From Liquorilactobacillus mali (GTDB lineage Bacteria > Bacillota > Bacilli > Lactobacillales > Lactobacillaceae), in NCBI RefSeq assembly GCF_001437155.1, contig NZ_JQAR01000012.1, positions 1-58,204 on the forward strand: a DNA stretch of 58,204 nt. Direction: 5' to 3'. How positions within the stretch are numbered: the stretch's first letter is position 1; each line of letters begins with the position of its first letter. The notes under the pieces were generated by a model that saw only the letters and a program-made list of their open reading frames with translations, was not told the DNA's origin and made no database searches. The translations under genes were made by a program, and so were the position numbers. Shown here one piece after another: positions 1 through 58,204 of this stretch.

Positions 1-31
1 AAATTCGGTTTCTCGTCCTATTTGCTTATAC

Positions 32-56
32 AGAGGCTAGTTATGTCACAGCCTCT
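32..56. terminator. Short hairpin downstream of the purine permease gene
   Basis: AGAGGCT and AGCCTCT form a 7-bp stem around an 11-nt loop, just past the stop of the minus-strand permease gene. No clean T-run follows on the minus strand; a TTGTTT follows on the plus strand. It may be a weak or bidirectional terminator. Confidence 0.4.
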
Positions 57-77
57 TGTTTCTGCAAAAAAGCATTT

Positions 78-1403
78 TTATTTTGCAGGAATCAATTTAT
101 TCATTATAATTGCGACGATCGCACTAATCGCAATTGGTGAATCCAATAAGTATTGCAATAATTGTGGTGCATGTTTTGATAATGAAGATGGCATGAACAA
201 TAAGCCAATTGCAAATATCAGCGGAACACCGATAATATATAATTCACGTTCAGAAAATTCTTCATTTTTAATAACTCTAAAACCGCTCAGCATAATTACC
301 ATACAGACAACTGCGAACACCCCGCCAATAACAGCTGAAGGTATTGCATTGATCAAGGCCGATAATTTTCCTAAGAATGATAAAGCAATAAAGAAGATTG
401 ATGCGCCAACAAAGATTCTGCGGCTCGCAACGCCTGTAATCGAAATGATCCCAGCGTTAGTGGAGTATCCTGTTAATGGTGTTGCACCTACTAATGAAGA
501 TATAAAGCATCCAATTCCTTCACCAATCACACCACGATTAACTTGCTCATCCTTCAATGGTTCTTCGATAACCGCACTAACGGCAAACCATGTACCTGTT
601 GTTTCAGCCAGTAACACCATATAAATAACAAGCATTGTCAAGATTGCTGACCAATTGAATGACAATCCATAATTAATGAATGCAATATGTGGTAAGCTGA
701 AAAATGGTGCACTTGCAACAGTTGAAAGATCTAATCCACCCATCAGAGATGCTGCAAAAGAACCACAGGCCAAAGCTATAATTACCGAGCTGATTCTAAA
801 AATTCTACCAAATTTGGAAAAATACACTCCCAGCATAGAAAATATGATCATAATTGCGGCTGTAATAAATGCTAAGAAGACATTTTGATTCATTGATAAT
901 GTTTTTGTTGAGATATAAATATTACTTGTAAAAGCTGTTGGCAATAATGTTAAACCAACAATCATAATAATTGTTCCACTGACAATTGATGGAATAAAGT
1001 GCTTTACAATATACTTGTATATGCCTGTAAGCCCTAATAAAGTAACAGCAATTGCACCAATTAATGTTGCACCCATCGCCGTATCTAATTTTCCACCATC
1101 ACTTATGATGATGCCCACTAAAGCACCAATTGGAACAAATGATGGCCCCTGACACACTGGTAACCGTAGAAAAAACAATACCTGAATTAATGATGCAATC
1201 CCAGCACCCAAGAATGTTGATTGAATAAGTGCAGCTGAATTTGTTGCTGACATTGCTACGGCCGACGCAATAATAACAGGTGGAACATAAACATCCATTG
1301 CTAAAACATGCTGTAAACCTAAAATTAATGATTGTTGCCATGAAATTTTTTCATCCACTCCAATTGAAAGATTAGAGGATCTGATTTCACTTGTTTTTTC
1401 CAT
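78..1403 (-). CDS. NCS2-family purine/xanthine-uracil permease
   Basis: This 441-residue polytopic membrane protein belongs to the nucleobase-cation symporter-2 family, which imports purines or uracil with protons. Visible family marks are QHVLAMDVYVPPV near residue 31, CQGPSFVPIG near residue 84, and a TNAGIISITG stretch near residue 315 that fits the signature of the nucleobase transporter family. About 12-14 hydrophobic segments span the sequence. It starts 5 nt after the guanine deaminase stop, with its AAGGAG ribosome site inside the end of that gene, so the two are co-transcribed and translationally coupled. The pairing makes guanine (or hypoxanthine/xanthine) the likely substrate. Exact substrate is inferred, not seen. 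Confidence 0.9.
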   Translation of the reverse strand: MEKTSEIRSSNLSIGVDEKISWQQSLILGLQHVLAMDVYVPPVIIASAVAMSATNSAALIQSTFLGAGIASLIQVLFFLRLPVCQGPSFVPIGALVGIIISDGGKLDTAMGATLIGAIAVTLLGLTGIYKYIVKHFIPSIVSGTIIMIVGLTLLPTAFTSNIYISTKTLSMNQNVFLAFITAAIMIIFSMLGVYFSKFGRIFRISSVIIALACGSFAASLMGGLDLSTVASAPFFSLPHIAFINYGLSFNWSAILTMLVIYMVLLAETTGTWFAVSAVIEEPLKDEQVNRGVIGEGIGCFISSLVGATPLTGYSTNAGIISITGVASRRIFVGASIFFIALSFLGKLSALINAIPSAVIGGVFAVVCMVIMLSGFRVIKNEEFSERELYIIGVPLIFAIGLLFMPSSLSKHAPQLLQYLLDSPIAISAIVAIIMNKLIPAK

Positions 1404-1408
1404 TTTTT

Positions 1409-2776
1409 CTAAATCTCCTTAGGATTTTTTACTTTATTACCTTGGACCCATACTTCCGTAATATTTGCAGGGGTACTCAAGTACAATAACTTAGCCAATC
1501 GGCTGAGTGGTTCTGTGTATATGTCGAAACCTGGCAAGTTATTAGCAGGTTGATTGGAATCAAGAACTTGAGCGTCAAAGATTTGCCCCTCTTTGAAGAG
1601 ACCGACTGGTAAACTTAATGCCTCACCGCCTCCACGAGTTGCAAGGTAGAAAGCTTCCAACACAGAAACTCGCGAGTCTGAAACGCCTCTTTTTTCCTGT
1701 TCGATAGTTACATCAACACCATCAGTCAACATTCTACTTGAAATAACAGTTTGTTTAATATTATCATACAGACTTGGAGAAAATCCTCCTGAAATATCTG
1801 TCCCAAGACCAACTTTCACACCTTGTTTTTTCAAACGATTGACCGGTAATACTCCATTTGCAAAATAAGCATTTGAAATTGGACAATGAGCGATCGCTGC
1901 GCCATGCTTAGCAAAAAGCTCACCATCATGATCATTGACAAAATTGCAATGATCCATGATAGACTTATCATTCACCAAACCAAAATCAGCAAGAACATCT
2001 GCATCTCGCTTACCATATCTATCTAAAACGTAGCCATGTTCCCATTGACCCTCACTACAATGAGTTTGTACATAAGCATCGTATTTTTGTGCAAGTATCC
2101 CCAATCCTCTAAGAGTCTCATCCGTACAACTTGGCACAAATCTTGGCGTTACAACCGGATAGACACCTTGAGTAACGTTTTTTGCGAGTTCTCTAACTCT
2201 CACAATAAACGATTCTGTATCAGCAATTGCCTGTTCGCTGCTCTCATCACGATAGTAATCATGCGTCTGTTCTGGATTATCCATCGCAACTTTGCCAACA
2301 AAAGCTCTTTGACCTAATTGAGCAGATATTTTTGCTAACTCTATACTTGATTCAAGATGTTGCGTTGCAAAATAAACGGCCGTTGTTGTCCCGCGATTAA
2401 GCAATTGGCGTACCAAATCAGAATATACCTTCTTAGCAAATTCAAGATCGCTGTATCTTGCTTCAAGCGGAAAAGTGCATTCATCAAGCCAAACATTGAG
2501 AGGTTCATCCAATGCAACTCCTGCTTGCGGCCACTGTGGTGCGTGGATGTGCAGGTCTATAAAGCCTGGTAAAACAAACTTATCTCCAAAATCAACCAGC
2601 AGATTGCTAGCCTCTGCTTCTGTTAATACTTCTTGGTAATCAGAACTACTCTGTGACAGCACGCTCTCAATAATGCCCTGCTTATTAACAGTAATTAGTG
2701 CCTTCTCTAAATATTCGGCTTTACCATATGTAGGTGCATGAAAAAAATTACCCTTGAAAACCTGTTTACTTCGCAA
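1409..2776 (-). CDS. guaD: Guanine deaminase
   Basis: This 455-residue amidohydrolase converts guanine to xanthine and ammonia. It shows the metal-binding HxH at H76/H78 within GFIDLHIHAPQWPQAG, a second zinc histidine in THCSEGQWEH, the HCPISNAYFANG segment, and the metal Asp in GLGTDISGG; the PQWPQAG stretch is typical of guanine deaminases. The start is a TTG codon, supported by a GGAGG ribosome site 8 nt upstream. It is the first gene of a two-gene unit with the purine permease, giving uptake plus deamination of guanine. A promoter lies just upstream; I see no purine riboswitch. Confidence 0.93.
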   Translation of the reverse strand: MRSKQVFKGNFFHAPTYGKAEYLEKALITVNKQGIIESVLSQSSSDYQEVLTEAEASNLLVDFGDKFVLPGFIDLHIHAPQWPQAGVALDEPLNVWLDECTFPLEARYSDLEFAKKVYSDLVRQLLNRGTTTAVYFATQHLESSIELAKISAQLGQRAFVGKVAMDNPEQTHDYYRDESSEQAIADTESFIVRVRELAKNVTQGVYPVVTPRFVPSCTDETLRGLGILAQKYDAYVQTHCSEGQWEHGYVLDRYGKRDADVLADFGLVNDKSIMDHCNFVNDHDGELFAKHGAAIAHCPISNAYFANGVLPVNRLKKQGVKVGLGTDISGGFSPSLYDNIKQTVISSRMLTDGVDVTIEQEKRGVSDSRVSVLEAFYLATRGGGEALSLPVGLFKEGQIFDAQVLDSNQPANNLPGFDIYTEPLSRLAKLLYLSTPANITEVWVQGNKVKNPKEI

Positions 2777-2806
2777 AATACTACCTCCATAAATGGGATA
2801 ACTTTT

Positions 2807-2835
2807 ATGATAGTCATTTGTCAGCTGAAAGTCAA
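2807..2835 (-). promoter_or_regulatory. Sigma-A-type promoter of guaD and the permease
   Basis: On the minus strand TTGACT (2830-2835) and TATCAT (2807-2812) are separated by exactly 17 nt, about 30 nt ahead of the guaD TTG start. Confidence 0.65.
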
Positions 2836-2958
2836 ACTATTTTGTTAACTAAATAATAGATAGTTCGCTTTTTATAAGCCGCTAAATTTACAGTTTTATT
2901 TGCTTTTTATGAGTGGAAAATTTGTATTACGAGTATTTACACATATATTTGTAATAAA

Positions 2959-5034
2959 TTACGAATTTAATAACAAATTTTGAGCTGCCGCTACCTCATA
3001 ATATAATCTTTTACCTAGTTCCGAACTAATCTTATCGTTTTGAATCATTAGATTTATTTGTGTTAATTCGTATTGTAAAATCTTACTCAACTCATTGGTC
3101 TCTTCTACTTCAGAACTTAGTCGCTTTTCCATCCTATTTTGTTCTGCCAGAATGCTCTGTTTCAATGCAACAACAATTGTTTTATCATCCGTTTCATTCT
3201 CAAACCTTTGGATAAACTCTTTATCAATTGGTTCAAAAAAGCTTTCAAGTTCATTGTATGCACCTATCCATCTATTACGGTAGTCAACATCAGAATACTT
3301 TTCTAATATAAGTAAGCGCTTGTTGTAAATCTTTATTTTCTCCATAATCTTATTTTTTTTATTTTCAGTAACCGTTTTACTCAATTCCCGTTTGTACTTA
3401 CGAATCTTACCTTGCGTACGTTCTATCTCCCTACTAACATTATCTCTTTTAAAGATTTTTCTTAAAAAGTATCTCCAATTATGCTTAATGAATTCTTTGT
3501 ATATTCGACTACGCCTAATTGCTTTATTATTAATATCAGCATTTTTTAGCATCATTTTATCCCAGAGGTTAACTGCATCCGCTGACAAAGTATTTTCACC
3601 AATTGCTTTTCTCACCGCTTCATCACGCTTAAGATTTAACTGTTTCATCACATCATGCCATTCTTGACGATCAAGCCTTTGTGAATCCTCATATCCTAAT
3701 TGCGAGCGTATGCTCAACAACAGTTTTTGTTTCATATTTTTTTCAACCTCAAGCTGTTCAATATAATTAGTTGCAGAATTAACCAATTCCGCATGTGCTT
3801 TGCTCAATTCTTCATCAGTATACGATGTTTCCTTCTTTTTTAGGAAGAATCGTAACACTATCAATGGAGTTAACAAACTCAGTAAAATTACAAATGCCGC
3901 GATTCCGAGAATTTCCTGCACAACAGCTGAATTGCGTGACAGGTTCATCGTTAATGGGATAGTTAAAGCTAATGCTAGAGTTACTGTTCCATGAACACCA
4001 CTAATTGCAAAGATAAATGCGTCTTTAATTTTCTTGTCCTTCAGATAAACATAACTGAATCTAACTATTCCCATCACAACATATATTGTAATTGCAAGAC
4101 TGATTAGCTTTATCCATTCCGACACATCAGCTTCACGTGCAAAAATTTGAACGATTGAAGTTCCAAGTATTACAAAAACAATTCCGTTTAATAAATCAGT
4201 TAAAATTTTCCAAAATTGATTAATCAAATTAATCATCTGTGAAGACTGAAGTAAAGTTCGATCTTGCTCTTCCCGATGGAAAATTCCAGCAATGACGACC
4301 GCAATAACACCTGAAACATGGATTTCTTCTGCTAACATATAAATAATGATTGGAGTCAAAATCTGTAACATGATGTGCCCCGTTAAATCATTCAACTGAC
4401 TTCTCAGCAGATTTTGCCGGATCCTTACTATTACAAATGTACTGATAATTCCAAATAAAGCACCTCCTAATGAAACAAAGAGAAACTTCGAAATACTCTC
4501 ACCTGGTGATAGATGTCCTGTGACTGCCCAAATTCCAGCAAGTTCAAGTGCTACTAATCCAGATGCATCGTTAAACATCGCCTCAAAACTTAAGGACTGT
4601 TCTATCTTTGTTGGCATTACCAAACCTTCCTTAACAGATTCAAGAGCAGTTGCATCCGTAGGGGTCGCAATAGCAGAAAGAGCAAGTGCCAGTGCAATTG
4701 GCCAATTAAATGCAAATTTGAGTATTATGGTCAAAAAGAACATAGTAATAATTGCTAGAATCACTGCCAACTGAACTATTTTCTTCAAATTTTTTGAAAC
4801 AATCCTAGCTTTTGTTTGTTGACCCTCATAAAAGAGCAATGGTGCAATAATTAAAACCATAAACCACTCTGGATCTAAACTAACTTCGATTTTTGCTAAT
4901 CCAGGAATAACAGCAATTAAGACTCCCAAAATAATCTGCCACATAGCTTGTGGAATTGTTTTAAACCTCTGTGCCAAAAAATTTGCGATGATAACTGTGA
5001 TAATTACTCCCAAAATTTCAAATAATATTTCCAT
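2959..5034 (-). CDS. CPA1-family sodium/proton antiporter with long cytoplasmic tail
   Basis: This 691-residue protein has about 12 membrane segments in its first 400 residues, then a hydrophilic, lysine- and glutamate-rich tail of about 290 residues likely to be helical or coiled coil. The ion-site motif APTDPVAV of the family appears as IATPTDATAL, and the ESLFND motif as FEAMFNDASG. This is the NhaP/CPA1 fold, exchanging Na+ or K+ for protons across the membrane. The tail may regulate activity, as in other CPA1 members; that is inference. Start ATG has a GGGAG site upstream. It stands alone, separate from guaD by 180 bp. Confidence 0.88.
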   Translation of the reverse strand: MEILFEILGVIITVIIANFLAQRFKTIPQAMWQIILGVLIAVIPGLAKIEVSLDPEWFMVLIIAPLLFYEGQQTKARIVSKNLKKIVQLAVILAIITMFFLTIILKFAFNWPIALALALSAIATPTDATALESVKEGLVMPTKIEQSLSFEAMFNDASGLVALELAGIWAVTGHLSPGESISKFLFVSLGGALFGIISTFVIVRIRQNLLRSQLNDLTGHIMLQILTPIIIYMLAEEIHVSGVIAVVIAGIFHREEQDRTLLQSSQMINLINQFWKILTDLLNGIVFVILGTSIVQIFAREADVSEWIKLISLAITIYVVMGIVRFSYVYLKDKKIKDAFIFAISGVHGTVTLALALTIPLTMNLSRNSAVVQEILGIAAFVILLSLLTPLIVLRFFLKKKETSYTDEELSKAHAELVNSATNYIEQLEVEKNMKQKLLLSIRSQLGYEDSQRLDRQEWHDVMKQLNLKRDEAVRKAIGENTLSADAVNLWDKMMLKNADINNKAIRRSRIYKEFIKHNWRYFLRKIFKRDNVSREIERTQGKIRKYKRELSKTVTENKKNKIMEKIKIYNKRLLILEKYSDVDYRNRWIGAYNELESFFEPIDKEFIQRFENETDDKTIVVALKQSILAEQNRMEKRLSSEVEETNELSKILQYELTQINLMIQNDKISSELGKRLYYEVAAAQNLLLNS

Positions 5035-5139
5035 ACTTTCTCCCGCCTCATTTTCACTACTCAGAATTATAGTATCATATCATTCATAATTAACTTATCT
5101 TAATGGCTTTCATATGCTATAATAAATTACGTTATTTCT

Positions 5140-5212
5140 GGGTCATTAGCTCAGTTGGGAGAGCGCCTGCTTCGCAAGTAGGAGGTCATCGGTTCAAGTC
5201 CGACATGATCCA
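5140..5212 (+). tRNA. tRNA-Ala, anticodon CGC
   Basis: A full cloverleaf folds: acceptor GGGTCAT/ATGATCC, D stem GCTC/GAGC, anticodon stem CCTGC/GTAGG with loop TTCGCAA (anticodon CGC at 5173-5175), and T loop TTCAAGT. The acceptor contains the G3-U70 wobble pair that marks alanine tRNAs, agreeing with the anticodon. One A-C mismatch closes the T stem. The 3' CCA is not encoded. An extended -10 (TGCTATAAT, ending 5123) lies 16 nt upstream. It is a single tRNA, not part of a cluster. Confidence 0.93.
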
Positions 5213-5298
5213 TTGATTATTCAATTCACTCACTTTACTTTGTTTTTGTTAGTATGTATTATTATTGTGAGTAACAATAGAAATGAGGAATCTATACT

Positions 5299-5733
5299 AT
5301 GGAAGACAAAGAAGCTTTGAGGGCACGATTATCATCTGAAGAATTCGAAGTTACACAAAATGCTGCAACCGAACGGCCATTCACAGGGAAGTACGATGAC
5401 TTCTATCAAGATGGGATTTATGTCGATGTTGTCAGTGGCGAACCACTGTTCAGCTCGACAGATAAGTACGATGCTGGATGTGGTTGGCCATCATTTACTA
5501 AACCTATTGATAGAACACATATTTCTGAAAAAAGTGACTGGTCTCTGGGAATGCACCGCACTGAAGTTAGAAGTAAGGATGCAGCATCTCATTTAGGACA
5601 TGTTTTTACAGATGGACCTGTTAGTGAAGGTGGTCTGCGTTATTGTATTAATTCGGCTGCCTTACGCTTCATTCCAGTAGCTGATTTAGAAAAAAACAGA
5701 TATGGTGAATTTAAAAGTCTATTTGAAAATTAA
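5299..5733 (+). CDS. msrB: Peptide-methionine (R)-S-oxide reductase, zinc-less type
   Basis: This 144-residue enzyme reduces the R epimer of methionine sulfoxide in proteins. Catalytic Cys116 lies in [11 protein letters not shown], and the family blocks CGWPSF (61-66) and [10 protein letters not shown] (99-108) are intact. The two CxxC zinc pairs of many MsrB proteins are replaced: [10 protein letters not shown] (41-50) and [10 protein letters not shown] (91-100), so the zinc site is absent. Cys61 is present near the substrate site. GAGG precedes the ATG. It is monocistronic, between a tRNA and a strong hairpin, with no msrA nearby. Confidence 0.95.
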
Positions 5734-5746
5734 TCCTGATATAAAA

Positions 5747-5906
5747 AATAGAGTAGTTAGATTAAAAGTCAACTTTTAATCTAACTACTCTATTTATTCT
5801 AATTATATTCCACAGGTCCGTCCGCTTCGAAATACTCATGGTAAAGTACTCTATATATTCTTAATTTCGCATTGATACTCAAATTTTACGACTTATGTCG
5901 CACTCT
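5747..5906 (+). repeat. Dispersed intergenic palindromic element, copy 1
   Basis: A perfect 23-bp inverted repeat (5747-5769 with 5772-5794) with a 2-nt spacer is followed by the family tail: a block resembling CATGGTAAAGTAC, then TTAATTTCGCATTGA, then ACGACTTATGTCGCACTC at the end. It fills the gap between convergent msrB and aspA and probably terminates both. Its stem sequence differs most from the other copies, but the arms remain fully complementary. Confidence 0.8.
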
Positions 5907-5933
5907 CTTACTTTCTTCTACAATAAAATCTTA

Positions 5934-7328
5934 CTACTTTACAAAACTATAATTCTTACTCTTGGCTTGATGAAGTAAATTTGACGAGCCCATTAAGTTA
6001 TCAAAGTCTGCCTCTTCCATAAGATTTTCAGACAGTATAATTTCTCTAATCGAGGAATGCTCTCTCAACGCCCGTTTTACAATTTTTGTCGTCACTTGGT
6101 ATCCTAGAACGGGTGTCAGTGCAGTTGCTAAGATAACTGAATTTTCAACTTCATTCTTGCAAACATCCTGATTTACTTCAATTCCTGCAACACAGTTCTC
6201 AATCAAGGTTGTAATTGTATTTTCCAAATAACTCTCATTTTGTAATAAATTCCTAAAGATCAACGGTTCAAATGCATTTAACTCAAGTTGTCCGCCTTCA
6301 GCTGCCATTGTGATCGCCGCGTCATTGCCAACGACTTGGAAAGCCACCTGGTTTACGACCTCAGGAATAACTGGATTTATTTTGCCCGGCATGATTGATG
6401 AACCTGCCTGTCTTGCCGGTAATCTCAATTCTGCCAAACCAGCTTGTGGGCCGCTTGATAATAGTCTCAAATCATTGCTGAATTTTGACAAATTAACGGC
6501 CAGTGTCTTCAGCACTCCTGAAAATTCAACGAAAACATCACAATTCTGAGTTGCATCTATTAAGTTATCCGCTGGTTTCAAAGGTATTCTTGTAATTGAA
6601 CTAAGCTTCCCTACAATATTCTTTTGATAAATATCATCAGCGTTCAAGCCAGTTCCAATGGCTGTCCCACCAAGGTTGACAAAACTGAGATCATCCTTTA
6701 CATGCTCTAAACGTTTGTAATCTCGTTTAAACAATGAAGCATATGCCCTAAAAGAATTTCCAAAAGTTGTCGGCACAGCATCTTGTAACTGAGTTCTGCC
6801 TAATTTGACAACATCATTAAACTCAGTTGCCTTTTTATCTAATGCTTCAATCAAATCAAGTACTTTAGACTGTACTTTTGGAAGCAACTTCAAAAGTGCA
6901 ACTTTACCGGCAGTTGGAAAAGTATCATTAGTGGACTGTGCTAAGTTAACATCATCATTGGGATGTATTTTTTGTGAATTACTCTGCTTATTTGCCAAAT
7001 TAGCAATTACTTCATTGACATTCATATTGACCGATGTTCCAGCTCCACCTTGAAAAGCAGGAACTATAAAAGCATTTTGTCTATAGTCTTCCTCAAGCAG
7101 CGTATCACATGCAGCAATAATAGCTTTTGCCTTTGTTCCATCCAATGCACCTGAAATATGGTTCGCCATTGCTGCCGCCTTTTTTACCTCAATCAGACTT
7201 ATGATAAGTAACGGGTTCACCGGTTCATTTGAAATTGGAAAGTTGCGTACTGCTCTTGCAGCATTGATTCCAAATAAAGCATCTTCTTCTATTTCTAATT
7301 CACCAACACAGTCTCTTTCAACACGCAT
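5934..7328 (-). CDS. aspA: Aspartate ammonia-lyase
   Basis: This 464-residue member of the aspartase/fumarase superfamily interconverts aspartate with fumarate and ammonia. It carries GGAGTSVNMNVNEV (94-107), GRTQLQDAVP (177-186) and the flexible catalytic loop GSSIMPGKINP (309-319), with an aspartase-like PEVVNQV following. I placed the start at the ATG at 7328 because GGAGG lies 6 nt upstream; a longer reading frame to 7385 has no such site. In lactobacilli the enzyme can feed fumarate or oxaloacetate metabolism. A fumarase is less likely given the N-terminal GAGTSVNMN block. Confidence 0.9.
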   Translation of the reverse strand: MRVERDCVGELEIEEDALFGINAARAVRNFPISNEPVNPLLIISLIEVKKAAAMANHISGALDGTKAKAIIAACDTLLEEDYRQNAFIVPAFQGGAGTSVNMNVNEVIANLANKQSNSQKIHPNDDVNLAQSTNDTFPTAGKVALLKLLPKVQSKVLDLIEALDKKATEFNDVVKLGRTQLQDAVPTTFGNSFRAYASLFKRDYKRLEHVKDDLSFVNLGGTAIGTGLNADDIYQKNIVGKLSSITRIPLKPADNLIDATQNCDVFVEFSGVLKTLAVNLSKFSNDLRLLSSGPQAGLAELRLPARQAGSSIMPGKINPVIPEVVNQVAFQVVGNDAAITMAAEGGQLELNAFEPLIFRNLLQNESYLENTITTLIENCVAGIEVNQDVCKNEVENSVILATALTPVLGYQVTTKIVKRALREHSSIREIILSENLMEEADFDNLMGSSNLLHQAKSKNYSFVK

Positions 7329-7484
7329 GATATGCCTCCATTTATGATTATCATATTTTATAATATGTAAATTATGATATACCAATTACGAAAACATTCA
7401 ATATTTTATCTTCCAACCTCACTCCAAAATCCTTTGATAAGCATTGAATCCATGCTCTGATATTTAAGAAATAAAAGTATACCA

Positions 7485-8447
7485 TTATTTAAGAGCAAGG
7501 CTGTCATTTACTTCATAAATTTTTGCTTCTTTTCTCAGTAACATTTCATCAGACAAAGAAATCTCAATTGGCAGCAAACTATTATATGATTCAAAGAAAT
7601 ATCTACGTGTTTCTAGACAAAAAGCTGTCCGATACACTGTGTAATTAGCTTGATATTTCTTACTTTTGGGCACTACAACACTATTCAAAATATGCCAGCT
7701 ACTTACAAAGTTTTCAGCCTCATTTTCAGGGATATCCGTCCTTTCTCGATAGTAAACTGCCCGTAAAAATCTACCCGTTGGTGTATATGAACTCGATGGT
7801 ACTTTCTTTCCAGCAAAGCTCCCGTTACTGATTCGCTGCGGCACTTGTCTTTGAGCTGTCAAATCACTGCGAATATTAAGATAATCAACTAACTTAGCAG
7901 CTTGTTTCTCAAAATCTGCTGCATTGGTTACTACTCCATAGTTATTCACTATCATCTTCATTGGGTTTTGATCCGTTTCTAAAATTAAAAGCTGACCGCT
8001 TCTATCCGTTATTGCATAATGAAGATGTGGATTTTCATAGGTACGAACTGCATTCTCACCAGACATCAACTGAATATTCGCAATATCAGTAATAATTTCC
8101 TTAATCGACTTGTATTTTCCTAATAAATAAAAAGGCAACTCAAAGGGAGCCAATCCCACGTTGCCCGTGTCTAGCTTCTGATTAAGCTTTGCTCCATGAC
8201 TGAAAGTCAGTTTTTGCACACTTAGGCCGCACTCATTAATGCCATCTGAAATATCGAACTCAAATTGCTTTTTCCTACCAGTTCCAAGTATCCCATACTT
8301 ATTTTGAAATGAACGATCATTATAATCAGTCCGCCAGCGATATTCACGTGGTACAAAGACGGGACCCGCTTGCAGCGAATTCCAATCCATTGTTCTAGAA
8401 AAAACATGTGTCCCATCATTCGCAATTTGTAAGATACTTGTACACAT
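7485..8447 (-). CDS. Linear amide C-N hydrolase (bile salt hydrolase / penicillin V acylase family)
   Basis: This 320-residue Ntn hydrolase starts MCTSI, so removal of Met exposes the catalytic Cys2. Other family active-site residues are in place: Arg18 and Asp21 in SRTMDW, the Asn of INECGLS, the Asn of VVTNAADF, and the Arg of TGRFLRA. The family cleaves amide bonds in conjugated bile salts, penicillin V or acyl-homoserine lactones. Sequence alone does not settle which: the substrate loop after residue 22 (LQAGPVFVPREYRW) does not look like the standard intestinal bile salt hydrolases. It has no signal peptide and is monocistronic. Confidence 0.88.
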   Translation of the reverse strand: MCTSILQIANDGTHVFSRTMDWNSLQAGPVFVPREYRWRTDYNDRSFQNKYGILGTGRKKQFEFDISDGINECGLSVQKLTFSHGAKLNQKLDTGNVGLAPFELPFYLLGKYKSIKEIITDIANIQLMSGENAVRTYENPHLHYAITDRSGQLLILETDQNPMKMIVNNYGVVTNAADFEKQAAKLVDYLNIRSDLTAQRQVPQRISNGSFAGKKVPSSSYTPTGRFLRAVYYRERTDIPENEAENFVSSWHILNSVVVPKSKKYQANYTVYRTAFCLETRRYFFESYNSLLPIEISLSDEMLLRKEAKIYEVNDSLALK

Positions 8448-8505
8448 TACGTTTCCTCCCTTTGACTCCTGCTATCATAACCTTTTCAAAATCGGCTAAT
8501 CATCT

Positions 8506-9486
8506 TTATATAAGATAAAACAAGCGATAAAATGCATGGTTCATGGTTCTAAGATAAAGATTTTTGGCACTCAGTTTTTTTAAATATTTATTGTCTTTTC
8601 GGTTTGGAAACCATTCCTGTGTTTTCTGCCAAATCAGGTCCAATAAGTCAGTTCTAATTTTCTTGTCCTTTAGCTTAATTACCTTGCGCAACAATACATT
8701 TCCAAAAAGATTTCGGTAAAAACGATATTCCAGTTCATCATTGTATTCTTTAAATAATTGCTTCTCTTTATAGTAATTCAGAATATCATCGTATATCCAT
8801 ATGATTTCAGCAATACGTCCAGTCTCGCTATAAGAAATTGAATTGCTGCGCTGTACATAATGAACTTCACACTTTGTATCAATTGCAACTTCGGAAATAT
8901 CATTTAGCCATACAACTACCTTGAAGAAAAAGTTTTGATCTTCATACAGTTTGCCCACTGGAAATGTTACCTTTGTTCTTTCAATCCATTCCCGTAAATA
9001 CAATTTATTCCAGGCTACGACCCTGCCGTTTACTAGATAATCGGCTAATGAATCATAACCTTGACGCACATCCAGTCTTGTCTTATCCTCAAAGTCCCAG
9101 AAGAAATTGCACTCAACGATTTTTTTTGAACCATCATCACTTTGAGCGTACATTCGCTCCAGCATCTCGGATTCGACAAAATCATCTGAATCTATAAACA
9201 ATAAATAATCTCCGAGCGCATATTGTAAAGCATAGTTGCGAGCATCAGATAAACCGCCATTTTGCTTGTGCAAAGTTCGTATCTGCTCAAAGTTTGCTTG
9301 GTATTCATCACACAAATTTCCGGATCCATCTGTGCTTCCGTCATCAACAAGGATAATTTCAAAATCATTTTTATTCATCGTCTGTACAAGTAGACTATCC
9401 ACACATCTCTTCAAATAGTTTGCAACATTGTAAACTGGCACAATTACACTTATTTTTTTAGTCTTCGTATAATTTTCTTCGGTCAT
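8506..9486 (-). CDS. Family 2 glycosyltransferase
   Basis: This 326-residue protein has a GT-A N-terminal domain: SVIVPVYNVANYLKRCVDSL (13-32), the nucleotide-binding DDGSTDGS near residue 49, and the metal-binding SDD of FIDSDDFVES near residue 97. The C-terminal third is charged and lacks membrane helices. It transfers a sugar from a nucleotide donor, probably onto a cell-surface glycan or protein. It is the last of three glycosyltransferase genes with gaps of 11 and 20 nt, a single transcription unit. Donor and acceptor are unknown. Confidence 0.88.
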   Translation of the reverse strand: MTEENYTKTKKISVIVPVYNVANYLKRCVDSLLVQTMNKNDFEIILVDDGSTDGSGNLCDEYQANFEQIRTLHKQNGGLSDARNYALQYALGDYLLFIDSDDFVESEMLERMYAQSDDGSKKIVECNFFWDFEDKTRLDVRQGYDSLADYLVNGRVVAWNKLYLREWIERTKVTFPVGKLYEDQNFFFKVVVWLNDISEVAIDTKCEVHYVQRSNSISYSETGRIAEIIWIYDDILNYYKEKQLFKEYNDELEYRFYRNLFGNVLLRKVIKLKDKKIRTDLLDLIWQKTQEWFPNRKDNKYLKKLSAKNLYLRTMNHAFYRLFYLI

Positions 9487-9506
9487 TAATTATTCTCCTC
9501 TTGAAA

Positions 9507-10280
9507 TCAACGATTAAACATTCTACGAATTCTACGGGCAAGTCCCCATGAAACACGGAAGAACCAGTTAATTTTCATGCCTATTTTTTTCCCAAATCGC
9601 CTATTAATACTCCTAATGATTTTCGTATGTTTCTGACTACGTTCGTCTTGCCAAAGCGCACTATAATGATGGATGCTGATAGTATTCTTCGTTTCGTTTG
9701 ATTCTCCTGTTAAAAAATCCATTGGTGCAAAATATTCTGTCGGGTAAATATCAACACCTGCAATATTTTGATACGCATTCTTTTTAAGTAGTCCTTTTTT
9801 GGCAAAATAATTTGTAGTATAGACTGGAATGGCTACAATATTCATCTCACCATCTTTTTTTATGAAGTCAACTGTATCGTAGATATCTCGCAAGTCCTTA
9901 ATAACCTGATTTTTCGGTTCTGCCCCAAATCCCAGACCAGGATTAACAGAAACTCCACCTTCATTCTCTTCCATTCCCATAAAGGCTTTCGTCTTCAATA
10001 AATCATCCAGTGATTTTTTTAATTCAACATCAGTATCCAGATAAATCCCGCCATTTTGATAAACAATATCAAAGCCTGCATAATCAGAGACAAAGCTCCA
10101 TTTCTTACGATCATAAGCTTGTTTCATGTATTTATTTTTCTTAACATCGTAGTTAGATTCGTCCCATTGAATTATCTCGTATTCTGGACATAACTCACGC
10201 CACTTTGCAATATACTTCTTGTATTCTTCTGGTAATTCTTTGCCACCAAACCAACAATAGTGAATCTTCGTAGGTATCAT
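9507..10280 (-). CDS. Family 32 (OCH1-like) glycosyltransferase
   Basis: This 257-residue protein begins IPTKIHYCWFGG, the usual opening of bacterial GT32 capsule glycosyltransferases, and has the DxD metal site at residues 82-84 in NGGIYLDTDVELKK, preceded by SDYAGFDIVYQ. Related proteins in capsule and exopolysaccharide loci transfer mannose, galactose or related sugars. It is the middle gene of the glycosyltransferase trio. The specific linkage cannot be read from sequence. Confidence 0.88.
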   Translation of the reverse strand: MIPTKIHYCWFGGKELPEEYKKYIAKWRELCPEYEIIQWDESNYDVKKNKYMKQAYDRKKWSFVSDYAGFDIVYQNGGIYLDTDVELKKSLDDLLKTKAFMGMEENEGGVSVNPGLGFGAEPKNQVIKDLRDIYDTVDFIKKDGEMNIVAIPVYTTNYFAKKGLLKKNAYQNIAGVDIYPTEYFAPMDFLTGESNETKNTISIHHYSALWQDERSQKHTKIIRSINRRFGKKIGMKINWFFRVSWGLARRIRRMFNR

Positions 10281-10291
10281 TTGGCTCTCCT

Positions 10292-11305
10292 TTAGTTAAT
10301 TTCTAATAATTTTTGCATAGCCTCTGTAATATAACGTCCATCTCGGATTCTTTGTCCAATAATTCTGACATTTTTGCATAACTCACGATATTTTTCTTCG
10401 GTAATATCGGTAAGAACACTATCAAGTTCAGACAAGCTTTCAATAGTAATTCCCAAATCATTTTGCTCTACAAAACTTGCTAGTGCGGCCTTTTTCCAAA
10501 CAATTACAGGCAATCCAGAGCTCAAATAAAGGGATGCCTTGTGGGGGTTATTATATTTTAGATATTCACCGAAAATTCCATTACACTTTGCTAAACTATC
10601 ACCATCCCAAATTAAACCAAAACTTTGTTTGAGATATTTTGGAAGTTCTTCTGGTGAATATGAACCCTGATAGTTGATATTTTCAGGGTACTCATCAGCT
10701 TGATTCGGGCCATACAAGTATACTGGAGTCTTACACTCCATTTTCTTTAAAAATTCTGATTTACCAAGATTCCCAGCAAAACAAACAGTTCTGTCATATT
10801 TATCATGACCTACCATCTGCTGCGGATTGTCATAGTCAAAGATTTCCAAGGATACAATTGGCTTAATCATACCTTCTCTTTTGAGCCACCTGACCATTTC
10901 TTCGTTATGAGCAATTATCCCGTCACACTTATTAAAAAAAGCTATTTCTTCAGAAATATATTCAGGTTCATTGCGATGTAATCTTAACGACTCAACGTCA
11001 TGAAGCAGTAAAAATATTTTTGTCCCATTTTTCTTTTTTACTTCTTCAACAATTTTGTTATTTATTCGTTCGTTAAATGCAGGATATTGGAACAGGACGT
11101 TATTCATTTCCTGCCTCTTTATTTCCCGCGGAATATCCCACATAACCTGCTTAATACTCATTAGTTTTGCTTTACGGGCACCATTAAAATAAAAGATGAT
11201 ACTTTTAAAATCTGACCTTTTCAAAAATTTAACAACATCCATTTTTGCCTTTGGGCCTGCCTCATATTGTGTTTTATCGTACATTGAAATCACAAAATTA
11301 CTCAT
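10292..11305 (-). CDS. GT-B-type glycosyltransferase resembling Gtf3 / galactofuranosyltransferases
   Basis: This 337-residue protein resembles the group that includes Gtf3 of serine-rich-adhesin glycosylation loci and bacterial beta-1,6-galactofuranosyltransferase annotations: a YEAGPKAKMDV opening, FQYPAFNERINNKIV, FLLLHDVESLR, and the C-terminal donor region LIWDGDSLAKCNGIFGEYLKYNNPHKASLYL. It is promoter-proximal in the three-gene unit. No secretion genes or large adhesin lie in this window, so surface-glycan synthesis is as likely as protein glycosylation. Function beyond sugar transfer is inference. Confidence 0.75.
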   Translation of the reverse strand: MSNFVISMYDKTQYEAGPKAKMDVVKFLKRSDFKSIIFYFNGARKAKLMSIKQVMWDIPREIKRQEMNNVLFQYPAFNERINNKIVEEVKKKNGTKIFLLLHDVESLRLHRNEPEYISEEIAFFNKCDGIIAHNEEMVRWLKREGMIKPIVSLEIFDYDNPQQMVGHDKYDRTVCFAGNLGKSEFLKKMECKTPVYLYGPNQADEYPENINYQGSYSPEELPKYLKQSFGLIWDGDSLAKCNGIFGEYLKYNNPHKASLYLSSGLPVIVWKKAALASFVEQNDLGITIESLSELDSVLTDITEEKYRELCKNVRIIGQRIRDGRYITEAMQKLLEIN

Positions 11306-11383
11306 AATTACCTGACCATTTCCTCTACATAATATAATGAAGATTTCCTACAGTTTATTATACCCGATTGTTCAAAAAAATGA

Positions 11384-11599
11384 GAGTGCGATATAAACCA
11401 CAAGGGTAGAATATCAACTTAGATTTACAAATAAGTATAAAAAAGCTAGATCAAAATTAATTTTGACCTAGCTCTTATTTGTTCTCTATAAACATGTTCC
11501 ATAATTCAAATTCTTCGTACAGCTTTTAAAAATTATAGCAAAGTACTTACTACATTCGTAATTTCGCATTAACATTCAGAATTTCCTTATATTGCACTC
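11384..11599 (+). repeat. Dispersed intergenic palindromic element, copy 2, with terminal inverted repeats
   Basis: Left end GAGTGCGATATAA (11384-11396) and right end TTATATTGCACTC (11587-11599) are inverted repeats matching at 12 of 13 positions. Inside lies a 14-bp palindrome (11444-11473) with the TCAAAAT/ATTTTGA core, then the conserved tail with ATAAACATGTTCCATAA and ATTCGTAATTTCGCATTAA. It fills the gap between the AroM gene end and the glycosyltransferase unit, and contains no reading frame. I take it as a small non-autonomous mobile-element-like repeat of 216 bp. Confidence 0.8.
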
Positions 11600-11611
11600 C
11601 ATGATCTCAAA

Positions 11612-12292
11612 TTAAACAAACTCTGAAGTTAGCTTCGCCATCAATACATTCGACAGTATTGTTGGTTTGCCAGAATTTTCAGCAACAATTCTTTGCCATT
11701 TTTCGTTATAACCCATACAATCCATCAAGATATAGTCAACTTTGCTTTTTAGTGCTTGTCCAACTGCGGCAAAGTGTTCTTTTGTTCCCGTATAAGGTGA
11801 CGCATCAATGTAAACGGGATTTAGCCCAGCTTTATGGAATTTGCCGTCCATTTCCTTGATCTGTTCAGGTAGGGGAACGACAACTCCTAATTTTCTGTCA
11901 GCAATAACTAATTTCACAACTTGTGGGATGATTTTGTCGGGTTCCAAAAATACACTGTTAGTTGTTTTGAGGTTATTGAATTCTCCAGTACATAAAAGCC
12001 AAATTAAAGAATATCCTTTATTTTCAGCCTCATTAATTTTCTTTTGAATTAATGGTTCCACTTTACTACGATCCATTTGTACCGCTCTTCCATCCCGCAT
12101 GCGTGATACCAAAGTATATTCGTTTCCTACCCCCTCTTTAGGAGCAAGCTGTTCTTGAACTTCCTCATATGTTAATTCATCCAGTGCCCCTGCCTGAACT
12201 AAATCAAACTCTGGCCCAAGGATTTTCTCAACCATTGGTGCCACGTCACTTCTTGGAGATTGACCAATTGTAAGCATATAAACTTTTTTCAT
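11612..12292 (-). CDS. AroM family protein
   Basis: This 226-residue protein matches the AroM family: MLTIGQSPRSDVAPMV at the start, LVQAGALDELT near residue 37, then LLCTGEF near residue 99 and a C-terminal MDCMGYNEKW. AroM has no established enzymatic role; its fold is related to the Asp/Glu racemase superfamily, and two cysteines (LLCTG and MDCMG) lie where that superfamily keeps its catalytic pair. It is the last gene of the five-gene operon, 14 nt after the transporter. Activity is unknown; a racemase or lyase on an amino-acid-like compound is a guess. Confidence 0.85.
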   Translation of the reverse strand: MKKVYMLTIGQSPRSDVAPMVEKILGPEFDLVQAGALDELTYEEVQEQLAPKEGVGNEYTLVSRMRDGRAVQMDRSKVEPLIQKKINEAENKGYSLIWLLCTGEFNNLKTTNSVFLEPDKIIPQVVKLVIADRKLGVVVPLPEQIKEMDGKFHKAGLNPVYIDASPYTGTKEHFAAVGQALKSKVDYILMDCMGYNEKWQRIVAENSGKPTILSNVLMAKLTSEFV

Positions 12293-12306
12293 TAAGGTCC
12301 ACTCCT

Positions 12307-13884
12307 TTATTTAATAGTCTTAAACATTGAAGTTCCAAATGAGTAGAGTGCATCAGCTGCGATGAAACCAGATGCAAGTATTCCCATTGGTGCTTCCATT
12401 TTTTTACCCCAAATTTTCACAACAACGATCCTAATCAGCAGTCCAATTAGAACTGCCCAACATGCATTTAGGGTTGAGATCAGTAATCCAGTTGCTAACA
12501 TCACTCCTAATTGTTTGCTTGGGCCACCAATTAGTTGAATAATCGCCCCAGGAATTGCCCAGATTGCCATTTCTTCAGCAATTTTAACAGAAGCTCCCGC
12601 CTTGATTGTTGAAACATAAACTGCATCCACTGGTGGAAATAAATTCTGTGAGAATAAAAAATGATATGTTGTGGCAATAATTAAAAGAGCAATCCCAAAG
12701 GCAATCAATCCAGCATGATACTGATGTTTACGCCCTTCTTTTTCAATTTGCTTATCTTTACCATTACCACGAATAATATAGCCCGTCTTGAAATCAAATC
12801 CCATATCAGCAAAAGCTGGACCAGTTGCCGTACTGAATGCTACCATGATAGCTAATGCTTCATGCGGAAAGCCAAGCAAAATTCCTATTAACAAAGTGAT
12901 CAAGGCAACTGCAAAGGCAGGAAACCAGCCTGAATGCATTGCAGCAATTCCAACAATAATCTCATGCACAATAGCAGCAAAAGCAGCATAAAATAAGAAA
13001 AGCATAAACATTCCAATTGACATATGGGAGTACAATCCTCCCATGATTGCCACTAACAATGAAATTAAAAAGTAAAGTAAGTATCCTAAGCCTAAAGTTT
13101 TTTTAGCAGAAGCCGATGATCTTGTCATTTCTTCTTCGGATTCAACATCAATTTTGCCTTTATTTCCGAAAATCAAGACTCCTGCTTGAATTAACGCAAC
13201 AATCCCAGCACCAATCATTATCCCATGCGGAACATACATTGAGCTCAAATTCAAATTAAGCACTGGCATTGCATATTGTGTAATTAAAAGTCCTAAGCCA
13301 AACATTCCTAATGCAAATTCATTACCGATAAAAGCAACACCAAAGGCTGACATTGGAATCGATAACATTGAACCAATAAGTCCGATTACTGCACCCACAC
13401 CCAGTAATCCTGCGCGTTTACCACCTTTTTGACCTGCAAGAATAGATTCAGCTGTAGCAACACCTGGAGCCCACACTTCTTTTGCTGGAAATAGCTTAGA
13501 ATCAAACAAGCGATAAAGCATGAATGAATCAACGAACATTGCTAAAGCTGCTCCGATTAAAGCAGGAAAAATCAAATCAGTTTTCCCTAAGACAAATGGA
13601 ATACCAATTGGAATTAGCAAACTATTAGCTGCTCCAAAAGTTGCTGACGAGATTGCAGTTTGAATTAAGTTCTGGCGGTGAATAGATTGATATTTTTTGA
13701 AAAATTTCATTGGTATTCTTGATATCAACATTGCAATCAAGGCACCAATAATAGCTGTATTAGGAGTAACTCCTAGTGTAACAATAATTTGAATACCAAT
13801 TATTGCACCAAGTACACTAGTTAAAATAATCAAAATCATCGTTGCAAGTTCAAATACTTTTGGATGTTTTTCTTCATTATTCAT
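12307..13884 (-). CDS. OPT-family oligopeptide/metallophore-type transporter
   Basis: This 525-residue protein is almost wholly hydrophobic, with about 14 membrane segments, and shows the OPT-like features GAANSLLIPIGIP, GVATAESILAG and SMYVPHGIMIGAG. OPT proteins import short peptides or metal-chelating compounds with protons. It is shorter than fungal OPT members (about 700+ residues) but in the bacterial range. Its start overlaps the racemase stop by 4 nt (ATGA), indicating translational coupling. Its neighbours (aminopeptidase, racemase, AroM, DUF1177) suggest import of a small peptide-like substrate. Confidence 0.8.
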   Translation of the reverse strand: MNNEEKHPKVFELATMILIILTSVLGAIIGIQIIVTLGVTPNTAIIGALIAMLISRIPMKFFKKYQSIHRQNLIQTAISSATFGAANSLLIPIGIPFVLGKTDLIFPALIGAALAMFVDSFMLYRLFDSKLFPAKEVWAPGVATAESILAGQKGGKRAGLLGVGAVIGLIGSMLSIPMSAFGVAFIGNEFALGMFGLGLLITQYAMPVLNLNLSSMYVPHGIMIGAGIVALIQAGVLIFGNKGKIDVESEEEMTRSSASAKKTLGLGYLLYFLISLLVAIMGGLYSHMSIGMFMLFLFYAAFAAIVHEIIVGIAAMHSGWFPAFAVALITLLIGILLGFPHEALAIMVAFSTATGPAFADMGFDFKTGYIIRGNGKDKQIEKEGRKHQYHAGLIAFGIALLIIATTYHFLFSQNLFPPVDAVYVSTIKAGASVKIAEEMAIWAIPGAIIQLIGGPSKQLGVMLATGLLISTLNACWAVLIGLLIRIVVVKIWGKKMEAPMGILASGFIAADALYSFGTSMFKTIK

Positions 13885-14546
13885 AATCTATTCCTCCTGA
13901 ATTGGGATCCATTGCCATTTAAATAAAAATTAACCATTGAACCTTCAGCATCAACAGCATCAATAACTGGTACATCAATAACCTCCTGCAAAAGACTCTT
14001 TAAATTTATTGTTCCCATGCCAGTACATGCGAATAAAATTTGTTGAGCTCCTTGTTCAATTAATTGTTTAACCGCTGTTATACAATTTTCTTGACCGACA
14101 GATGTTAGTAAATCATTAGTATTATTAATATTTTTTGGTTTAATGTATCCCGCAAATAATTCATCCAAATTTTCTTCAATCACGGTAGGAACGATCGAGG
14201 TAATCCCTATAACTCCTGTTTTCTTACCAGTTGAACGTGCAATTAACGCTGCACTGCTTCCTGCACCAATCACAAATAATCCAGTTTCTTCACGTAATTG
14301 TTCAATAGCCGGATCAGCCGCACAACTAACAATTAGGTCTGTACAACCTTGTTCTTTGAATTGCTTCCCTAATTCAAGAATTTTGGGAACTGCTAATACT
14401 TCTGTTTCATCATTATGTATTCCGTTATATTGATTCGGAATGCATGCACTTTTAATACTCAATCCATATTTCTTTTCGATAACCTGAGCATGTCGGTTGA
14501 CTTCCTCAGGCCTTTCTAAGGTAACTACTCGTATCAAACCAATCAT
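13881..14546 (-). CDS. Aspartate/glutamate/hydantoin racemase family protein
   Basis: This 221-residue protein has the two-cysteine arrangement of cofactor-independent racemases: Cys75 in LIVSCAADP and Cys174 in LFACTGMG, each following a beta-strand. The spacing of about 100 residues fits the family. It probably epimerises an amino acid or related compound by two-base proton transfer. Its place between an aminopeptidase and an OPT transporter suggests it acts on a product of peptide hydrolysis. The exact substrate (Asp, Glu, hydantoin, other) is not readable. Confidence 0.82.
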   Translation of the reverse strand: MIGLIRVVTLERPEEVNRHAQVIEKKYGLSIKSACIPNQYNGIHNDETEVLAVPKILELGKQFKEQGCTDLIVSCAADPAIEQLREETGLFVIGAGSSAALIARSTGKKTGVIGITSIVPTVIEENLDELFAGYIKPKNINNTNDLLTSVGQENCITAVKQLIEQGAQQILFACTGMGTINLKSLLQEVIDVPVIDAVDAEGSMVNFYLNGNGSQFRRNRL

Positions 14547-14562
14547 TTTTTAAAATTCCTCT

Positions 14563-15507
14563 CTATATGAATTTTCCTTCCTTCATAATTAACTCATCAT
14601 CCAAATAGAATGTCGGTTCTAAAATAATCCCATCCAAATGAACTCCCGCGTCAGTTTCTCCACCAAATGTCTTATTACTACCAAATGCCACGTGAACTGT
14701 ACCAGCAACCTTCTCATCTTCTAAAATGTTGCCTGTAAGTCTAGCCGCCCTATTTGTTCCTATCCCAAATTCAGCGACATTACGTCCCAAATTTGGCCCA
14801 AGAATATCAAGAATCGTTTTACTGCAATACCCCTTAATATCTAGCAAACGTCCATTTTCAATGATGAGTTTAATTGGTTCTTTAAGTTTCCCAACTCCAA
14901 CAAATGAACCATCAACTATCAAAGTTCCATTCGCAGAACCTTCAACTGGTGCAATGTATGCTTCACCAGAAGGTAAATTCCCAGATTCACCAGAATTTTT
15001 ATAGACACCAACGCTTCGAATTCCAACACGGTTTTCAACTGAAAAAGTAAATTGTTGGCCATTTTTTACGATTCTTACATTTTTGGTATCATTTAGTTTT
15101 TCAATAAGATTATCCGTCAGTTTCTCAACTTCATCATAATCTGCTGTAATTGCACCATTAGCAAACATCTCAGACGTTATCCCTGGCATAGTAGCCACAC
15201 GTGCTCCAGCTAAAACTGCATTTTCCTTGGCCTTTGTATGTGTTACCGAGTTTTTGGTAATACATACAACTACATCAGATAACTCCATTGCTTTTGCCGC
15301 AATTAAGGGAGGCTCTTCTCCAGCTCTACTAGAATTTGGAATTTCAATATATAATGGGTTATCAGTTAGATACTTTGCTGCTTTGTATAGCGCTTTTCCC
15401 AATTCACTCTTATCCTCATCACTTAGAATTAAGACATTTTCGGTGGATTTTACACCAAGATTATTTTTCAAAATTTTTTTTGAAGTCTCAATAATTGATT
15501 CGCTCAA
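14563..15507 (-). CDS. M29-like aminopeptidase (AmpS/leucyl aminopeptidase family)
   Basis: This 314-residue protein resembles the M29 thermophilic aminopeptidases but is about 90 residues shorter than the usual 400. Candidate metal ligands are present in order: Glu182 in PSGEAYIAPVEGSANG, Glu246 in AEFGIGTN, His272 in GTVHVAFGSN, and His290/Asp292 in VHLDGIIL. The N-terminal part (residues 20-130) covers a shortened first domain. It likely removes N-terminal residues from an imported peptide, or hydrolyses a related amide. It is the second gene of the operon, 26 nt after DUF1177. Confidence 0.82.
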   Translation of the reverse strand: MSESIIETSKKILKNNLGVKSTENVLILSDEDKSELGKALYKAAKYLTDNPLYIEIPNSSRAGEEPPLIAAKAMELSDVVVCITKNSVTHTKAKENAVLAGARVATMPGITSEMFANGAITADYDEVEKLTDNLIEKLNDTKNVRIVKNGQQFTFSVENRVGIRSVGVYKNSGESGNLPSGEAYIAPVEGSANGTLIVDGSFVGVGKLKEPIKLIIENGRLLDIKGYCSKTILDILGPNLGRNVAEFGIGTNRAARLTGNILEDEKVAGTVHVAFGSNKTFGGETDAGVHLDGIILEPTFYLDDELIMKEGKFI

Positions 15508-15533
15508 AATTTTTCATCTCCTAGATTAACCTA

Positions 15534-16475
15534 CTAGCCTACTCTATTGCCAAGAGTTTGCAGCCTGCTCATTGAACCGTATAACTCCTCAAGATGATCG
15601 AATTCTTTTGCATCGTAAAACTCAATCTTGCCATCTGTAAATTCCTTTGCAACTTCAATAACAAAACGCACGGCATCTGCAATATCTACCTCATGACTAG
15701 CACCTGTCCCGCAACCGGGGACTGCACTTATCGTTGTAATGGCAACACCAACAACGGGAGCTTTAGTCGCAACTGAAGGTTGGAGAATAGAATTAATATG
15801 ATATACATCATTCCCGTATGGTGTAATATCTTGTGTACTTACGGGAAATGTATGTGCCAGTTGACCTGTAGCCATTTCCATAAGTCTAACTAGATCTGAA
15901 TTGACTTTTAAAACATATCCCGATTTAACAGTTGGTGAAAGTGATATTCCCTTATGGTTAATAATTACATTTCCTTTTGTTGTATCAATGGATAAAATTG
16001 CCTCCATCTCTGACGTGACTTCATGTTTGTTCATCTCCATAATTGTTACCGGGGAGTCCATAAAGTCTACTGGGTAATGCGGTGCAGTTGGTGCATTTGG
16101 ACAAATATGTGTCGTCACAATTACATCACCGGGTAACTCATCTTTTTTTGTTTTCATCAATGCTATCTTGTAGGCAGCTGCAATCGCCGCAATCGCACCA
16201 TCACCATCCGATACCAATCCGATTCTGCTTGGGCGGGCTCCAATTCCACCTAATCGTCCAACTATTCCAAGTGTCGGTGCATTGCCACCACTGCTTTTCC
16301 CACTAGCACCAGGAATTGTTATCTTGACAAAGTCTGTTTTGCCCTTTTCACCACTAACTTCAGTAACCTTCACTTTTACAAACTCAAATTTTTCAAAAAG
16401 TGCTGCAATATCTTTTCCACTTACTCGACCATCATCAATAATTTCTTTTACTTCTATTACTTGTTTTAATACCAT
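15534..16475 (-). CDS. DUF1177 domain protein
   Basis: This 313-residue protein matches the DUF1177 family along its length: GLVSDGDGAIAAIAAAYKIALM in the middle (here partly quoted), DVIVTTHICPNAPTAPHYPV, a MEMNKHEVTSEMEAILSIDTTKG stretch, and a C-terminal VPGCGTGASHEVDIADAVRF. No member has an assigned activity that I know of. The histidines and acidic residues in THICP, PHYPV and ILSIDTT could bind metal, but that is inference. It is the first gene of the operon, facing the IclR gene across 80 bp. Confidence 0.82.
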   Translation of the reverse strand: MVLKQVIEVKEIIDDGRVSGKDIAALFEKFEFVKVKVTEVSGEKGKTDFVKITIPGASGKSSGGNAPTLGIVGRLGGIGARPSRIGLVSDGDGAIAAIAAAYKIALMKTKKDELPGDVIVTTHICPNAPTAPHYPVDFMDSPVTIMEMNKHEVTSEMEAILSIDTTKGNVIINHKGISLSPTVKSGYVLKVNSDLVRLMEMATGQLAHTFPVSTQDITPYGNDVYHINSILQPSVATKAPVVGVAITTISAVPGCGTGASHEVDIADAVRFVIEVAKEFTDGKIEFYDAKEFDHLEELYGSMSRLQTLGNRVG

Positions 16476-16555
16476 TTAAATCACTCCATTTTTGAATACT
16501 CTATTTTTTTCTTTGATTAAAGTTTTAATAAATAGTAAACTATAAAAAATTAGTT

Positions 16556-17368
16556 TTGGGATGTGGAACTTTGTTAAAAACACTTAATCAAGCTTTAGAA
16601 ATATTAAATCTCTTCACACAAGAACATAGTCGTTGGACATCTAAGGAAATATCGCAAAAATTGGAAATTCCTGTAATCAACGTCTATCGTATTCTTGAGA
16701 CATTTGTTGCAAATGAGTACTTGTTAAAAGATAAGGACTCAAAACAATACGAAATTGGACCAGCTCTAACTATTCTTAGCTATCTCGCATTTCAAAAATA
16801 CAATGTGTATACAATGATTCATCCTTATCTTGAAGAACTTATGAAAGAAACAGGAGAAGCAGTATATCTGATAAAGAGCGAAGCAAATTATGCTATAAAT
16901 GTTGATGCTGTAATCCCTGAAAATAAAGTAAGCTTTGCTGTCTCGCTTAACAAAAAAATTCCACTGTACTCTGGTGCATCTTATTGGTCAATACTTGCTT
17001 TTCTGCCCCAAAAAATAATTGATGAAACTCTCTCTTCTCCTTTCACCAACCTATTAAAACCGAAAAAACTAACACCCGAAAAACTACAAAAAGAATTAGA
17101 AAAAGTTCGTAAAACAGGTTGGTCAGTAAGTTATGAAATCACAACTCCTGACGTTGTCTCCATATCTGCGCCAATATTTTCAAATAAAAAAATAGTTGGT
17201 GCTTTAACAGTTGCCAAACCAATTTTTAGAACTAAAAAAGAACAAGTCTCAGTGCTAGGCCAGCTAGTAAAAACAACTGCTAATCAAGTTTCGGTGACTC
17301 TAGATAAAAACAACATCCAATTAAATTCATATACATTTTTCAAAGAGCGAGGAAAAGCTAGTCTATAA
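16556..17368 (+). CDS. IclR-family transcriptional regulator
   Basis: This protein of up to 270 residues has an N-terminal winged helix-turn-helix (SKEISQKLEIPVINVYRILE) and a C-terminal IclR effector domain (GEAVYLIKSEANYAINVD, YSGASYWSILAF, GWSVSYEITTPDVVSISAPI). The start is uncertain: TTG at 16556 lacks a ribosome site, and TTG at 16571 would fit the usual LKTLNQALEILNLF opening better. It is divergent from the DUF1177-to-AroM operon and almost certainly controls it in response to the substrate or a product. The shared 80-bp gap holds a loose AGTTT...AAACT inverted repeat (16520-16542) as a candidate operator. Confidence 0.88.
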   Translation: MGCGTLLKTLNQALEILNLFTQEHSRWTSKEISQKLEIPVINVYRILETFVANEYLLKDKDSKQYEIGPALTILSYLAFQKYNVYTMIHPYLEELMKETGEAVYLIKSEANYAINVDAVIPENKVSFAVSLNKKIPLYSGASYWSILAFLPQKIIDETLSSPFTNLLKPKKLTPEKLQKELEKVRKTGWSVSYEITTPDVVSISAPIFSNKKIVGALTVAKPIFRTKKEQVSVLGQLVKTTANQVSVTLDKNNIQLNSYTFFKERGKASL

Positions 17369-17411
17369 AATTTCATTATATGAATTAATGTTTCATATAA
17401 TGAAATTTATA
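17366..17411 (+). terminator. Strong hairpin after the IclR gene
   Basis: AAATTTCATTATATGAA and TTTCATATAATGAAATTT form a 17-bp near-perfect stem with a short loop, starting at the IclR stop codon. It is AT-rich, without a long T-run. Confidence 0.65.
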
Positions 17412-17541
17412 ATTAAGATAGTAGCAAACAAAAATTAGTAAATCAACTTATTTTCTAATTTTTTTTTAATTTTAAGTGTATTTCTTTTAATCTAACTTTT
17501 TTTATTACTTTTACTTTTAAAAACAAAATTGTTAAAAAAAT

Positions 17542-17707
17542 GGAGCCAGTGCAAATTCTAATTTTGCACTAGCTCCTTATTTTTTCTCTATAAACATGTT
17601 ACATAATTCAAATTCCTCGTCTAGTTCCTAAAAATCATAGTAAAATACCTACACATTCGTAATTTCTCATTAACATTCAGAATTTACCGTTTTATATTGA
17701 ACTCCTT
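17542..17707 (+). repeat. Dispersed intergenic palindromic element, copy 3
   Basis: The palindrome GGAGC-AGTGCAAA / TTTGCACT-GCTCC (17542-17576) is followed by the conserved tail: TATAAACATGTTACATAATT, then ATTCGTAATTTCTCATTAAC and an end at TATATTGAACTCC. The left terminal repeat is not recognisable. It occupies most of the gap between the convergent IclR and glycosylase genes; 17412-17541 is AT-rich with nothing else I can call. Confidence 0.75.
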
Positions 17708-17712
17708 TTAAT

Positions 17713-18099
17713 TTAACTATTCGGTGATTTTTTATAATTTATAAATATTCCTTTATTAGCCAAATTATCAATACATTCTTTCATATATTGTTCATCATGT
17801 TCTGGATAAATTGGTCGTGTCTTTTTAACCATGCCCAAATTCTCATAAGGTGAGCAAGATTTGCCACGATAATCTTTGTCATACCAGGCTACATCCGGTT
17901 GATACCCTCTTCTTTTCATTTCATCCATTACCAAAATATGAAATTGGTACAACTTATATGGTGAGTACGAAAAAACATAATCTACAGTTGCATGTTTCCT
18001 CCCCCAGCCATTTCCTCTAAGTGCTGCAATTTCTCTATGCTGCCCCAAAAGTTGTTGCCTTGGTAATTTTTTAATAAGATCTTCGTGCCATAGTCTCAT
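17713..18099 (-). CDS. Pyrimidine-dimer DNA glycosylase family protein (T4 endonuclease V-like)
   Basis: This 128-residue protein matches the family of bacterial T4 denV relatives: MRLWHEDLIKKLPRQQLLGQHRE at the start and HATVDYVFSYSPYKLYQFH (36-54). Glu23 in QHREIAALRG aligns in position with catalytic Glu23 of T4 endonuclease V. T4 uses the amine of Thr2 as nucleophile; here residue 2 is Arg, as in many bacterial members, so the chemistry may differ. Its start overlaps the stop of the YbgA-like gene by one base. The likely role is repair of UV-damaged DNA. Confidence 0.8.
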   Translation of the reverse strand: MRLWHEDLIKKLPRQQLLGQHREIAALRGNGWGRKHATVDYVFSYSPYKLYQFHILVMDEMKRRGYQPDVAWYDKDYRGKSCSPYENLGMVKKTRPIYPEHDEQYMKECIDNLANKGIFINYKKSPNS

Positions 18100-18482
18100 T
18101 AATTATTCGCCCTTCTTAATTTTTTTATCAATGTTGACTCCATAAGATATTTAACTTCATATTTATCTGTCAGTGCGACCAAATATTGACCTAGTTCATC
18201 ATCTTTTTCTCTAAGTTTAATCAACAATGACTGATATTTCTTTTTTTCTTCAATTGTTGCTTTGTTCTTAAAATAACCCCAAACATGTTGGTATGCAGTT
18301 GTTAGTGTCTTGATTGTTGGGGATATAGACTCAGTTTCCCTCAAAATTTGCTGATATCTTTTCTGACTTTCTTCATCCCAATGATTTCCCTTCGCTAAAG
18401 TCCTAATTTCATTGTAAAATTGCTGCGATCGCGACATCACCCAATATTTATTTTGTGCCCAAGGTTCTTGCCACTTCTCCAT
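18099..18482 (-). CDS. YbgA / DUF1722 family protein
   Basis: This 127-residue protein shows the DUF1722 pattern: WAQNKYWVMSRSQQFYNEI near residue 8, the AYQHVWGYFKNKATIEEKKKY block near residue 63 that matches the family's QH..GYFK...EK core, and a basic end. YbgA of Escherichia coli is encoded beside photolyase (phrB), and the domain is fused to other proteins elsewhere; its role is unproven but linked to DNA photodamage or tRNA/thiol chemistry by context. Here it is coupled to a dimer glycosylase gene, which supports a role in DNA repair. Confidence 0.78.
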   Translation of the reverse strand: MEKWQEPWAQNKYWVMSRSQQFYNEIRTLAKGNHWDEESQKRYQQILRETESISPTIKTLTTAYQHVWGYFKNKATIEEKKKYQSLLIKLREKDDELGQYLVALTDKYEVKYLMESTLIKKLRRANN

Positions 18483-18587
18483 TATGTACTCCTTATGCTT
18501 CTTTTTATTTCTTTTCTAAGCATACATTCTAATTATCCATACTGCAAAAAATCAAACTTAGATAACTGAGGATCCAATAAAAAGACT

Positions 18588-18830
18588 TGAAGTGTGACAT
18601 AAGTCTGTAAAAATCTGACTACTAATGAGAAATTGCAAATATAGCGCGTACTTTACTATGAGCAATTCGAGATTAGGCGGAGAATTTTGACTTATGGAAC
18701 ACGTTTATCCGCAACAAAAAAGGAGCTAAGTCAAAAATTAACTTTTGACCCAGCCCTTACTCAATTTGTCAGTTTCGTGATTTTTTCAGTGTTCAGAGTT
18801 CTATCTAACTCCACCAACTGTCACACTTCA
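18588..18830 (-). repeat. Dispersed intergenic palindromic element, copy 4, complete with perfect 12-bp terminal repeats
   Basis: TGAAGTGTGACA (18588-18599) and TGTCACACTTCA (18819-18830) are perfect inverted repeats bounding 243 bp. In minus orientation the element carries a unique left part, the palindrome (18722-18755) with TCAAAA/TTTTGA core, and the full tail (GGATAAACGTGTTCCATAAG, CATAGTAAAGTAC, GACTTATGTCACAC). The right end is 5 nt from the stop codon of the RarD-like gene. This is the best-preserved member and defines the element. It fills the gap of about 350 bp upstream of ybgA. Confidence 0.85.
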
Positions 18831-18835
18831 CTTTA

Positions 18836-19726
18836 TTACTTGGTTCTCTTAACTCGTTGCAGTCCGTGCATGTTACCTAGAATGAACACCAGAATTCCTA
18901 ACCATATAAACACAAATACAACTGTTTTATGCCAACTGAATGATTCATTCATCACAAAAATTGCCATTAACAACTGGATAGTTGGATTTAAATATTGGAT
19001 GAATCCAAGTGTTATAAAGTCCGTATTTTTCGTTGCCACTGCGAATAACAACAACGGAATCACCGTAATAATACCGCTAAGTATCAGCAAAGTTGTTACT
19101 CCTAATCCATCCTGCGTCATCACATGAGGTGAAATCAGAAGATATACTATGGCGACTGGTGCCACAAAAATGGTTTCTAGCGTTAATGAAATAGTCGCGG
19201 GTAACTGAACTTGCTTCTTAATTAATCCGTACAAGCAAAAAGAGGCTGCCATTAATAGTGTATTTAAGGGTAACGAACCAGTCTGAATTGTAAGGATCAC
19301 CACTCCAATAATGACCAATAAAAGCGCTATTGCTTTTGAACGTGATAATTTTTCATGCAAAAACATAAGCGCAATAACAACATTCATCAGCGGCATTATA
19401 TAATACCCCAGACTTGCTTCCGTTGCTTCGTGATGAGTAACCATATAGATATAAATGAACCAATTGATAGAAATTAAATATGAACTTAAGATAATCCAAA
19501 AAATTTTACGGTTCTTAATTAATTGCTTAGTTGTCCACCAAATTGTTTTCCAATCCCTTTGGACTGTCAGTACTATACAAATTGTAAGTAAGGAGAACAC
19601 AATTCTATATGCAAGTGTATCCAATGCCGGCACCACACTGAGCAATTCCCAAAATACACCTAATAGCCCCCATAAAGTGTAGGCGGCTAAACCCGAGGTT
19701 ATGCCTAAACGTCTTTTTTCCATCAC
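18836..19726 (-). CDS. rarD: RarD-like EamA-family transporter
   Basis: This 296-residue protein has ten predicted membrane helices in two EamA repeats. The opening GLAAYTLWGLLGVFWELL and LDTLAYRIVFSL, followed by SINWFIYIYMVTHHEATEASLGYYIMPLMNV, is characteristic of the RarD subgroup (chloramphenicol-sensitive protein RarD). The transported compound is unknown in most species; drug/metabolite export is the family role. It is monocistronic and adjoins a palindromic repeat on its 3' side. Confidence 0.88.
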   Translation of the reverse strand: MMEKRRLGITSGLAAYTLWGLLGVFWELLSVVPALDTLAYRIVFSLLTICIVLTVQRDWKTIWWTTKQLIKNRKIFWIILSSYLISINWFIYIYMVTHHEATEASLGYYIMPLMNVVIALMFLHEKLSRSKAIALLLVIIGVVILTIQTGSLPLNTLLMAASFCLYGLIKKQVQLPATISLTLETIFVAPVAIVYLLISPHVMTQDGLGVTTLLILSGIITVIPLLLFAVATKNTDFITLGFIQYLNPTIQLLMAIFVMNESFSWHKTVVFVFIWLGILVFILGNMHGLQRVKRTK

Positions 19727-19766
19727 TATTCTCCTTCATTATTCTCACTGCTATTAAAAATCAAAA

Positions 19767-20837
19767 TTAATGCATCTTAAATTGTAAGAATAAGTCATTA
19801 TATTTACTCAAATTTTTCTGTGACAAAGCATCATACACTTCAAGATGTGAAATTGTTTTGTTCGTTGGATACATTACTTTATCGTCTTGCATACTCTTGG
19901 GTAACATTTTCTTTGCTGCCTTATTTGGAGTAGCATACGCTACATATTCCGCATTTTGAGCAGCATTTTTAGGCTCTAACATAAAGTTCAGAAACGCATA
20001 TGCACCTTTTATATTTTTGGCCGTTCTAGGAATGACCATATTGTCAAACCAGATATTTGAACCTTCTTCTGGAATTATGTAATGCAAATGCTTGTTGTTA
20101 TCCATCATTTCCATTGCTTCACCTGAGTATGATACTGCAAGCGGTGCCTCATCTTGTGCCATATAGACTTTTATTTCATCAGCCAAAATTGCTTTGACAT
20201 TAGGTGATAACTTTTTGAGCTTTTCATAAGCTGCTTGCAAGTCTTTGACATTGGTATCATTAACCGACTTTCCCTGACTATTTAAAGTCAGCCCCATGAC
20301 CTCGCGTGCTCCATCAATCAGCATAATACTATTCTTGAATCTAGGATTCCATAGGTCATCCCAATGCTTAACTTCACTAGCTTTTACATATTTATCGTTA
20401 TATATAATCCCTAGCGTTCCCCAAAAATATGGTAAAGAGTATTTATTGCCTGGATCAAAGGGAAGATTCAAAAATTTGGAATCAATATTGCCTAATCCCT
20501 TTAACTTACTGTGATCAATTGGTAATAATAAGTGATTATCAATCATCTTTTTTATTGTGTAGTCACTGGGAATTGCAATATCGTAAGCAGTTCCCCCTTG
20601 CTTAATCTTCGTATACATTGCCTCATTAGAATCAAAAGTCTCATACGAAACCTTATATCCAGTTTGTTTTTCGAATTTCGTAATCAATTTGGGATCAATA
20701 TAGTCTCCCCAGTTAAAAATATTAACAGTTTTATCACTTTCCCCACTGCTGCTGTCCTTTTCAAGCTCAAATGAAATTATGAAAAGTGTAAGGCAGATCA
20801 AAATAATTCCGAAAAACATAATATTTATTTTTTTCAT
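19767..20837 (-). CDS. potD: Spermidine/putrescine ABC transporter substrate-binding protein
   Basis: This 356-residue protein has an N-terminal hydrophobic segment (residues 5-23) serving as signal or membrane anchor, then a periplasmic-binding fold with the PotD marks NIFNWGDYIDPKLITKFEKQTG, DIAIPSDYTIKKMI and NIWFDNMVIPRTAKN. It captures polyamines outside the cell for the PotABC complex. It is the last gene of potABCD, 13 nt after potC. A lipobox is not clear: the only early Cys (ILIC) has a poor context. Confidence 0.93.
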   Translation of the reverse strand: MKKINIMFFGIILICLTLFIISFELEKDSSSGESDKTVNIFNWGDYIDPKLITKFEKQTGYKVSYETFDSNEAMYTKIKQGGTAYDIAIPSDYTIKKMIDNHLLLPIDHSKLKGLGNIDSKFLNLPFDPGNKYSLPYFWGTLGIIYNDKYVKASEVKHWDDLWNPRFKNSIMLIDGAREVMGLTLNSQGKSVNDTNVKDLQAAYEKLKKLSPNVKAILADEIKVYMAQDEAPLAVSYSGEAMEMMDNNKHLHYIIPEEGSNIWFDNMVIPRTAKNIKGAYAFLNFMLEPKNAAQNAEYVAYATPNKAAKKMLPKSMQDDKVMYPTNKTISHLEVYDALSQKNLSKYNDLFLQFKMH

Positions 20838-20850
20838 CTACTCTACCCCA

Positions 20851-21678
20851 CTATCTAATCAAGTTTTGTTGAGCTTTACGATCTTTACGTTTACCCTTGG
20901 GACTATCTTTGCTGATGAAATAATACCCCATGACTAAAACCAATGAGAACAAGAACATTAATGCACTTAAGGCATTAATTTCTAAGCTAATGCCCTGACG
21001 CGCTCTTGAGTATATTTCAACTGACAATGTTTCAAAGCCATTTCCAGTCACAAAAAATGTTACTGCGAAATCATCTAGTGAATAAGTAAACGCCATGAAA
21101 TAGCCTGCAATCATCCCAGGAGTTATAATCGGCAGAATTACACCTTTTAGTATCTGCCAATGATTTGCACCGAGATCTTGTGCCACATTAATAAATGAGG
21201 AGTTCATCTCCTGTAGTTTAGGCAGTACCATCAAGACAACAATTGGAATACTGAACGCAATATGCGAAAGCAAGACAGATATAAATCCTAGTTTAATCCC
21301 CAAAACAGTAAAGAATATTAAAAAGCTTGAACCAATAATTACATCAGGGGAGACTAAAAGAATATTATTCAATCCTAAAATCAAGGTACGTACTTGCGGA
21401 TTCCTGACCGAATATATTCCAAGTGCTCCACTTGTACCGATAATCGTGGCAAGTAATGAAGACAGAAAAGCTAAAAAGAAGGTCTGTACCGTAATTAAAA
21501 TCAATCTTTGATCCGACCAAATTTCCTGATAATGTGCCCATGTAAAATGAGCAAAATGATTCATCCCACCACTACTATTGAAGGAGTAAAAAATCAAGTA
21601 AAAAATTGGCAAATACAAAATCAAAAAAGCAACTATCAAATATAAATTACGCCAATAATGTCTCTTTTTAGTATTCAT
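20851..21678 (-). CDS. potC: Spermidine/putrescine ABC transporter permease PotC
   Basis: This 275-residue membrane protein has six helices and the permease EAA loop in FINVAQDLGANHWQILKGVI. The N-terminal helix is followed by an extracellular loop; TYSLDDFAVTFFVTGNG near residue 200 is a PotC mark. It forms the channel with PotB. Its start codon overlaps the potB stop region (shared base 21678). Confidence 0.93.
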   Translation of the reverse strand: MNTKKRHYWRNLYLIVAFLILYLPIFYLIFYSFNSSGGMNHFAHFTWAHYQEIWSDQRLILITVQTFFLAFLSSLLATIIGTSGALGIYSVRNPQVRTLILGLNNILLVSPDVIIGSSFLIFFTVLGIKLGFISVLLSHIAFSIPIVVLMVLPKLQEMNSSFINVAQDLGANHWQILKGVILPIITPGMIAGYFMAFTYSLDDFAVTFFVTGNGFETLSVEIYSRARQGISLEINALSALMFLFSLVLVMGYYFISKDSPKGKRKDRKAQQNLIR

Positions 21679-22478
21679 TACCTGCCCCTCCTTTTCTTTT
21701 CACCCGTGAGAAACATAATTAATATCATCGCGGCAATCAAAATAACCCCAATCGTTGACCCCATTCCCCAGTCTTGTGTGACAAGAAAATTCTCTTCAAT
21801 TGCAGTTCCAAGTGTAATCACTTTGTTTCCTCCAATTAAGCGTGTCAACATAAATAACGAGAGAGATGGGATAAAGACAACCTGAACTCCACTTTTTATT
21901 CCATTCAAGGTCAGTGGAAATGTCACATTCCAAAAAGTCTGAAATTTGTTAGCTCCCAAATCACGACTAACATTGACTAGTGATTCATCCAATTCATCAA
22001 TTGCGTTAAAAATTGGCAAAATCATGAATGGTAATTCAATATAGGCTGCAACTAGCATAAAGCTGGTATTAGTAAAGAGTAATTGGTGTGAGCCCAAGCC
22101 TAGCCACTCTAAGGAATTATTAACCGGTCCAGCTTGGCTAAAAATTCCAATGAATGCATATGCCTTCAGCAAAATATTTATCCATGTTGGCAAGATTATT
22201 AACATCAACCAGAGCTGTTTATATTTTGTCCTTGTTAAAAAATAGGCTGTTGGATAGCTAATCAACAGTGTAATTAATGTAATTAAGCCTGCATAAAAAA
22301 CTGAATTAAAGGTCATACGCAAATAAGCACCTATTTTGAAGAAATTCTCATAGTTGGTAATTGTAAAATTTCCATTAATGCCGATAAATGATTGATATAA
22401 AATCAGTGCAACAGGAGCTAGGACAAATAAGAGCAGCCACAGGACATACGAACTGAAATAAAGCCCTTTTGCTTTCAT
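21678..22478 (-). CDS. potB: Spermidine/putrescine ABC transporter permease PotB
   Basis: This 266-residue membrane protein has six helices, the PotB motif LPTWINILLKAYAFIGIF near residue 95, and the EAA loop ESLVNVSRDLGANKFQTFW. It pairs with PotC in the polyamine importer. The gap to potA is 51 nt. Confidence 0.93.
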   Translation of the reverse strand: MKAKGLYFSSYVLWLLLFVLAPVALILYQSFIGINGNFTITNYENFFKIGAYLRMTFNSVFYAGLITLITLLISYPTAYFLTRTKYKQLWLMLIILPTWINILLKAYAFIGIFSQAGPVNNSLEWLGLGSHQLLFTNTSFMLVAAYIELPFMILPIFNAIDELDESLVNVSRDLGANKFQTFWNVTFPLTLNGIKSGVQVVFIPSLSLFMLTRLIGGNKVITLGTAIEENFLVTQDWGMGSTIGVILIAAMILIMFLTGEKKRRGR

Positions 22479-22529
22479 TTTATTTCCCCCTCAACTTTTT
22501 GATTTTGAATACTTAGCCACAAAATCATC

Positions 22530-23618
22530 CTAACTCCCTTGATAATTTTCTAAGCGCTGATAGAACTCAGCTTCGGTTTCATTAAATCGCATAATGTGGA
22601 TTGCCTCAGGCTCGAAGTCTAAACCAACATTTGCACCTACTTTTACCTTTTTTGTAGATCTAATCTTCCATTCATTTCCATCTATATCGGTACAAACAAT
22701 CTCGTAATGGACTCCACGGAATAACTGTGAAATAACTGTCCCCACAACTTTCCCCTTTTGTGCTGTAGTTACTTCAATATCTTCTGGGCGTAAAACAACT
22801 TCGATGGGTTCATTCTTTTCCATACCACCATCGACACATTCAAAAGTTTTTCCTGCAAATTTAACTTGTTCATCAGCTATCATTGTTCCCTCAACAATAT
22901 TACTTTCTCCAATGAAATCAGCAACAAATCGATTCAGTGGTTCGTCATATATTGCCGTTGGTGTTCCACGTTGAATTATCTTGCCGTGATTCATTACAAA
23001 AATTTCATCACTCATCGCAAGTGCTTCTTCTTGATCATGTGTAACAAAAATAAAAGTTATTCCTAGTCTTTTTTGCAGCTCGCGTAATTCATACTGCATT
23101 TCCTTTCGTAACTTCATATCCAATGCTGAGAGCGGCTCATCCAATAACAATACCTCTGGTTCATTTACCAAAGCTCTAGCAATTGCTACCCGCTGCTTTT
23201 GTCCACCAGACATTTCACTAATTTCACGATTTCCAAAGTCAGGTAAACGCACCATTTTAAGAGCCTCGTTTACCTTTTCCTTAATTTCCTTTTTACTTTT
23301 CTTCTTAATCTTCAATCCGAATGCAATATTATCGAATACATTCAAGTGTGGGAAGAGGGCGTAATCTTGAAAAACAGTGTTAATCTTTCGCTTATTAGCT
23401 GGAATATGATTTATCTTCTGTTCATTCATCAAAATATCGCCAGAACTCTCTTCAATGAATCCTGCAATTAGGGACAGTGTGGTTGTTTTTCCACAACCAG
23501 ACGGACCCAACAGAGTATAAAACTTGCCTTTCTCTAGTTTAAAGCTGATATTTTCCAAAATTACTGTATCTTTGTACTTCTTGGTCACATTACGAAATGT
23601 AATAATTGACTCAACCAT
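22530..23618 (-). CDS. potA: Spermidine/putrescine ABC transporter ATPase PotA
   Basis: This 362-residue ATPase has Walker [10 protein letters not shown] near residue 38, the signature [15 protein letters not shown] near residue 138, Walker [13 protein letters not shown] and the switch [12 protein letters not shown]. The C-terminal 120 residues form the TOBE regulatory domain ([10 protein letters not shown]). It powers the PotBC permease. It is the first gene of the operon; GGGGAGGG lies upstream of its ATG. Some lactobacilli have murB ahead of potA; it is absent here. Confidence 0.94.
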
Positions 23619-23777
23619 TTTGATACCCTCCCCAAATAAATTAACTCGTGCCTCGCCTCATTTTTTTGGGTTCTTTTGCTAATTAGAATTTTTAAGGTTC
23701 TTTTTCAATTTTGCATCAGTCTCAACAAATCTAATCCGCGAGGAGTTTGTCAAATAGTTTTTTATGAACATTCAAAA

Positions 23778-23828
23778 GGGAAAGCCCTCTTCATTAGCTG
23801 TTACTACAGCCGGATGGGAGACTTTCCC
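23778..23828. other. Unassigned structured element in the potA upstream region
   Basis: GGGAAAG (23778-23784) and CTTTCCC (23822-23828) form a perfect 7-bp outer stem around an inner hairpin GCTGT-TACT-ACAGC (23797-23810), with asymmetric internal loops (CCCTCTTCATTA and CGGATGGGAGA). Such a compact stem-loop-stem with purine-rich internal loops looks like a structured RNA, but I recognise no riboswitch class in either orientation. It lies 160 bp upstream of potA in a gap of 440 bp; the rest of the gap is AT-rich with a minus-strand TTGACA at 23753-23758, and nothing else I can call. Confidence 0.35.
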
Positions 23829-24002
23829 ACGAATCAGTTTAACAGAATCAAAAGTAATAGACCACATTATTTTTAATTTTCGTGCAATAATGAAAAAATA
23901 TATATGTGCATACCAGCAATCACTAATTTTTGCACACTAATTACATTGTCCGTCATTAACAAACGAATTTTTTTATACTACCTTCCATATAACAGTCAAC
24001 GA

Positions 24003-24039
24003 AGGGGCTGTGCCAAAAAATCATTACGGCACAACCCCT
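24003..24039 (-). terminator. Hairpin after the FAD oxidoreductase gene
   Basis: AGGGGCTGTGCC and GGCACAACCCCT pair over 12 bp (one wobble) about 20 nt past the minus-strand stop. The run of six T lies in the loop on this strand rather than after the stem. Confidence 0.6.
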
Positions 24040-24058
24040 AGCTATTGTTATTCTAGTG

Positions 24059-25264
24059 CTACTCGACTGCCTCAATCTTCATTACTTTACCCAATTCTTC
24101 AACTGTCGGTCGCTTCTTTAAGATACTTTTCAAATGATCCAGACTTACACCGGAACTCCATGAGAGAACCCCTGCCAAGACATCCTTGTCAAAATAATAG
24201 ATAATATACTTCTCATCTCCAAGTTTCTCTGCGTACATCTTTAAGCTTGAATCCACCTTACCGAATGCTTCCCAATTGATATCAAAAACCCAACTATAAA
24301 AAACTGGTGTGTAATCATAACTTCCACTCTCGCCAGCCATTTGTTTTCCGACGAACAATCCTGAATTAATAGCATGTCTCACATGACCAGCACTTTGGCG
24401 GCCTAAAATCTGATCAGGATAAGAAATGATATCTCCAGCCGCCCAAATATCAGGGGCTGATGTTTTAAGATGTTCATCAACGACAACCCCATGCTCATCT
24501 ACTTTAAGTCCTGCTTCACTTGCTAAACTATAATCTGTAAATGCTCCGATACCTAAGACAAGCCCAGCAGCTTCTAATTCAGTTCCATCATCAAGCTGGA
24601 CCTTGACTCCATTTTTGGTGAGCTCATAATCAGATGCTTTACTGTTATGATAGATTTTCATTCCGGCTTCAAGATATTTTTGTTCATATTTTTCACTTAA
24701 AAATGCAGGAAATTTCTTATCAAAAATTCTGTCTCCCGTAATTACTAACGAAACTTCAGTATCACTTTGAATCAATCCAGCAGCAATCTCACTTCCAACA
24801 TAACCATTTCCTACAACAATTACATGATTGCCCTTACCGCTAAATTTGCGAATTTTAAGATAATCCTGTTTTGATCTTAATGCAACTACTCGATCACTCT
24901 TTTCACCATTAAGCGCTTTCGCTTCACTCCCAGTTGCGAGGAGTAACTTATCATACACATATTTCTCACCCTTGTCGGTCTCTACGGCATGATTTTCAGG
25001 CTCAATTTTTGTCACTCGTGTCGCTAAACTTATCTGTGCATTATATTTTTGTGCTGTATGAAAATCAATATCCTCGTCATGAAAATCTGGATCTACCCAA
25101 AGCTTTTTACTCAATGCCGGCCTAGCATAGGGCTCATCCGTATCCGCAGAGATGATCCCAATCGTTCCTTCTTTATCTATCGAACGAATTCCAGCCACTG
25201 CTTGATCCGCAGCCATTCCGCCACCAACAATTAAATAATTATATTTTTTAGTTTCTTTCGCCAT
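24059..25264 (-). CDS. FAD-dependent NAD(P) oxidoreductase (ferredoxin reductase / AIF-like)
   Basis: This 401-residue flavoprotein has the FAD dinucleotide motif in YLIVGGGMAADQAV (residues 9-22), the NAD motif VIVVGNGYVGSEIAAGL near residue 148, and the second FAD segment IWAAGDI near residue 280. The PYARPALSKKL block is characteristic of the ferredoxin/rubredoxin reductase and AIF group. It passes electrons between NAD(P)H and an unknown small partner; no ferredoxin or rubredoxin gene lies beside it. It is monocistronic with its own terminator. Confidence 0.86.
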   Translation of the reverse strand: MAKETKKYNYLIVGGGMAADQAVAGIRSIDKEGTIGIISADTDEPYARPALSKKLWVDPDFHDEDIDFHTAQKYNAQISLATRVTKIEPENHAVETDKGEKYVYDKLLLATGSEAKALNGEKSDRVVALRSKQDYLKIRKFSGKGNHVIVVGNGYVGSEIAAGLIQSDTEVSLVITGDRIFDKKFPAFLSEKYEQKYLEAGMKIYHNSKASDYELTKNGVKVQLDDGTELEAAGLVLGIGAFTDYSLASEAGLKVDEHGVVVDEHLKTSAPDIWAAGDIISYPDQILGRQSAGHVRHAINSGLFVGKQMAGESGSYDYTPVFYSWVFDINWEAFGKVDSSLKMYAEKLGDEKYIIYYFDKDVLAGVLSWSSGVSLDHLKSILKKRPTVEELGKVMKIEAVE

Positions 25265-25443
25265 TCAAGTTGCCTCCTCTTATTGATAAAACAAGACTAT
25301 TTTTACTAAACACTAAATAGCTCTCTGATTGTATTATAAAGTATCTCTTAAGCAACTTAAAAAAATTTGCTTATTTTTTATTTAAATTTGGTAGAAATGT
25401 TACAATTAATTGATTATTCAATTAAGAAAAGGAGCGATTCAGA

Positions 25444-26292
25444 GTGTATACTATTGGACTAACTTCCTGGAGTGAACATAAATCATTGATCAAAAATATC
25501 AATCATCCGCTGACTCTGCAAGAATATAGTGCATTTTTTCCAACAGTTGAACTTGATACTTTCTTCTATGGAATACCACGTGTTACAAGCGTTGCTGCCT
25601 GGCTTACTCAGGTTCCAAGTAACTTTAAATTCGTCATCAAAGCTAACCATTCATTTACACTTCACCCCGGAGAAGAATTAACCACAGATGAAATCTCGGA
25701 GAAGATTAGTGAATTTAAAAGGGCAATTAGTCCACTAGTTGATAACAATGCGCTTAAAACTATTTTATGCCAGTTCCCACCATACTTTGATGCAACAACA
25801 AAAAACGTAACTTATTTAAGATACCTGATAAAAGAACTTGCCAACTTGCCCCTCTCCTTTGAATTCAGAAATCGCAGCTGGTTTAACGTACACACATTCA
25901 ACTCGCTCATTAACTTTTGCACTCAAAATGATGTAACTTTGGTTGCTGTAGATGAACCAGATGTTGGACAATTGTCTATACCTTTCAAGCCTGTGATAAC
26001 TAATAAGAAACTGCTGCTGGTTCGACTTCATGGCAGGAATAAAGCAGGCTGGCAGCATAAAGGACCTGACTGGCGTAAATACAGAACCTTTTATGATTAC
26101 ACTGACAGTGAGCTAAGTCATTTAAAAGATGCCCTTTTACTTCAGCAAAATTCAGTCCAAGAAATCTGCATTATCTTCAATAATAATTCTGGCGGTCATG
26201 CAGCGAAAAATGCGTTATCACTAAAAAGTATGATGAATATCAAATTCGATAATTTGAATAAGAAGCCACCAGAACAATTGGACTTCTTTTGA
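25444..26292 (+). CDS. DUF72 (YecE) family protein
   Basis: This 282-residue protein fits the TIM-barrel-like DUF72 family: GLTSWSEH at the start, FPTVELDTFFYGIPR, FKFVIKANHSFT, SFEFRNRSWF and VRLHGRN. No biochemical function is established for the family. The GTG start has an AAGGAG site 8 nt upstream. It is monocistronic and convergent with the glyA-def operon. Confidence 0.88.
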   Translation: MYTIGLTSWSEHKSLIKNINHPLTLQEYSAFFPTVELDTFFYGIPRVTSVAAWLTQVPSNFKFVIKANHSFTLHPGEELTTDEISEKISEFKRAISPLVDNNALKTILCQFPPYFDATTKNVTYLRYLIKELANLPLSFEFRNRSWFNVHTFNSLINFCTQNDVTLVAVDEPDVGQLSIPFKPVITNKKLLLVRLHGRNKAGWQHKGPDWRKYRTFYDYTDSELSHLKDALLLQQNSVQEICIIFNNNSGGHAAKNALSLKSMMNIKFDNLNKKPPEQLDFF

Positions 26293-26371
26293 TTTTTGTT
26301 AAAAAAATATTTAAAGAACAGTGATAAATAAGTTACCATAAAAATTAACACTAAGTTAAATATTCAAAAAA

Positions 26372-26546
26372 GAAAGTGTAGAATGTACTGACAAAATTTT
26401 AGTATCAATATGAAATTATGAGTATACCGAATATTTTGACTTTGCTATGAGTAATTCAAAGTTAAACGAAGAATTTTGGCCCATAAAACATGCTTATGAG
26501 GGACAAATAAAAAAGCCAAGTCAACATTTAAGTTTGCCCTAGCTTC
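26372..26546 (-). repeat. Dispersed intergenic palindromic element, copy 5 (degenerate)
   Basis: Read on the minus strand: an imperfect palindrome (26513-26545), then AAGCATGTTTTATGGG, CATAGCAAAGTC, CATAATTTCATATTGA and a decayed end near 26372 (CTACACTTTC). It matches the tail order of the other copies with many substitutions and sits between the convergent DUF72 and def genes. Confidence 0.7.
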
Positions 26547-26580
26547 CTTAATTCCATATGATTGTGTTCTATATTTTCTT

Positions 26581-26991
26581 CTAAATAATAATTCCATCGC
26601 AATGATCCATCTCATGTTGGATGATTTGTGCAATCAACCCTGAAAAAGACTGACTTTGTTGCACAAATTTCCTGTCTAAATACTCAACTGTAATATTTTC
26701 ATATCGAGTTGTTGGTCGCTCTCCCATCAGAGACAAACATCCTTCTTTTGTTTGGTACGGCTTACTTTTTTTAGTGATTCGTGGATTAATCATTGGAACT
26801 GCAAATGGTCCCATCTGACAAATGATTATCCGCTTATATTCACCAATCATATTTGCTGCCATACCAACACATTCATCTTCATGAGCTTTTAAGGTATCTA
26901 CCAAATCAATAATTATCTGCTTATCAGAAAGACTTGCCTCATCAGATTTAACACGCAGCTTACTAACATCCCTATTAATCGTGCGAATCAT
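26581..26991 (-). CDS. def: Peptide-deformylase-like protein with altered first motif
   Basis: This 136-residue protein keeps two of the three deformylase motifs: EGCLS (83-87) with its metal Cys, and HEMDH (126-130) with two metal His and the catalytic Glu. Motif 1, normally GxGxAAxQ, reads GMAANMIG (43-50), so the conserved Gln is Met. Formyl-Met deformylation is therefore uncertain; it may be a weak or specialised paralogue. It overlaps the glyA stop by 4 nt (ATGA), so it is the second gene of a one-carbon operon. A canonical deformylase presumably lies elsewhere. Confidence 0.82.
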
Positions 26992-28241
26992 CTGATGGCT
27001 CCATCCGCATAGATTGGATGTGCATCCGTCAATGCCTTCACCTTTTTTGCAACCTCGTGCAGTACATCTGAGTCTTCCGGTGTTCCTAATACTTTTACGA
27101 TCAGCTTTGCAACTTCTATTGCATCACCCTCATCAAAGCCACGACTGGTAATTGCAGCAGTTCCTACACGGATTCCACTGGTCTTGAATGGACTCAATGT
27201 TTCAAATGGAATTGAATTTTTGTTAACCGTAATGTTGACTGAATCTAACAATTTTTCAGCCTGTTTACCATTTAGCCCAAAACCTAGTACATCGACTAAA
27301 ATCAAATGATTATCAGTCCCACCAGAAACTAAGCGTGCCTTATCATCATTCTCAAATACGTCTGCCATTGCTGCCGTATTTGCAATAACCTGCTTGCAAT
27401 ATTCCTTAAAACTAGGATCAAGCGCTTCTTTGAATGCTGCCGCCTTGCCTGCAATCACATGCTCTAACGGACCACCCTGCGTTCCAGGAAAAATTGCACT
27501 ATTGATTTTCTTAGCCAATTCTTCATCATTTGTCAGAATCATCCCACCGCGAGGTCCACGCAATGTCTTATGTGTTGTGGTAGTTGTTATGTCAGCATAT
27601 GGCACTGGACTAGGATGCAGACCAGCCGCAACAAGTCCAGCAATATGTGCCATATCAACCATGAGTTTTGCTCCAACTTCATCTGCAATTTTTCTAAACT
27701 TTGAGAAATCGATTATTCTCGAATAAGCACTTGCTCCTGCAACAATCAGCTTTGGTTTATGTTTCTTGGCTAATTCTAGAATTTCATCATAATCAAGCAT
27801 TTCAGTATTCTTATCCACACCATATCCAACAAAATTATATGTTTTACCGCTAAAATTAACGGGAGAACCATGAGTCAAATGTCCTCCTGCAGCTAAGTCC
27901 ATTCCTAAAACAGTATCTCCAGGTTGAATCATAGCCAAATATGCTGCTGCATTTGCCTGTGAACCTGAGTGCGGCTGTACATTGGCAAATTTTGCTCCAA
28001 ATAATTTCTTAGCACGTTCAATTGCTAAACTCTCGACAACATCTATGTACTCGCATCCACCGTAATATCGCTTTCCTGGATATCCTTCCGCATACTTATT
28101 AGTTAGTACACTTCCTTGGGCGGCAAGCACAGCCTTTGACACAATATTCTCAGAAGCAATCAACTCCAAATTTCCTTGTTGTCGTTTTTCTTCAGCATCA
28201 ATTGCCTGCCATAATTCTGAATCAAATTCTTTGTAATCCAT
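26988..28241 (-). CDS. glyA: Serine hydroxymethyltransferase
   Basis: This 417-residue PLP enzyme converts serine and tetrahydrofolate to glycine and 5,10-methylene-tetrahydrofolate in the cytosol. The PLP lysine is Lys225 in [35 protein letters not shown] and [11 protein letters not shown] are all intact. Length is normal. It heads a two-gene unit with the deformylase-like gene and has a possible -10 TACAAT 40 nt upstream of its start (28273-28278). Confidence 0.96.
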
Positions 28242-28325
28242 CAGCCAATCATCTCCATTCTTGTCTGTTATTGTACCATAGCAAAAAGATTTTGAACGAG
28301 GTGAGATATAAGTTGCTAAAAATTT

Positions 28326-28354
28326 GCTTTAGACCGAAGAATCAGGTTTAAAGC
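28326..28354 (-). terminator. Terminator after the GNAT gene
   Basis: On the minus strand GCTTTA-AACC and GGT-TAAAGC form a stem followed by AAATTTTT. It separates the GNAT gene from glyA. Confidence 0.65.
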
Positions 28355-28376
28355 ACACATTTTATACTCAACTCTT

Positions 28377-29021
28377 CTATATAATATTGCCTTCATACAA
28401 ATAATATATCTCGGGATTCTTATGTGGCTTCCCGTCTTTATCTTTCCAGAAGAAGTTCTTTTGGTTAACTCGATGTAATCCCTTATGATCATAAAATCTA
28501 AAGTTGGACGAATTATCGGTAAACAAATAAAAATTTTTCACATTCAAGTTTTGTAGATAATCATAAAAATGTTTGTATAATTTACCCCCGATGCCTAGCC
28601 CTTGGTATCCTTCTTTAACAATCAATAAGTTCAGAGCTCCACCATATTTCTTCCCACTTAATGCCAGCAGTTCTTCATCAATATTCATAGTTTCCATATA
28701 TTGTGCAAAAATATAATTCTTATCTTCGAATCCTGCTAACTGTAACAATGCTTTTAACTGTCGCCTCTGCCAAACATATTGCAATCTTGACCATTGCTCA
28801 TGACTTGTAGCAACTATTCCTGCGACCTTATTATCAATTACTGCCACAAAAACATCATCCGATGCGACTAATAAATCACATAAGAAAAACTCTGCCATTG
28901 GCTTGACCAAGGGTTTTTCAATCCATTCACGATAATCCCATGTCTCTATGACCATTTCTAAAACTTCTTGATAGTCTGTATCTGCCATTTTTCTATAAAC
29001 AATTTTTTCTCTCATCTTCAA
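28377..29021 (-). CDS. GNAT-family N-acetyltransferase
   Basis: This 214-residue protein has the acetyl-CoA-binding motif as IVKEGYQGLGIGGKLYKHF near residue 134 (Q/RxxGxG/A form), preceded by the beta-strand GALNLLIV and followed by the NFYLFTDNSSNFRFYDHKGL substrate-side segment. It acetylates an unknown small molecule or protein. The START region (KIVYRKMADTDYQEVLEMV) is typical. It is monocistronic, divergent from efp. Confidence 0.85.
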   Translation of the reverse strand: MKMREKIVYRKMADTDYQEVLEMVIETWDYREWIEKPLVKPMAEFFLCDLLVASDDVFVAVIDNKVAGIVATSHEQWSRLQYVWQRRQLKALLQLAGFEDKNYIFAQYMETMNIDEELLALSGKKYGGALNLLIVKEGYQGLGIGGKLYKHFYDYLQNLNVKNFYLFTDNSSNFRFYDHKGLHRVNQKNFFWKDKDGKPHKNPEIYYLYEGNII

Positions 29022-29152
29022 ACTCCCTAAGTATTTAAGCTAATTCCTGTATTCTATCGTACCGTAAAACTCACGAAAGACAAAATACTTGCCGCTTTAT
29101 TTATAATATTTTCCCCTTACTACCTATTTTCATAATGTCCTAACACTCTTTA

Positions 29153-29161
29153 TGCTATACT
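29153..29161 (+). promoter_or_regulatory. Extended -10 promoter of the efp leader transcript
   Basis: TGCTATACT is an extended -10 element, with no good -35. Transcription would start near 29168, giving an untranslated leader of about 125 nt before efp that contains the small leader frame. Confidence 0.5.
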
Positions 29162-29205
29162 GAGGGTAGAATATAAAATAATAAAAATAATTGGTGGAAT
29201 TAATA

Positions 29206-29271
29206 ATGACGCATCGCGTTTTCGCTCTATCACTTGCACCACCTTTTTGGATTAACAATCCTATAATATAA
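29206..29271 (+). CDS. Putative Pro-Pro leader peptide upstream of efp
   Basis: This 21-codon frame starts at ATG 29206, 8 nt after GGTGG (29193-29197), and ends TAA at 29269-29271, 22 nt before the efp start. It encodes an SLAPPFWINNP core, so a Pro-Pro pair followed by Phe-Trp. EF-P relieves ribosome stalling at such sequences. The two Pro codons (CCACC, 29239-29243) are complementary to the leader's own GGTGG and are followed by TTTTT. A small hairpin GGATT-AAC-AATCC (29249-29261) follows. It may link efp expression to EF-P activity. Translation is not proven; the frame could be chance. Confidence 0.5.
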   Translation: MTHRVFALSLAPPFWINNPII

Positions 29272-29293
29272 AAAATACAGAGGGGTCATACAA

Positions 29294-29851
29294 ATGATAG
29301 AAGCAATTGGATTAAAGGTAGGAATGATTTTTGAAAAGAATGGTAAACTCATAAAAGTACTTGAAACTAATCATCACAAACCTGGTAAAGGCAACACAGT
29401 TATGCAGATGAAGCTGAACGATATTCGTTCGGGCTCTATTGTTCAAACTACTATGCGTCCTACAGAAAAAGTTAAATTAGCAGTAATTGATAAGAAGAAT
29501 GCTCAATTCTTATACAAGCAAGATAGTATTGTTTTCTTTATGGATTTAGATACCTATGAACAATATGAACTACCTGCTCAACTAATTGAGGCGGAAAGTA
29601 AATACTTAATCCCTGATTTACAAGTCCAATTAAACTTTTGCGGCAATGAATTGATTGGAATTGATTTGCCGACAACTGTTGAAATGACAGTTGTTGAAAC
29701 AGAACCAAACATTAAAGGAGCCACAGCTGCTAATGGCGGAAAACCTGCAACAATGGATACAGGACTTATCGTCACCGTTCCAGATTTCATAAAAAATGGT
29801 GAAAAGTTAATTATTAGTACTGTAAATGGAACATATAAGCAAAGAGCTTAA
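29294..29851 (+). CDS. efp: Translation elongation factor P
   Basis: This 185-residue protein has the three beta-barrel domains of EF-P at normal length. The loop that is post-translationally modified reads HHKPGKGNT, with the key Lys32. IRSGSIVQTTMRPTEKV and PTTVEMTVVETEPNIKGATA are family blocks. It binds the ribosome between P and E sites and promotes peptide-bond formation at polyproline. GAGGGG precedes the ATG. Lactobacilli often have two efp genes; this one stands alone rather than beside accBC/nusB, so it may be the second copy. A Pro-Pro leader frame lies upstream. Confidence 0.95.
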   Translation: MIEAIGLKVGMIFEKNGKLIKVLETNHHKPGKGNTVMQMKLNDIRSGSIVQTTMRPTEKVKLAVIDKKNAQFLYKQDSIVFFMDLDTYEQYELPAQLIEAESKYLIPDLQVQLNFCGNELIGIDLPTTVEMTVVETEPNIKGATAANGGKPATMDTGLIVTVPDFIKNGEKLIISTVNGTYKQRA

Positions 29852-29912
29852 GGTTTTTACCAATAACATCCCACTCTTACCTGCTTTAATAGGTTACAGT
29901 ATCAGCACAAAA

Positions 29913-30065
29913 AAGGACTAGATCAAAAGTTAAATTTTGATCTAGTCCTTTTTTTCAGATAACCGTGTTCCATAAGTCAAATTTATCCTTTTACCCCAAC
30001 TTACTCACAGCAAAAAATCTTATGCTGCAAACTCTTGTTAGTTTTCAAATTTGATCTTCGTACAT
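29913..30065 (+). repeat. Dispersed intergenic palindromic element, copy 6
   Basis: A perfect 16-bp stem AAGGACTAGATCAAAA / TTTTGATCTAGTCCTT (29913-29950) with a 6-nt loop and a T-run of 8 is followed by the diverged tail: AACCGTGTTCCATAAGTCAAA and CACAGCAAAAAATC. It separates the convergent efp and nucleotidase genes, and is a good bidirectional terminator. Confidence 0.75.
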
Positions 30066-30108
30066 TATACAATCATTTCTTTTTTGATAATCCCCCATAA
30101 AAATCTGG

Positions 30109-31668
30109 TCATTTAATGATTTTCAGATTATTAGGCTGCACCGCTTTAATCACTTTGTGCTCCCTCAAGTACTTGGCAATTAGCTTTGGCATATCATCTT
30201 CGTACACACGTATACTTTTATCCATACTAAACATTGGATACTCACCACCGCCAACAGCTCGATACTGGCTGATAGCAACATCGATTTTATCAGTGTCTTC
30301 AAGTACCCGATTATGATACAGAATTCTAGCGACCCGCTGTCCCAAAGGCTTGGTTAAATCAAAAGTGTAATCTATTCCAGAATAATAATCATAATTATAT
30401 AATTGGGGCTTAACTACATTATGTCCATTTGTCATACTTATTGAACCATCTGTCTGGAGTTCAAAAAAGCTGGCACACCGCTCAAGTGCCGCCTTCAAGT
30501 CAGCACCGCTAATTCGTTCAACTACCAAAGTGTTTGGATAAACATAGCTGTTCAAGATATCACGTACGGTAATTTGAGCATCGTAACCGCTAACCTCATC
30601 ATTAAATAGTGCAGAACCTGCAACATCTGTTCCTGTAGCATCCATCTGAATGCGATTAATCAAATCCAAGTACGCATGTCCATACAGTCTTGCATCCACA
30701 TGATCATGAATATGCATATCACCCTCAACAGTCGCCACTGGCACATCTAGCCAATCCTCAACATCGTGTTGCCAATCAATTAGAAGGGATTCTAGCGCTT
30801 TATTTACTGGTTGCTCAGTTGTATTAATAAGCTCGGCACTCGAGCTTATAATTTTTTTATCATTGTCCAACTCTATTACAATCTGTCCTACATTTTCGGC
30901 GCGATATCCGGGCTGAGTCGTTGGAACTCCATTAACAAGTTGAGCTATTTTTCTGTGTTGATGACCTGTCACTAGTGCATCGATTCCTGGTACTTCAAAA
31001 AGCAGTGCGTATCCTTCATTTTCACCTGTCAGCCTTTCAGTCGGTTTGCCGCTTTCCAAATCTTTTTCAAAACCACCATGATATGCAACCACGACTACGT
31101 CTGCTTGTTTTTTTAGAATTGGGACATATTTCTTTGCTGTTTCGAGAGCAGAACAAAAAGTTAGTTTCTCAATATTTTCTGCTTTTTCCCAATGCGGAAC
31201 GTACTGAGTAGTCAAGCCCAAAACTGCAACCTTTATTCCTGCTTTTTCAATTATTCGATATGGTTGATCGATAATGGACTGTGCTTTTGCTCCAACGATA
31301 TTTGCACCCAGAATCGGATACTCTTTATTTTCCCAAGTTTTCTTAATATACACTAGACCATAATTAAATTCATGATTTCCCAAAACACCAACATCTGCAC
31401 CCAAGAAATTCATCATTTGACAATACTTTTGATTGTATTTTTTTGTTTCCCTTGTTTGATAAGTATACTCAGACATGGGAGAACCTTCTATAAAATCTCC
31501 ATTTTCAATATATATAACAACTTCATCATTAGCCGTTTTTTCTTTAATTTTCTTAATAACCTGTGCTGCTTTCAGATAGCCAAATGGATGATAGTCTGTC
31601 CTATTGCTAAAATCAGTTGGGTAAATGTAACCGTGTACATCACTTGTTGAGAGAATCTTAACTTTCAT
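30109..31668 (-). CDS. Bifunctional metallophosphatase / 5'-nucleotidase
   Basis: This 519-residue protein has an N-terminal calcineurin-like phosphoesterase domain (STSDVHGYIYPTDF, ENGDFIEGS, LGNHEFNYG, VVAYHGG, VTGHQHR) and a C-terminal 5_nucleotid_C domain (residues 300-500). It has no signal peptide or anchor, so it is cytosolic, unlike UshA-type cell-surface nucleotidases. Likely substrates are nucleoside monophosphates or 2',3'-cyclic nucleotides, for purine salvage. It is monocistronic. Confidence 0.88.
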   Translation of the reverse strand: MKVKILSTSDVHGYIYPTDFSNRTDYHPFGYLKAAQVIKKIKEKTANDEVVIYIENGDFIEGSPMSEYTYQTRETKKYNQKYCQMMNFLGADVGVLGNHEFNYGLVYIKKTWENKEYPILGANIVGAKAQSIIDQPYRIIEKAGIKVAVLGLTTQYVPHWEKAENIEKLTFCSALETAKKYVPILKKQADVVVVAYHGGFEKDLESGKPTERLTGENEGYALLFEVPGIDALVTGHQHRKIAQLVNGVPTTQPGYRAENVGQIVIELDNDKKIISSSAELINTTEQPVNKALESLLIDWQHDVEDWLDVPVATVEGDMHIHDHVDARLYGHAYLDLINRIQMDATGTDVAGSALFNDEVSGYDAQITVRDILNSYVYPNTLVVERISGADLKAALERCASFFELQTDGSISMTNGHNVVKPQLYNYDYYSGIDYTFDLTKPLGQRVARILYHNRVLEDTDKIDVAISQYRAVGGGEYPMFSMDKSIRVYEDDMPKLIAKYLREHKVIKAVQPNNLKIIK

Positions 31669-31855
31669 ATGTCTAAACCGTCTTTCTCCTCAGTCTTTCT
31701 AGGAGTAAATCAACTAGGATAGTTTATTTTCAGCAAAACAATTTAAGCAGTTCCATTATATATGATCCATTTTATAAAAACATTTTTTAATTAATTCATT
31801 CAATAAAATAACATGAAAATTTCTTTGGTAATTTAATTCAACAGGTATCTCACTT

Positions 31856-32695
31856 TTAGATTTTTGTATCTGAAATAATAGTCTCATGATCCATAATCTT
31901 GCTTAACCGTTCGCGATTCTCAGCAATCAGCAGCAGAAAGATTGTCTCTACAGCTGTCATTGCAGCGACCCGCGAAAAATAATACTCCGATTGCAAGATT
32001 CTTTGTCTAACTGCGGTACGCAAATGAATATCTGCCTCCAATGCGATTGGTGAGTCATTGCGATTGGTAATTGCAATGACTTTCATACCTTGTTTTTTAG
32101 CCACTTCTATTTGCTTTAGCAAAGACTTGGACTCACCTGAATTTGAGATAACCATCAATACATCCTTATTAGTCAAATTAAGGGTTTGACCTATAGAAGT
32201 CTGCCACGATTCTGAACAAATCGATAAAATCCCAATCTGATTAAACCGATAAGCTGCATCTGCAACAACAGGAAAAGTATTACCCTCTGCCGCAATCTGT
32301 AAGATATTTGCATTCTGAATTAATCTCATGATTTTTTTAATAGTTGGAGTGGATACACTATTCAGTGTATTAGTAATCTCGGCATTCTTATTATCCCTAA
32401 TGTTAGCGATTGCCTGTTGAATATTATCAATATTGATAACTTTGTAGTAACTAGACTCATCATCGGAGACCTTTGCTAATTCAATCTTCAATTGATGAAA
32501 CCCAGATAGCTGCAAATTTTTGCAAAAGCGTGAAACGGAGGCTTCGCTGACAGCCGCTTTAGCTGCAAGCTCCGAAATTGTATAATTCACTGCATTTCCA
32601 GGGTTCTTCAAAATAACCTGTGCAATTTTTTTGTCGGTCTGGGTCATAGCACTCAAGTTACTATATATTGTATCAACTACATTTTCGCTACTCAT
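31856..32695 (-). CDS. MurR/RpiR-family transcriptional regulator
   Basis: This 279-residue regulator has an N-terminal RpiR helix-turn-helix (TISELAAKAAVSEASVSRFCKNL) and a C-terminal SIS sugar-phosphate-binding domain (GNTFPVVADAAYRFNQIG, MVISNSGESKSLLKQIEVAKK). It senses a phosphorylated sugar and controls catabolic genes. Its neighbours are a truncated EIIA and, in the other direction, an RpiA homologue and Gfo/Idh dehydrogenase, which are likely targets. Confidence 0.88.
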   Translation of the reverse strand: MSSENVVDTIYSNLSAMTQTDKKIAQVILKNPGNAVNYTISELAAKAAVSEASVSRFCKNLQLSGFHQLKIELAKVSDDESSYYKVINIDNIQQAIANIRDNKNAEITNTLNSVSTPTIKKIMRLIQNANILQIAAEGNTFPVVADAAYRFNQIGILSICSESWQTSIGQTLNLTNKDVLMVISNSGESKSLLKQIEVAKKQGMKVIAITNRNDSPIALEADIHLRTAVRQRILQSEYYFSRVAAMTAVETIFLLLIAENRERLSKIMDHETIISDTKI

Positions 32696-32749
32696 TAATC
32701 TCAGTCCTCCAAATAACTATATAAAATAGAATTAATTATATAGTATCAT

Positions 32750-33040
32750 TTATTCTTTGAAAAGCGCTATTTTTTTTGGCCTCCAAATACCATAAATTGT
32801 CCCGGCTACAGCCGCTTCTTTTACCGCCCCATTTCTAGCATGAGCCATTGCAATTCCCTCACCAATTCCTGTTGTTGCTTCCTCCTCACGTTTAAAAATA
32901 TCTTGTTCAAAAAGTTTTCGATCACTAATTATGCCTTTTACAAAAAATGAATTAACCATTTCATGTAATGCATCTTCCTTGGTTTTTGCTTTTAGATCCA
33001 TAATCATGATATCTTTTTTTAATATATTTACTATATCCAT
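32750..33040 (-). pseudogene. Truncated PTS fructose-type EIIA domain
   Basis: This 96-residue product follows the EIIA(Fru/Mtl) pattern to about residue 76, including the phospho-accepting His67 in GIGEGIAMAHARNGAVKEAA, then ends in an unrelated tail (GTIYGIWRPKKIALFKE). The family is usually about 150 residues, so roughly the last third of the fold is missing. No remaining EIIA coding sequence is visible up to the regulator gene 54 nt on. The EIIB and EIIC parts are absent. It looks like the remnant of a deleted sugar PTS operon, though a truncated expressed product cannot be excluded. Confidence 0.7.
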
Positions 33041-33226
33041 TTTGAAATCCTCTTTCTTATTTTTTTATTTAGTGAAAATAATTACAACCAAAATGTAAAC
33101 GATTTTTATAAAAAAGTCAACATTCAATTTAAAGTGTTGACAAATAAATTTTCACGTAATACTATGTTGCTGTAAATTAATTTCATAAATATATTTTTTA
33201 TAAAAAAAATAAATGAGGTGATTAAG

Positions 33227-33895
33227 TTGATACCAGTAATTAAACAGGCACTCACACAGATCAAACAAAATATGAATATAAGTTTAGGGGGTGGAAGCAA
33301 TGTTGCCAATCTTGCTAATGCTCTTGCAGTAAAACCTGATTTGAATCTAACTATTTGTACTCCGTCTGAACTCACCAGAAAACATTGTGAATCGCTCGGA
33401 ATGACAGTTACAGATACTCATGAAATCAAACATCTCGATCTTGCCTTTGATGGATGTGATTCGCTCGACACAAATCTTAATGCTTTAAAGAGCAATGGCG
33501 GTATTCACTTATTTGAGAAAATCAATGCTGAATTGGCCGATAAATATATTATTTTGGCACCATTGCAAAGAGTAACAAAATTACTCAACCCCGAGGTACC
33601 GCTCACACTTGAAATAGTCGATGCTGCAAAAATAACGGTATTGCAGCAAATTGAAAAATTAAATCTGAAAGGCAGTATTAGGAGTGCAAATGATATTGCA
33701 GGTTATGTAAGGACACCCTTGGGCAATCTCTTGGTAGACTGTTATTCAAGTGACTGGAGTAACATCTCTGAGATTAACTCCGTGATTTCACAACAAAATG
33801 GGGTTATTGCAACTTCTTTTTTTGAAAATCTAGTAACACTTGGTTTAACTTTTGATGAAAATGGAAAAGTTCATGAATTTAGAAAGGAAGATTAA
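33227..33895 (+). CDS. rpiA: Divergent ribose-5-phosphate isomerase A homologue
   Basis: This 222-residue protein aligns with RpiA but with altered motifs: the phosphate loop GxGTGST reads SLGGGSNVANL, the catalytic DGADE reads DGCDSLD (both Asp kept), and KGGGGALLREK reads KSNGGIHLFEKIN (Lys and Glu kept). The start is TTG at 33227, 6 nt after GAGGTG; an upstream GTG at 33218 sits within the ribosome site. It probably isomerises a sugar phosphate other than, or in addition to, ribose-5-phosphate. One nt separates it from the dehydrogenase gene, so they are coupled. Confidence 0.75.
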   Translation: MIPVIKQALTQIKQNMNISLGGGSNVANLANALAVKPDLNLTICTPSELTRKHCESLGMTVTDTHEIKHLDLAFDGCDSLDTNLNALKSNGGIHLFEKINAELADKYIILAPLQRVTKLLNPEVPLTLEIVDAAKITVLQQIEKLNLKGSIRSANDIAGYVRTPLGNLLVDCYSSDWSNISEINSVISQQNGVIATSFFENLVTLGLTFDENGKVHEFRKED

Positions 33896-33896
33896 T

Positions 33897-34877
33897 ATGA
33901 CAAAATATAATTGGGGCATGATTGGTACTGGCTGGATTGCACATGAAATGGCTGACGCGTTGAATGATGTTAACGGTGAGGTTTATGCTGTTGCTGATGT
34001 TAACAAAGAAATGTTGGAAAAATTTGCGTCAGAAAAGAATATTAAGAAAACATATACTGATGCAAATGAAATGATCAACAATACTGATATCGATGTAATC
34101 TATATTGCTACTCCACACACATACCATTACCAATATATCAAGGCGGCTCTAGAAGCTGGCAAACACGTATTCTGCGAAAAGGCAATTACTGTTAACGCTA
34201 AACAGTTCGATGAAGTCGAGGCTCTCGCAAAAGAAAAGAACCTGATTTTAACCGAAGGACTCACCTTATATCACATGCCTGTTTTCGCTCAAGTAAAAGA
34301 ACTTATCGCTGCTGGTAAGTTAGGCGATATCAAATTGGTACAAGTGAACTTTGGAAGTTTGAAGGACTATGACCCTAAAAATCGTTTCTTCAATAAAGAC
34401 CTCGCAGGTGGAGCGTTATTAGATATCGGAGGTTATGCAACTGCATTTGCAAGGACTTTCTTAACCAGTCAACCAAATACAACCTTAACAACAGTTAAAT
34501 TCTTTGAAACCGGTGTCGATGAACAATCTGGTATCATCTTGAAAAATGATCAAGAACAATTAGCCGTGATGGCATTATCAATGCGCGCAAAGCAACCAAA
34601 ACGTGGTGTTGTTTCCGGGACAAAGGGATATGTTGAAATCAATAACTACCCTCGTGCTACAGGTGCTGAAGTCACATATACTGCAGACGCTCATGAACAA
34701 GCCACTGAGGTTTTGACGGCCGGTGATGATAACCAAGCATTGCGCTATGAAGTCCGCGATATGCAACGGTATATTGATAATGGTCATGATGATGGCCAAC
34801 TCGCAATTTCACGAGATGTTGCTCATATTCTGGATAGCGTCCGCAATGCTTGGGGAATGAAATATCCATTTGATTAG
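33897..34877 (+). CDS. Gfo/Idh/MocA-family oxidoreductase
   Basis: This 326-residue NAD(P)-dependent dehydrogenase has the Rossmann motif GMIGTGWIAHEMADAL (residues 6-21) and the second motif VFCEKAITVN where the family has EKP; the Pro is Ala here. The C-terminal beta-sheet domain is complete (GGALLDIGGYATAFA). Such enzymes oxidise or epimerise sugars and inositols. The start at 33897 has AAGGAAG 6 nt upstream. It is co-transcribed with the RpiA homologue; together they suggest catabolism of an unusual pentose or sugar acid. Substrate unknown. Confidence 0.88.
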   Translation: MTKYNWGMIGTGWIAHEMADALNDVNGEVYAVADVNKEMLEKFASEKNIKKTYTDANEMINNTDIDVIYIATPHTYHYQYIKAALEAGKHVFCEKAITVNAKQFDEVEALAKEKNLILTEGLTLYHMPVFAQVKELIAAGKLGDIKLVQVNFGSLKDYDPKNRFFNKDLAGGALLDIGGYATAFARTFLTSQPNTTLTTVKFFETGVDEQSGIILKNDQEQLAVMALSMRAKQPKRGVVSGTKGYVEINNYPRATGAEVTYTADAHEQATEVLTAGDDNQALRYEVRDMQRYIDNGHDDGQLAISRDVAHILDSVRNAWGMKYPFD

Positions 34878-34952
34878 AAGAAGTTGTAAAATGTAAAAGC
34901 TCAAATACCAATAAGAGTCTCTTATAATAAGGCCTTTATTAAGGGGTTTATT

Positions 34953-34981
34953 TTGACAATAAAATGTTGCTGTGTTAAATT
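34953..34981 (+). promoter_or_regulatory. Promoter of the NADH oxidase gene
   Basis: TTGACA (34953-34958) and TAAATT (34976-34981) are spaced by 17 nt and lie 26 nt ahead of the GTG start. A short palindrome ATAAGAGTCTCTTAT near 34910 upstream may terminate the previous gene. Confidence 0.65.
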
Positions 34982-35007
34982 ATTCCCAGAAATTGGGGGT
35001 AATTAGT

Positions 35008-36387
35008 GTGAAGAAAAAAGTTGTCATTGTCGGTGCTTCTCATGGTGGTCATCAGTCTATTCTTGAACTGCTCAGTCGCTATAAGGACGTCGATATTACA
35101 TTATTCGAAGCGGGAGATTTTATTTCATTTATGTCCTGTGGTATGGAATTATACTTGGAAAATAGTGTAACTAATGTTAATGATGTACGTAATTTCAGGT
35201 CTGAAAGTTTCCCACAAGAAAATGTCCATATTTTAAATAATCATGAAGTAACTAAGATAAATAGCGATAAAAAAACTGTTTCGGTTACTGATTTAAAAAG
35301 TGGCAAGAGTTCTGAAGAATCTTACGATAAGTTGATTCTCAGTTCTGGTGTAACTCCCAAGTCCTTACCAATACCTGGTAAAGAACTAGAAAATGTTTTC
35401 TTGATGCGTGGCTATGATTGGGCAACAAAAATAAAGGCTAAATTAGAAGACCCTAGTGTTAAGAATATTACAGTTGTTGGTGCCGGCTACATTGGTGTTG
35501 AGGCCGCTGAAGCTGCTACCAAAGCTGGAAAACACGTAAATCTTTTGGATGTTATTGACCGCCCTTTAGGAACATATCTTGATTCTGAATTAACAGATAT
35601 TATCAGCAAACATTTAGCAGAAAATGGTGTTGAAGTTCATACTGGGGTTAAAATATCAGAATACAGTGGGCAAAATAATAAGGTTCAAGCTGTTAAAAGT
35701 GATCAAGGAGATTTCCCAAGTGATGTAGTTATCCAAGCTGCTGGGATCCAACCTAACACTGATTGGTTAAAAGGAACAGTCGATCTTGATGATCGCGGTT
35801 GGATTAAAAATGACGAATATCTCAGAACTAACCTTCCTGACGTATATGCAATTGGTGATGCAACATTAGCATATTCAGTCGCTGCAAGTAAAAAAATTCC
35901 GGTAGCATTGGCTACTGTTGCTCGTCGTGAGGCTCGTTATTTGGTAAAACACATTTTTGAAAAAACTCCATCCGTTCCTTTTCCAGGAATAGTTGGTTCA
36001 TCTGCTTTGAGTGTCTTTGATTATCACTTCGCGCAAAGCGGGTTAAATAGTTTTACTGCAGGGCGTGCAGGTGTTGAAATAGCTGGTTCTTTCTATGAAG
36101 ATACCCTACGTCCAAGTTATGTACCTGAGGATAAGGGAAATACCAAAGTTTACGTAAAACTTTTCTTCAATCCAGAAAGTCATCTTCTCCTTGGTGGTGC
36201 GGTATTATCAACATATGACATAACTGCTCAAGGAAACGTTCTAGCGCTTGCCATTCAACATCAGTTAAAATTAGAAGATCTGGCTGAAGCCGATTTCTTC
36301 TTCCAACCTGGTTTTGATCGCCAATGGAGTTTGCTTAACTTGGCTGCTCAACATGCATTAAATGAAGTAGAATTCACAAGAAAATAA
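35008..36387 (+). CDS. NADH oxidase / CoA-disulfide reductase family flavoenzyme
   Basis: This 459-residue FAD enzyme has the redox-active Cys44 in SFMSCGMELYL, equivalent to Cys42 of water-forming NADH oxidases, and the NAD motif TVVGAGYIGVEAAEA near residue 153. The first FAD motif reads VGASHGGH (GxxHxG), also typical. DVYAIGDATLAYS forms the second FAD segment. It reduces oxygen to water with NADH, regenerating NAD+; CoA-disulfide reduction is the alternative. The GTG start at 35008 has GGGGGT 7 nt upstream. It has its own promoter. Confidence 0.88.
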   Translation: MKKKVVIVGASHGGHQSILELLSRYKDVDITLFEAGDFISFMSCGMELYLENSVTNVNDVRNFRSESFPQENVHILNNHEVTKINSDKKTVSVTDLKSGKSSEESYDKLILSSGVTPKSLPIPGKELENVFLMRGYDWATKIKAKLEDPSVKNITVVGAGYIGVEAAEAATKAGKHVNLLDVIDRPLGTYLDSELTDIISKHLAENGVEVHTGVKISEYSGQNNKVQAVKSDQGDFPSDVVIQAAGIQPNTDWLKGTVDLDDRGWIKNDEYLRTNLPDVYAIGDATLAYSVAASKKIPVALATVARREARYLVKHIFEKTPSVPFPGIVGSSALSVFDYHFAQSGLNSFTAGRAGVEIAGSFYEDTLRPSYVPEDKGNTKVYVKLFFNPESHLLLGGAVLSTYDITAQGNVLALAIQHQLKLEDLAEADFFFQPGFDRQWSLLNLAAQHALNEVEFTRK

Positions 36388-36412
36388 TTAATATTTAGTT
36401 TGTATAAAAAAT

Positions 36413-36540
36413 GAGTGCGACATGAGTCGTATAATTTGGATACTAATTCGAGATTGACTGAAAAATCTTGAATTATGGAACACATTTATATGGAAAAATA
36501 GAGGAGCTGGTTCAAAATATAACTTTTGAACCAGCTCCTT
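36413..36540 (-). repeat. Dispersed intergenic palindromic element, copy 7 (internally shortened)
   Basis: On the minus strand a perfect 16-bp stem AGGAGCTGGTTCAAAA / TTTTGAACCAGCTCCT (36502-36539) leads into AAATGTGTTCCATAATTCAA and ends ACTCATGTCGCACTC. About 35-40 nt of the tail (the AGCAAAGTAC...TTTCGCATTAA block) are missing relative to copy 4. It separates the convergent NADH oxidase and FMN reductase genes. Confidence 0.8.
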
Positions 36541-36613
36541 TCTTATACGAATTTGAAGTTAATAATGAGCATGAGTTTTGTTGTTAGCGTTAGCCGCTGA
36601 AATCAGATAAATG

Positions 36614-37189
36614 TTAAGCTTCACGAATAAGTTTTAAATTTTCACGATTATCAGTAACAAATTGCAGATAATGTGCAAAGCATTCTTCCAAAAAGGCGAT
36701 CGTTTTGGCATTTGTCAACTGAGCTTGTTTATCAAATTGATCCTTAGCATTACTTAATAAGAATTCATAACCTGGCATGACAAAAGCATTAACACCGGGA
36801 GAATTTAAAATCTGCCGGAGATTATCTTGCGCACGCGCCGTTCCTTGAAGGCCTAGGGAAGCACCAACAATCATTATTGGCTGAGTTGTAAACGGATGTG
36901 TAGCTGCCGACAGCCATTCTATCGTACTTTTAAGTGCTGCCGGAATCGCATGGTCATATTCAGGTGTAGCAATGATGATCCCATCAGCGGCAGCTAACTG
37001 ATCACTCAAAGTATAAACACTCTCAGGAATATCGGCTAATCCTTCTTCGCTGAACAACGGAATATCAGCTATTTCAGCCAATGTAATAGTAGCATCGTTA
37101 ATAAAATGTTGTTGCATATACGTTAAGAGCATACGATTATATGAGATTTGAGCGTTCGTTCCCACTAATCCTACTAGGTTAAGTGACAT
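36614..37189 (-). CDS. NADPH-dependent FMN reductase family protein
   Basis: This 191-residue flavodoxin-fold protein has the phosphate-binding opening GLVGTNAQISYNRMLLTYM and the PEYDHAIPAALKSTIEWLS block of the family (near residue 77), with GASLGLQGTARAQ after it. It reduces FMN with NAD(P)H and may hand electrons to the flavoprotein encoded two genes upstream. It starts directly after the transporter stop (adjacent bases 37189/37190), the last gene of a three-gene unit. Confidence 0.88.
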   Translation of the reverse strand: MSLNLVGLVGTNAQISYNRMLLTYMQQHFINDATITLAEIADIPLFSEEGLADIPESVYTLSDQLAAADGIIIATPEYDHAIPAALKSTIEWLSAATHPFTTQPIMIVGASLGLQGTARAQDNLRQILNSPGVNAFVMPGYEFLLSNAKDQFDKQAQLTNAKTIAFLEECFAHYLQFVTDNRENLKLIREA

Positions 37190-38386
37190 CTAAATTTCCT
37201 CCGGTTTCTGATTAAGTTTGTGATTCCGTTTATCAACTATAGTATAAACGGCCATAATAATAGTCAAAATGGCGAATCCCCAGCTGCACAACATCAAGAC
37301 AAAGTAAGGCTGATCGTTCCCAAATAAGTTTGCAACACCGTTAACTAAAGTTGGTGATAAAAAGGCACCTAAGTTAATACCCACTAAAATAATCGAGGTC
37401 GATAAGTTTCCAGAATTAGCTGGAGCTATTTGAGCTGCTCGGTAAAAGGCCTGTGGGAAAACCCAGCCAAAGAAAATTCCACAAATGATAACACCAAGTG
37501 TCACTACCAAGACACTAGTTGCCGTAGCGACAATCATAAAACCAATTGAAATACCTAATAGAGCAATGGGTAAAATAAAGTTACCAAGAAATTTACTAAT
37601 TTTCCCGAATGGCATGCTAGCAAACATCGAAGCTGCTCCCATTCCGGCCAAAATACTTGAAGCAATTGCAGGAGTGGTAATGTGTTGTGCAGTCACAAAA
37701 CTAGCTAGTTTAATCGTCATCATCATGAACATTCCAAAAATTATAAGCATTAAAAACGCAAGCATAAAGACATGAACATTAGTTGACTGTTTTGGTGCCT
37801 TTTTATTTTCACCAGCTCTATGTTCAATCGGAATCTTAACAAAAAGACCAAACATCAATAAAGGAATCATTGCAATTAAGTAACCTGCAAATGCTGTTTT
37901 CCAGCCAGCAAGAACCAAAACACCCAGTAATAAACCAAAACCGGCATTTCCTAAATTCTGTGAGGTATTTTGATAGCCTAGCATATCTGCTAGTTCTTGC
38001 TTTTTATAGAAACGATACATTAAACTAACAGCAAATGGGTTAAAAAGTCCAATACCAAGGCCCATGATGAAGCGAGCAATTATAATGATCGTGTAATTAG
38101 TAATAAAAACAGGAGTTAATCCTCCAACTAAGTACATTATCAAACCACCCATGATCGTGCGCTTAATTCCAAATTTATGGGCAATTAGAGTTGAAAACAT
38201 AATCATGAGTAACACACCCAAATTAGGTAAGGTTGAGATCATTTCAACTTGCGCGGTAGTTTGCTCCGTAAATGTTTTTTCCATTAACGGAATGGCAATT
38301 GCAACTGACGGTGCAGTCATTGATAAAATCGAAAGAGATAGGATCGATAACTTGAATAACCAACTGTGTGATTTAATATTTTCCAT
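37190..38386 (-). CDS. Major facilitator superfamily transporter
   Basis: This 398-residue protein has 12 membrane helices, with the MFS loop motif AHKFGIKRTIMGG between helices 2 and 3 and PFGKISKFLGN in the second half. It lies between the flavoprotein and FMN reductase genes, so it probably imports the electron-acceptor substrate or exports its reduced product. Substrate not readable. Confidence 0.85.
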   Translation of the reverse strand: MENIKSHSWLFKLSILSLSILSMTAPSVAIAIPLMEKTFTEQTTAQVEMISTLPNLGVLLMIMFSTLIAHKFGIKRTIMGGLIMYLVGGLTPVFITNYTIIIIARFIMGLGIGLFNPFAVSLMYRFYKKQELADMLGYQNTSQNLGNAGFGLLLGVLVLAGWKTAFAGYLIAMIPLLMFGLFVKIPIEHRAGENKKAPKQSTNVHVFMLAFLMLIIFGMFMMMTIKLASFVTAQHITTPAIASSILAGMGAASMFASMPFGKISKFLGNFILPIALLGISIGFMIVATATSVLVVTLGVIICGIFFGWVFPQAFYRAAQIAPANSGNLSTSIILVGINLGAFLSPTLVNGVANLFGNDQPYFVLMLCSWGFAILTIIMAVYTIVDKRNHKLNQKPEEI

Positions 38387-38405
38387 AAGATTAAGCCCTC
38401 CTAGC

Positions 38406-39917
38406 CTATTTTTTTACCAATTTATCATTTTTAGTTTTTATATATTCACTAGCGCTTGTCCCAGCAATTCGTCCAGATGTCCAAGTAAAACCAGAAGCTA
38501 AACCTTCATAAGCAGGATAACAGTGGCCCTGATAATAACCACCAGCATTAGCTCCACCCGTATAGAGACCAGGAATAGGTTTGAATTTGTCATCTAAAAC
38601 GTTTAAATTAGTATCAACACGAACTCCACCTACAGTACCTAGGTAAGCGACTTGAGCGGTAAAAGCATAAAAGGGACCTTGTTCCACTGCATAGACAAGT
38701 GACTGCCCAGACTTTGCGAAATCAGTATCGACACGATTATGAACATTATGATTATACGCAGTAACTGCCCGTACCAAGGTATCTGCATCCATGCCAGCAG
38801 CTGCTGCTAATTCAGCCAAAGTATTTCCCTTAAAAGCAGTTCTAGCAGCAACAGACTCGTTGGCGAGCTGAGTAAAATCACCAGGCTCAGTATTGGCACC
38901 TGGACCAGCTTTGGAGACTTCGAGTTGACCACCATTTTTCGTGAAATCATCAAGAGTTGCTTGGTCAACTACAAAATAATACTTACCACCAACAGAGTAC
39001 CCAGCATTAGCCCATTCAACAGTATCATAAACCACATCTTCATTAGTAAATCGTTCACCTTTTGGACTTACCCAGAATAATGGTGTCAATAATAATTGAG
39101 TTAAAGCAGAGTTAGAGAAACCAGCCAAATGTTCCTTTGAACTTTTCTGAGTAACTTTGGACTTAGCAAGTTGAGCAGCATGAATTAAGGCTGTACCATC
39201 AATGTTGATCCCACCGGCAGCAACAAGCGCCTTGAGCCCTTCGCCATTATTAGGTACTCCTAATTGGCGCAGGTTGCGCGTATGCATAATTTTAGCGACT
39301 AGATCGCTATCACCACCAAAGCCCCCTGTTGCAACAACAGCAGCTTGTGCCTCAACCTCGATGACGTCACCATTAGCATCGGTTGCTGTGATGCCAATCA
39401 CTCGTCCAGTGCTATCTTGTTCAATAGATTGCAGTGTGACGTTAAATTCAAATTTGACGCCTTCATCAATCAGCGTTTGTTGAATACGCTCATAACTACC
39501 AGTCTTATCTTGATACATATGATAAACACCACCTTGATAATCACGATCACGGTGCGCAAATTGTGTTGTATCAGCGGTAGCATTTAATTTGATATGCATT
39601 CCCATCTTTTCGATCCAAGCCAAGGTATCAGCTGCAGTGTTAACAATTTTATGAACTAATGGTCCATTAGAAATGTTATGGTTGTAATTGGTCAACTGCC
39701 GAATAGCTTCAGCTTTGGACATAACCATTCCACGTTCACGTTGTTCCTTGGAGTCAACGGCGAAGAAACCACTCGAAATTTTAGTGTTTCCACCGATTTG
39801 AGATTGTTTTTCTAAAACTAAGACTTGTAAACCATGTTCAGCCGCAGCATGCGCAGCTGCTAATCCAGTTCCGCCAGCACCTGCGACGACAACATCTGTT
39901 TTAATTGATCTGGTCAT
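38406..39917 (-). CDS. FAD-binding fumarate-reductase-like flavoprotein (enoate reductase candidate)
   Basis: This 503-residue protein has the FAD motif VVVAGAGGTGLAAAHAA (residues 9-25), GGNTKISSGFFAV, AAVVATGGFGGDSDL, and the C-terminal GGVRVDTNLNVLD and PGLYTGGANAGGYYQG. This is the FRD/KstD/urocanate-reductase flavoprotein group. It lacks an N-terminal FMN-binding domain and haem domain, and the fumarate reductase HPT substrate motif is not conserved (ALIHAAQ), so fumarate may not be the substrate. In Lactobacillus plantarum similar proteins with a flavin reductase partner reduce hydroxycinnamates or vinylphenols (HcrB, VprA). That role is an inference here. First gene of the unit, divergent from an AraC regulator. 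Confidence 0.85.
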   Translation of the reverse strand: MTRSIKTDVVVAGAGGTGLAAAHAAAEHGLQVLVLEKQSQIGGNTKISSGFFAVDSKEQRERGMVMSKAEAIRQLTNYNHNISNGPLVHKIVNTAADTLAWIEKMGMHIKLNATADTTQFAHRDRDYQGGVYHMYQDKTGSYERIQQTLIDEGVKFEFNVTLQSIEQDSTGRVIGITATDANGDVIEVEAQAAVVATGGFGGDSDLVAKIMHTRNLRQLGVPNNGEGLKALVAAGGINIDGTALIHAAQLAKSKVTQKSSKEHLAGFSNSALTQLLLTPLFWVSPKGERFTNEDVVYDTVEWANAGYSVGGKYYFVVDQATLDDFTKNGGQLEVSKAGPGANTEPGDFTQLANESVAARTAFKGNTLAELAAAAGMDADTLVRAVTAYNHNVHNRVDTDFAKSGQSLVYAVEQGPFYAFTAQVAYLGTVGGVRVDTNLNVLDDKFKPIPGLYTGGANAGGYYQGHCYPAYEGLASGFTWTSGRIAGTSASEYIKTKNDKLVKK

Positions 39918-40039
39918 AATTAATCACTCCTACATTAAGTTATGATTATATTTTATAGTGAAGTATTGCACAATATCAGTAGAAAATATATCTTAATCTT
40001 ATGGTGAATATATCTTTTATGAAAAAGAGGGGATTTAAA

Positions 40040-40945
40040 ATGGCCACAATCTATACAACTAAAAGCGCTTTAAAGATTGATGGGATAGTATCTGAGCAAC
40101 TAGAACTACCCTCAATTACAAGCAGTGCAACTAATTGTTTTAAAGTTCACATGCAAATGGTTGAATGTCTAGCAACTTGCGCAGTAACACTAGGTACGAC
40201 CGAGATTCCCTTACGTCCATTTGATTTGATCTTGATTCAACAAGTAGATCAGTTAATATTTAAAGCCACCGATCAACCTGTTGAAATTAGAATCTTTGAT
40301 GAATGGCTACAAATACCTAATCCATTAAACATGATGTTGGTAGGCGATAATCCACTGATTCATGATTTAATGAACGCTGTTGATTCACAACAAAATCAGT
40401 ATATAGTTTTTCGGCATTTGGAAACTAAAATTGTTCATGAGTACTTGAATATAATTGCTACTATAGAAAATTATTCACCGGATAAATTTCTGACATTCCA
40501 GCGAGAAAACTTACTGGGCTTGTTATATACTGAACTATCACGCAAACACCATCAAAAAGTTTCGAAGACAGATTCCTTTTTCCCCCAAGGCCCTATTCGT
40601 CATGCTGGACCAGATGCACAAGCAGGAGCGATTTTCACGTATTTGACTCAACACATCAATGATGTAACTCTTGTAAGTGCCGCAACTCATTTTGGTTATC
40701 AGCAAAACTATTTTTCACGCTTATGTCGAAAACTGTTTAAACAATCTTTCTCAAATTTGAAGACAACACTACGCATGGAAATGGCATCTCGTATGTTGTC
40801 ACTATCAAATAAAAATATTGATGAAATCAGTAACGAGTTAGGCTACAAAAATTTAACTAGTTTTTATAGCCATTTTCGCAACGAGCGTGGTCGGACTCCT
40901 CGCCAATTTCGCGAAGATTATCAGCAGCGCATTCATCACCCATAA
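40040..40945 (+). CDS. AraC-family transcriptional regulator
   Basis: This 301-residue regulator has an N-terminal cupin-like sensing region (residues 1-190) and a C-terminal pair of helix-turn-helix motifs: DVTLVSAATHFGYQQNYFSRLCRKLF and NIDEISNELGYKNLTSFYSHFR, ending GRTPRQFRED. The start at 40040 has AGAGGGG 7 nt upstream. It is divergent from the flavoprotein-MFS-FMN reductase unit and probably activates it on substrate binding. Confidence 0.9.
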   Translation: MATIYTTKSALKIDGIVSEQLELPSITSSATNCFKVHMQMVECLATCAVTLGTTEIPLRPFDLILIQQVDQLIFKATDQPVEIRIFDEWLQIPNPLNMMLVGDNPLIHDLMNAVDSQQNQYIVFRHLETKIVHEYLNIIATIENYSPDKFLTFQRENLLGLLYTELSRKHHQKVSKTDSFFPQGPIRHAGPDAQAGAIFTYLTQHINDVTLVSAATHFGYQQNYFSRLCRKLFKQSFSNLKTTLRMEMASRMLSLSNKNIDEISNELGYKNLTSFYSHFRNERGRTPRQFREDYQQRIHHP

Positions 40946-41098
40946 TAAATGCCATATAATAATTTATCTGGTTGATAATTAAGTTTTCTCTAACTCATAC
41001 TCTTTAAAGAAACTATACGGTTTCGTTGCAAGTTAGTTGTGAAAGTTTTTTACTCCACCTAAACATGCGGAATTTATTTAGCTTGAATGACAAAAAAA

Positions 41099-41136
41099 GA
41101 TCTACTTAATCTCCTTTGTAGGAAATTAATTAGATC
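41099..41136. terminator. Imperfect palindrome between AraC and disulfide reductase genes
   Basis: GATCTACTTAATCTCC and GGAAATTAATTAGATC match as inverted repeats at 14 of 16 positions with a 6-nt loop. It lies between convergent genes and probably terminates both. The bases after it (ATGTTCATAATTTAA) faintly recall the tail of the dispersed elements, but not enough to count it as a copy. Confidence 0.55.
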
Positions 41137-41234
41137 CTGTCTGCATTGCTGATTATATGTTCATAATTTAATTTATTGATGTGTTGTAAACTCTTTCAAA
41201 AGGCGTTCATACTGCACCTTTTGAAAAGTTAATT

Positions 41235-42590
41235 CTACTTGGATCTTCTTAAGTAAGGTACCATCATGCTAATCAACCCAATTGTTTGACTCGGAAATGC
41301 CAGAATTGCTTTGTTCAAATCATTTTGAGTCAGTTTTAAACCAATTATCATTGCTAAGACATTAATTAGCTCTGGTGCTTCGTCACCGTAAACACTCGCC
41401 CCAACTAAATAAGAATCCTGATTAAATATCAAGGTAGCTTCTGCATCAGATTCATTTTTAGTTTGAAAACGTAGCCGTTTACCATAGGGTATCTCCTTAA
41501 TGAGATACTTATCTTTTTTGTTTTCTATATCCATCTCGCTCAATCCGACTTGTGCAATTCTCGGAAGAGTGAAAACGACACTTGCAATAGCAGGATAGCT
41601 AATTGATTCAGTATTCTCACCTGATAAGAGACCTGCCAAGTAATTAGATTCAAAAGTTGCTGTTGGAGTTAATCTGGGAATCTGCTTATCAACGACATCC
41701 CCACTAGCAAAAATATGTGGTACAGATGTTCGTAAGTGATCATCAACAACTATTCCAGCCTTATTGTACTCTACTCCAGCAACTTCAAGGTTCAACCCAC
41801 CTATATTTGGAACTCTGCCAGTTGCATCAAGCACATAGTCAGTCCTAATCTTCAGGCCAGATACTGTTGAGACTATTAGCTGGTTATCACTTTTTTGAAT
41901 TTTTTGGACGGCTTCATTAAAATAAATTTTTATCCCAAGTTCTTTCATTTGCTGTAACAGCTTGCCCACATATTTTTGGTTGAAGCCACGAAGAGCTCCA
42001 GGAGCAAATTCAATAATGGAAACTTCTGTGCCTGCGGCTTTAACAAGCATCGCAAACTCTAATGAAACAATTCCAGCCCCGATAAAAGTTATCCGATTTG
42101 GTAATTCTGGCAAGTCCAGGAATTCACGACTATCATTCAGCAATTCATTGCCCTCAACTGGTAACCGATTTGGGACTTGTCCGGTTCCAATTATAAAATT
42201 TGCTGCACTCAAAATTTTCTCGCCCACTTTAATAGAATTTTGATCAAGAAAAGAAGCTGTTCCATTAAAGATTTCGATCCCAACTTCTTTAAATTGCTGT
42301 GCTAGCATTAAATGGATTGGAATAATAGTTGCTTGTTTATATGCCATCAGTTCTGGCCAATCAACATGCAGATCACCTTTTAAGCCCATGCCTGCGTATG
42401 CCTGTGATTGATGAATCAGGTCAGCTGCTCCATCTAACAAAATCTTTGCGTTACAGCCATAGTTAGTGCATGTGCCAGCAATTAGATCTTTCTCAACTAT
42501 TGCAACTTTCTTACCTTTTTTCTGTAAATCAACTGCTGCATGCCAGTTTGCATGTCCGCTACCAATAAAAATAATATCAAATTCTTCCAT
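41235..42590 (-). CDS. Class I pyridine nucleotide-disulfide oxidoreductase, glutathione-reductase-like
   Basis: This 451-residue FAD enzyme has FIGSGHANWHAAVDL at the N terminus, the redox pair Cys41/Cys46 in GTCTNYGCNAK, the NAD motif FIGAGIVSLEFAML near residue 167 and HIFASGDVVD. The C-terminal His-Glu pair that activates the flavin thiol in glutathione reductase or lipoamide dehydrogenase (HPTxxE) is not seen; the corresponding stretch reads AFPSQTIGLISM. So it may use another base or reduce an unusual substrate. It follows an OhrR-like regulator by 14 nt, which ties it to thiol or peroxide stress. Confidence 0.86.
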   Translation of the reverse strand: MEEFDIIFIGSGHANWHAAVDLQKKGKKVAIVEKDLIAGTCTNYGCNAKILLDGAADLIHQSQAYAGMGLKGDLHVDWPELMAYKQATIIPIHLMLAQQFKEVGIEIFNGTASFLDQNSIKVGEKILSAANFIIGTGQVPNRLPVEGNELLNDSREFLDLPELPNRITFIGAGIVSLEFAMLVKAAGTEVSIIEFAPGALRGFNQKYVGKLLQQMKELGIKIYFNEAVQKIQKSDNQLIVSTVSGLKIRTDYVLDATGRVPNIGGLNLEVAGVEYNKAGIVVDDHLRTSVPHIFASGDVVDKQIPRLTPTATFESNYLAGLLSGENTESISYPAIASVVFTLPRIAQVGLSEMDIENKKDKYLIKEIPYGKRLRFQTKNESDAEATLIFNQDSYLVGASVYGDEAPELINVLAMIIGLKLTQNDLNKAILAFPSQTIGLISMMVPYLRRSK

Positions 42591-42604
42591 ATTTTATCAT
42601 CCTT

Positions 42605-43063
42605 TTATTTTTTGTTTGCTAATTCATCAATAAGTTCTAGTACTCGATTATTCAGAGTGTGTGCCTGACCCAGTATTTTTGTAAATTGCTGTTGATCATT
42701 TCCTATCAACTTTGCTTGAATTTTTGCAATCTCAATCTGAATCAGTTCAAACCTCTGTTCTGCATTGCTAGTAAGAAACAGTTCAAAACTTCGTCCATCA
42801 GAAACAGACTTCTCGCGTTTTATCCATTTCTTTGTCATTAGCTTCTTAACAACTGGTGTTAAGGTATTTGTATCCAAATCTAAATTGCGGCAAATCACAA
42901 CTAAAGTACATTTACCCTGTTGTTTTATATTCAATAAAACCATATATTGCAGGTATGTTAACTCATACTCACCTAAAACTATTTGGTACAATTGGTGAAA
43001 ATAACGATTCATTGTATAAATGGATAGGCACAATTCATCATAAAAAATATCTTTTTTATTCAT
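42605..43063 (-). CDS. MarR-family regulator of OhrR type
   Basis: This 152-residue winged-helix protein has the OhrR-like opening YDELCLSIYTMNR with Cys12 where OhrR has its peroxide-sensing Cys15, LTYLQYMVLLNIK, a recognition region NLDLDTNTLTPVVKKL, and the wing DGRSFELFLTS. No second Cys at the C terminus, so a one-cysteine sensor. It likely represses its own operon with the disulfide reductase and releases DNA when Cys12 is oxidised. A perfect palindrome overlaps its promoter. Confidence 0.88.
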   Translation of the reverse strand: MNKKDIFYDELCLSIYTMNRYFHQLYQIVLGEYELTYLQYMVLLNIKQQGKCTLVVICRNLDLDTNTLTPVVKKLMTKKWIKREKSVSDGRSFELFLTSNAEQRFELIQIEIAKIQAKLIGNDQQQFTKILGQAHTLNNRVLELIDELANKK

Positions 43064-43081
43064 GTTTCTCCCTTTCTTTTA

Positions 43082-43095
43082 TATCGTATACGATA
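43082..43095. promoter_or_regulatory. Perfect palindromic operator, probable MarR/OhrR site
   Basis: TATCGTATACGATA is a perfect 14-bp palindrome starting directly after the -10 box and ending 19 nt before the MarR-type gene. Position over the transcription start fits repression. Confidence 0.7.
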
Positions 43096-43096
43096 C

Positions 43097-43125
43097 ATAT
43101 TACCATTAGAACTTTTAATAAGCAA
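43097..43125 (-). promoter_or_regulatory. Promoter of the OhrR-like regulator and disulfide reductase
   Basis: On the minus strand TTGCTT (43120-43125) and TAATAT (43097-43102) are separated by 17 nt. AGGGAG precedes the ATG. Confidence 0.65.
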
Positions 43126-43161
43126 ATTTTTTTATCTTTTGACTCTTTAACACAAAAAAAA

Positions 43162-43225
43162 CTGGATCAAAAATTATATTTTGACCCAGCCCTCTATTTA
43201 TCCCCGTGTTTCATAATCCGAGCTA
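43162..43225 (+). repeat. Dispersed intergenic palindromic element, copy 8 (truncated)
   Basis: The palindrome CTGGATCAAAA / TTTTGACCCAG (43162-43189) is followed by only the first part of the tail (CCGTGTTTCATAATCC) before the end of the DUF1003 gene. The rest of the tail is missing. Confidence 0.7.
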
Positions 43226-43228
43226 ATA

Positions 43229-43984
43229 CTATTCTTTTTTATCTTTTTCTTCAAAATACTGTTGTAATCTTCTTAATTCACTTACTTGTGACTCAATAGA
43301 ACCCAGCATCTCCGTTTGAATCTTCTGAATTTGCAGCAAGTTAGGTTGATCTTGCTGAATCAAATGATCAATTTTTGAATGCAGGACTCTAATCTCTTCT
43401 TCTGACTTTTGATTAACCTGATAATCATTACGCGACTCCATCCGGTCATACTCAGATGAGCGATTTTGACTCATCATTATCAGTGGTGCTTGGATGGCAG
43501 CCACCATACTTAAAAACAGATTCAGCAAAATAAACGGATATGAATCGAAATGTACGCCAAACCAATGAAATACATTTAAGAGTATCCAGAAAATCATAAT
43601 CCCAACAAAACTTAAAATAAATGCCCAGCTACCACCAAAATGTGCAACTCCATCAGCTATTTTTTGTCCAAAAGTCAAAGAATGTTCTAGTTGTTCACGT
43701 ACATCTACCATTTGATAGGCATCATTTTCCATCACACGTGTTAATTTTCTAGTTAACTTGTCATTTTGTCGGTAATCTTTTGCAATCATCTGATCCATTT
43801 TTTTCACACGATATTGCACTAAATGCTCACTACAGATAAATTGGCTATCGGCCGCTTTAGGATAGTCTCTTCTTATCAGCGCTCTTAGAGAACCATCTAA
43901 GTCTTTTAGAAAAACTCCATCTACTAAGTCATATTCCTTTTGATCTACAAGACATTTTAGTCTTTGCTCCATATTTTTCTTCAT
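43229..43984 (-). CDS. DUF1003 family membrane protein
   Basis: This 251-residue protein has two transmembrane helices (near residues 118-136 and 150-172) with the DUF1003 core WAFILSFVGIMIFWILLNVF and DSYPFILLNLFLSMVAAIQAPLIMMSQNR, then a glutamine- and glutamate-rich coiled coil (residues 190-250). The N-terminal 70 residues have two cysteines (C11, C51) and could form a small sensing or metal-binding domain. Function is unknown for the family. The ATG at 43984 or the second ATG at 43972 could be the start. Confidence 0.88.
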   Translation of the reverse strand: MKKNMEQRLKCLVDQKEYDLVDGVFLKDLDGSLRALIRRDYPKAADSQFICSEHLVQYRVKKMDQMIAKDYRQNDKLTRKLTRVMENDAYQMVDVREQLEHSLTFGQKIADGVAHFGGSWAFILSFVGIMIFWILLNVFHWFGVHFDSYPFILLNLFLSMVAAIQAPLIMMSQNRSSEYDRMESRNDYQVNQKSEEEIRVLHSKIDHLIQQDQPNLLQIQKIQTEMLGSIESQVSELRRLQQYFEEKDKKE

Positions 43985-44006
43985 TGATAATTTCTCCCCA
44001 ATTGAA

Positions 44007-44102
44007 TTATTTTAGGCGCTTATGCTGCGAGGGTTCGTAATCATCAGCACCATTAGCTTTTGTTTCATCATCGTTTACATTACACCTATGACTATCTGAC
44101 AT
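44007..44102 (-). CDS. Possible 31-residue acidic small protein upstream of the DUF1003 gene
   Basis: ATG at 44102 to TAA at 44007 encodes an acidic peptide containing NVNDDETKANGADDYEPSQ and ending KRLK, 22 nt upstream of the DUF1003 start. A GGTGAGGG site precedes it but is unusually close (about 3 nt). A minus-strand TTGACA (44172-44177) lies upstream. I do not recognise it; it could be a real small gene in the same transcript or a chance frame. Confidence 0.3.
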   Translation of the reverse strand: MSDSHRCNVNDDETKANGADDYEPSQHKRLK

Positions 44103-44301
44103 TTCCCTCACCACACTTTCTAAAATTCTCATAAATTCACACATATTTACCGTAGCGATTTCTTGCAAGAGTGTCAATCATTCAATTGGACAATAATTTT
44201 TAATATCTTAAATAAAATAACAAATTATGCCTTAATGGTTCACTTAAAAATTAAATTGTCCGTAATAACTATAAATAACAATTAATTATTAATTTTGCTA
44301 C

Positions 44302-44330
44302 TTGCCGTTTTCCGTTCTTTTTCATATAAT
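44302..44330 (+). promoter_or_regulatory. Promoter of the large membrane protein gene
   Basis: TTGCCG (44302-44307) and a consensus TATAAT (44325-44330) are spaced by 17 nt; the gene starts 46 nt further on with AGAGG at 44361-44365. Confidence 0.7.
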
Positions 44331-44375
44331 TTCCATGCTAGGACAATCTAATAACTTAAAAGAGGCTTAATTCTT

Positions 44376-46082
44376 ATGAAAAGTTTTCAGAAACATCTAT
44401 TGGTAGTTGGATGTTTAATTTCGTTTTCAATACTGTTAGTTCTCCCACAATGTTTTTCCGGTGGAATAATTTTAGGTCCGGATTTTCTATTTCATTACAA
44501 CCGTTTTTATGATACTGCTATGCAAATAAAAAACGGTAACTTTCAATACTTCATCTCTACATACGGGTTTCAACAATCTGGCCGAATTGTTAATGCTTTA
44601 TATGGTCCAATTTTTGCTTATTTACAGGGAATATTATTACTATTATCAAGAACTTGGTATAACTACCAAATCTTTTCGCGCCTTGTTCTAAATATAATTG
44701 CTAGTTTCTCTATGTATTATTTAATGCGCACAGCTCGTATAAAAATTCGAGTAGCAGTTCCGATGGCTTGCTTTTATTTAACGACCTTTTCTATTCAAGA
44801 TTGGACATTTCGCCAAGGATTCACAAGCTGGGGAGCTGCAGTCATCCCATTTGCTTTAATCCCGGCATTCAAGTACATCACTGACCACAAGATAAATAGT
44901 ATTCAACTCGCTTTGTGTGTCTCATTGCTTCTCCAAATTCATGTCCTAAGTACTATTCTTTTGGTGATAACCTACATTCCCTTTTTTACTTATGGACTAT
45001 TAAAATCATCAACGCCAAAAAAAGATATTTTTAAAATCTGTATCGCTATTTTTATCTTTTTGTTGCTGACAATGAATATATGGACCGTTTTACTCGCTGT
45101 TAGTCACTCGAATAACCTAGTATTGCCATTTATAAATAAACAAATGTATTCATACTCTGTTACAGAAATCGGATGCTATTGGCTTTTTACTTCGCTGCCA
45201 CTTACGGCAATAATAGTATTTTTGCTTTATCTGTCCATAAAGAAGTGGCATAGTCATACACCGCTTGCTAAAATCTGCAGTATCAATTTTTTCGTATTTT
45301 CAATTCTTTCTACCAGTATTTTCCCTTGGTACTTGATAATTAAATACAAAATAAGGCCACTCGAAATTTTTCAATTTCCTTTCCGCTTTTTTGTAATTGT
45401 GACGATTTTTGCCTGTGTCTTGTTTGCATACTTTCTGTCAAATCACCTATCCAAGAGTAATAATAATAAAATTTATAGCATTCTATTGCTAATTGTTCTT
45501 GTGGGCCTTTTTCAAACAACTACCTTTGCAAATAAAAAGTATGAGTACTGGACGACCAGTAGTTCCCCTCTTAAGAATCTAGGTATGCTTGTTTTTAATT
45601 CTGAAAATGATAAAAAGATTCACGATTCACTCTATTCGACAGATCTTAATTCAATACTAAAGCTTGTTCAGAAAAAGACTCCTGATTATTTACCAAGTTA
45701 TCATAACAATACCAAAAAAAATTACGCATTGTATAGTCGCTATATTATTTCTGCTAATTCCCATTTTATAAAAAGGGTTCGCAGTAATTCGTTAGTTGTT
45801 ACTTGGTACGCTAAAAAAAGAAAGACGATTAGTGTACCTATAATAAAATACCGTAATACCAAACTAATTTTGAATGGGCAAAAAATAACAGGCAAAAAAC
45901 ACAAGTATCATCTGATAAAGATTGGTACACCTGTTGTGAGACAAAAAAAGGGTAAAAATAAGTTAGTTGTCAGCTATAACGCTGGCAATTGGTTCTTACC
46001 CGTTATGTATATTGTTATAATTACATGGTTTAGCTGCCTAACTTATATTTGGTGGAAACTCTTTAGAAAATTAAAAAAATAA
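44376..46082 (+). CDS. Large polytopic membrane protein, YfhO/GT-C-like
   Basis: This 568-residue protein has about 11 membrane helices in its first 380 residues, a basic extracellular-type domain of about 140 residues, and one C-terminal helix followed by a lysine-rich end. The first loop after helix 1 holds GPDFLFHYNRFYD, where the acidic Asp resembles the catalytic loop of GT-C glycosyltransferases; the layout matches YfhO-like or 6-pyruvoyl-tetrahydropterin-synthase-related membrane annotations in lactobacilli. It may glycosylate a lipid or surface polymer. This is inference from topology. Monocistronic. Confidence 0.7.
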   Translation: MKSFQKHLLVVGCLISFSILLVLPQCFSGGIILGPDFLFHYNRFYDTAMQIKNGNFQYFISTYGFQQSGRIVNALYGPIFAYLQGILLLLSRTWYNYQIFSRLVLNIIASFSMYYLMRTARIKIRVAVPMACFYLTTFSIQDWTFRQGFTSWGAAVIPFALIPAFKYITDHKINSIQLALCVSLLLQIHVLSTILLVITYIPFFTYGLLKSSTPKKDIFKICIAIFIFLLLTMNIWTVLLAVSHSNNLVLPFINKQMYSYSVTEIGCYWLFTSLPLTAIIVFLLYLSIKKWHSHTPLAKICSINFFVFSILSTSIFPWYLIIKYKIRPLEIFQFPFRFFVIVTIFACVLFAYFLSNHLSKSNNNKIYSILLLIVLVGLFQTTTFANKKYEYWTTSSSPLKNLGMLVFNSENDKKIHDSLYSTDLNSILKLVQKKTPDYLPSYHNNTKKNYALYSRYIISANSHFIKRVRSNSLVVTWYAKKRKTISVPIIKYRNTKLILNGQKITGKKHKYHLIKIGTPVVRQKKGKNKLVVSYNAGNWFLPVMYIVIITWFSCLTYIWWKLFRKLKK

Positions 46083-46104
46083 GCAATGGCTTTAATAAAA
46101 AAGA

Positions 46105-46149
46105 ATTGATAAAAATTAGCATGAGCTAACATTATCAATCCTTTTTTTA
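46105..46149. terminator. Terminator between the membrane protein and permease genes
   Basis: ATTGATAA / TTATCAAT with an inner TTAGC-ATGA-GCTAA hairpin is followed by seven T on the plus strand and preceded by A-rich sequence, so it can act on both convergent genes. Confidence 0.75.
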
Positions 46150-46195
46150 TTTTAGTATCAATAGTGAACAAATTAATCTCTTATTTTAAATCCAA

Positions 46196-47638
46196 TTACT
46201 CATTGTCATTGAGTTCACGCTTCCTAAGATGCGGCAGCAAGAATCCGACCCCAAATAAAACAAAGACAGTGATAAAGTTCATTATCAATTGGTGATCGAA
46301 TGACTTAGTTCCGAAATCAGCATCCTGCGGAATGAAACCTAATGTGGCACATACAAACGTAAATAAGAAACACCATCCGCCAACAGTTAATGCAAGTTTA
46401 CGATTCCGAATAAATATATAATCTGAATGAAATTCTTTATCACGCCATCTAATTGCTAAAAATGCAAAAAACACCCAGCACGTTTTATATGGTGAAACTA
46501 TTCCATTGATATTTAACAACCAATTATAGATAGTGTTAATATTTGGTAATGTTCCCGTCAATAATAACAAGAACAAACTCAATCCTGTAGTCATCAGGTA
46601 TGAATTGACTGGTAATCCTTTTTTATTTTTCTTGGTTAACCAACTTGGCATGAACCTATCAGCTACATCTCCTGCAAAAACACGACTTGATGCATCCAAC
46701 AAAACCGCTAATTGTGCCATCATGAAGATTGCTTGTACGACTGCAAAGATATACATTAGAAGCTTGCCTAATCCCAATTCTGCACCGAGCATTGAAAAAG
46801 CATAATATGGACCATTCATCTTGAAATCGTGTGGAATTGCATTCGCATCGAAAAAGACTGCTAATGACAATGTTCCAAAGATAGTTAAAAATGCCGTCAT
46901 TAATGCCAGTAACCACATTGCCTTAGGAAATTCGTGCTTAGGATCACGCATTTGTACTATATATGGAGCCGCCAGTTCGGCACCAGACATTGCAAAAATC
47001 AGTAATCCTGTAGTCGAGAAATATTTCAAACTAAAGTTTGGCATGAATGCTCCCCAATTAAATGGCTGTGTTGCGATACGCGTGCCATGCATCAATGCAT
47101 AACCTGCCAACAAAACAAACAACATTGACATAACAAACATTGCACCGCCACCAATTAGTGACAATATTTCTAAAGAATTTTTAATCGCATTTTCTAATAA
47201 GATAAATATTAGTATTATAGCAAAAGTCAATAAGCCAAATTCAAATGTAGACATCTTATCACCTAAGGTATTGTTTCCCAGAATCATCCAGCTAAATGAA
47301 ACAATTACCGAATTAGAAACATCCACTATATAGGGAACACTTTGAATCCAGTACATCCATGAAGTCCAATACCCTAATGTATCATTACCACCTCGTCTTA
47401 CCCAGGAAGCTAACCCCCCACTTTGATTGTCAAAAGTAAGACTCAGCTGACTGACAATTAGTTCATATGGTATTACATAGGCAAATAGTAGGAAGATCCA
47501 AGATACAACAACAGAAAGTCCTTGATTCTGAAAAGGGTAAAAAATGTTTTCAAAACTAATGATGGTCACGAAATCTAAAAGTGCGATTACCGGCCAACTC
47601 ATGTAGTTCTTTTTGGACTGTAAAAAATTATTAGACAT
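46196..47638 (-). CDS. APC-family amino acid permease
   Basis: This 480-residue protein has 12 predicted membrane helices with APC features: FENIFYPFQNQGLSVVVSW after helix 1, GGLASWVRRGGNDTLGYW, and SGAELAAPYIVQMRDPKHEFPKAM near residue 225. The glutamate/GABA-exchanger subgroup is the closest resemblance, but the amino acid is not determined. The start at 47638 has GGAGGAAT 5-9 nt upstream; the longer frame to 47686 does not. It lies downstream of the leu operon transporter with a gap of 200 bp. Confidence 0.85.
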   Translation of the reverse strand: MSNNFLQSKKNYMSWPVIALLDFVTIISFENIFYPFQNQGLSVVVSWIFLLFAYVIPYELIVSQLSLTFDNQSGGLASWVRRGGNDTLGYWTSWMYWIQSVPYIVDVSNSVIVSFSWMILGNNTLGDKMSTFEFGLLTFAIILIFILLENAIKNSLEILSLIGGGAMFVMSMLFVLLAGYALMHGTRIATQPFNWGAFMPNFSLKYFSTTGLLIFAMSGAELAAPYIVQMRDPKHEFPKAMWLLALMTAFLTIFGTLSLAVFFDANAIPHDFKMNGPYYAFSMLGAELGLGKLLMYIFAVVQAIFMMAQLAVLLDASSRVFAGDVADRFMPSWLTKKNKKGLPVNSYLMTTGLSLFLLLLTGTLPNINTIYNWLLNINGIVSPYKTCWVFFAFLAIRWRDKEFHSDYIFIRNRKLALTVGGWCFLFTFVCATLGFIPQDADFGTKSFDHQLIMNFITVFVLFGVGFLLPHLRKRELNDNE

Positions 47639-47839
47639 GCTTATTCCTCCAAATTTAATTGTTTTATGACGTAAAACAATTATCATTTGGTGGCTTATTC
47701 ATGATTGTAGCTATTTCTGAACACAAAAAAGGTTTCCTCACTTAATCTAAAATCGACTAACTATTAGTCACAATTAAGTATTTTAAAACAAATAGTTAAA
47801 GAAATAAAGAGGGTACTTTTTAGCAGGGACTGTAAAACA

Positions 47840-49189
47840 TTAGTCCACTTCTTGATTATTAGTTTCAGGTCTAAAAAAGTATACAATAATTGCTGCAATG
47901 ACCGCAAAGCTACTTATTACGGTAAAGATCATTATCGTATTTGAGATACTCAGCAGCCATGCAACACCAATTGGCATCCCAACAGTTATTAACTTAGAGA
48001 TTCCGTTCGCAATTCCTGCACCACGAAAACGATACTTAGTAGTAAATAATTCTGAAACATAAACGCCAACAACAGATGCCATCAGCACATAAAAACAAGT
48101 GGTCAATAAAAATCCAAGTATCATAACAATTGTTGGACTAGTCTGACGTGAATAAATAATTCCTAAAACTGCTGCTAAGATAAATGCTGTAACAATTGTT
48201 GGCTTTCTACCAATCCTATCAACTAATTGTGATCCTAAAAATGCACCTGCCGGGGCTCCCATCATCATTACTGTTGTGAACCCTAATGAAGAAACGATAT
48301 TAATTCCTTGCTTGACCAAAAGTGTTGGTACCCAAGAGGTAAACGTATATTGGCAGACAATTGTTGCTGAAACGGCAAAAATTGCAACAAGGAGATTGCG
48401 TCCAAAATGGCTATTAATTTCATCAGCAACCAAGGTACTATTTATCTTGGAATTAATTTGAGCTTTGCCTACTCCTTCATCTTCCATCTCATTTTCAATC
48501 TCATTAATAACGCCTTGAGCTTCTTCCATTCGACCATGCGCAATGCTCCAACGAGGTGATTCAGGTAATTTACGCCGAAAATACCATAAGATTAAAGCAG
48601 ATATTCCAGAGATAATAAACATTATTCTCCATGTAAAATGGGGAATCAACAAGGTACACATCAGCATTGTGATTGGTGCACCACAGTTAGCAATGAATGA
48701 GGTCATTGCACACCACTTTCCACGACTCTTGACTGGTGCAAATTCATTAATCATTGCATATCCGGTAACAATCTCAGTTCCTAATCCAATACTTGCAATC
48801 AGGCGGCAAACAATCAAGAAGTACATGTTGGGTGCAAATGACCCAATCAAGGTAAAAGAACCGAAAACTATTAAGTTAAGCTGGTATGCCTTTTTCCTGC
48901 CAAAAAAGTCACCCACTACTCCTGCAAAAACCGATCCCAAAAACAAGCCGAAGAAACCAACTGCCAGAAAAATTGAATTAAGTTTCAGTGTTGACCAATT
49001 TGTCTCCAACAAGTAGCTGCTTACTCCACTCGCTAAGTAGACATCGATCGCATCTAGAAACATACCGGCTGAAACTAAAACGAAAATCTTATAAAAGGTT
49101 GTTGTTGGCTGTATTTGATTCATTCTTATCTTTAATTGCCTTGCTTTTTTATCATCTTGTATATTCTGTGAATTGATTGCTTCTTCCAT
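47840..49189 (-). CDS. MFS transporter in the leu operon, sugar/organic-acid porter type
   Basis: This 449-residue protein has 12 helices, the MFS signature GVVGDFFGRKKAYQLN between helices 2 and 3, FAPVKSRGKWCAM (PxxxRG), and RKLPESPRW before the long central loop, the pattern of the metabolite:H+ / sialate and aromatic-acid porter group. It starts 14 nt after leuD with GGGGGAAG upstream, so it is the last gene of leuBCD. A transporter here suggests uptake of an acid that feeds LeuCD-LeuB, such as isopropylmalate, or export of an intermediate. That is inference. Confidence 0.85.
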   Translation of the reverse strand: MEEAINSQNIQDDKKARQLKIRMNQIQPTTTFYKIFVLVSAGMFLDAIDVYLASGVSSYLLETNWSTLKLNSIFLAVGFFGLFLGSVFAGVVGDFFGRKKAYQLNLIVFGSFTLIGSFAPNMYFLIVCRLIASIGLGTEIVTGYAMINEFAPVKSRGKWCAMTSFIANCGAPITMLMCTLLIPHFTWRIMFIISGISALILWYFRRKLPESPRWSIAHGRMEEAQGVINEIENEMEDEGVGKAQINSKINSTLVADEINSHFGRNLLVAIFAVSATIVCQYTFTSWVPTLLVKQGINIVSSLGFTTVMMMGAPAGAFLGSQLVDRIGRKPTIVTAFILAAVLGIIYSRQTSPTIVMILGFLLTTCFYVLMASVVGVYVSELFTTKYRFRGAGIANGISKLITVGMPIGVAWLLSISNTIMIFTVISSFAVIAAIIVYFFRPETNNQEVD

Positions 49190-49203
49190 ATATACTTCCC
49201 CCT

Positions 49204-49788
49204 TTATTCAAACACTGGCATGTTTTTTTCGAAGTTTCTTATCTTTTCTTCTTGTTTCAGTGTTAGTTCAATGTCATCTATTCCATCAATAAACTTCTGT
49301 TTCCAGGTTGCATCAATCTCAAATGAATACACGTTATCTTGACAGATCACTTTTTGCTGTGGCAGATCAACTGTAATCTCATCATCAGGTGCTAATTGTG
49401 CCAAAGTATTCCTAGCACTCTGCGGCAAAATAATTGGCAATATTCCATTTTTTGTACAATTCATAAAGAAGATGTCGCTATAACCACCAGCTATTATGAT
49501 TTTTAAACCCCAATCTTTGAGAGCCCATGCAGCATGTTCACGTGAAGAACCACAACCAAAGTTGTCACCGCTGATTAGAATAGTTGCATTTTTACGTTCT
49601 TCCTTATTTAAAATAAAATCTGGATTAGGTGTCCCATCATCTAGAAAGCGCCAGTCGTGAAAGAGATGCTGACCATAACCAACTTTTAAAATGTTCTTCA
49701 AGAATTGTTTTGGAATAATTTGATCTGTATCAATGTTGTTGTTCATCAAAGGGATAGTCGTTCCCTTGTGTATTGTGATTGCTTCCAT
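49204..49788 (-). CDS. leuD: 3-isopropylmalate dehydratase small subunit
   Basis: This 194-residue subunit has [16 protein letters not shown] (residues 15-30) and the substrate loop [17 protein letters not shown]. With LeuC it isomerises 2- to 3-isopropylmalate. I placed the start at ATG 49788, two bases past the leuC stop (TAATATG), with GGAGG upstream; a longer frame to 49926 only shadows the leuC end. Confidence 0.94.
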
Positions 49789-49789
49789 A

Positions 49790-51175
49790 TTAGATTGCCT
49801 CCTCTTGGCGAATATCAATAAAATGTCCATGAATTGCTGCAGCTGCAACCATTGCTGGACTTGCAAGATGTGTCCTTGCATCTTTTCCTTGCCGACCTTC
49901 AAAGTTACGATTAGTTGTTGAGGCACAATGGATCCCCACTGGAATTTTATCTGGATTCATTGCCAAACATGCCGAACACCCTGGTTCACGCCACTCGCAT
50001 CCTGCATCTTTAAAAATCTGATCAAGCCCCAACCTTTCAGCTTCATTTTTTACTGTTCTTGATCCTGGAACAATCCACGCAGTTACATTTTCAGCGATGT
50101 GATGCCCCTTCATGACTCGTGCAGCTTCTTGAATATCGGCTAAACGGCCATTTGTACATGATCCAATAAAAATCCACTGAATTGGAATATCAGTTGCCTT
50201 AATTGCCGGTTTTAAGTCCATGTAATCATATGCTCGTTGAACATTCATATCTGTAATTTTTGGTAAAGTTGCATTTACTGGAACTGCCATTGAAGGATTA
50301 GTTCCCCACGAAACATAGGGTGCTAGTGTGCTAACATCAAATTCAATTACAGTATCGTAGTCGGTAACATCATCCGTATAGAATTGTTTCCAGTATTCAA
50401 CCGCTTTATCCATATTTTTAGGTGCATATTTGCGGCCTTTCAGATAATCAAAAGTTGTTTGATCTGGGCGCATCATCCCCATCTTTGCTCCACCTTCAAT
50501 TGCCATGTTGCAAATAGTCATCCGATTTTCCATTGATAACTGCTTTACCGTTTCACCAAAGAACTCAACCGCATACCCAGTCCCAAAATCGACACCATTT
50601 TGTGCAATCAAGGCCATGATAATATCCTTTGCAGCAACACCTTCTTGCAATTTGCCATACAAATGGATTCCCATTGTTTTAGGCTTAAGCTGCCAAATTG
50701 TTTGTGTAGCTAGAACATGTTCAACTTCAGAAGTTCCTATTCCAAATGCAATTGAGCCAAATGCTCCATGCGTTGCAGTATGTGAATCTCCGCAAACTAC
50801 GATTTCCCCAGGTTGTGTTAGTCCAAGTTGTGGTCCAATCACATGAACAATTCCTTGATCTTCATTCCCCATATCTGCCAATCTAAGTCCAAATTCTTTA
50901 CAATTTGCTCGAAGTGTCTCAATTTGCTTGCGTGAAATCTGATCTTTAATATTGAAAATATCTTTTGTTGGTACATTATGATCCATCGTTGCAAATGTTC
51001 GATCTGGGCGTCTTACTGTCCGGTTGTTCGTTCTCAACCCCTCAAATGCCTGTGGCGATGTAACTTCATGTACAAGGTGCAGATCCACATAGATTAATTG
51101 CGGTTCTCCTTCTTCCCCACTAACTACATGTTTTTCCCAAAGCTTATCAAATAATGTTTTTCCCATTTTATTCAT
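49790..51175 (-). CDS. leuC: 3-isopropylmalate dehydratase large subunit
   Basis: This 461-residue aconitase-family subunit has the iron-sulfur cysteines in [11 protein letters not shown] and [13 protein letters not shown], plus [20 protein letters not shown]. It binds the 4Fe-4S cluster of the isomerase. The ATG at 51175 overlaps the leuB stop (ATGA); an ATG 9 nt later (51166) has better spacing to GAGAGG and may be used. Confidence 0.95.
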
Positions 51176-52221
51176 CCTCTCAAATTTTCAATTATTTGTT
51201 TTATGACTTTCTTAGTCGTTGCCTTACCTCCAAGATCAGGGGTTACAATACCTGTTTCAATAGTCTGTTCAACTGCCCTCGCAATTCTATCGGCTATCTC
51301 GTACTCAGCAAATGACTCGCGTAGCATCATTTCGATACTTTGAATCATTGAGATTGGATCGGCAATTCCTTTACCAGCAATATCTGGTGCCGAACCATGA
51401 ATTGGTTCATATAAACTCGGTCCATTAACTCCAGTACTCATGGAAGGAATTGTTCCAAGTGATCCCGTTAAAACAGATGCCTCATCACTCAAAATATCTC
51501 CGAACAAGTTTGCCGTGATAACTACATCAAAGGAACTTGGCTGCGTAATAATTTTCATTGCTGCAGCATCAACATAACAGTAATCCACTTCAACTTGCGG
51601 ATATTCATTGCTCATTTTTTGTGCTACTTGACGCCATAACTTCGAGGTAGCTAGAACATTTGCCTTATCCACAACAGTTACATGTTTCTTGCGGTGCATA
51701 CTCATTTCAAAACCTGTATGCATAATTCTTTCGATTTCTTCCACCGTATAACTTGAAGTATCAATTGCTTTATGTTCATCTTTTTTTCTAGGAGTTCCAA
51801 AATATATTCCACTCGTCAGTTCTCGAACAATTACAAAATCGGTATTTTGAATTACTTCTTCTTTGACTGGAGATTTTCTAGCCAGAATTGGATTGATCTT
51901 AGTTGGACGGATATTCGCAAACAATCCCAGTTCGTTTCTGATCGCTAATAATCCTGCTTCTGGTCTGACACTTGCTTTGTCCCACTTAGGACCGCCAATT
52001 GCACTCAATAAGATTGCATCAGAACTCTTGCATCCCTCGATTGTACTTTGTGGTAATGGCTCACCACAGTTATCAATTGCCTCCCCACCAAAATTATATT
52101 TATGTATTTGATATTCAAAATCCGTCCCCTGCCTTGCAGCTTCCAATACCTCAAGTCCTGCGCTCATTATCTCTGGTCCTATATAATCACCTTGTAAAAC
52201 TGCAATTTTTTTTGTTTTCAT
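51172..52221 (-). CDS. leuB: 3-isopropylmalate dehydrogenase
   Basis: This 349-residue enzyme oxidatively decarboxylates 3-isopropylmalate to 2-ketoisocaproate with NAD+. It has [37 protein letters not shown] and [18 protein letters not shown], with [19 protein letters not shown] at the NAD site. It is the first gene after the leader; there is no leuA before or after it in this window. GAGAGGAA precedes the ATG. Confidence 0.95.
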
Positions 52222-52265
52222 TTACTTTATTCCTCTCATTTGCTTTTAATTAATTTTACTCGGAC

Positions 52266-52360
52266 AAAAAAAGCGCCTCATTCAATTAGAATGAGACGCC
52301 TTTCTCTCGAGCCCCATTCCTACAACGGTAAATAGGACTCGACTAATAATGTCAGAGTCC
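52266..52360 (-). promoter_or_regulatory. Leucine-responsive transcription attenuator of leuBCD
   Basis: Downstream of the leader peptide, GGACTC-GAC / GTC-GAGTCC (52335-52360) forms one hairpin; part of it can instead pair with TCGAGCC...CCTA at 52307-52320 (36-nt element to 52342). An 11-bp terminator GCGTCTCATTC / GAATGAGGCGC (52273-52299) is followed by seven T on the minus strand. This is the arrangement of a leader-peptide attenuator: ribosome stalling at Leu codons would favour the alternative pairing and read-through. The exact antiterminator pairing is my inference. Confidence 0.75.
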
Positions 52361-52364
52361 TGGG

Positions 52365-52418
52365 TCATAGTAGTAGGGCAAATTCAATTGTGAAACTATT
52401 ACACATACTATTACTCAT
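52365..52418 (-). CDS. leuL: leu operon leader peptide
   Basis: This 17-residue frame (MSNSMCNSFTIEFALLL) ends in three consecutive CTA codons, a Leu codon, directly before TGA. GGAAGGAG (52427-52434) lies 8 nt upstream of its ATG. Together with the terminator 70 nt further on it forms a leucine attenuator; Leu-rich leaders control leu operons in Lactococcus and enteric bacteria. Translation is not proven but every element is in place. Confidence 0.8.
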   Translation of the reverse strand: MSNSMCNSFTIEFALLL

Positions 52419-52449
52419 GATTAGAACTCCTTCCGTTTAATTTAAGAAT

Positions 52450-52478
52450 AATTTAACGCCATTTACATTGCTTGTCAA
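52450..52478 (-). promoter_or_regulatory. Promoter of the leuL-leuBCD transcript
   Basis: A consensus TTGACA (52473-52478) and TAAATT (52450-52455) with 17-nt spacing lie 32 nt upstream of the leader ATG. Confidence 0.75.
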
Positions 52479-52582
52479 TGATAAATTGAAATAAATCTTA
52501 ATAATAATAAAAAAATTCTCAATTTGTAAAATTTAAAATTATGCTTAAATGATTATTTCACAATAGCACTTTTTCCCTTTAC

Positions 52583-53764
52583 CTATAATTCAATTCCCAA
52601 AAAATGTGCAACTTGCTCAACATCTTTATCTCCACGTCCAGAAATATTAATAATCACAATTTGGTCTTTTCTCATTTTAGGAACAATTTTCACAGCTTCA
52701 GCAACTGCATGGGAACTCTCCAATGCTGGGATTATTCCTTCAGTCTTAGATAACAGAATAAATGCATCAATTGCCTCCTGATCTGTGATTGCATCATATT
52801 GTGCACGTTTCGTATCCTTAAGATAGGCATGTTCCGGTCCGACTCCAGGATAATCAAGTCCTGCAGAAATTGAGTATGCTGGTAACACATTTCCCTTTCC
52901 ATCTTGCAAAACATACGTTTTCATCCCATCAGAAATACCAACTGTTCCGTTTGTCATCGTAGCTGCATTGTCCGGTGTATTGACACCCTTACCAGCCGCT
53001 TCAGCACCAAACAACTTAACTTCAGGATCATCAATAAATTCCGCAAATGCTCCAATGGCATTAGAGCCACCGCCAACGCAAGCAATTATTGCATCTGGGA
53101 GCCGACCTTCTTTCTCCAAAATCTGTTTACGGGCTTCCTTACTAATAACGCTTTGAAAGTCTTTGACAATTGCTGGATAGGGATATGGTCCAACAGCCGA
53201 ACCCAATACATAAAAAGTATCATCTAAATGCTGTGCATAATGACCAAAAGCAGCATCAACTGCATTTTTCAAGGTACCATTACCTTCCTCGACCGAATGA
53301 ACCTTGGCTCCTAATAAATTAATTCTAAAAACATTCAGTTTCTGTCTGCGGACATCCTCCGCTCCCATAAATATCTCACAATCCATGCCAAATTTTGCTG
53401 CCGCTGCTGCGGTTGCTACACCATGCTGTCCCGCACCCGTTTCGGCTATAACCTTTGTTTTACCCATTCGCTTTGCAAGAAGTATCTGTCCTAGCACATT
53501 ATTTAATTTATGAGCTCCTAAATGATTCAAATCTTCTCGCTTTAAATATACTTTTGCTCCACCCAATTTCTCGGTTAATGACTCAGCAAAGTAAAGCGGT
53601 GTTTCACGTCCAGAGTAATCCTTTAAATAATATGCCAACTCCGCTCTGAACTTTTCATCATCCTTATATTTCAGATAGGCATCTTCAAGTTGTTTCAGTG
53701 CTTTTGCAACATCATCAGGTACATATTGTCCACCAAAAATTCCATAATAACCATTGTTTGTCAT
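52583..53764 (-). CDS. trpB: Tryptophan synthase beta subunit, without adjacent alpha subunit
   Basis: This 393-residue PLP enzyme makes tryptophan from indole and serine. Lys86 in [12 protein letters not shown] binds PLP, Glu in [10 protein letters not shown] is catalytic, and [10 protein letters not shown] binds the cofactor phosphate. It is of the TrpB1 type and of normal length. No trpA or other trp gene lies in this window; the next gene is leuB with its own promoter. It has its own attenuator and promoter upstream, so it is controlled as a one-gene trp operon. It may work with a distant TrpA or on imported indole. Confidence 0.94.
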
Positions 53765-53792
53765 AATAAAAACTCCTTTTTATTTTTATAAA

Positions 53793-53933
53793 AAGAGAGT
53801 CCCGTTCAAATAAAAAGACTGACAGCACATAACTATGCACCATCAGTCCTTGAATAACTGTATTTGGCATAGACTCTCTTAAAACTACAAAGTAATTAAG
53901 CAAGTCTATGTCCACCAAAAACACTCAACTTGC
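53793..53933 (-). promoter_or_regulatory. Tryptophan transcription attenuator of trpB
   Basis: On the minus strand, after the leader stop, segments pair in mutually exclusive ways: GCAAGT/ACTTGC (53928-53933 with 53900-53905), CATAGACT/AGTCTATG (53903-53910 with 53868-53875), and AAGAGAGTC/GACTCTCTT (53872-53880 with 53793-53801) followed by T5. Inside the last lies a second terminator hairpin GACTGA...TCAGTC (53817-53848) with its own T5. This is the classic 1:2, 2:3, 3:4 layout with an extra nested terminator. Confidence 0.75.
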
Positions 53934-53934
53934 T

Positions 53935-53976
53935 CTAGCTACGCCAAAGTTGCCATTTTTGAATGTTTAAAATCAT
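53935..53976 (-). CDS. trpL: trp leader peptide
   Basis: This 13-residue frame (MILNIQKWQLWRS) has two Trp codons separated by two residues, then TAG, 1-2 nt before the first attenuator segment. AGAAAGG lies 11 nt upstream of its ATG. Stalling at the Trp codons would favour the 2:3 pairing and read-through into trpB. Confidence 0.78.
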   Translation of the reverse strand: MILNIQKWQLWRS

Positions 53977-54012
53977 AATACAGTCATCCTTTCTGTCATT
54001 AATTGTCAATTA

Positions 54013-54040
54013 TTATTACTTTATTCTAATCAAAAGTCAA
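54013..54040 (-). promoter_or_regulatory. Promoter of trpL-trpB
   Basis: TTGACT (54035-54040) and TAATAA (54013-54018) on the minus strand, spaced by 16 nt, lie 36 nt upstream of the leader ATG. Confidence 0.65.
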
Positions 54041-54060
54041 GTGCTTTATCATTTTAAAAA

Positions 54061-54349
54061 TAGACTTGCTTTAACCGTTACATTTGTAAAATGAAAAGTA
54101 AATCTCTACCGATCTGCAATCATCAAAATTATAACATTCTAAACATTCTTCGCTATGCGCCTCGCAGCCACAATTTTTCCTTCCCTAATAATGTCATAAC
54201 TGGTTCGTTAAACAAATGATTGTACACAATACAGTTCTAAATAATGTAATTTCACACCTTTTTATTTACGATTAATTTGTTACAATTATTTTTAATTACA
54301 TGTATGTGATATAATTGGCATATAATATCGAAAGATAGGGGAAAGTTAA
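54061..54349 (+). promoter_or_regulatory. Intergenic region ahead of the glutamine transporter
   Basis: Between the divergent trp promoter and the transporter I see only a TATAAT (54310-54315, preceded by ATGTGA) and a second TATAAT (54321-54326) as likely -10 boxes, and a GGGGAAAG ribosome site just before 54350. No riboswitch, repeat or frame is evident. Confidence 0.4.
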
Positions 54350-55792
54350 ATGAAAATTAGATTAAAGCTTTTTTTTGCGTTATTTTTTGCGTCACTAGGA
54401 CTGTTTGCATGGCAAGCTCCTACAGTGCACGCTGAGACCACTTATACAATTGGTACAGATGTTACCTTCCCACCATTTGTTTATGCAAATTCCAATAACA
54501 AATATGTAGGAATTGATATGGAATTAATCCGCTCTATTGCTAAAGAGGAAGGTTTTAAAGTCGATATAAAACCACTTGGTTTCAATGCCGCCGTCCAGTC
54601 TCTCAGCTCTGGACAGATTGATGGTGTGATCGCTGGAATGACGATTACCGATGAACGTAAACAAACTCTTGATTTCTCAACACCTTACTATGAATCTGGA
54701 ATTGTCATGGCAGTTGCCCCTAGTAGCAAAATCACAAGTCTTAAGGGGCTGAAAGGCAAAACGGTTGCCGTCAAGACTGGTACACAAGGTGCCTCATATG
54801 CCAACTCAATTAAAGATAAATATGGATTCAAAGTCGTTACATTTGATGATTCTGATAATGTCTATAATGATGTTAAAACAGGAAACTCTGCAGCATGTTT
54901 TGATGACAGTGCCGTACTTAATTATGGTGTTAAAACAGGTTTAGGACTAAAAGTTGTCACAAAACCTGCAGATGTTGGTCAATACGGATTTGCTGTAAAA
55001 AAAGGCCAAAACCAAAAATTACTAAAGATGTTCAATGCTGGCTTGGCTAAGCTAAAGAAAAATGGCAAATATGATCAAATTATCAAGAAGTATACTGGTA
55101 AAACAGCCACAAGCAAGACAAGTAAATCAAACTCTGAAGACAGAACATTCTTAGGTCTTTTGCGTCAAAACCAACAAGCCATCTTAAACGGTATTTTGGA
55201 AACACTTAAGTTAACAATTGTTTCTATCATTTGTGCAACAATCTTTGGGATTCTTGTCGGATTACTTGGCGTTTTACCCAATAAATTTGCACGTGGCGCT
55301 TCTACAACAATTATCTATATTTTCAGAGGGTTGCCGTTGCTAGTGCTGGCCTTGTTCATTTACAATGGTATACCAAGTTTGACTGGTACCAAGATTCCAG
55401 CCTTTGTAGCTGGTATTATAACCTTGACGTTAAACGAAGGAGCTTATACTGCCGCATTTGTTAAAGGTGGGATTGATGCCGTCGACAGTGGACAAATGGA
55501 GGCTGCAAGAAGTCTAGGATTGCCTTTTGGCAAAGCAATGCGCAAAGTCATTTTGCCACAAGGTATCAAAATAATGATTCCTTCATTCATCAATCAATTT
55601 ATCATTACCTTGAAGGATACTTCGATTCTATCAATTATCGGAATTCTAGAATTAACTCAGACAGGTAAGATTATTATTGCTCGTAACCTTGAAGGATTCA
55701 AAGTCTGGGCAATCATTGCAGTAATCTATCTCTTAATTATCACATTGCTAACATTACTATCTAAGTGGGTTGAACGGAGGATTAATGACTAA
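54350..55792 (+). CDS. Amino acid ABC transporter substrate-binding/permease fusion (GlnPH type)
   Basis: This 480-residue protein has a signal sequence (residues 1-28, ending TVHAE), a family 3 solute-binding domain (residues 30-255, [40 protein letters not shown]), and a permease with five helices (270-480) with [21 protein letters not shown] as the EAA loop. The receptor is tethered to its own channel, as in lactococcal GlnPQ. Glutamine, glutamate or asparagine are likely substrates; I infer this from the family. It overlaps the ATPase start by one base (TAATG). Confidence 0.93.
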
Positions 55793-56532
55793 TGGCAAAT
55801 TTAAAAGTAGATATATCAGATCTAAATAAAAGTTTTGGTGATAACCATGTTCTAAAAGGTATTGATTTCAAAGTTGCTAATAATGAAGTTGTTGTGCTGA
55901 TTGGACCATCAGGTTCAGGTAAAAGTACACTTTTACGCTGTCTGAACAGGCTTGAGGCCCCTACTTCCGGAAAAGTATCAATTGATGGGAAGGATATTAG
56001 TAATACCAAGACCAATATTGATCAGGCACGCGAAAATATCGGAATGGTTTTTCAGCATTTTAATCTCTTCAACAATTTGACAGTTGGCCAAAATATTGAA
56101 CTGGCTCCCGTTGAATTGGGCAAGCTTTCAAAGGAAGATGCTGCTGCACAAGCAAAAAAATTGCTTGCAACTGTTGGTTTGGAAGATAAATACGATGCTA
56201 AACCGCAATCTCTTTCTGGTGGACAAAAGCAACGTGTTGCGATTGCACGGGCACTTGCAATGAATCCCGATATTATGTTATTCGATGAACCAACATCAGC
56301 TCTTGATCCTGAAATGGTCGGCGATGTTTTAGAAGTAATGAAGAAACTGGCTAAGGAAGGGATGACAATGGTCGTTGTTACCCATGAAATGGGCTTTGCA
56401 AAAGAAATGGCCGATCGTGTTGTCTTTATGGCCGATGGTGTGGTCGTAGAAGAAGGAAAGCCTGAAGATGTCTTCGATCATCCACAAAATGAACGAACAA
56501 AGGCATTCTTGGACAAAGTTATTAACGTCTAA
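55792..56532 (+). CDS. glnQ: Amino acid ABC transporter ATPase
   Basis: This 246-residue ATPase has Walker [17 protein letters not shown] (35-50), signature [15 protein letters not shown] (near residue 138), Walker [15 protein letters not shown] and switch [17 protein letters not shown]. It energises the upstream fusion protein. Length is typical of polar amino acid importers. Confidence 0.95.
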
Positions 56533-56559
56533 AAAATAGTATCAGCATGGCATTTAGCA

Positions 56560-56793
56560 CGAGTGTTTCAATGTAGTTAGACAAAAATAGAACTGATAGA
56601 ATACATTTATGTGTAATAGCTACCAGGGGGTTAGGCCAAAATTCAACTTTTGGCCTAACCCCTTATTTATTTCGGATAAACGTGTTAAATACGTCAAAAT
56701 TCTCCGTTTTACTTTGAACTACTTATAGCAAAGAACATGCGATATTCGTAATTTCGCGTTAATAATCAAATTTTACCGACTTGTGTCACACAT
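56560..56793 (+). repeat. Dispersed intergenic palindromic element, copy 9
   Basis: A perfect 15-bp stem GGGGTTAGGCCAAAA / TTTTGGCCTAACCCC (56627-56662) with 6-nt loop is followed by the full tail: CGGATAAACGTGTTAAATA, TATAGCAAAGAAC, ATTCGTAATTTCGCGTTAAT and CGACTTGTGTCACAC. The left end GAGTGTTTCA (56561-56570) and right end TGTCACACA are imperfect terminal repeats. It fills the gap of about 320 bp between glnQ and the acyltransferase gene. Confidence 0.82.
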
Positions 56794-56922
56794 TTTTTCT
56801 CTAAAAATTCATGTTTTATTTGAAAAACAAGCAAATATCATTTCAAAAAAAGTCTCATGTTTCCTCTAGAATATATATGTAACTCATGTTTCACATATAT
56901 TTATTTAGAAAAGAGGTTTATT

Positions 56923-58119
56923 TTGGCTAATACTACTACTGCAAAAAAACGTCAGCATTTATATGAAATTGATTTTATGCGTATTTTTTTTACGCTAGGG
57001 GTCTTATTTAACCATACCGTTAATCAATTCACTTCAGCAATGACAGACGGTGATGCCTACTACACTGTACGCAGTGTCCGTGTCATGTTTCACTATACCA
57101 GAATGGGTTTTATTTTTATTAGTGGTGTCGTTTTAACTTTGACATACTTTAAAAAAAATGACTGGTCAAAATTCCTTAAAAAAAGATTTGGTGGTAGTAT
57201 CTGGCCTTATCTATCATGGAATGCTCTCTTAATGATTCTAATGATACTGGTTGGTAATCCGAACTATTCACTTAACTCATTTGGCAGTAGATACTTTACA
57301 ATTGTTATGCATGGCAGCAGTTTTTACCTTTATTACATGTTGCTCGTGATGCAATTATATCTGTTATTTCCCGTAATAGTCTATATTTTCCAGCGTTTTA
57401 CAAATTTTCACTCGCTGATTCTATCAATCAGTTTTATCATCCAATTATTGACAGACTTTTGGGTTAAGTTCGGTATGAGCCAAACTGATACTAGTTCATG
57501 GCCCTACTGGTTCAAGGCAGTCAGCATCAACATTTTTGCATATCAATTCTATATATTTTTTGGAGTTTACGCATGGCTATATCATGAGAAAGTTTACGCG
57601 TTTCTCGATAAACATATTAAAAAACTAGTTGTCCTTGCTATATCAATGGCATTTGGCATGATTATCTATTACCGTATCTGGAATCAGCAGTACCTGCAGC
57701 TGGATAGTGATCACGCCTTGTCCCTTCATCAACCCTATATCGTATGTTACGATATTGTAATGCTTAGCCTAATCTTTTGGATTGGGAAAAAGTACGCAGA
57801 ACGACAAGCTCGCGGTTTACCCAATTGGCTACAATCATTAATGGATCGAGCTGTCAAAGTCAGTTTTGGTATGTACTTAAATCAGACGGTTGGTCTCTTA
57901 ATCGTAAGTACAATTTTGCATACACTTTCATTGCCCAACTGGTTATTAGTTGTGCTCATCCCTGTCGGCTGGCTCGTTGTTGTTCTCATTTCATTTACAC
58001 TTGCATGGACTTGCTATAAGGTTCCTCCATTTGGATTCCTAATAGGACGTCCAAATTGGCATCCATTTAAGAATCGCAGCCTACCTTCCATCAAGAATAT
58101 TTTGATTTCTAAAGAATAA
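56923..58119 (+). CDS. Membrane acyltransferase (acyltransferase 3 family)
   Basis: This 398-residue protein has about ten membrane helices and the family marks: YEIDFMRIFFTLGVLFNHTVNQF at the N terminus with the catalytic-type His, then RMGFIFISGVVLTLTYFKK. The family O-acylates surface glycans, peptidoglycan or antibiotics; no SGNH domain follows. The TTG start at 56923 has AAGAGG 6 nt upstream; an ATG frame from 56857 has no ribosome site. Its acceptor could be the glycan built by surface glycosyltransferases, but none is adjacent. Confidence 0.85.
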   Translation: MANTTTAKKRQHLYEIDFMRIFFTLGVLFNHTVNQFTSAMTDGDAYYTVRSVRVMFHYTRMGFIFISGVVLTLTYFKKNDWSKFLKKRFGGSIWPYLSWNALLMILMILVGNPNYSLNSFGSRYFTIVMHGSSFYLYYMLLVMQLYLLFPVIVYIFQRFTNFHSLILSISFIIQLLTDFWVKFGMSQTDTSSWPYWFKAVSINIFAYQFYIFFGVYAWLYHEKVYAFLDKHIKKLVVLAISMAFGMIIYYRIWNQQYLQLDSDHALSLHQPYIVCYDIVMLSLIFWIGKKYAERQARGLPNWLQSLMDRAVKVSFGMYLNQTVGLLIVSTILHTLSLPNWLLVVLIPVGWLVVVLISFTLAWTCYKVPPFGFLIGRPNWHPFKNRSLPSIKNILISKE

Positions 58120-58152
58120 AATAAAAGAGCTGTGTCATAAAATACAATTGAA

Positions 58153-58204
58153 GTGCTTCATAATTGTTAGACAAAGAGTCTAATGATTGTGAGGTACTTT
58201 TTTT
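58153..58204 (+). terminator. Long imperfect hairpin with T-run at the window end
   Basis: GTGCTTCATAATTGTTAGAC (58153-58172) and GTCTAATGATTGTGAGGTAC (58178-58197) pair over 20 nt, largely through G-U wobbles, followed by eight T. It fits a terminator for the acyltransferase gene. The upstream GAGCTGTGTCATAA recalls the edge of insertion elements, but the window ends here. Confidence 0.6.

What the first reader, a model, noticed from the sequence alone, without database searches (positions are those of the whole stretch)
5747..56793. Nine-copy family of dispersed intergenic palindromic elements with terminal inverted repeats
Copies at 5747, 11384, 17542, 18588, 26372, 29913, 36413, 43162 and 56560 share, in one order, a palindrome with a TCAAAA/TTTTGA core, a CGTGTTCCATAA block, a TAGCAAAGTAC block, a TTCGTAATTTCGCATTAA block, and a GACTTATGTCRCACTC end. 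They average one per 6 kb, are all outside genes, occur in both orientations, and show decay and internal deletion (copy 7, copy 8). No reading frame is inside. This is the pattern of a small non-autonomous element that spread in trans. I know of no named family that matches.
Basis: seen in the sequence. Interest (0 to 1): 0.8.

Follow-up and report, generated by a model that had tools for sequence, protein, structure and literature searches.

The report
Terminator-swapping mobile repeat, likely IS1182-moved
The nine repeats are copies of a small non-coding jumping DNA piece, spread through this lactobacillus genus and built like one already known in enterococci; it appears to be moved by a hairpin-seeking IS1182 transposase and to swap a gene's transcription stop signal for its own.

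Summary
In detail: all nine copies are confirmed, and the genome gives 148 model matches (150 of 2159 candidates scored; a few are two strands of one place). It is mobile: a related genome has 30 copies averaging 93% identity with unrelated flanks, and L. mali KCTC 3596 has two near-consensus copies where this genome has only a hairpin. There is no significant target duplication; a minority of copies keep remnants of a target stem. Its ends match the inverted repeats of IS1182-family insertion sequences, and 9 of 32 contig ends examined in the window's own genome, the window's left edge included, stop inside an IS1182-type end. IS1272 (IS1182 family) is published to replace stem-loops in this way. 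A cross-genus model finds the architecture in 52 of 295 Lactobacillales genomes and in both E. faecalis loci tested, which fit EFAR/Efa-1. So "non-autonomous element spread in trans" holds; "no named family" does not. It is a new member of an EFAR-like kind; the added value is a likely mobiliser.

The parts
5740..5909 (-). copy 1, near full length, between a SelR-domain gene (+) and a - gene (convergent)
   Evidence: nhmmer E 3.9e-29; unrelated plain hairpins at the orthologous site in G012 and G010
11429..11603 (-). copy 2; a possible opposite half-copy sharing its terminator lies at 11381-11481 (+)
   Evidence: E 1.7e-28; opposite half weak, E 0.003
17529..17708 (-). copy 3
   Evidence: E 3.9e-27
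18586..18770 (+). copy 4, full length; left end AAGTGTGACATAAGTC
   Evidence: E 2.7e-49; 13/18 to the IS1182 inverted repeat
26370..26559 (+). copy 5, degraded
   Evidence: E 1e-23
29901..30072 (-). copy 6, after efp
   Evidence: E 5.8e-21; G010 has an unrelated plain hairpin here
36409..36551 (+). copy 7, internal deletion in the long hairpin
   Evidence: two blocks, HMM 4-48 and 80-179; G006 has a plain hairpin here, G010 an element
43145..43241 (-). copy 8, only linker plus terminator left
   Evidence: HMM 101-178, E 1.5e-7
56614..56798 (-). copy 9, full length, near consensus
   Evidence: E 7.3e-47
56524..56675 (+). probable older partial copy in opposite orientation sharing copy 9's terminator (nested insertion, inferred)
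   Evidence: HMM 58-180, E 2.5e-13; long-hairpin part alone only E 0.18
58127..58143 (+). apparent half of a tenth terminator hairpin, interrupted by another repeat at the contig edge
   Evidence: by eye
1..55 (+). right end of an IS1182-family insertion sequence (rest is off the contig): likely mobiliser family
   Evidence: 16/18 to the IS1182 repeat; same 55 nt at four other contig ends of this genome; matches at 98.2% the 3' end of an annotated IS1182 transposase region on an L. plantarum plasmid

Best explanation
The repeats are copies of a ~165-bp non-autonomous element (MITE). An IS1182-family transposase recognises its ends in trans (inferred from matching ends and a resident IS1182) and inserts it into DNA stem-loops, mostly transcription terminators. 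Part of the target hairpin is lost, no target duplication is made, and stem remnants can be left outside the element (shown by flank statistics and best at one strain pair). Because the element carries its own terminator hairpin, which looks bidirectional, it replaces the stop signal it destroys; that would make insertions nearly neutral and explain copy numbers around 100 at gene 3' ends (inferred). Terminators of older copies appear themselves to serve as targets for new copies and for the IS (several cases seen).
For: Structure: two hairpins (on a hand-typed near-L002 sequence, z -7.2; on an exact G013 copy); covariation across genera, 38 double-change cells vs 14.1 shuffled and 3-12 in slid controls. 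Mobility: 30 G013 copies, pairwise identity mean 0.933 (0.824-0.988), sharp ends and unrelated flanks; two G006-only near-consensus copies where G000 has only a hairpin. Stem remnants: anchored inverted flanks in 79 full-length copies 4.65 vs permuted 3.95 +/- 0.17, 0 of 20000; direct repeats p 0.06. Context: convergent 46, tandem 41, divergent 8 of 95 copies vs 25/42/22 of 89 background gaps (Fisher p 0.006 convergent, 0.005 divergent). Ends: Liquorilactobacillus IS1182 repeat GGGGCTGTGCCATAAGTCC; IS1182 repeats elsewhere GAGGCTGTGACATAA(GTC); element left end 16/18 and right end 14/18 to the latter. IS1182-type ends at 9 of 32 contig ends of the window's genome, 0 of 32 control stretches. 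An element linker abuts the IS end in 3 of 18 IS1182 copies by pattern (1 of 2000 random single 60-mers; each IS has two flanks), two more by eye. Published mechanism: PMC4923244, PMC5678879 (passages).
Against: No transposition was observed. Intact IS1182 genes pass the family cut-off in only 3 of 14 genus genomes (G010, G008, G012). G000 itself gave no NF033551 match and one broken fragment with P0001, so there the IS is seen only through contig ends. G003, G004 and G007 show no NF033551 match and G013, with the freshest copies, one degenerate gene; drafts lose such repeats, but that was shown only for G000. No matching ends were found around the G008 and G013 genes. Strong stem remnants are a minority (12 of 79 score >=8, 3.6 expected). 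IS1182's own flanks are marginal (18 copies, p 0.085). The hairpins at sites A and B in G000 are themselves element-like (weak HMM hits), so these are probably remains of older copies, not virgin sites. Sites are not rooted: copy 7, present in G010, looks like a loss in G006.
Confidence: 0.8

Rival explanations
1. The element is moved by an IS200/IS605 or RAYT-type tyrosine (Y1) transposase acting on its hairpins, as REP elements are.
For: Hairpin ends and no target duplication are typical of that class (recalled). PF01797 is found in 8 of 14 genus genomes.
Against: PF01797 is absent from 6 of 14 genus genomes, including G013 and G006 with fresh copies, though drafts can hide repeated genes; the ends match IS1182 repeats instead.
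Confidence: 0.05
2. The repeats are a conserved, non-mobile terminator or small-RNA family kept by selection.
For: Terminator hairpin covaries; excess of G-U over A-C cells in the long hairpin of 22 copies (125 vs 77).
Against: Similar copies with unrelated flanks, presence/absence between genomes 91-96% identical, patchy presence within the genus.
Confidence: 0.03
3. It is moved by another DDE element, for instance the IS3-like repeat at the window's right edge.
For: That repeat also sits at an element terminator in 3 of 3 contig ends, by eye.
Against: Its visible 57-nt end shows no clear match to the element's ends by eye, and it splits the terminator hairpin rather than replacing it.
Confidence: 0.05
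4. Spread and removal reflect homologous recombination or gene conversion between existing repeats, with little transposition.
For: Replacement of window 11506-17712 in L. mali KCTC 3596 has breakpoints in or next to copies 2 and 3; the G000 hairpins at sites A and B are themselves element-like.
Against: Does not account for copies at new stem-loops with stem remnants or for unrelated hairpins at orthologous sites.
Confidence: 0.07

Closest known systems
EFAR (Enterococcus faecalis repeats; recalled, original paper not held) / Efa-1 (PMC2267715, passages and section 11)
   Same: Size (Efa-1 163 bp, 65 copies), intergenic, pair of adjacent stem-loops; EFAR is recalled as inserting into unrelated stem-loops, deleting most of them and keeping stem parts. 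Model R2 matches two E. faecalis loci.
   Different: Different genus and internal sequence; mobiliser here proposed as IS1182. The published consensus was not available for direct comparison.
IS1272 / TnSha1 and the IS1182 family (PMC4923244, PMC5678879, passages)
   Same: Stem-loop or terminator target, part of the stem-loop lost, no target duplication; inverted repeats of IS1182 relatives match the element's ends.
   Different: Those encode a transposase; this element encodes nothing and carries its own terminator. IS1272's own repeat was not compared here.
BOX, RUP, SPRITE of Streptococcus pneumoniae (PMC3049150, listing and start of abstract only)
   Same: Small interspersed repeats; SPRITE is rho-independent-terminator-like (PMC10969869, passages).
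   Different: No sequence relation was tested; RUP is recalled as moved by an IS630 relative.
REP/RAYT repeats (PMC3733652, passages)
   Same: Extragenic palindromes thought to be moved in trans.
   Different: GTAG-type tags and Y1 transposases; PF01797 does not track this element in these drafts.

Membership tests
EFAR / Efa-1 | about 163-170 bp, intergenic | tested here: met
   169-nt core from G013, copies in gene gaps; Efa-1 163 bp, intergenic type, in PMC2267715
EFAR / Efa-1 | two adjacent stem-loops | tested here: met
   Efa-1 'pair of adjacent SLSs'
EFAR / Efa-1 | integrates into stem-loops, keeps stem remnants (recalled) | tested here: met
   clear in a minority of copies
EFAR / Efa-1 | sequence and structure relation to E. 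faecalis copies | tested here: met
   R2 (no E. faecalis sequence in its alignment) hits two E. faecalis loci, E 1.4e-11 and 3.7e-14 in 74 kb; that these are EFAR is inferred
EFAR / Efa-1 | match to the published consensus | not testable with these tools
   paper not held under the recalled DOI
IS1182-mobilised MITE | ends match inverted repeats of the IS | tested here: met
   16/18 and 14/18 to GAGGCTGTGACATAAGTC
IS1182-mobilised MITE | IS present in the host genome | tested here: met
   IS1182-type ends at 9 of 32 contig ends in G000, no intact gene assembled there; complete copies in G010 and G012
IS1182-mobilised MITE | IS present in every genome with fresh copies | tested here: inconclusive
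   G003, G004, G007 none, G013 one degenerate; drafts may hide repeats
IS1182-mobilised MITE | transposase moves the element | not testable with these tools
   needs an assay
Y1/RAYT-mobilised REP | Y1 transposase in genomes with fresh copies | tested here: inconclusive
   absent from G013, G006 and four others of 14, but drafts may hide repeats
any Rfam RNA family | covariance model match above gathering score | tested here: not met
   in the window only the tRNA passes; two further matches lie far below their cut-offs

The most novel reading that the evidence does not exclude
EFAR-like double-hairpin elements across Enterococcaceae, Listeriaceae and Lactobacillaceae are one superfamily of non-coding parasites of IS1182 transposases: they seek terminator hairpins, replace them with their own terminator, and so persist by being neutral 'terminator swaps', turning over the stop signals of their hosts' genes.
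Probability: 0.6. Interest if true: 0.68.

Novelty: new member of a known kind. Interest (0 to 1): 0.52.

Why it matters
It joins two literatures that I did not see joined: stem-loop-targeting EFAR repeats and stem-loop-replacing IS1182 elements. If true, a miniature element can rewrite the 3' ends of about a hundred genes per genome without breaking them, and the source of EFAR mobility becomes testable with one transposase and one marked element. It also warns that terminator sequences in these bacteria can be mobile DNA.

Tried and rejected
Rfam: no family. RNAalifold on 22 G000 copies found only the terminator. Direct target duplication: not significant. Y1 transposase as mobiliser: does not track the element, with the draft caveat. 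G013 flanks for empty sites: the best match, G004, is only 67% identical. Inverted repeats around the G008 and G013 IS1182-like genes: no matching ends (for L259). The first filter for IS flanks (6 copies) was too strict and was redone (18 copies from 28 loci). Literature, open-licence papers only: EFAR terms, MITE terms with enterococci, IS1182 and IS1272, 'IS1182' with 'miniature inverted' (6 papers). I saw listings; no title joins EFAR to IS1182, and no search combined those two words. 'find' gave 0 for EFAR and MITE in PMC5678879 and 0 for EFAR in the review PMC10969869. PMC4666352 (passages) was not relevant.

Rows dropped: one search used 79 full-length copies of 141 core hits in 120 loci; some G000 and G006 copies are orthologues, so not all are independent. 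One search classified 95 copies; duplicates and loci without a core hit were left out, genes were called by a simple ORF rule, and the 89 background gaps come from G000 and G006 only and include gaps that hold elements; two of 11 pattern hits had five mismatches and are treated as chance, leaving 9; the 32 ends are from 16 of 78 contigs.
Full report
Observation. The element HMM gives at most 8.5 bits on 20 dinucleotide shuffles of the window. They lie in intergenic gaps; copies 4, 5 and 7 read forward, the other six reverse. BLAST with copy 9 gave 43 matches in the window's genome. A covariance model from 22 copies gave 148 at E <= 1e-3 with only 150 of 2159 candidates scored; some rows are the two strands of one terminator, so 148 is not an exact copy number either way.

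Anatomy. In the orientation that ends with the terminator, the G013 majority sequence runs GAGAGTGTGACATAAGTCGGGAAAATTTGAGTGCTAACTCGAAATTACGAACATAGCGAGTACTTTGCTATGAGTAATTCGAAGTTAGACGGAGAATTTTGACTTATGGAACACGTTTATCCGGAATAAAAGAGGGGCTGTGACAAAATTTAACTTTTGTCACAGCCCC. A makes up 0.67 of the last six left-flank bases and T 0.68 of the first six right-flank bases, against 0.33 and 0.32 further out (79 copies), so the terminator looks usable from both sides. In 22 G000 copies only the terminator gives a consensus structure, and every row listed ends at the model's terminator end while many lack the left part. The closest named genome is Liquorilactobacillus mali KCTC 3596 (PotD 100%; DNA about 94-96% over the matched stretches).

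Spread in the genus. With R1 at E <= 1e-6, 12 of 14 genomes of the genus and 0 of 27 genomes of other genera had matches. G013 had 150 of 150 scored candidates match. Its 30 best copies are 82-99% identical (mean 93.3%), with sharp ends and unrelated flanks, as expected of recent spread.

Sites with and without the element. L. mali KCTC 3596 (G006) is 91-96% identical over long stretches. Site B: G006 has a near-consensus copy (E 8e-53) framed by CATAGGGA ... TCCCTATG, where G000 has only a hairpin AATAGAGGGACTAGG...CCTGGTCCCTCTATT; the outer stem is kept in part. Site A: another G006-only copy (E 6e-53) where G000 has only a hairpin. Both G000 hairpins give weak element hits, so they are probably terminators of older copies. 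Site C is a degraded G000 copy absent from G006. In the window, copy 1 is replaced by unrelated plain hairpins in G012 and G010, copy 6 by one in G010, and copy 7 by one in G006 while G010 has an element. The events are not rooted one by one, and copy 7 looks like a loss in G006.

Integration signature. For 79 full-length copies the complementarity between left and right flank, anchored at the element, is 4.65 against 3.95 +/- 0.17 for permuted pairs, 0 of 20000 permutations reaching it; direct repeats are not significant (p 0.06). An earlier test on the 30 G013 copies alone gave p 0.011 for inverted and 0.11 for direct flanks. Strong cases are a minority: 12 of 79 score at least 8, 3.6 expected. 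Copies avoid divergent gaps, 8 of 95 against 22 of 89 background gaps (p 0.005), and prefer convergent ones, 46 of 95 against 25 of 89 (p 0.006). In tandem gaps the element reads with the genes 21 times and against them 20 times.

The mobiliser. On plasmid pL11822-1 of L. hordei an element copy (86% identity to a G013 copy) lies near an annotated IS1182 transposase with perfect 19-bp inverted repeats GGGGCTGTGCCATAAGTCC. The protein passes NCBIfam NF033551 (315 bits, cut-off 270). G010 has 25 matches to it, 16 over the whole protein; the nine copies looked at (eight from G010, one from G012) have the same repeats and are 1795-1797 bp. IS1182 elements elsewhere end in GAGGCTGTGACATAA (L. plantarum, L. 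pentosus) or GAGGCTGTGACATAAGTC (E. raffinosus, with one mismatch, and L. murinus); those of E. faecium and E. hirae share only GTGACATAAGT. The element's left end matches GAGGCTGTGACATAAGTC at 16 of 18 positions and its right end at 14 of 18. The window has four positions with 13 or more matches: the left ends of copies 1, 4 and 9, and one at 38-55; with up to 3 mismatches there are 2, against 0.01 expected. The one at 38-55 is the end of an IS1182 cut by the contig edge. Of 32 contig ends examined (16 of 78 contigs), 9 stop about 55 nt inside one of three IS1182-type ends, against 0 of 32 stretches 200 nt further in (p 0.002). Two of the three types match, at 98.2% and 84.6%, the right and left ends of an IS1182 on an L. 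plantarum plasmid, the right one overlapping the annotated transposase; the third type equals the L. hordei IS. So such ISs are multicopy in this genome and, by inference, collapsed in the assembly: no intact gene was found there. At the window's left edge G006 has an element terminator where this genome has the IS. In 3 of 18 IS1182 copies an element linker directly abuts the IS end (1 of 2000 random single 60-mers), with two more by eye (L257, L271): the IS seems to have taken the place of the element's terminator. Against the link: only G010, G008 and G012 pass the IS1182 cut-off, and G003, G004, G007 have no match.

Known mechanism. PMC4923244 (passages, part of the abstract included) reports that IS1272, of the IS1182 family, and TnSha1 insert into hairpins, several confirmed as terminators, delete part of the stem-loop and make no target duplication. 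PMC5678879 (passages) calls this IR-replacing transposition. Both describe what the flanks here show.

Relatives. The right half of the element matches E. faecium plasmid and Listeria phage-contig DNA at 79.5%, and elements with the same plan occur there and in Lactiplantibacillus and Latilactobacillus plasmids. A 15-sequence alignment across genera keeps both hairpins with covariation above shuffles (38 double-change cells against 14.1; slid controls 3-12); the structure was taken from one of the sequences. Model R2 finds matches in 52 of 295 Lactobacillales genomes, 21 of 75 genera, own genus included, at E <= 1e-6 with nine candidates scored per genome. Of 21 such loci printed, one (L208, at a contig edge) came out empty and most of the other 20 show, by eye, the same order of end, linker and terminator and fold into two hairpins. 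An E. faecalis record of 747 kb has 10 places similar to one of these, and R2 matches both E. faecalis loci fetched. PMC2267715 describes Efa-1 in E. faecalis: 163 bp, 65 copies, intergenic, a pair of adjacent stem-loops. PMC3733652 names EFAR elements of enterococci among MITEs. My memory of the EFAR paper (170 bp, L-shaped two stem-loops, insertion into unrelated stem-loops with stem remnants) comes from no call.

Conclusion. The finding is a real mobile element, a new Liquorilactobacillus member of an EFAR-like kind. What I did not see in the open-licence listings is the link to IS1182 transposases and so a concrete mechanism: a non-coding passenger that swaps terminators. Shown: structure, spread, strain polymorphism, stem remnants in a minority, end identity, resident IS ends. 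Inferred: that IS1182 transposase moves it, that insertion is neutral, and that the E. faecalis loci are EFAR.

Noticed in passing
58147-58204: The window's right edge ends in a 57-nt repeat that also ends contigs C77 (left) and C17 (left); in 3 of 3 cases, by eye, it splits a terminator hairpin of the element. A plasmid relative in L. brevis lies beside IS3-family genes: a second insertion sequence that seems to target the loop of this hairpin.
   Followed up: partly
11506-17712: In L. mali KCTC 3596 this stretch is replaced by different DNA, with breakpoints in or next to copies 2 and 3, as if recombination between element copies swapped a gene block.
   Followed up: no
L187 2720-3137: Between the plasmid element and IS1182 lies what looks by eye like a broken IS200-type gene.
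   Followed up: no
L065, L075, L089, L091 (G013 copies): These copies are preceded by the end of another long-hairpin unit without its terminator, as if a new element replaced the terminator of an old one.
   Followed up: partly
L020: In one G000 copy the inner part of the long hairpin is replaced by an unrelated hairpin.
   Followed up: no
plasmid records CP069367-CP069369 labelled Klebsiella pneumoniae: They carry enterococcal-type elements; contamination or mislabelling is likely.
   Followed up: no
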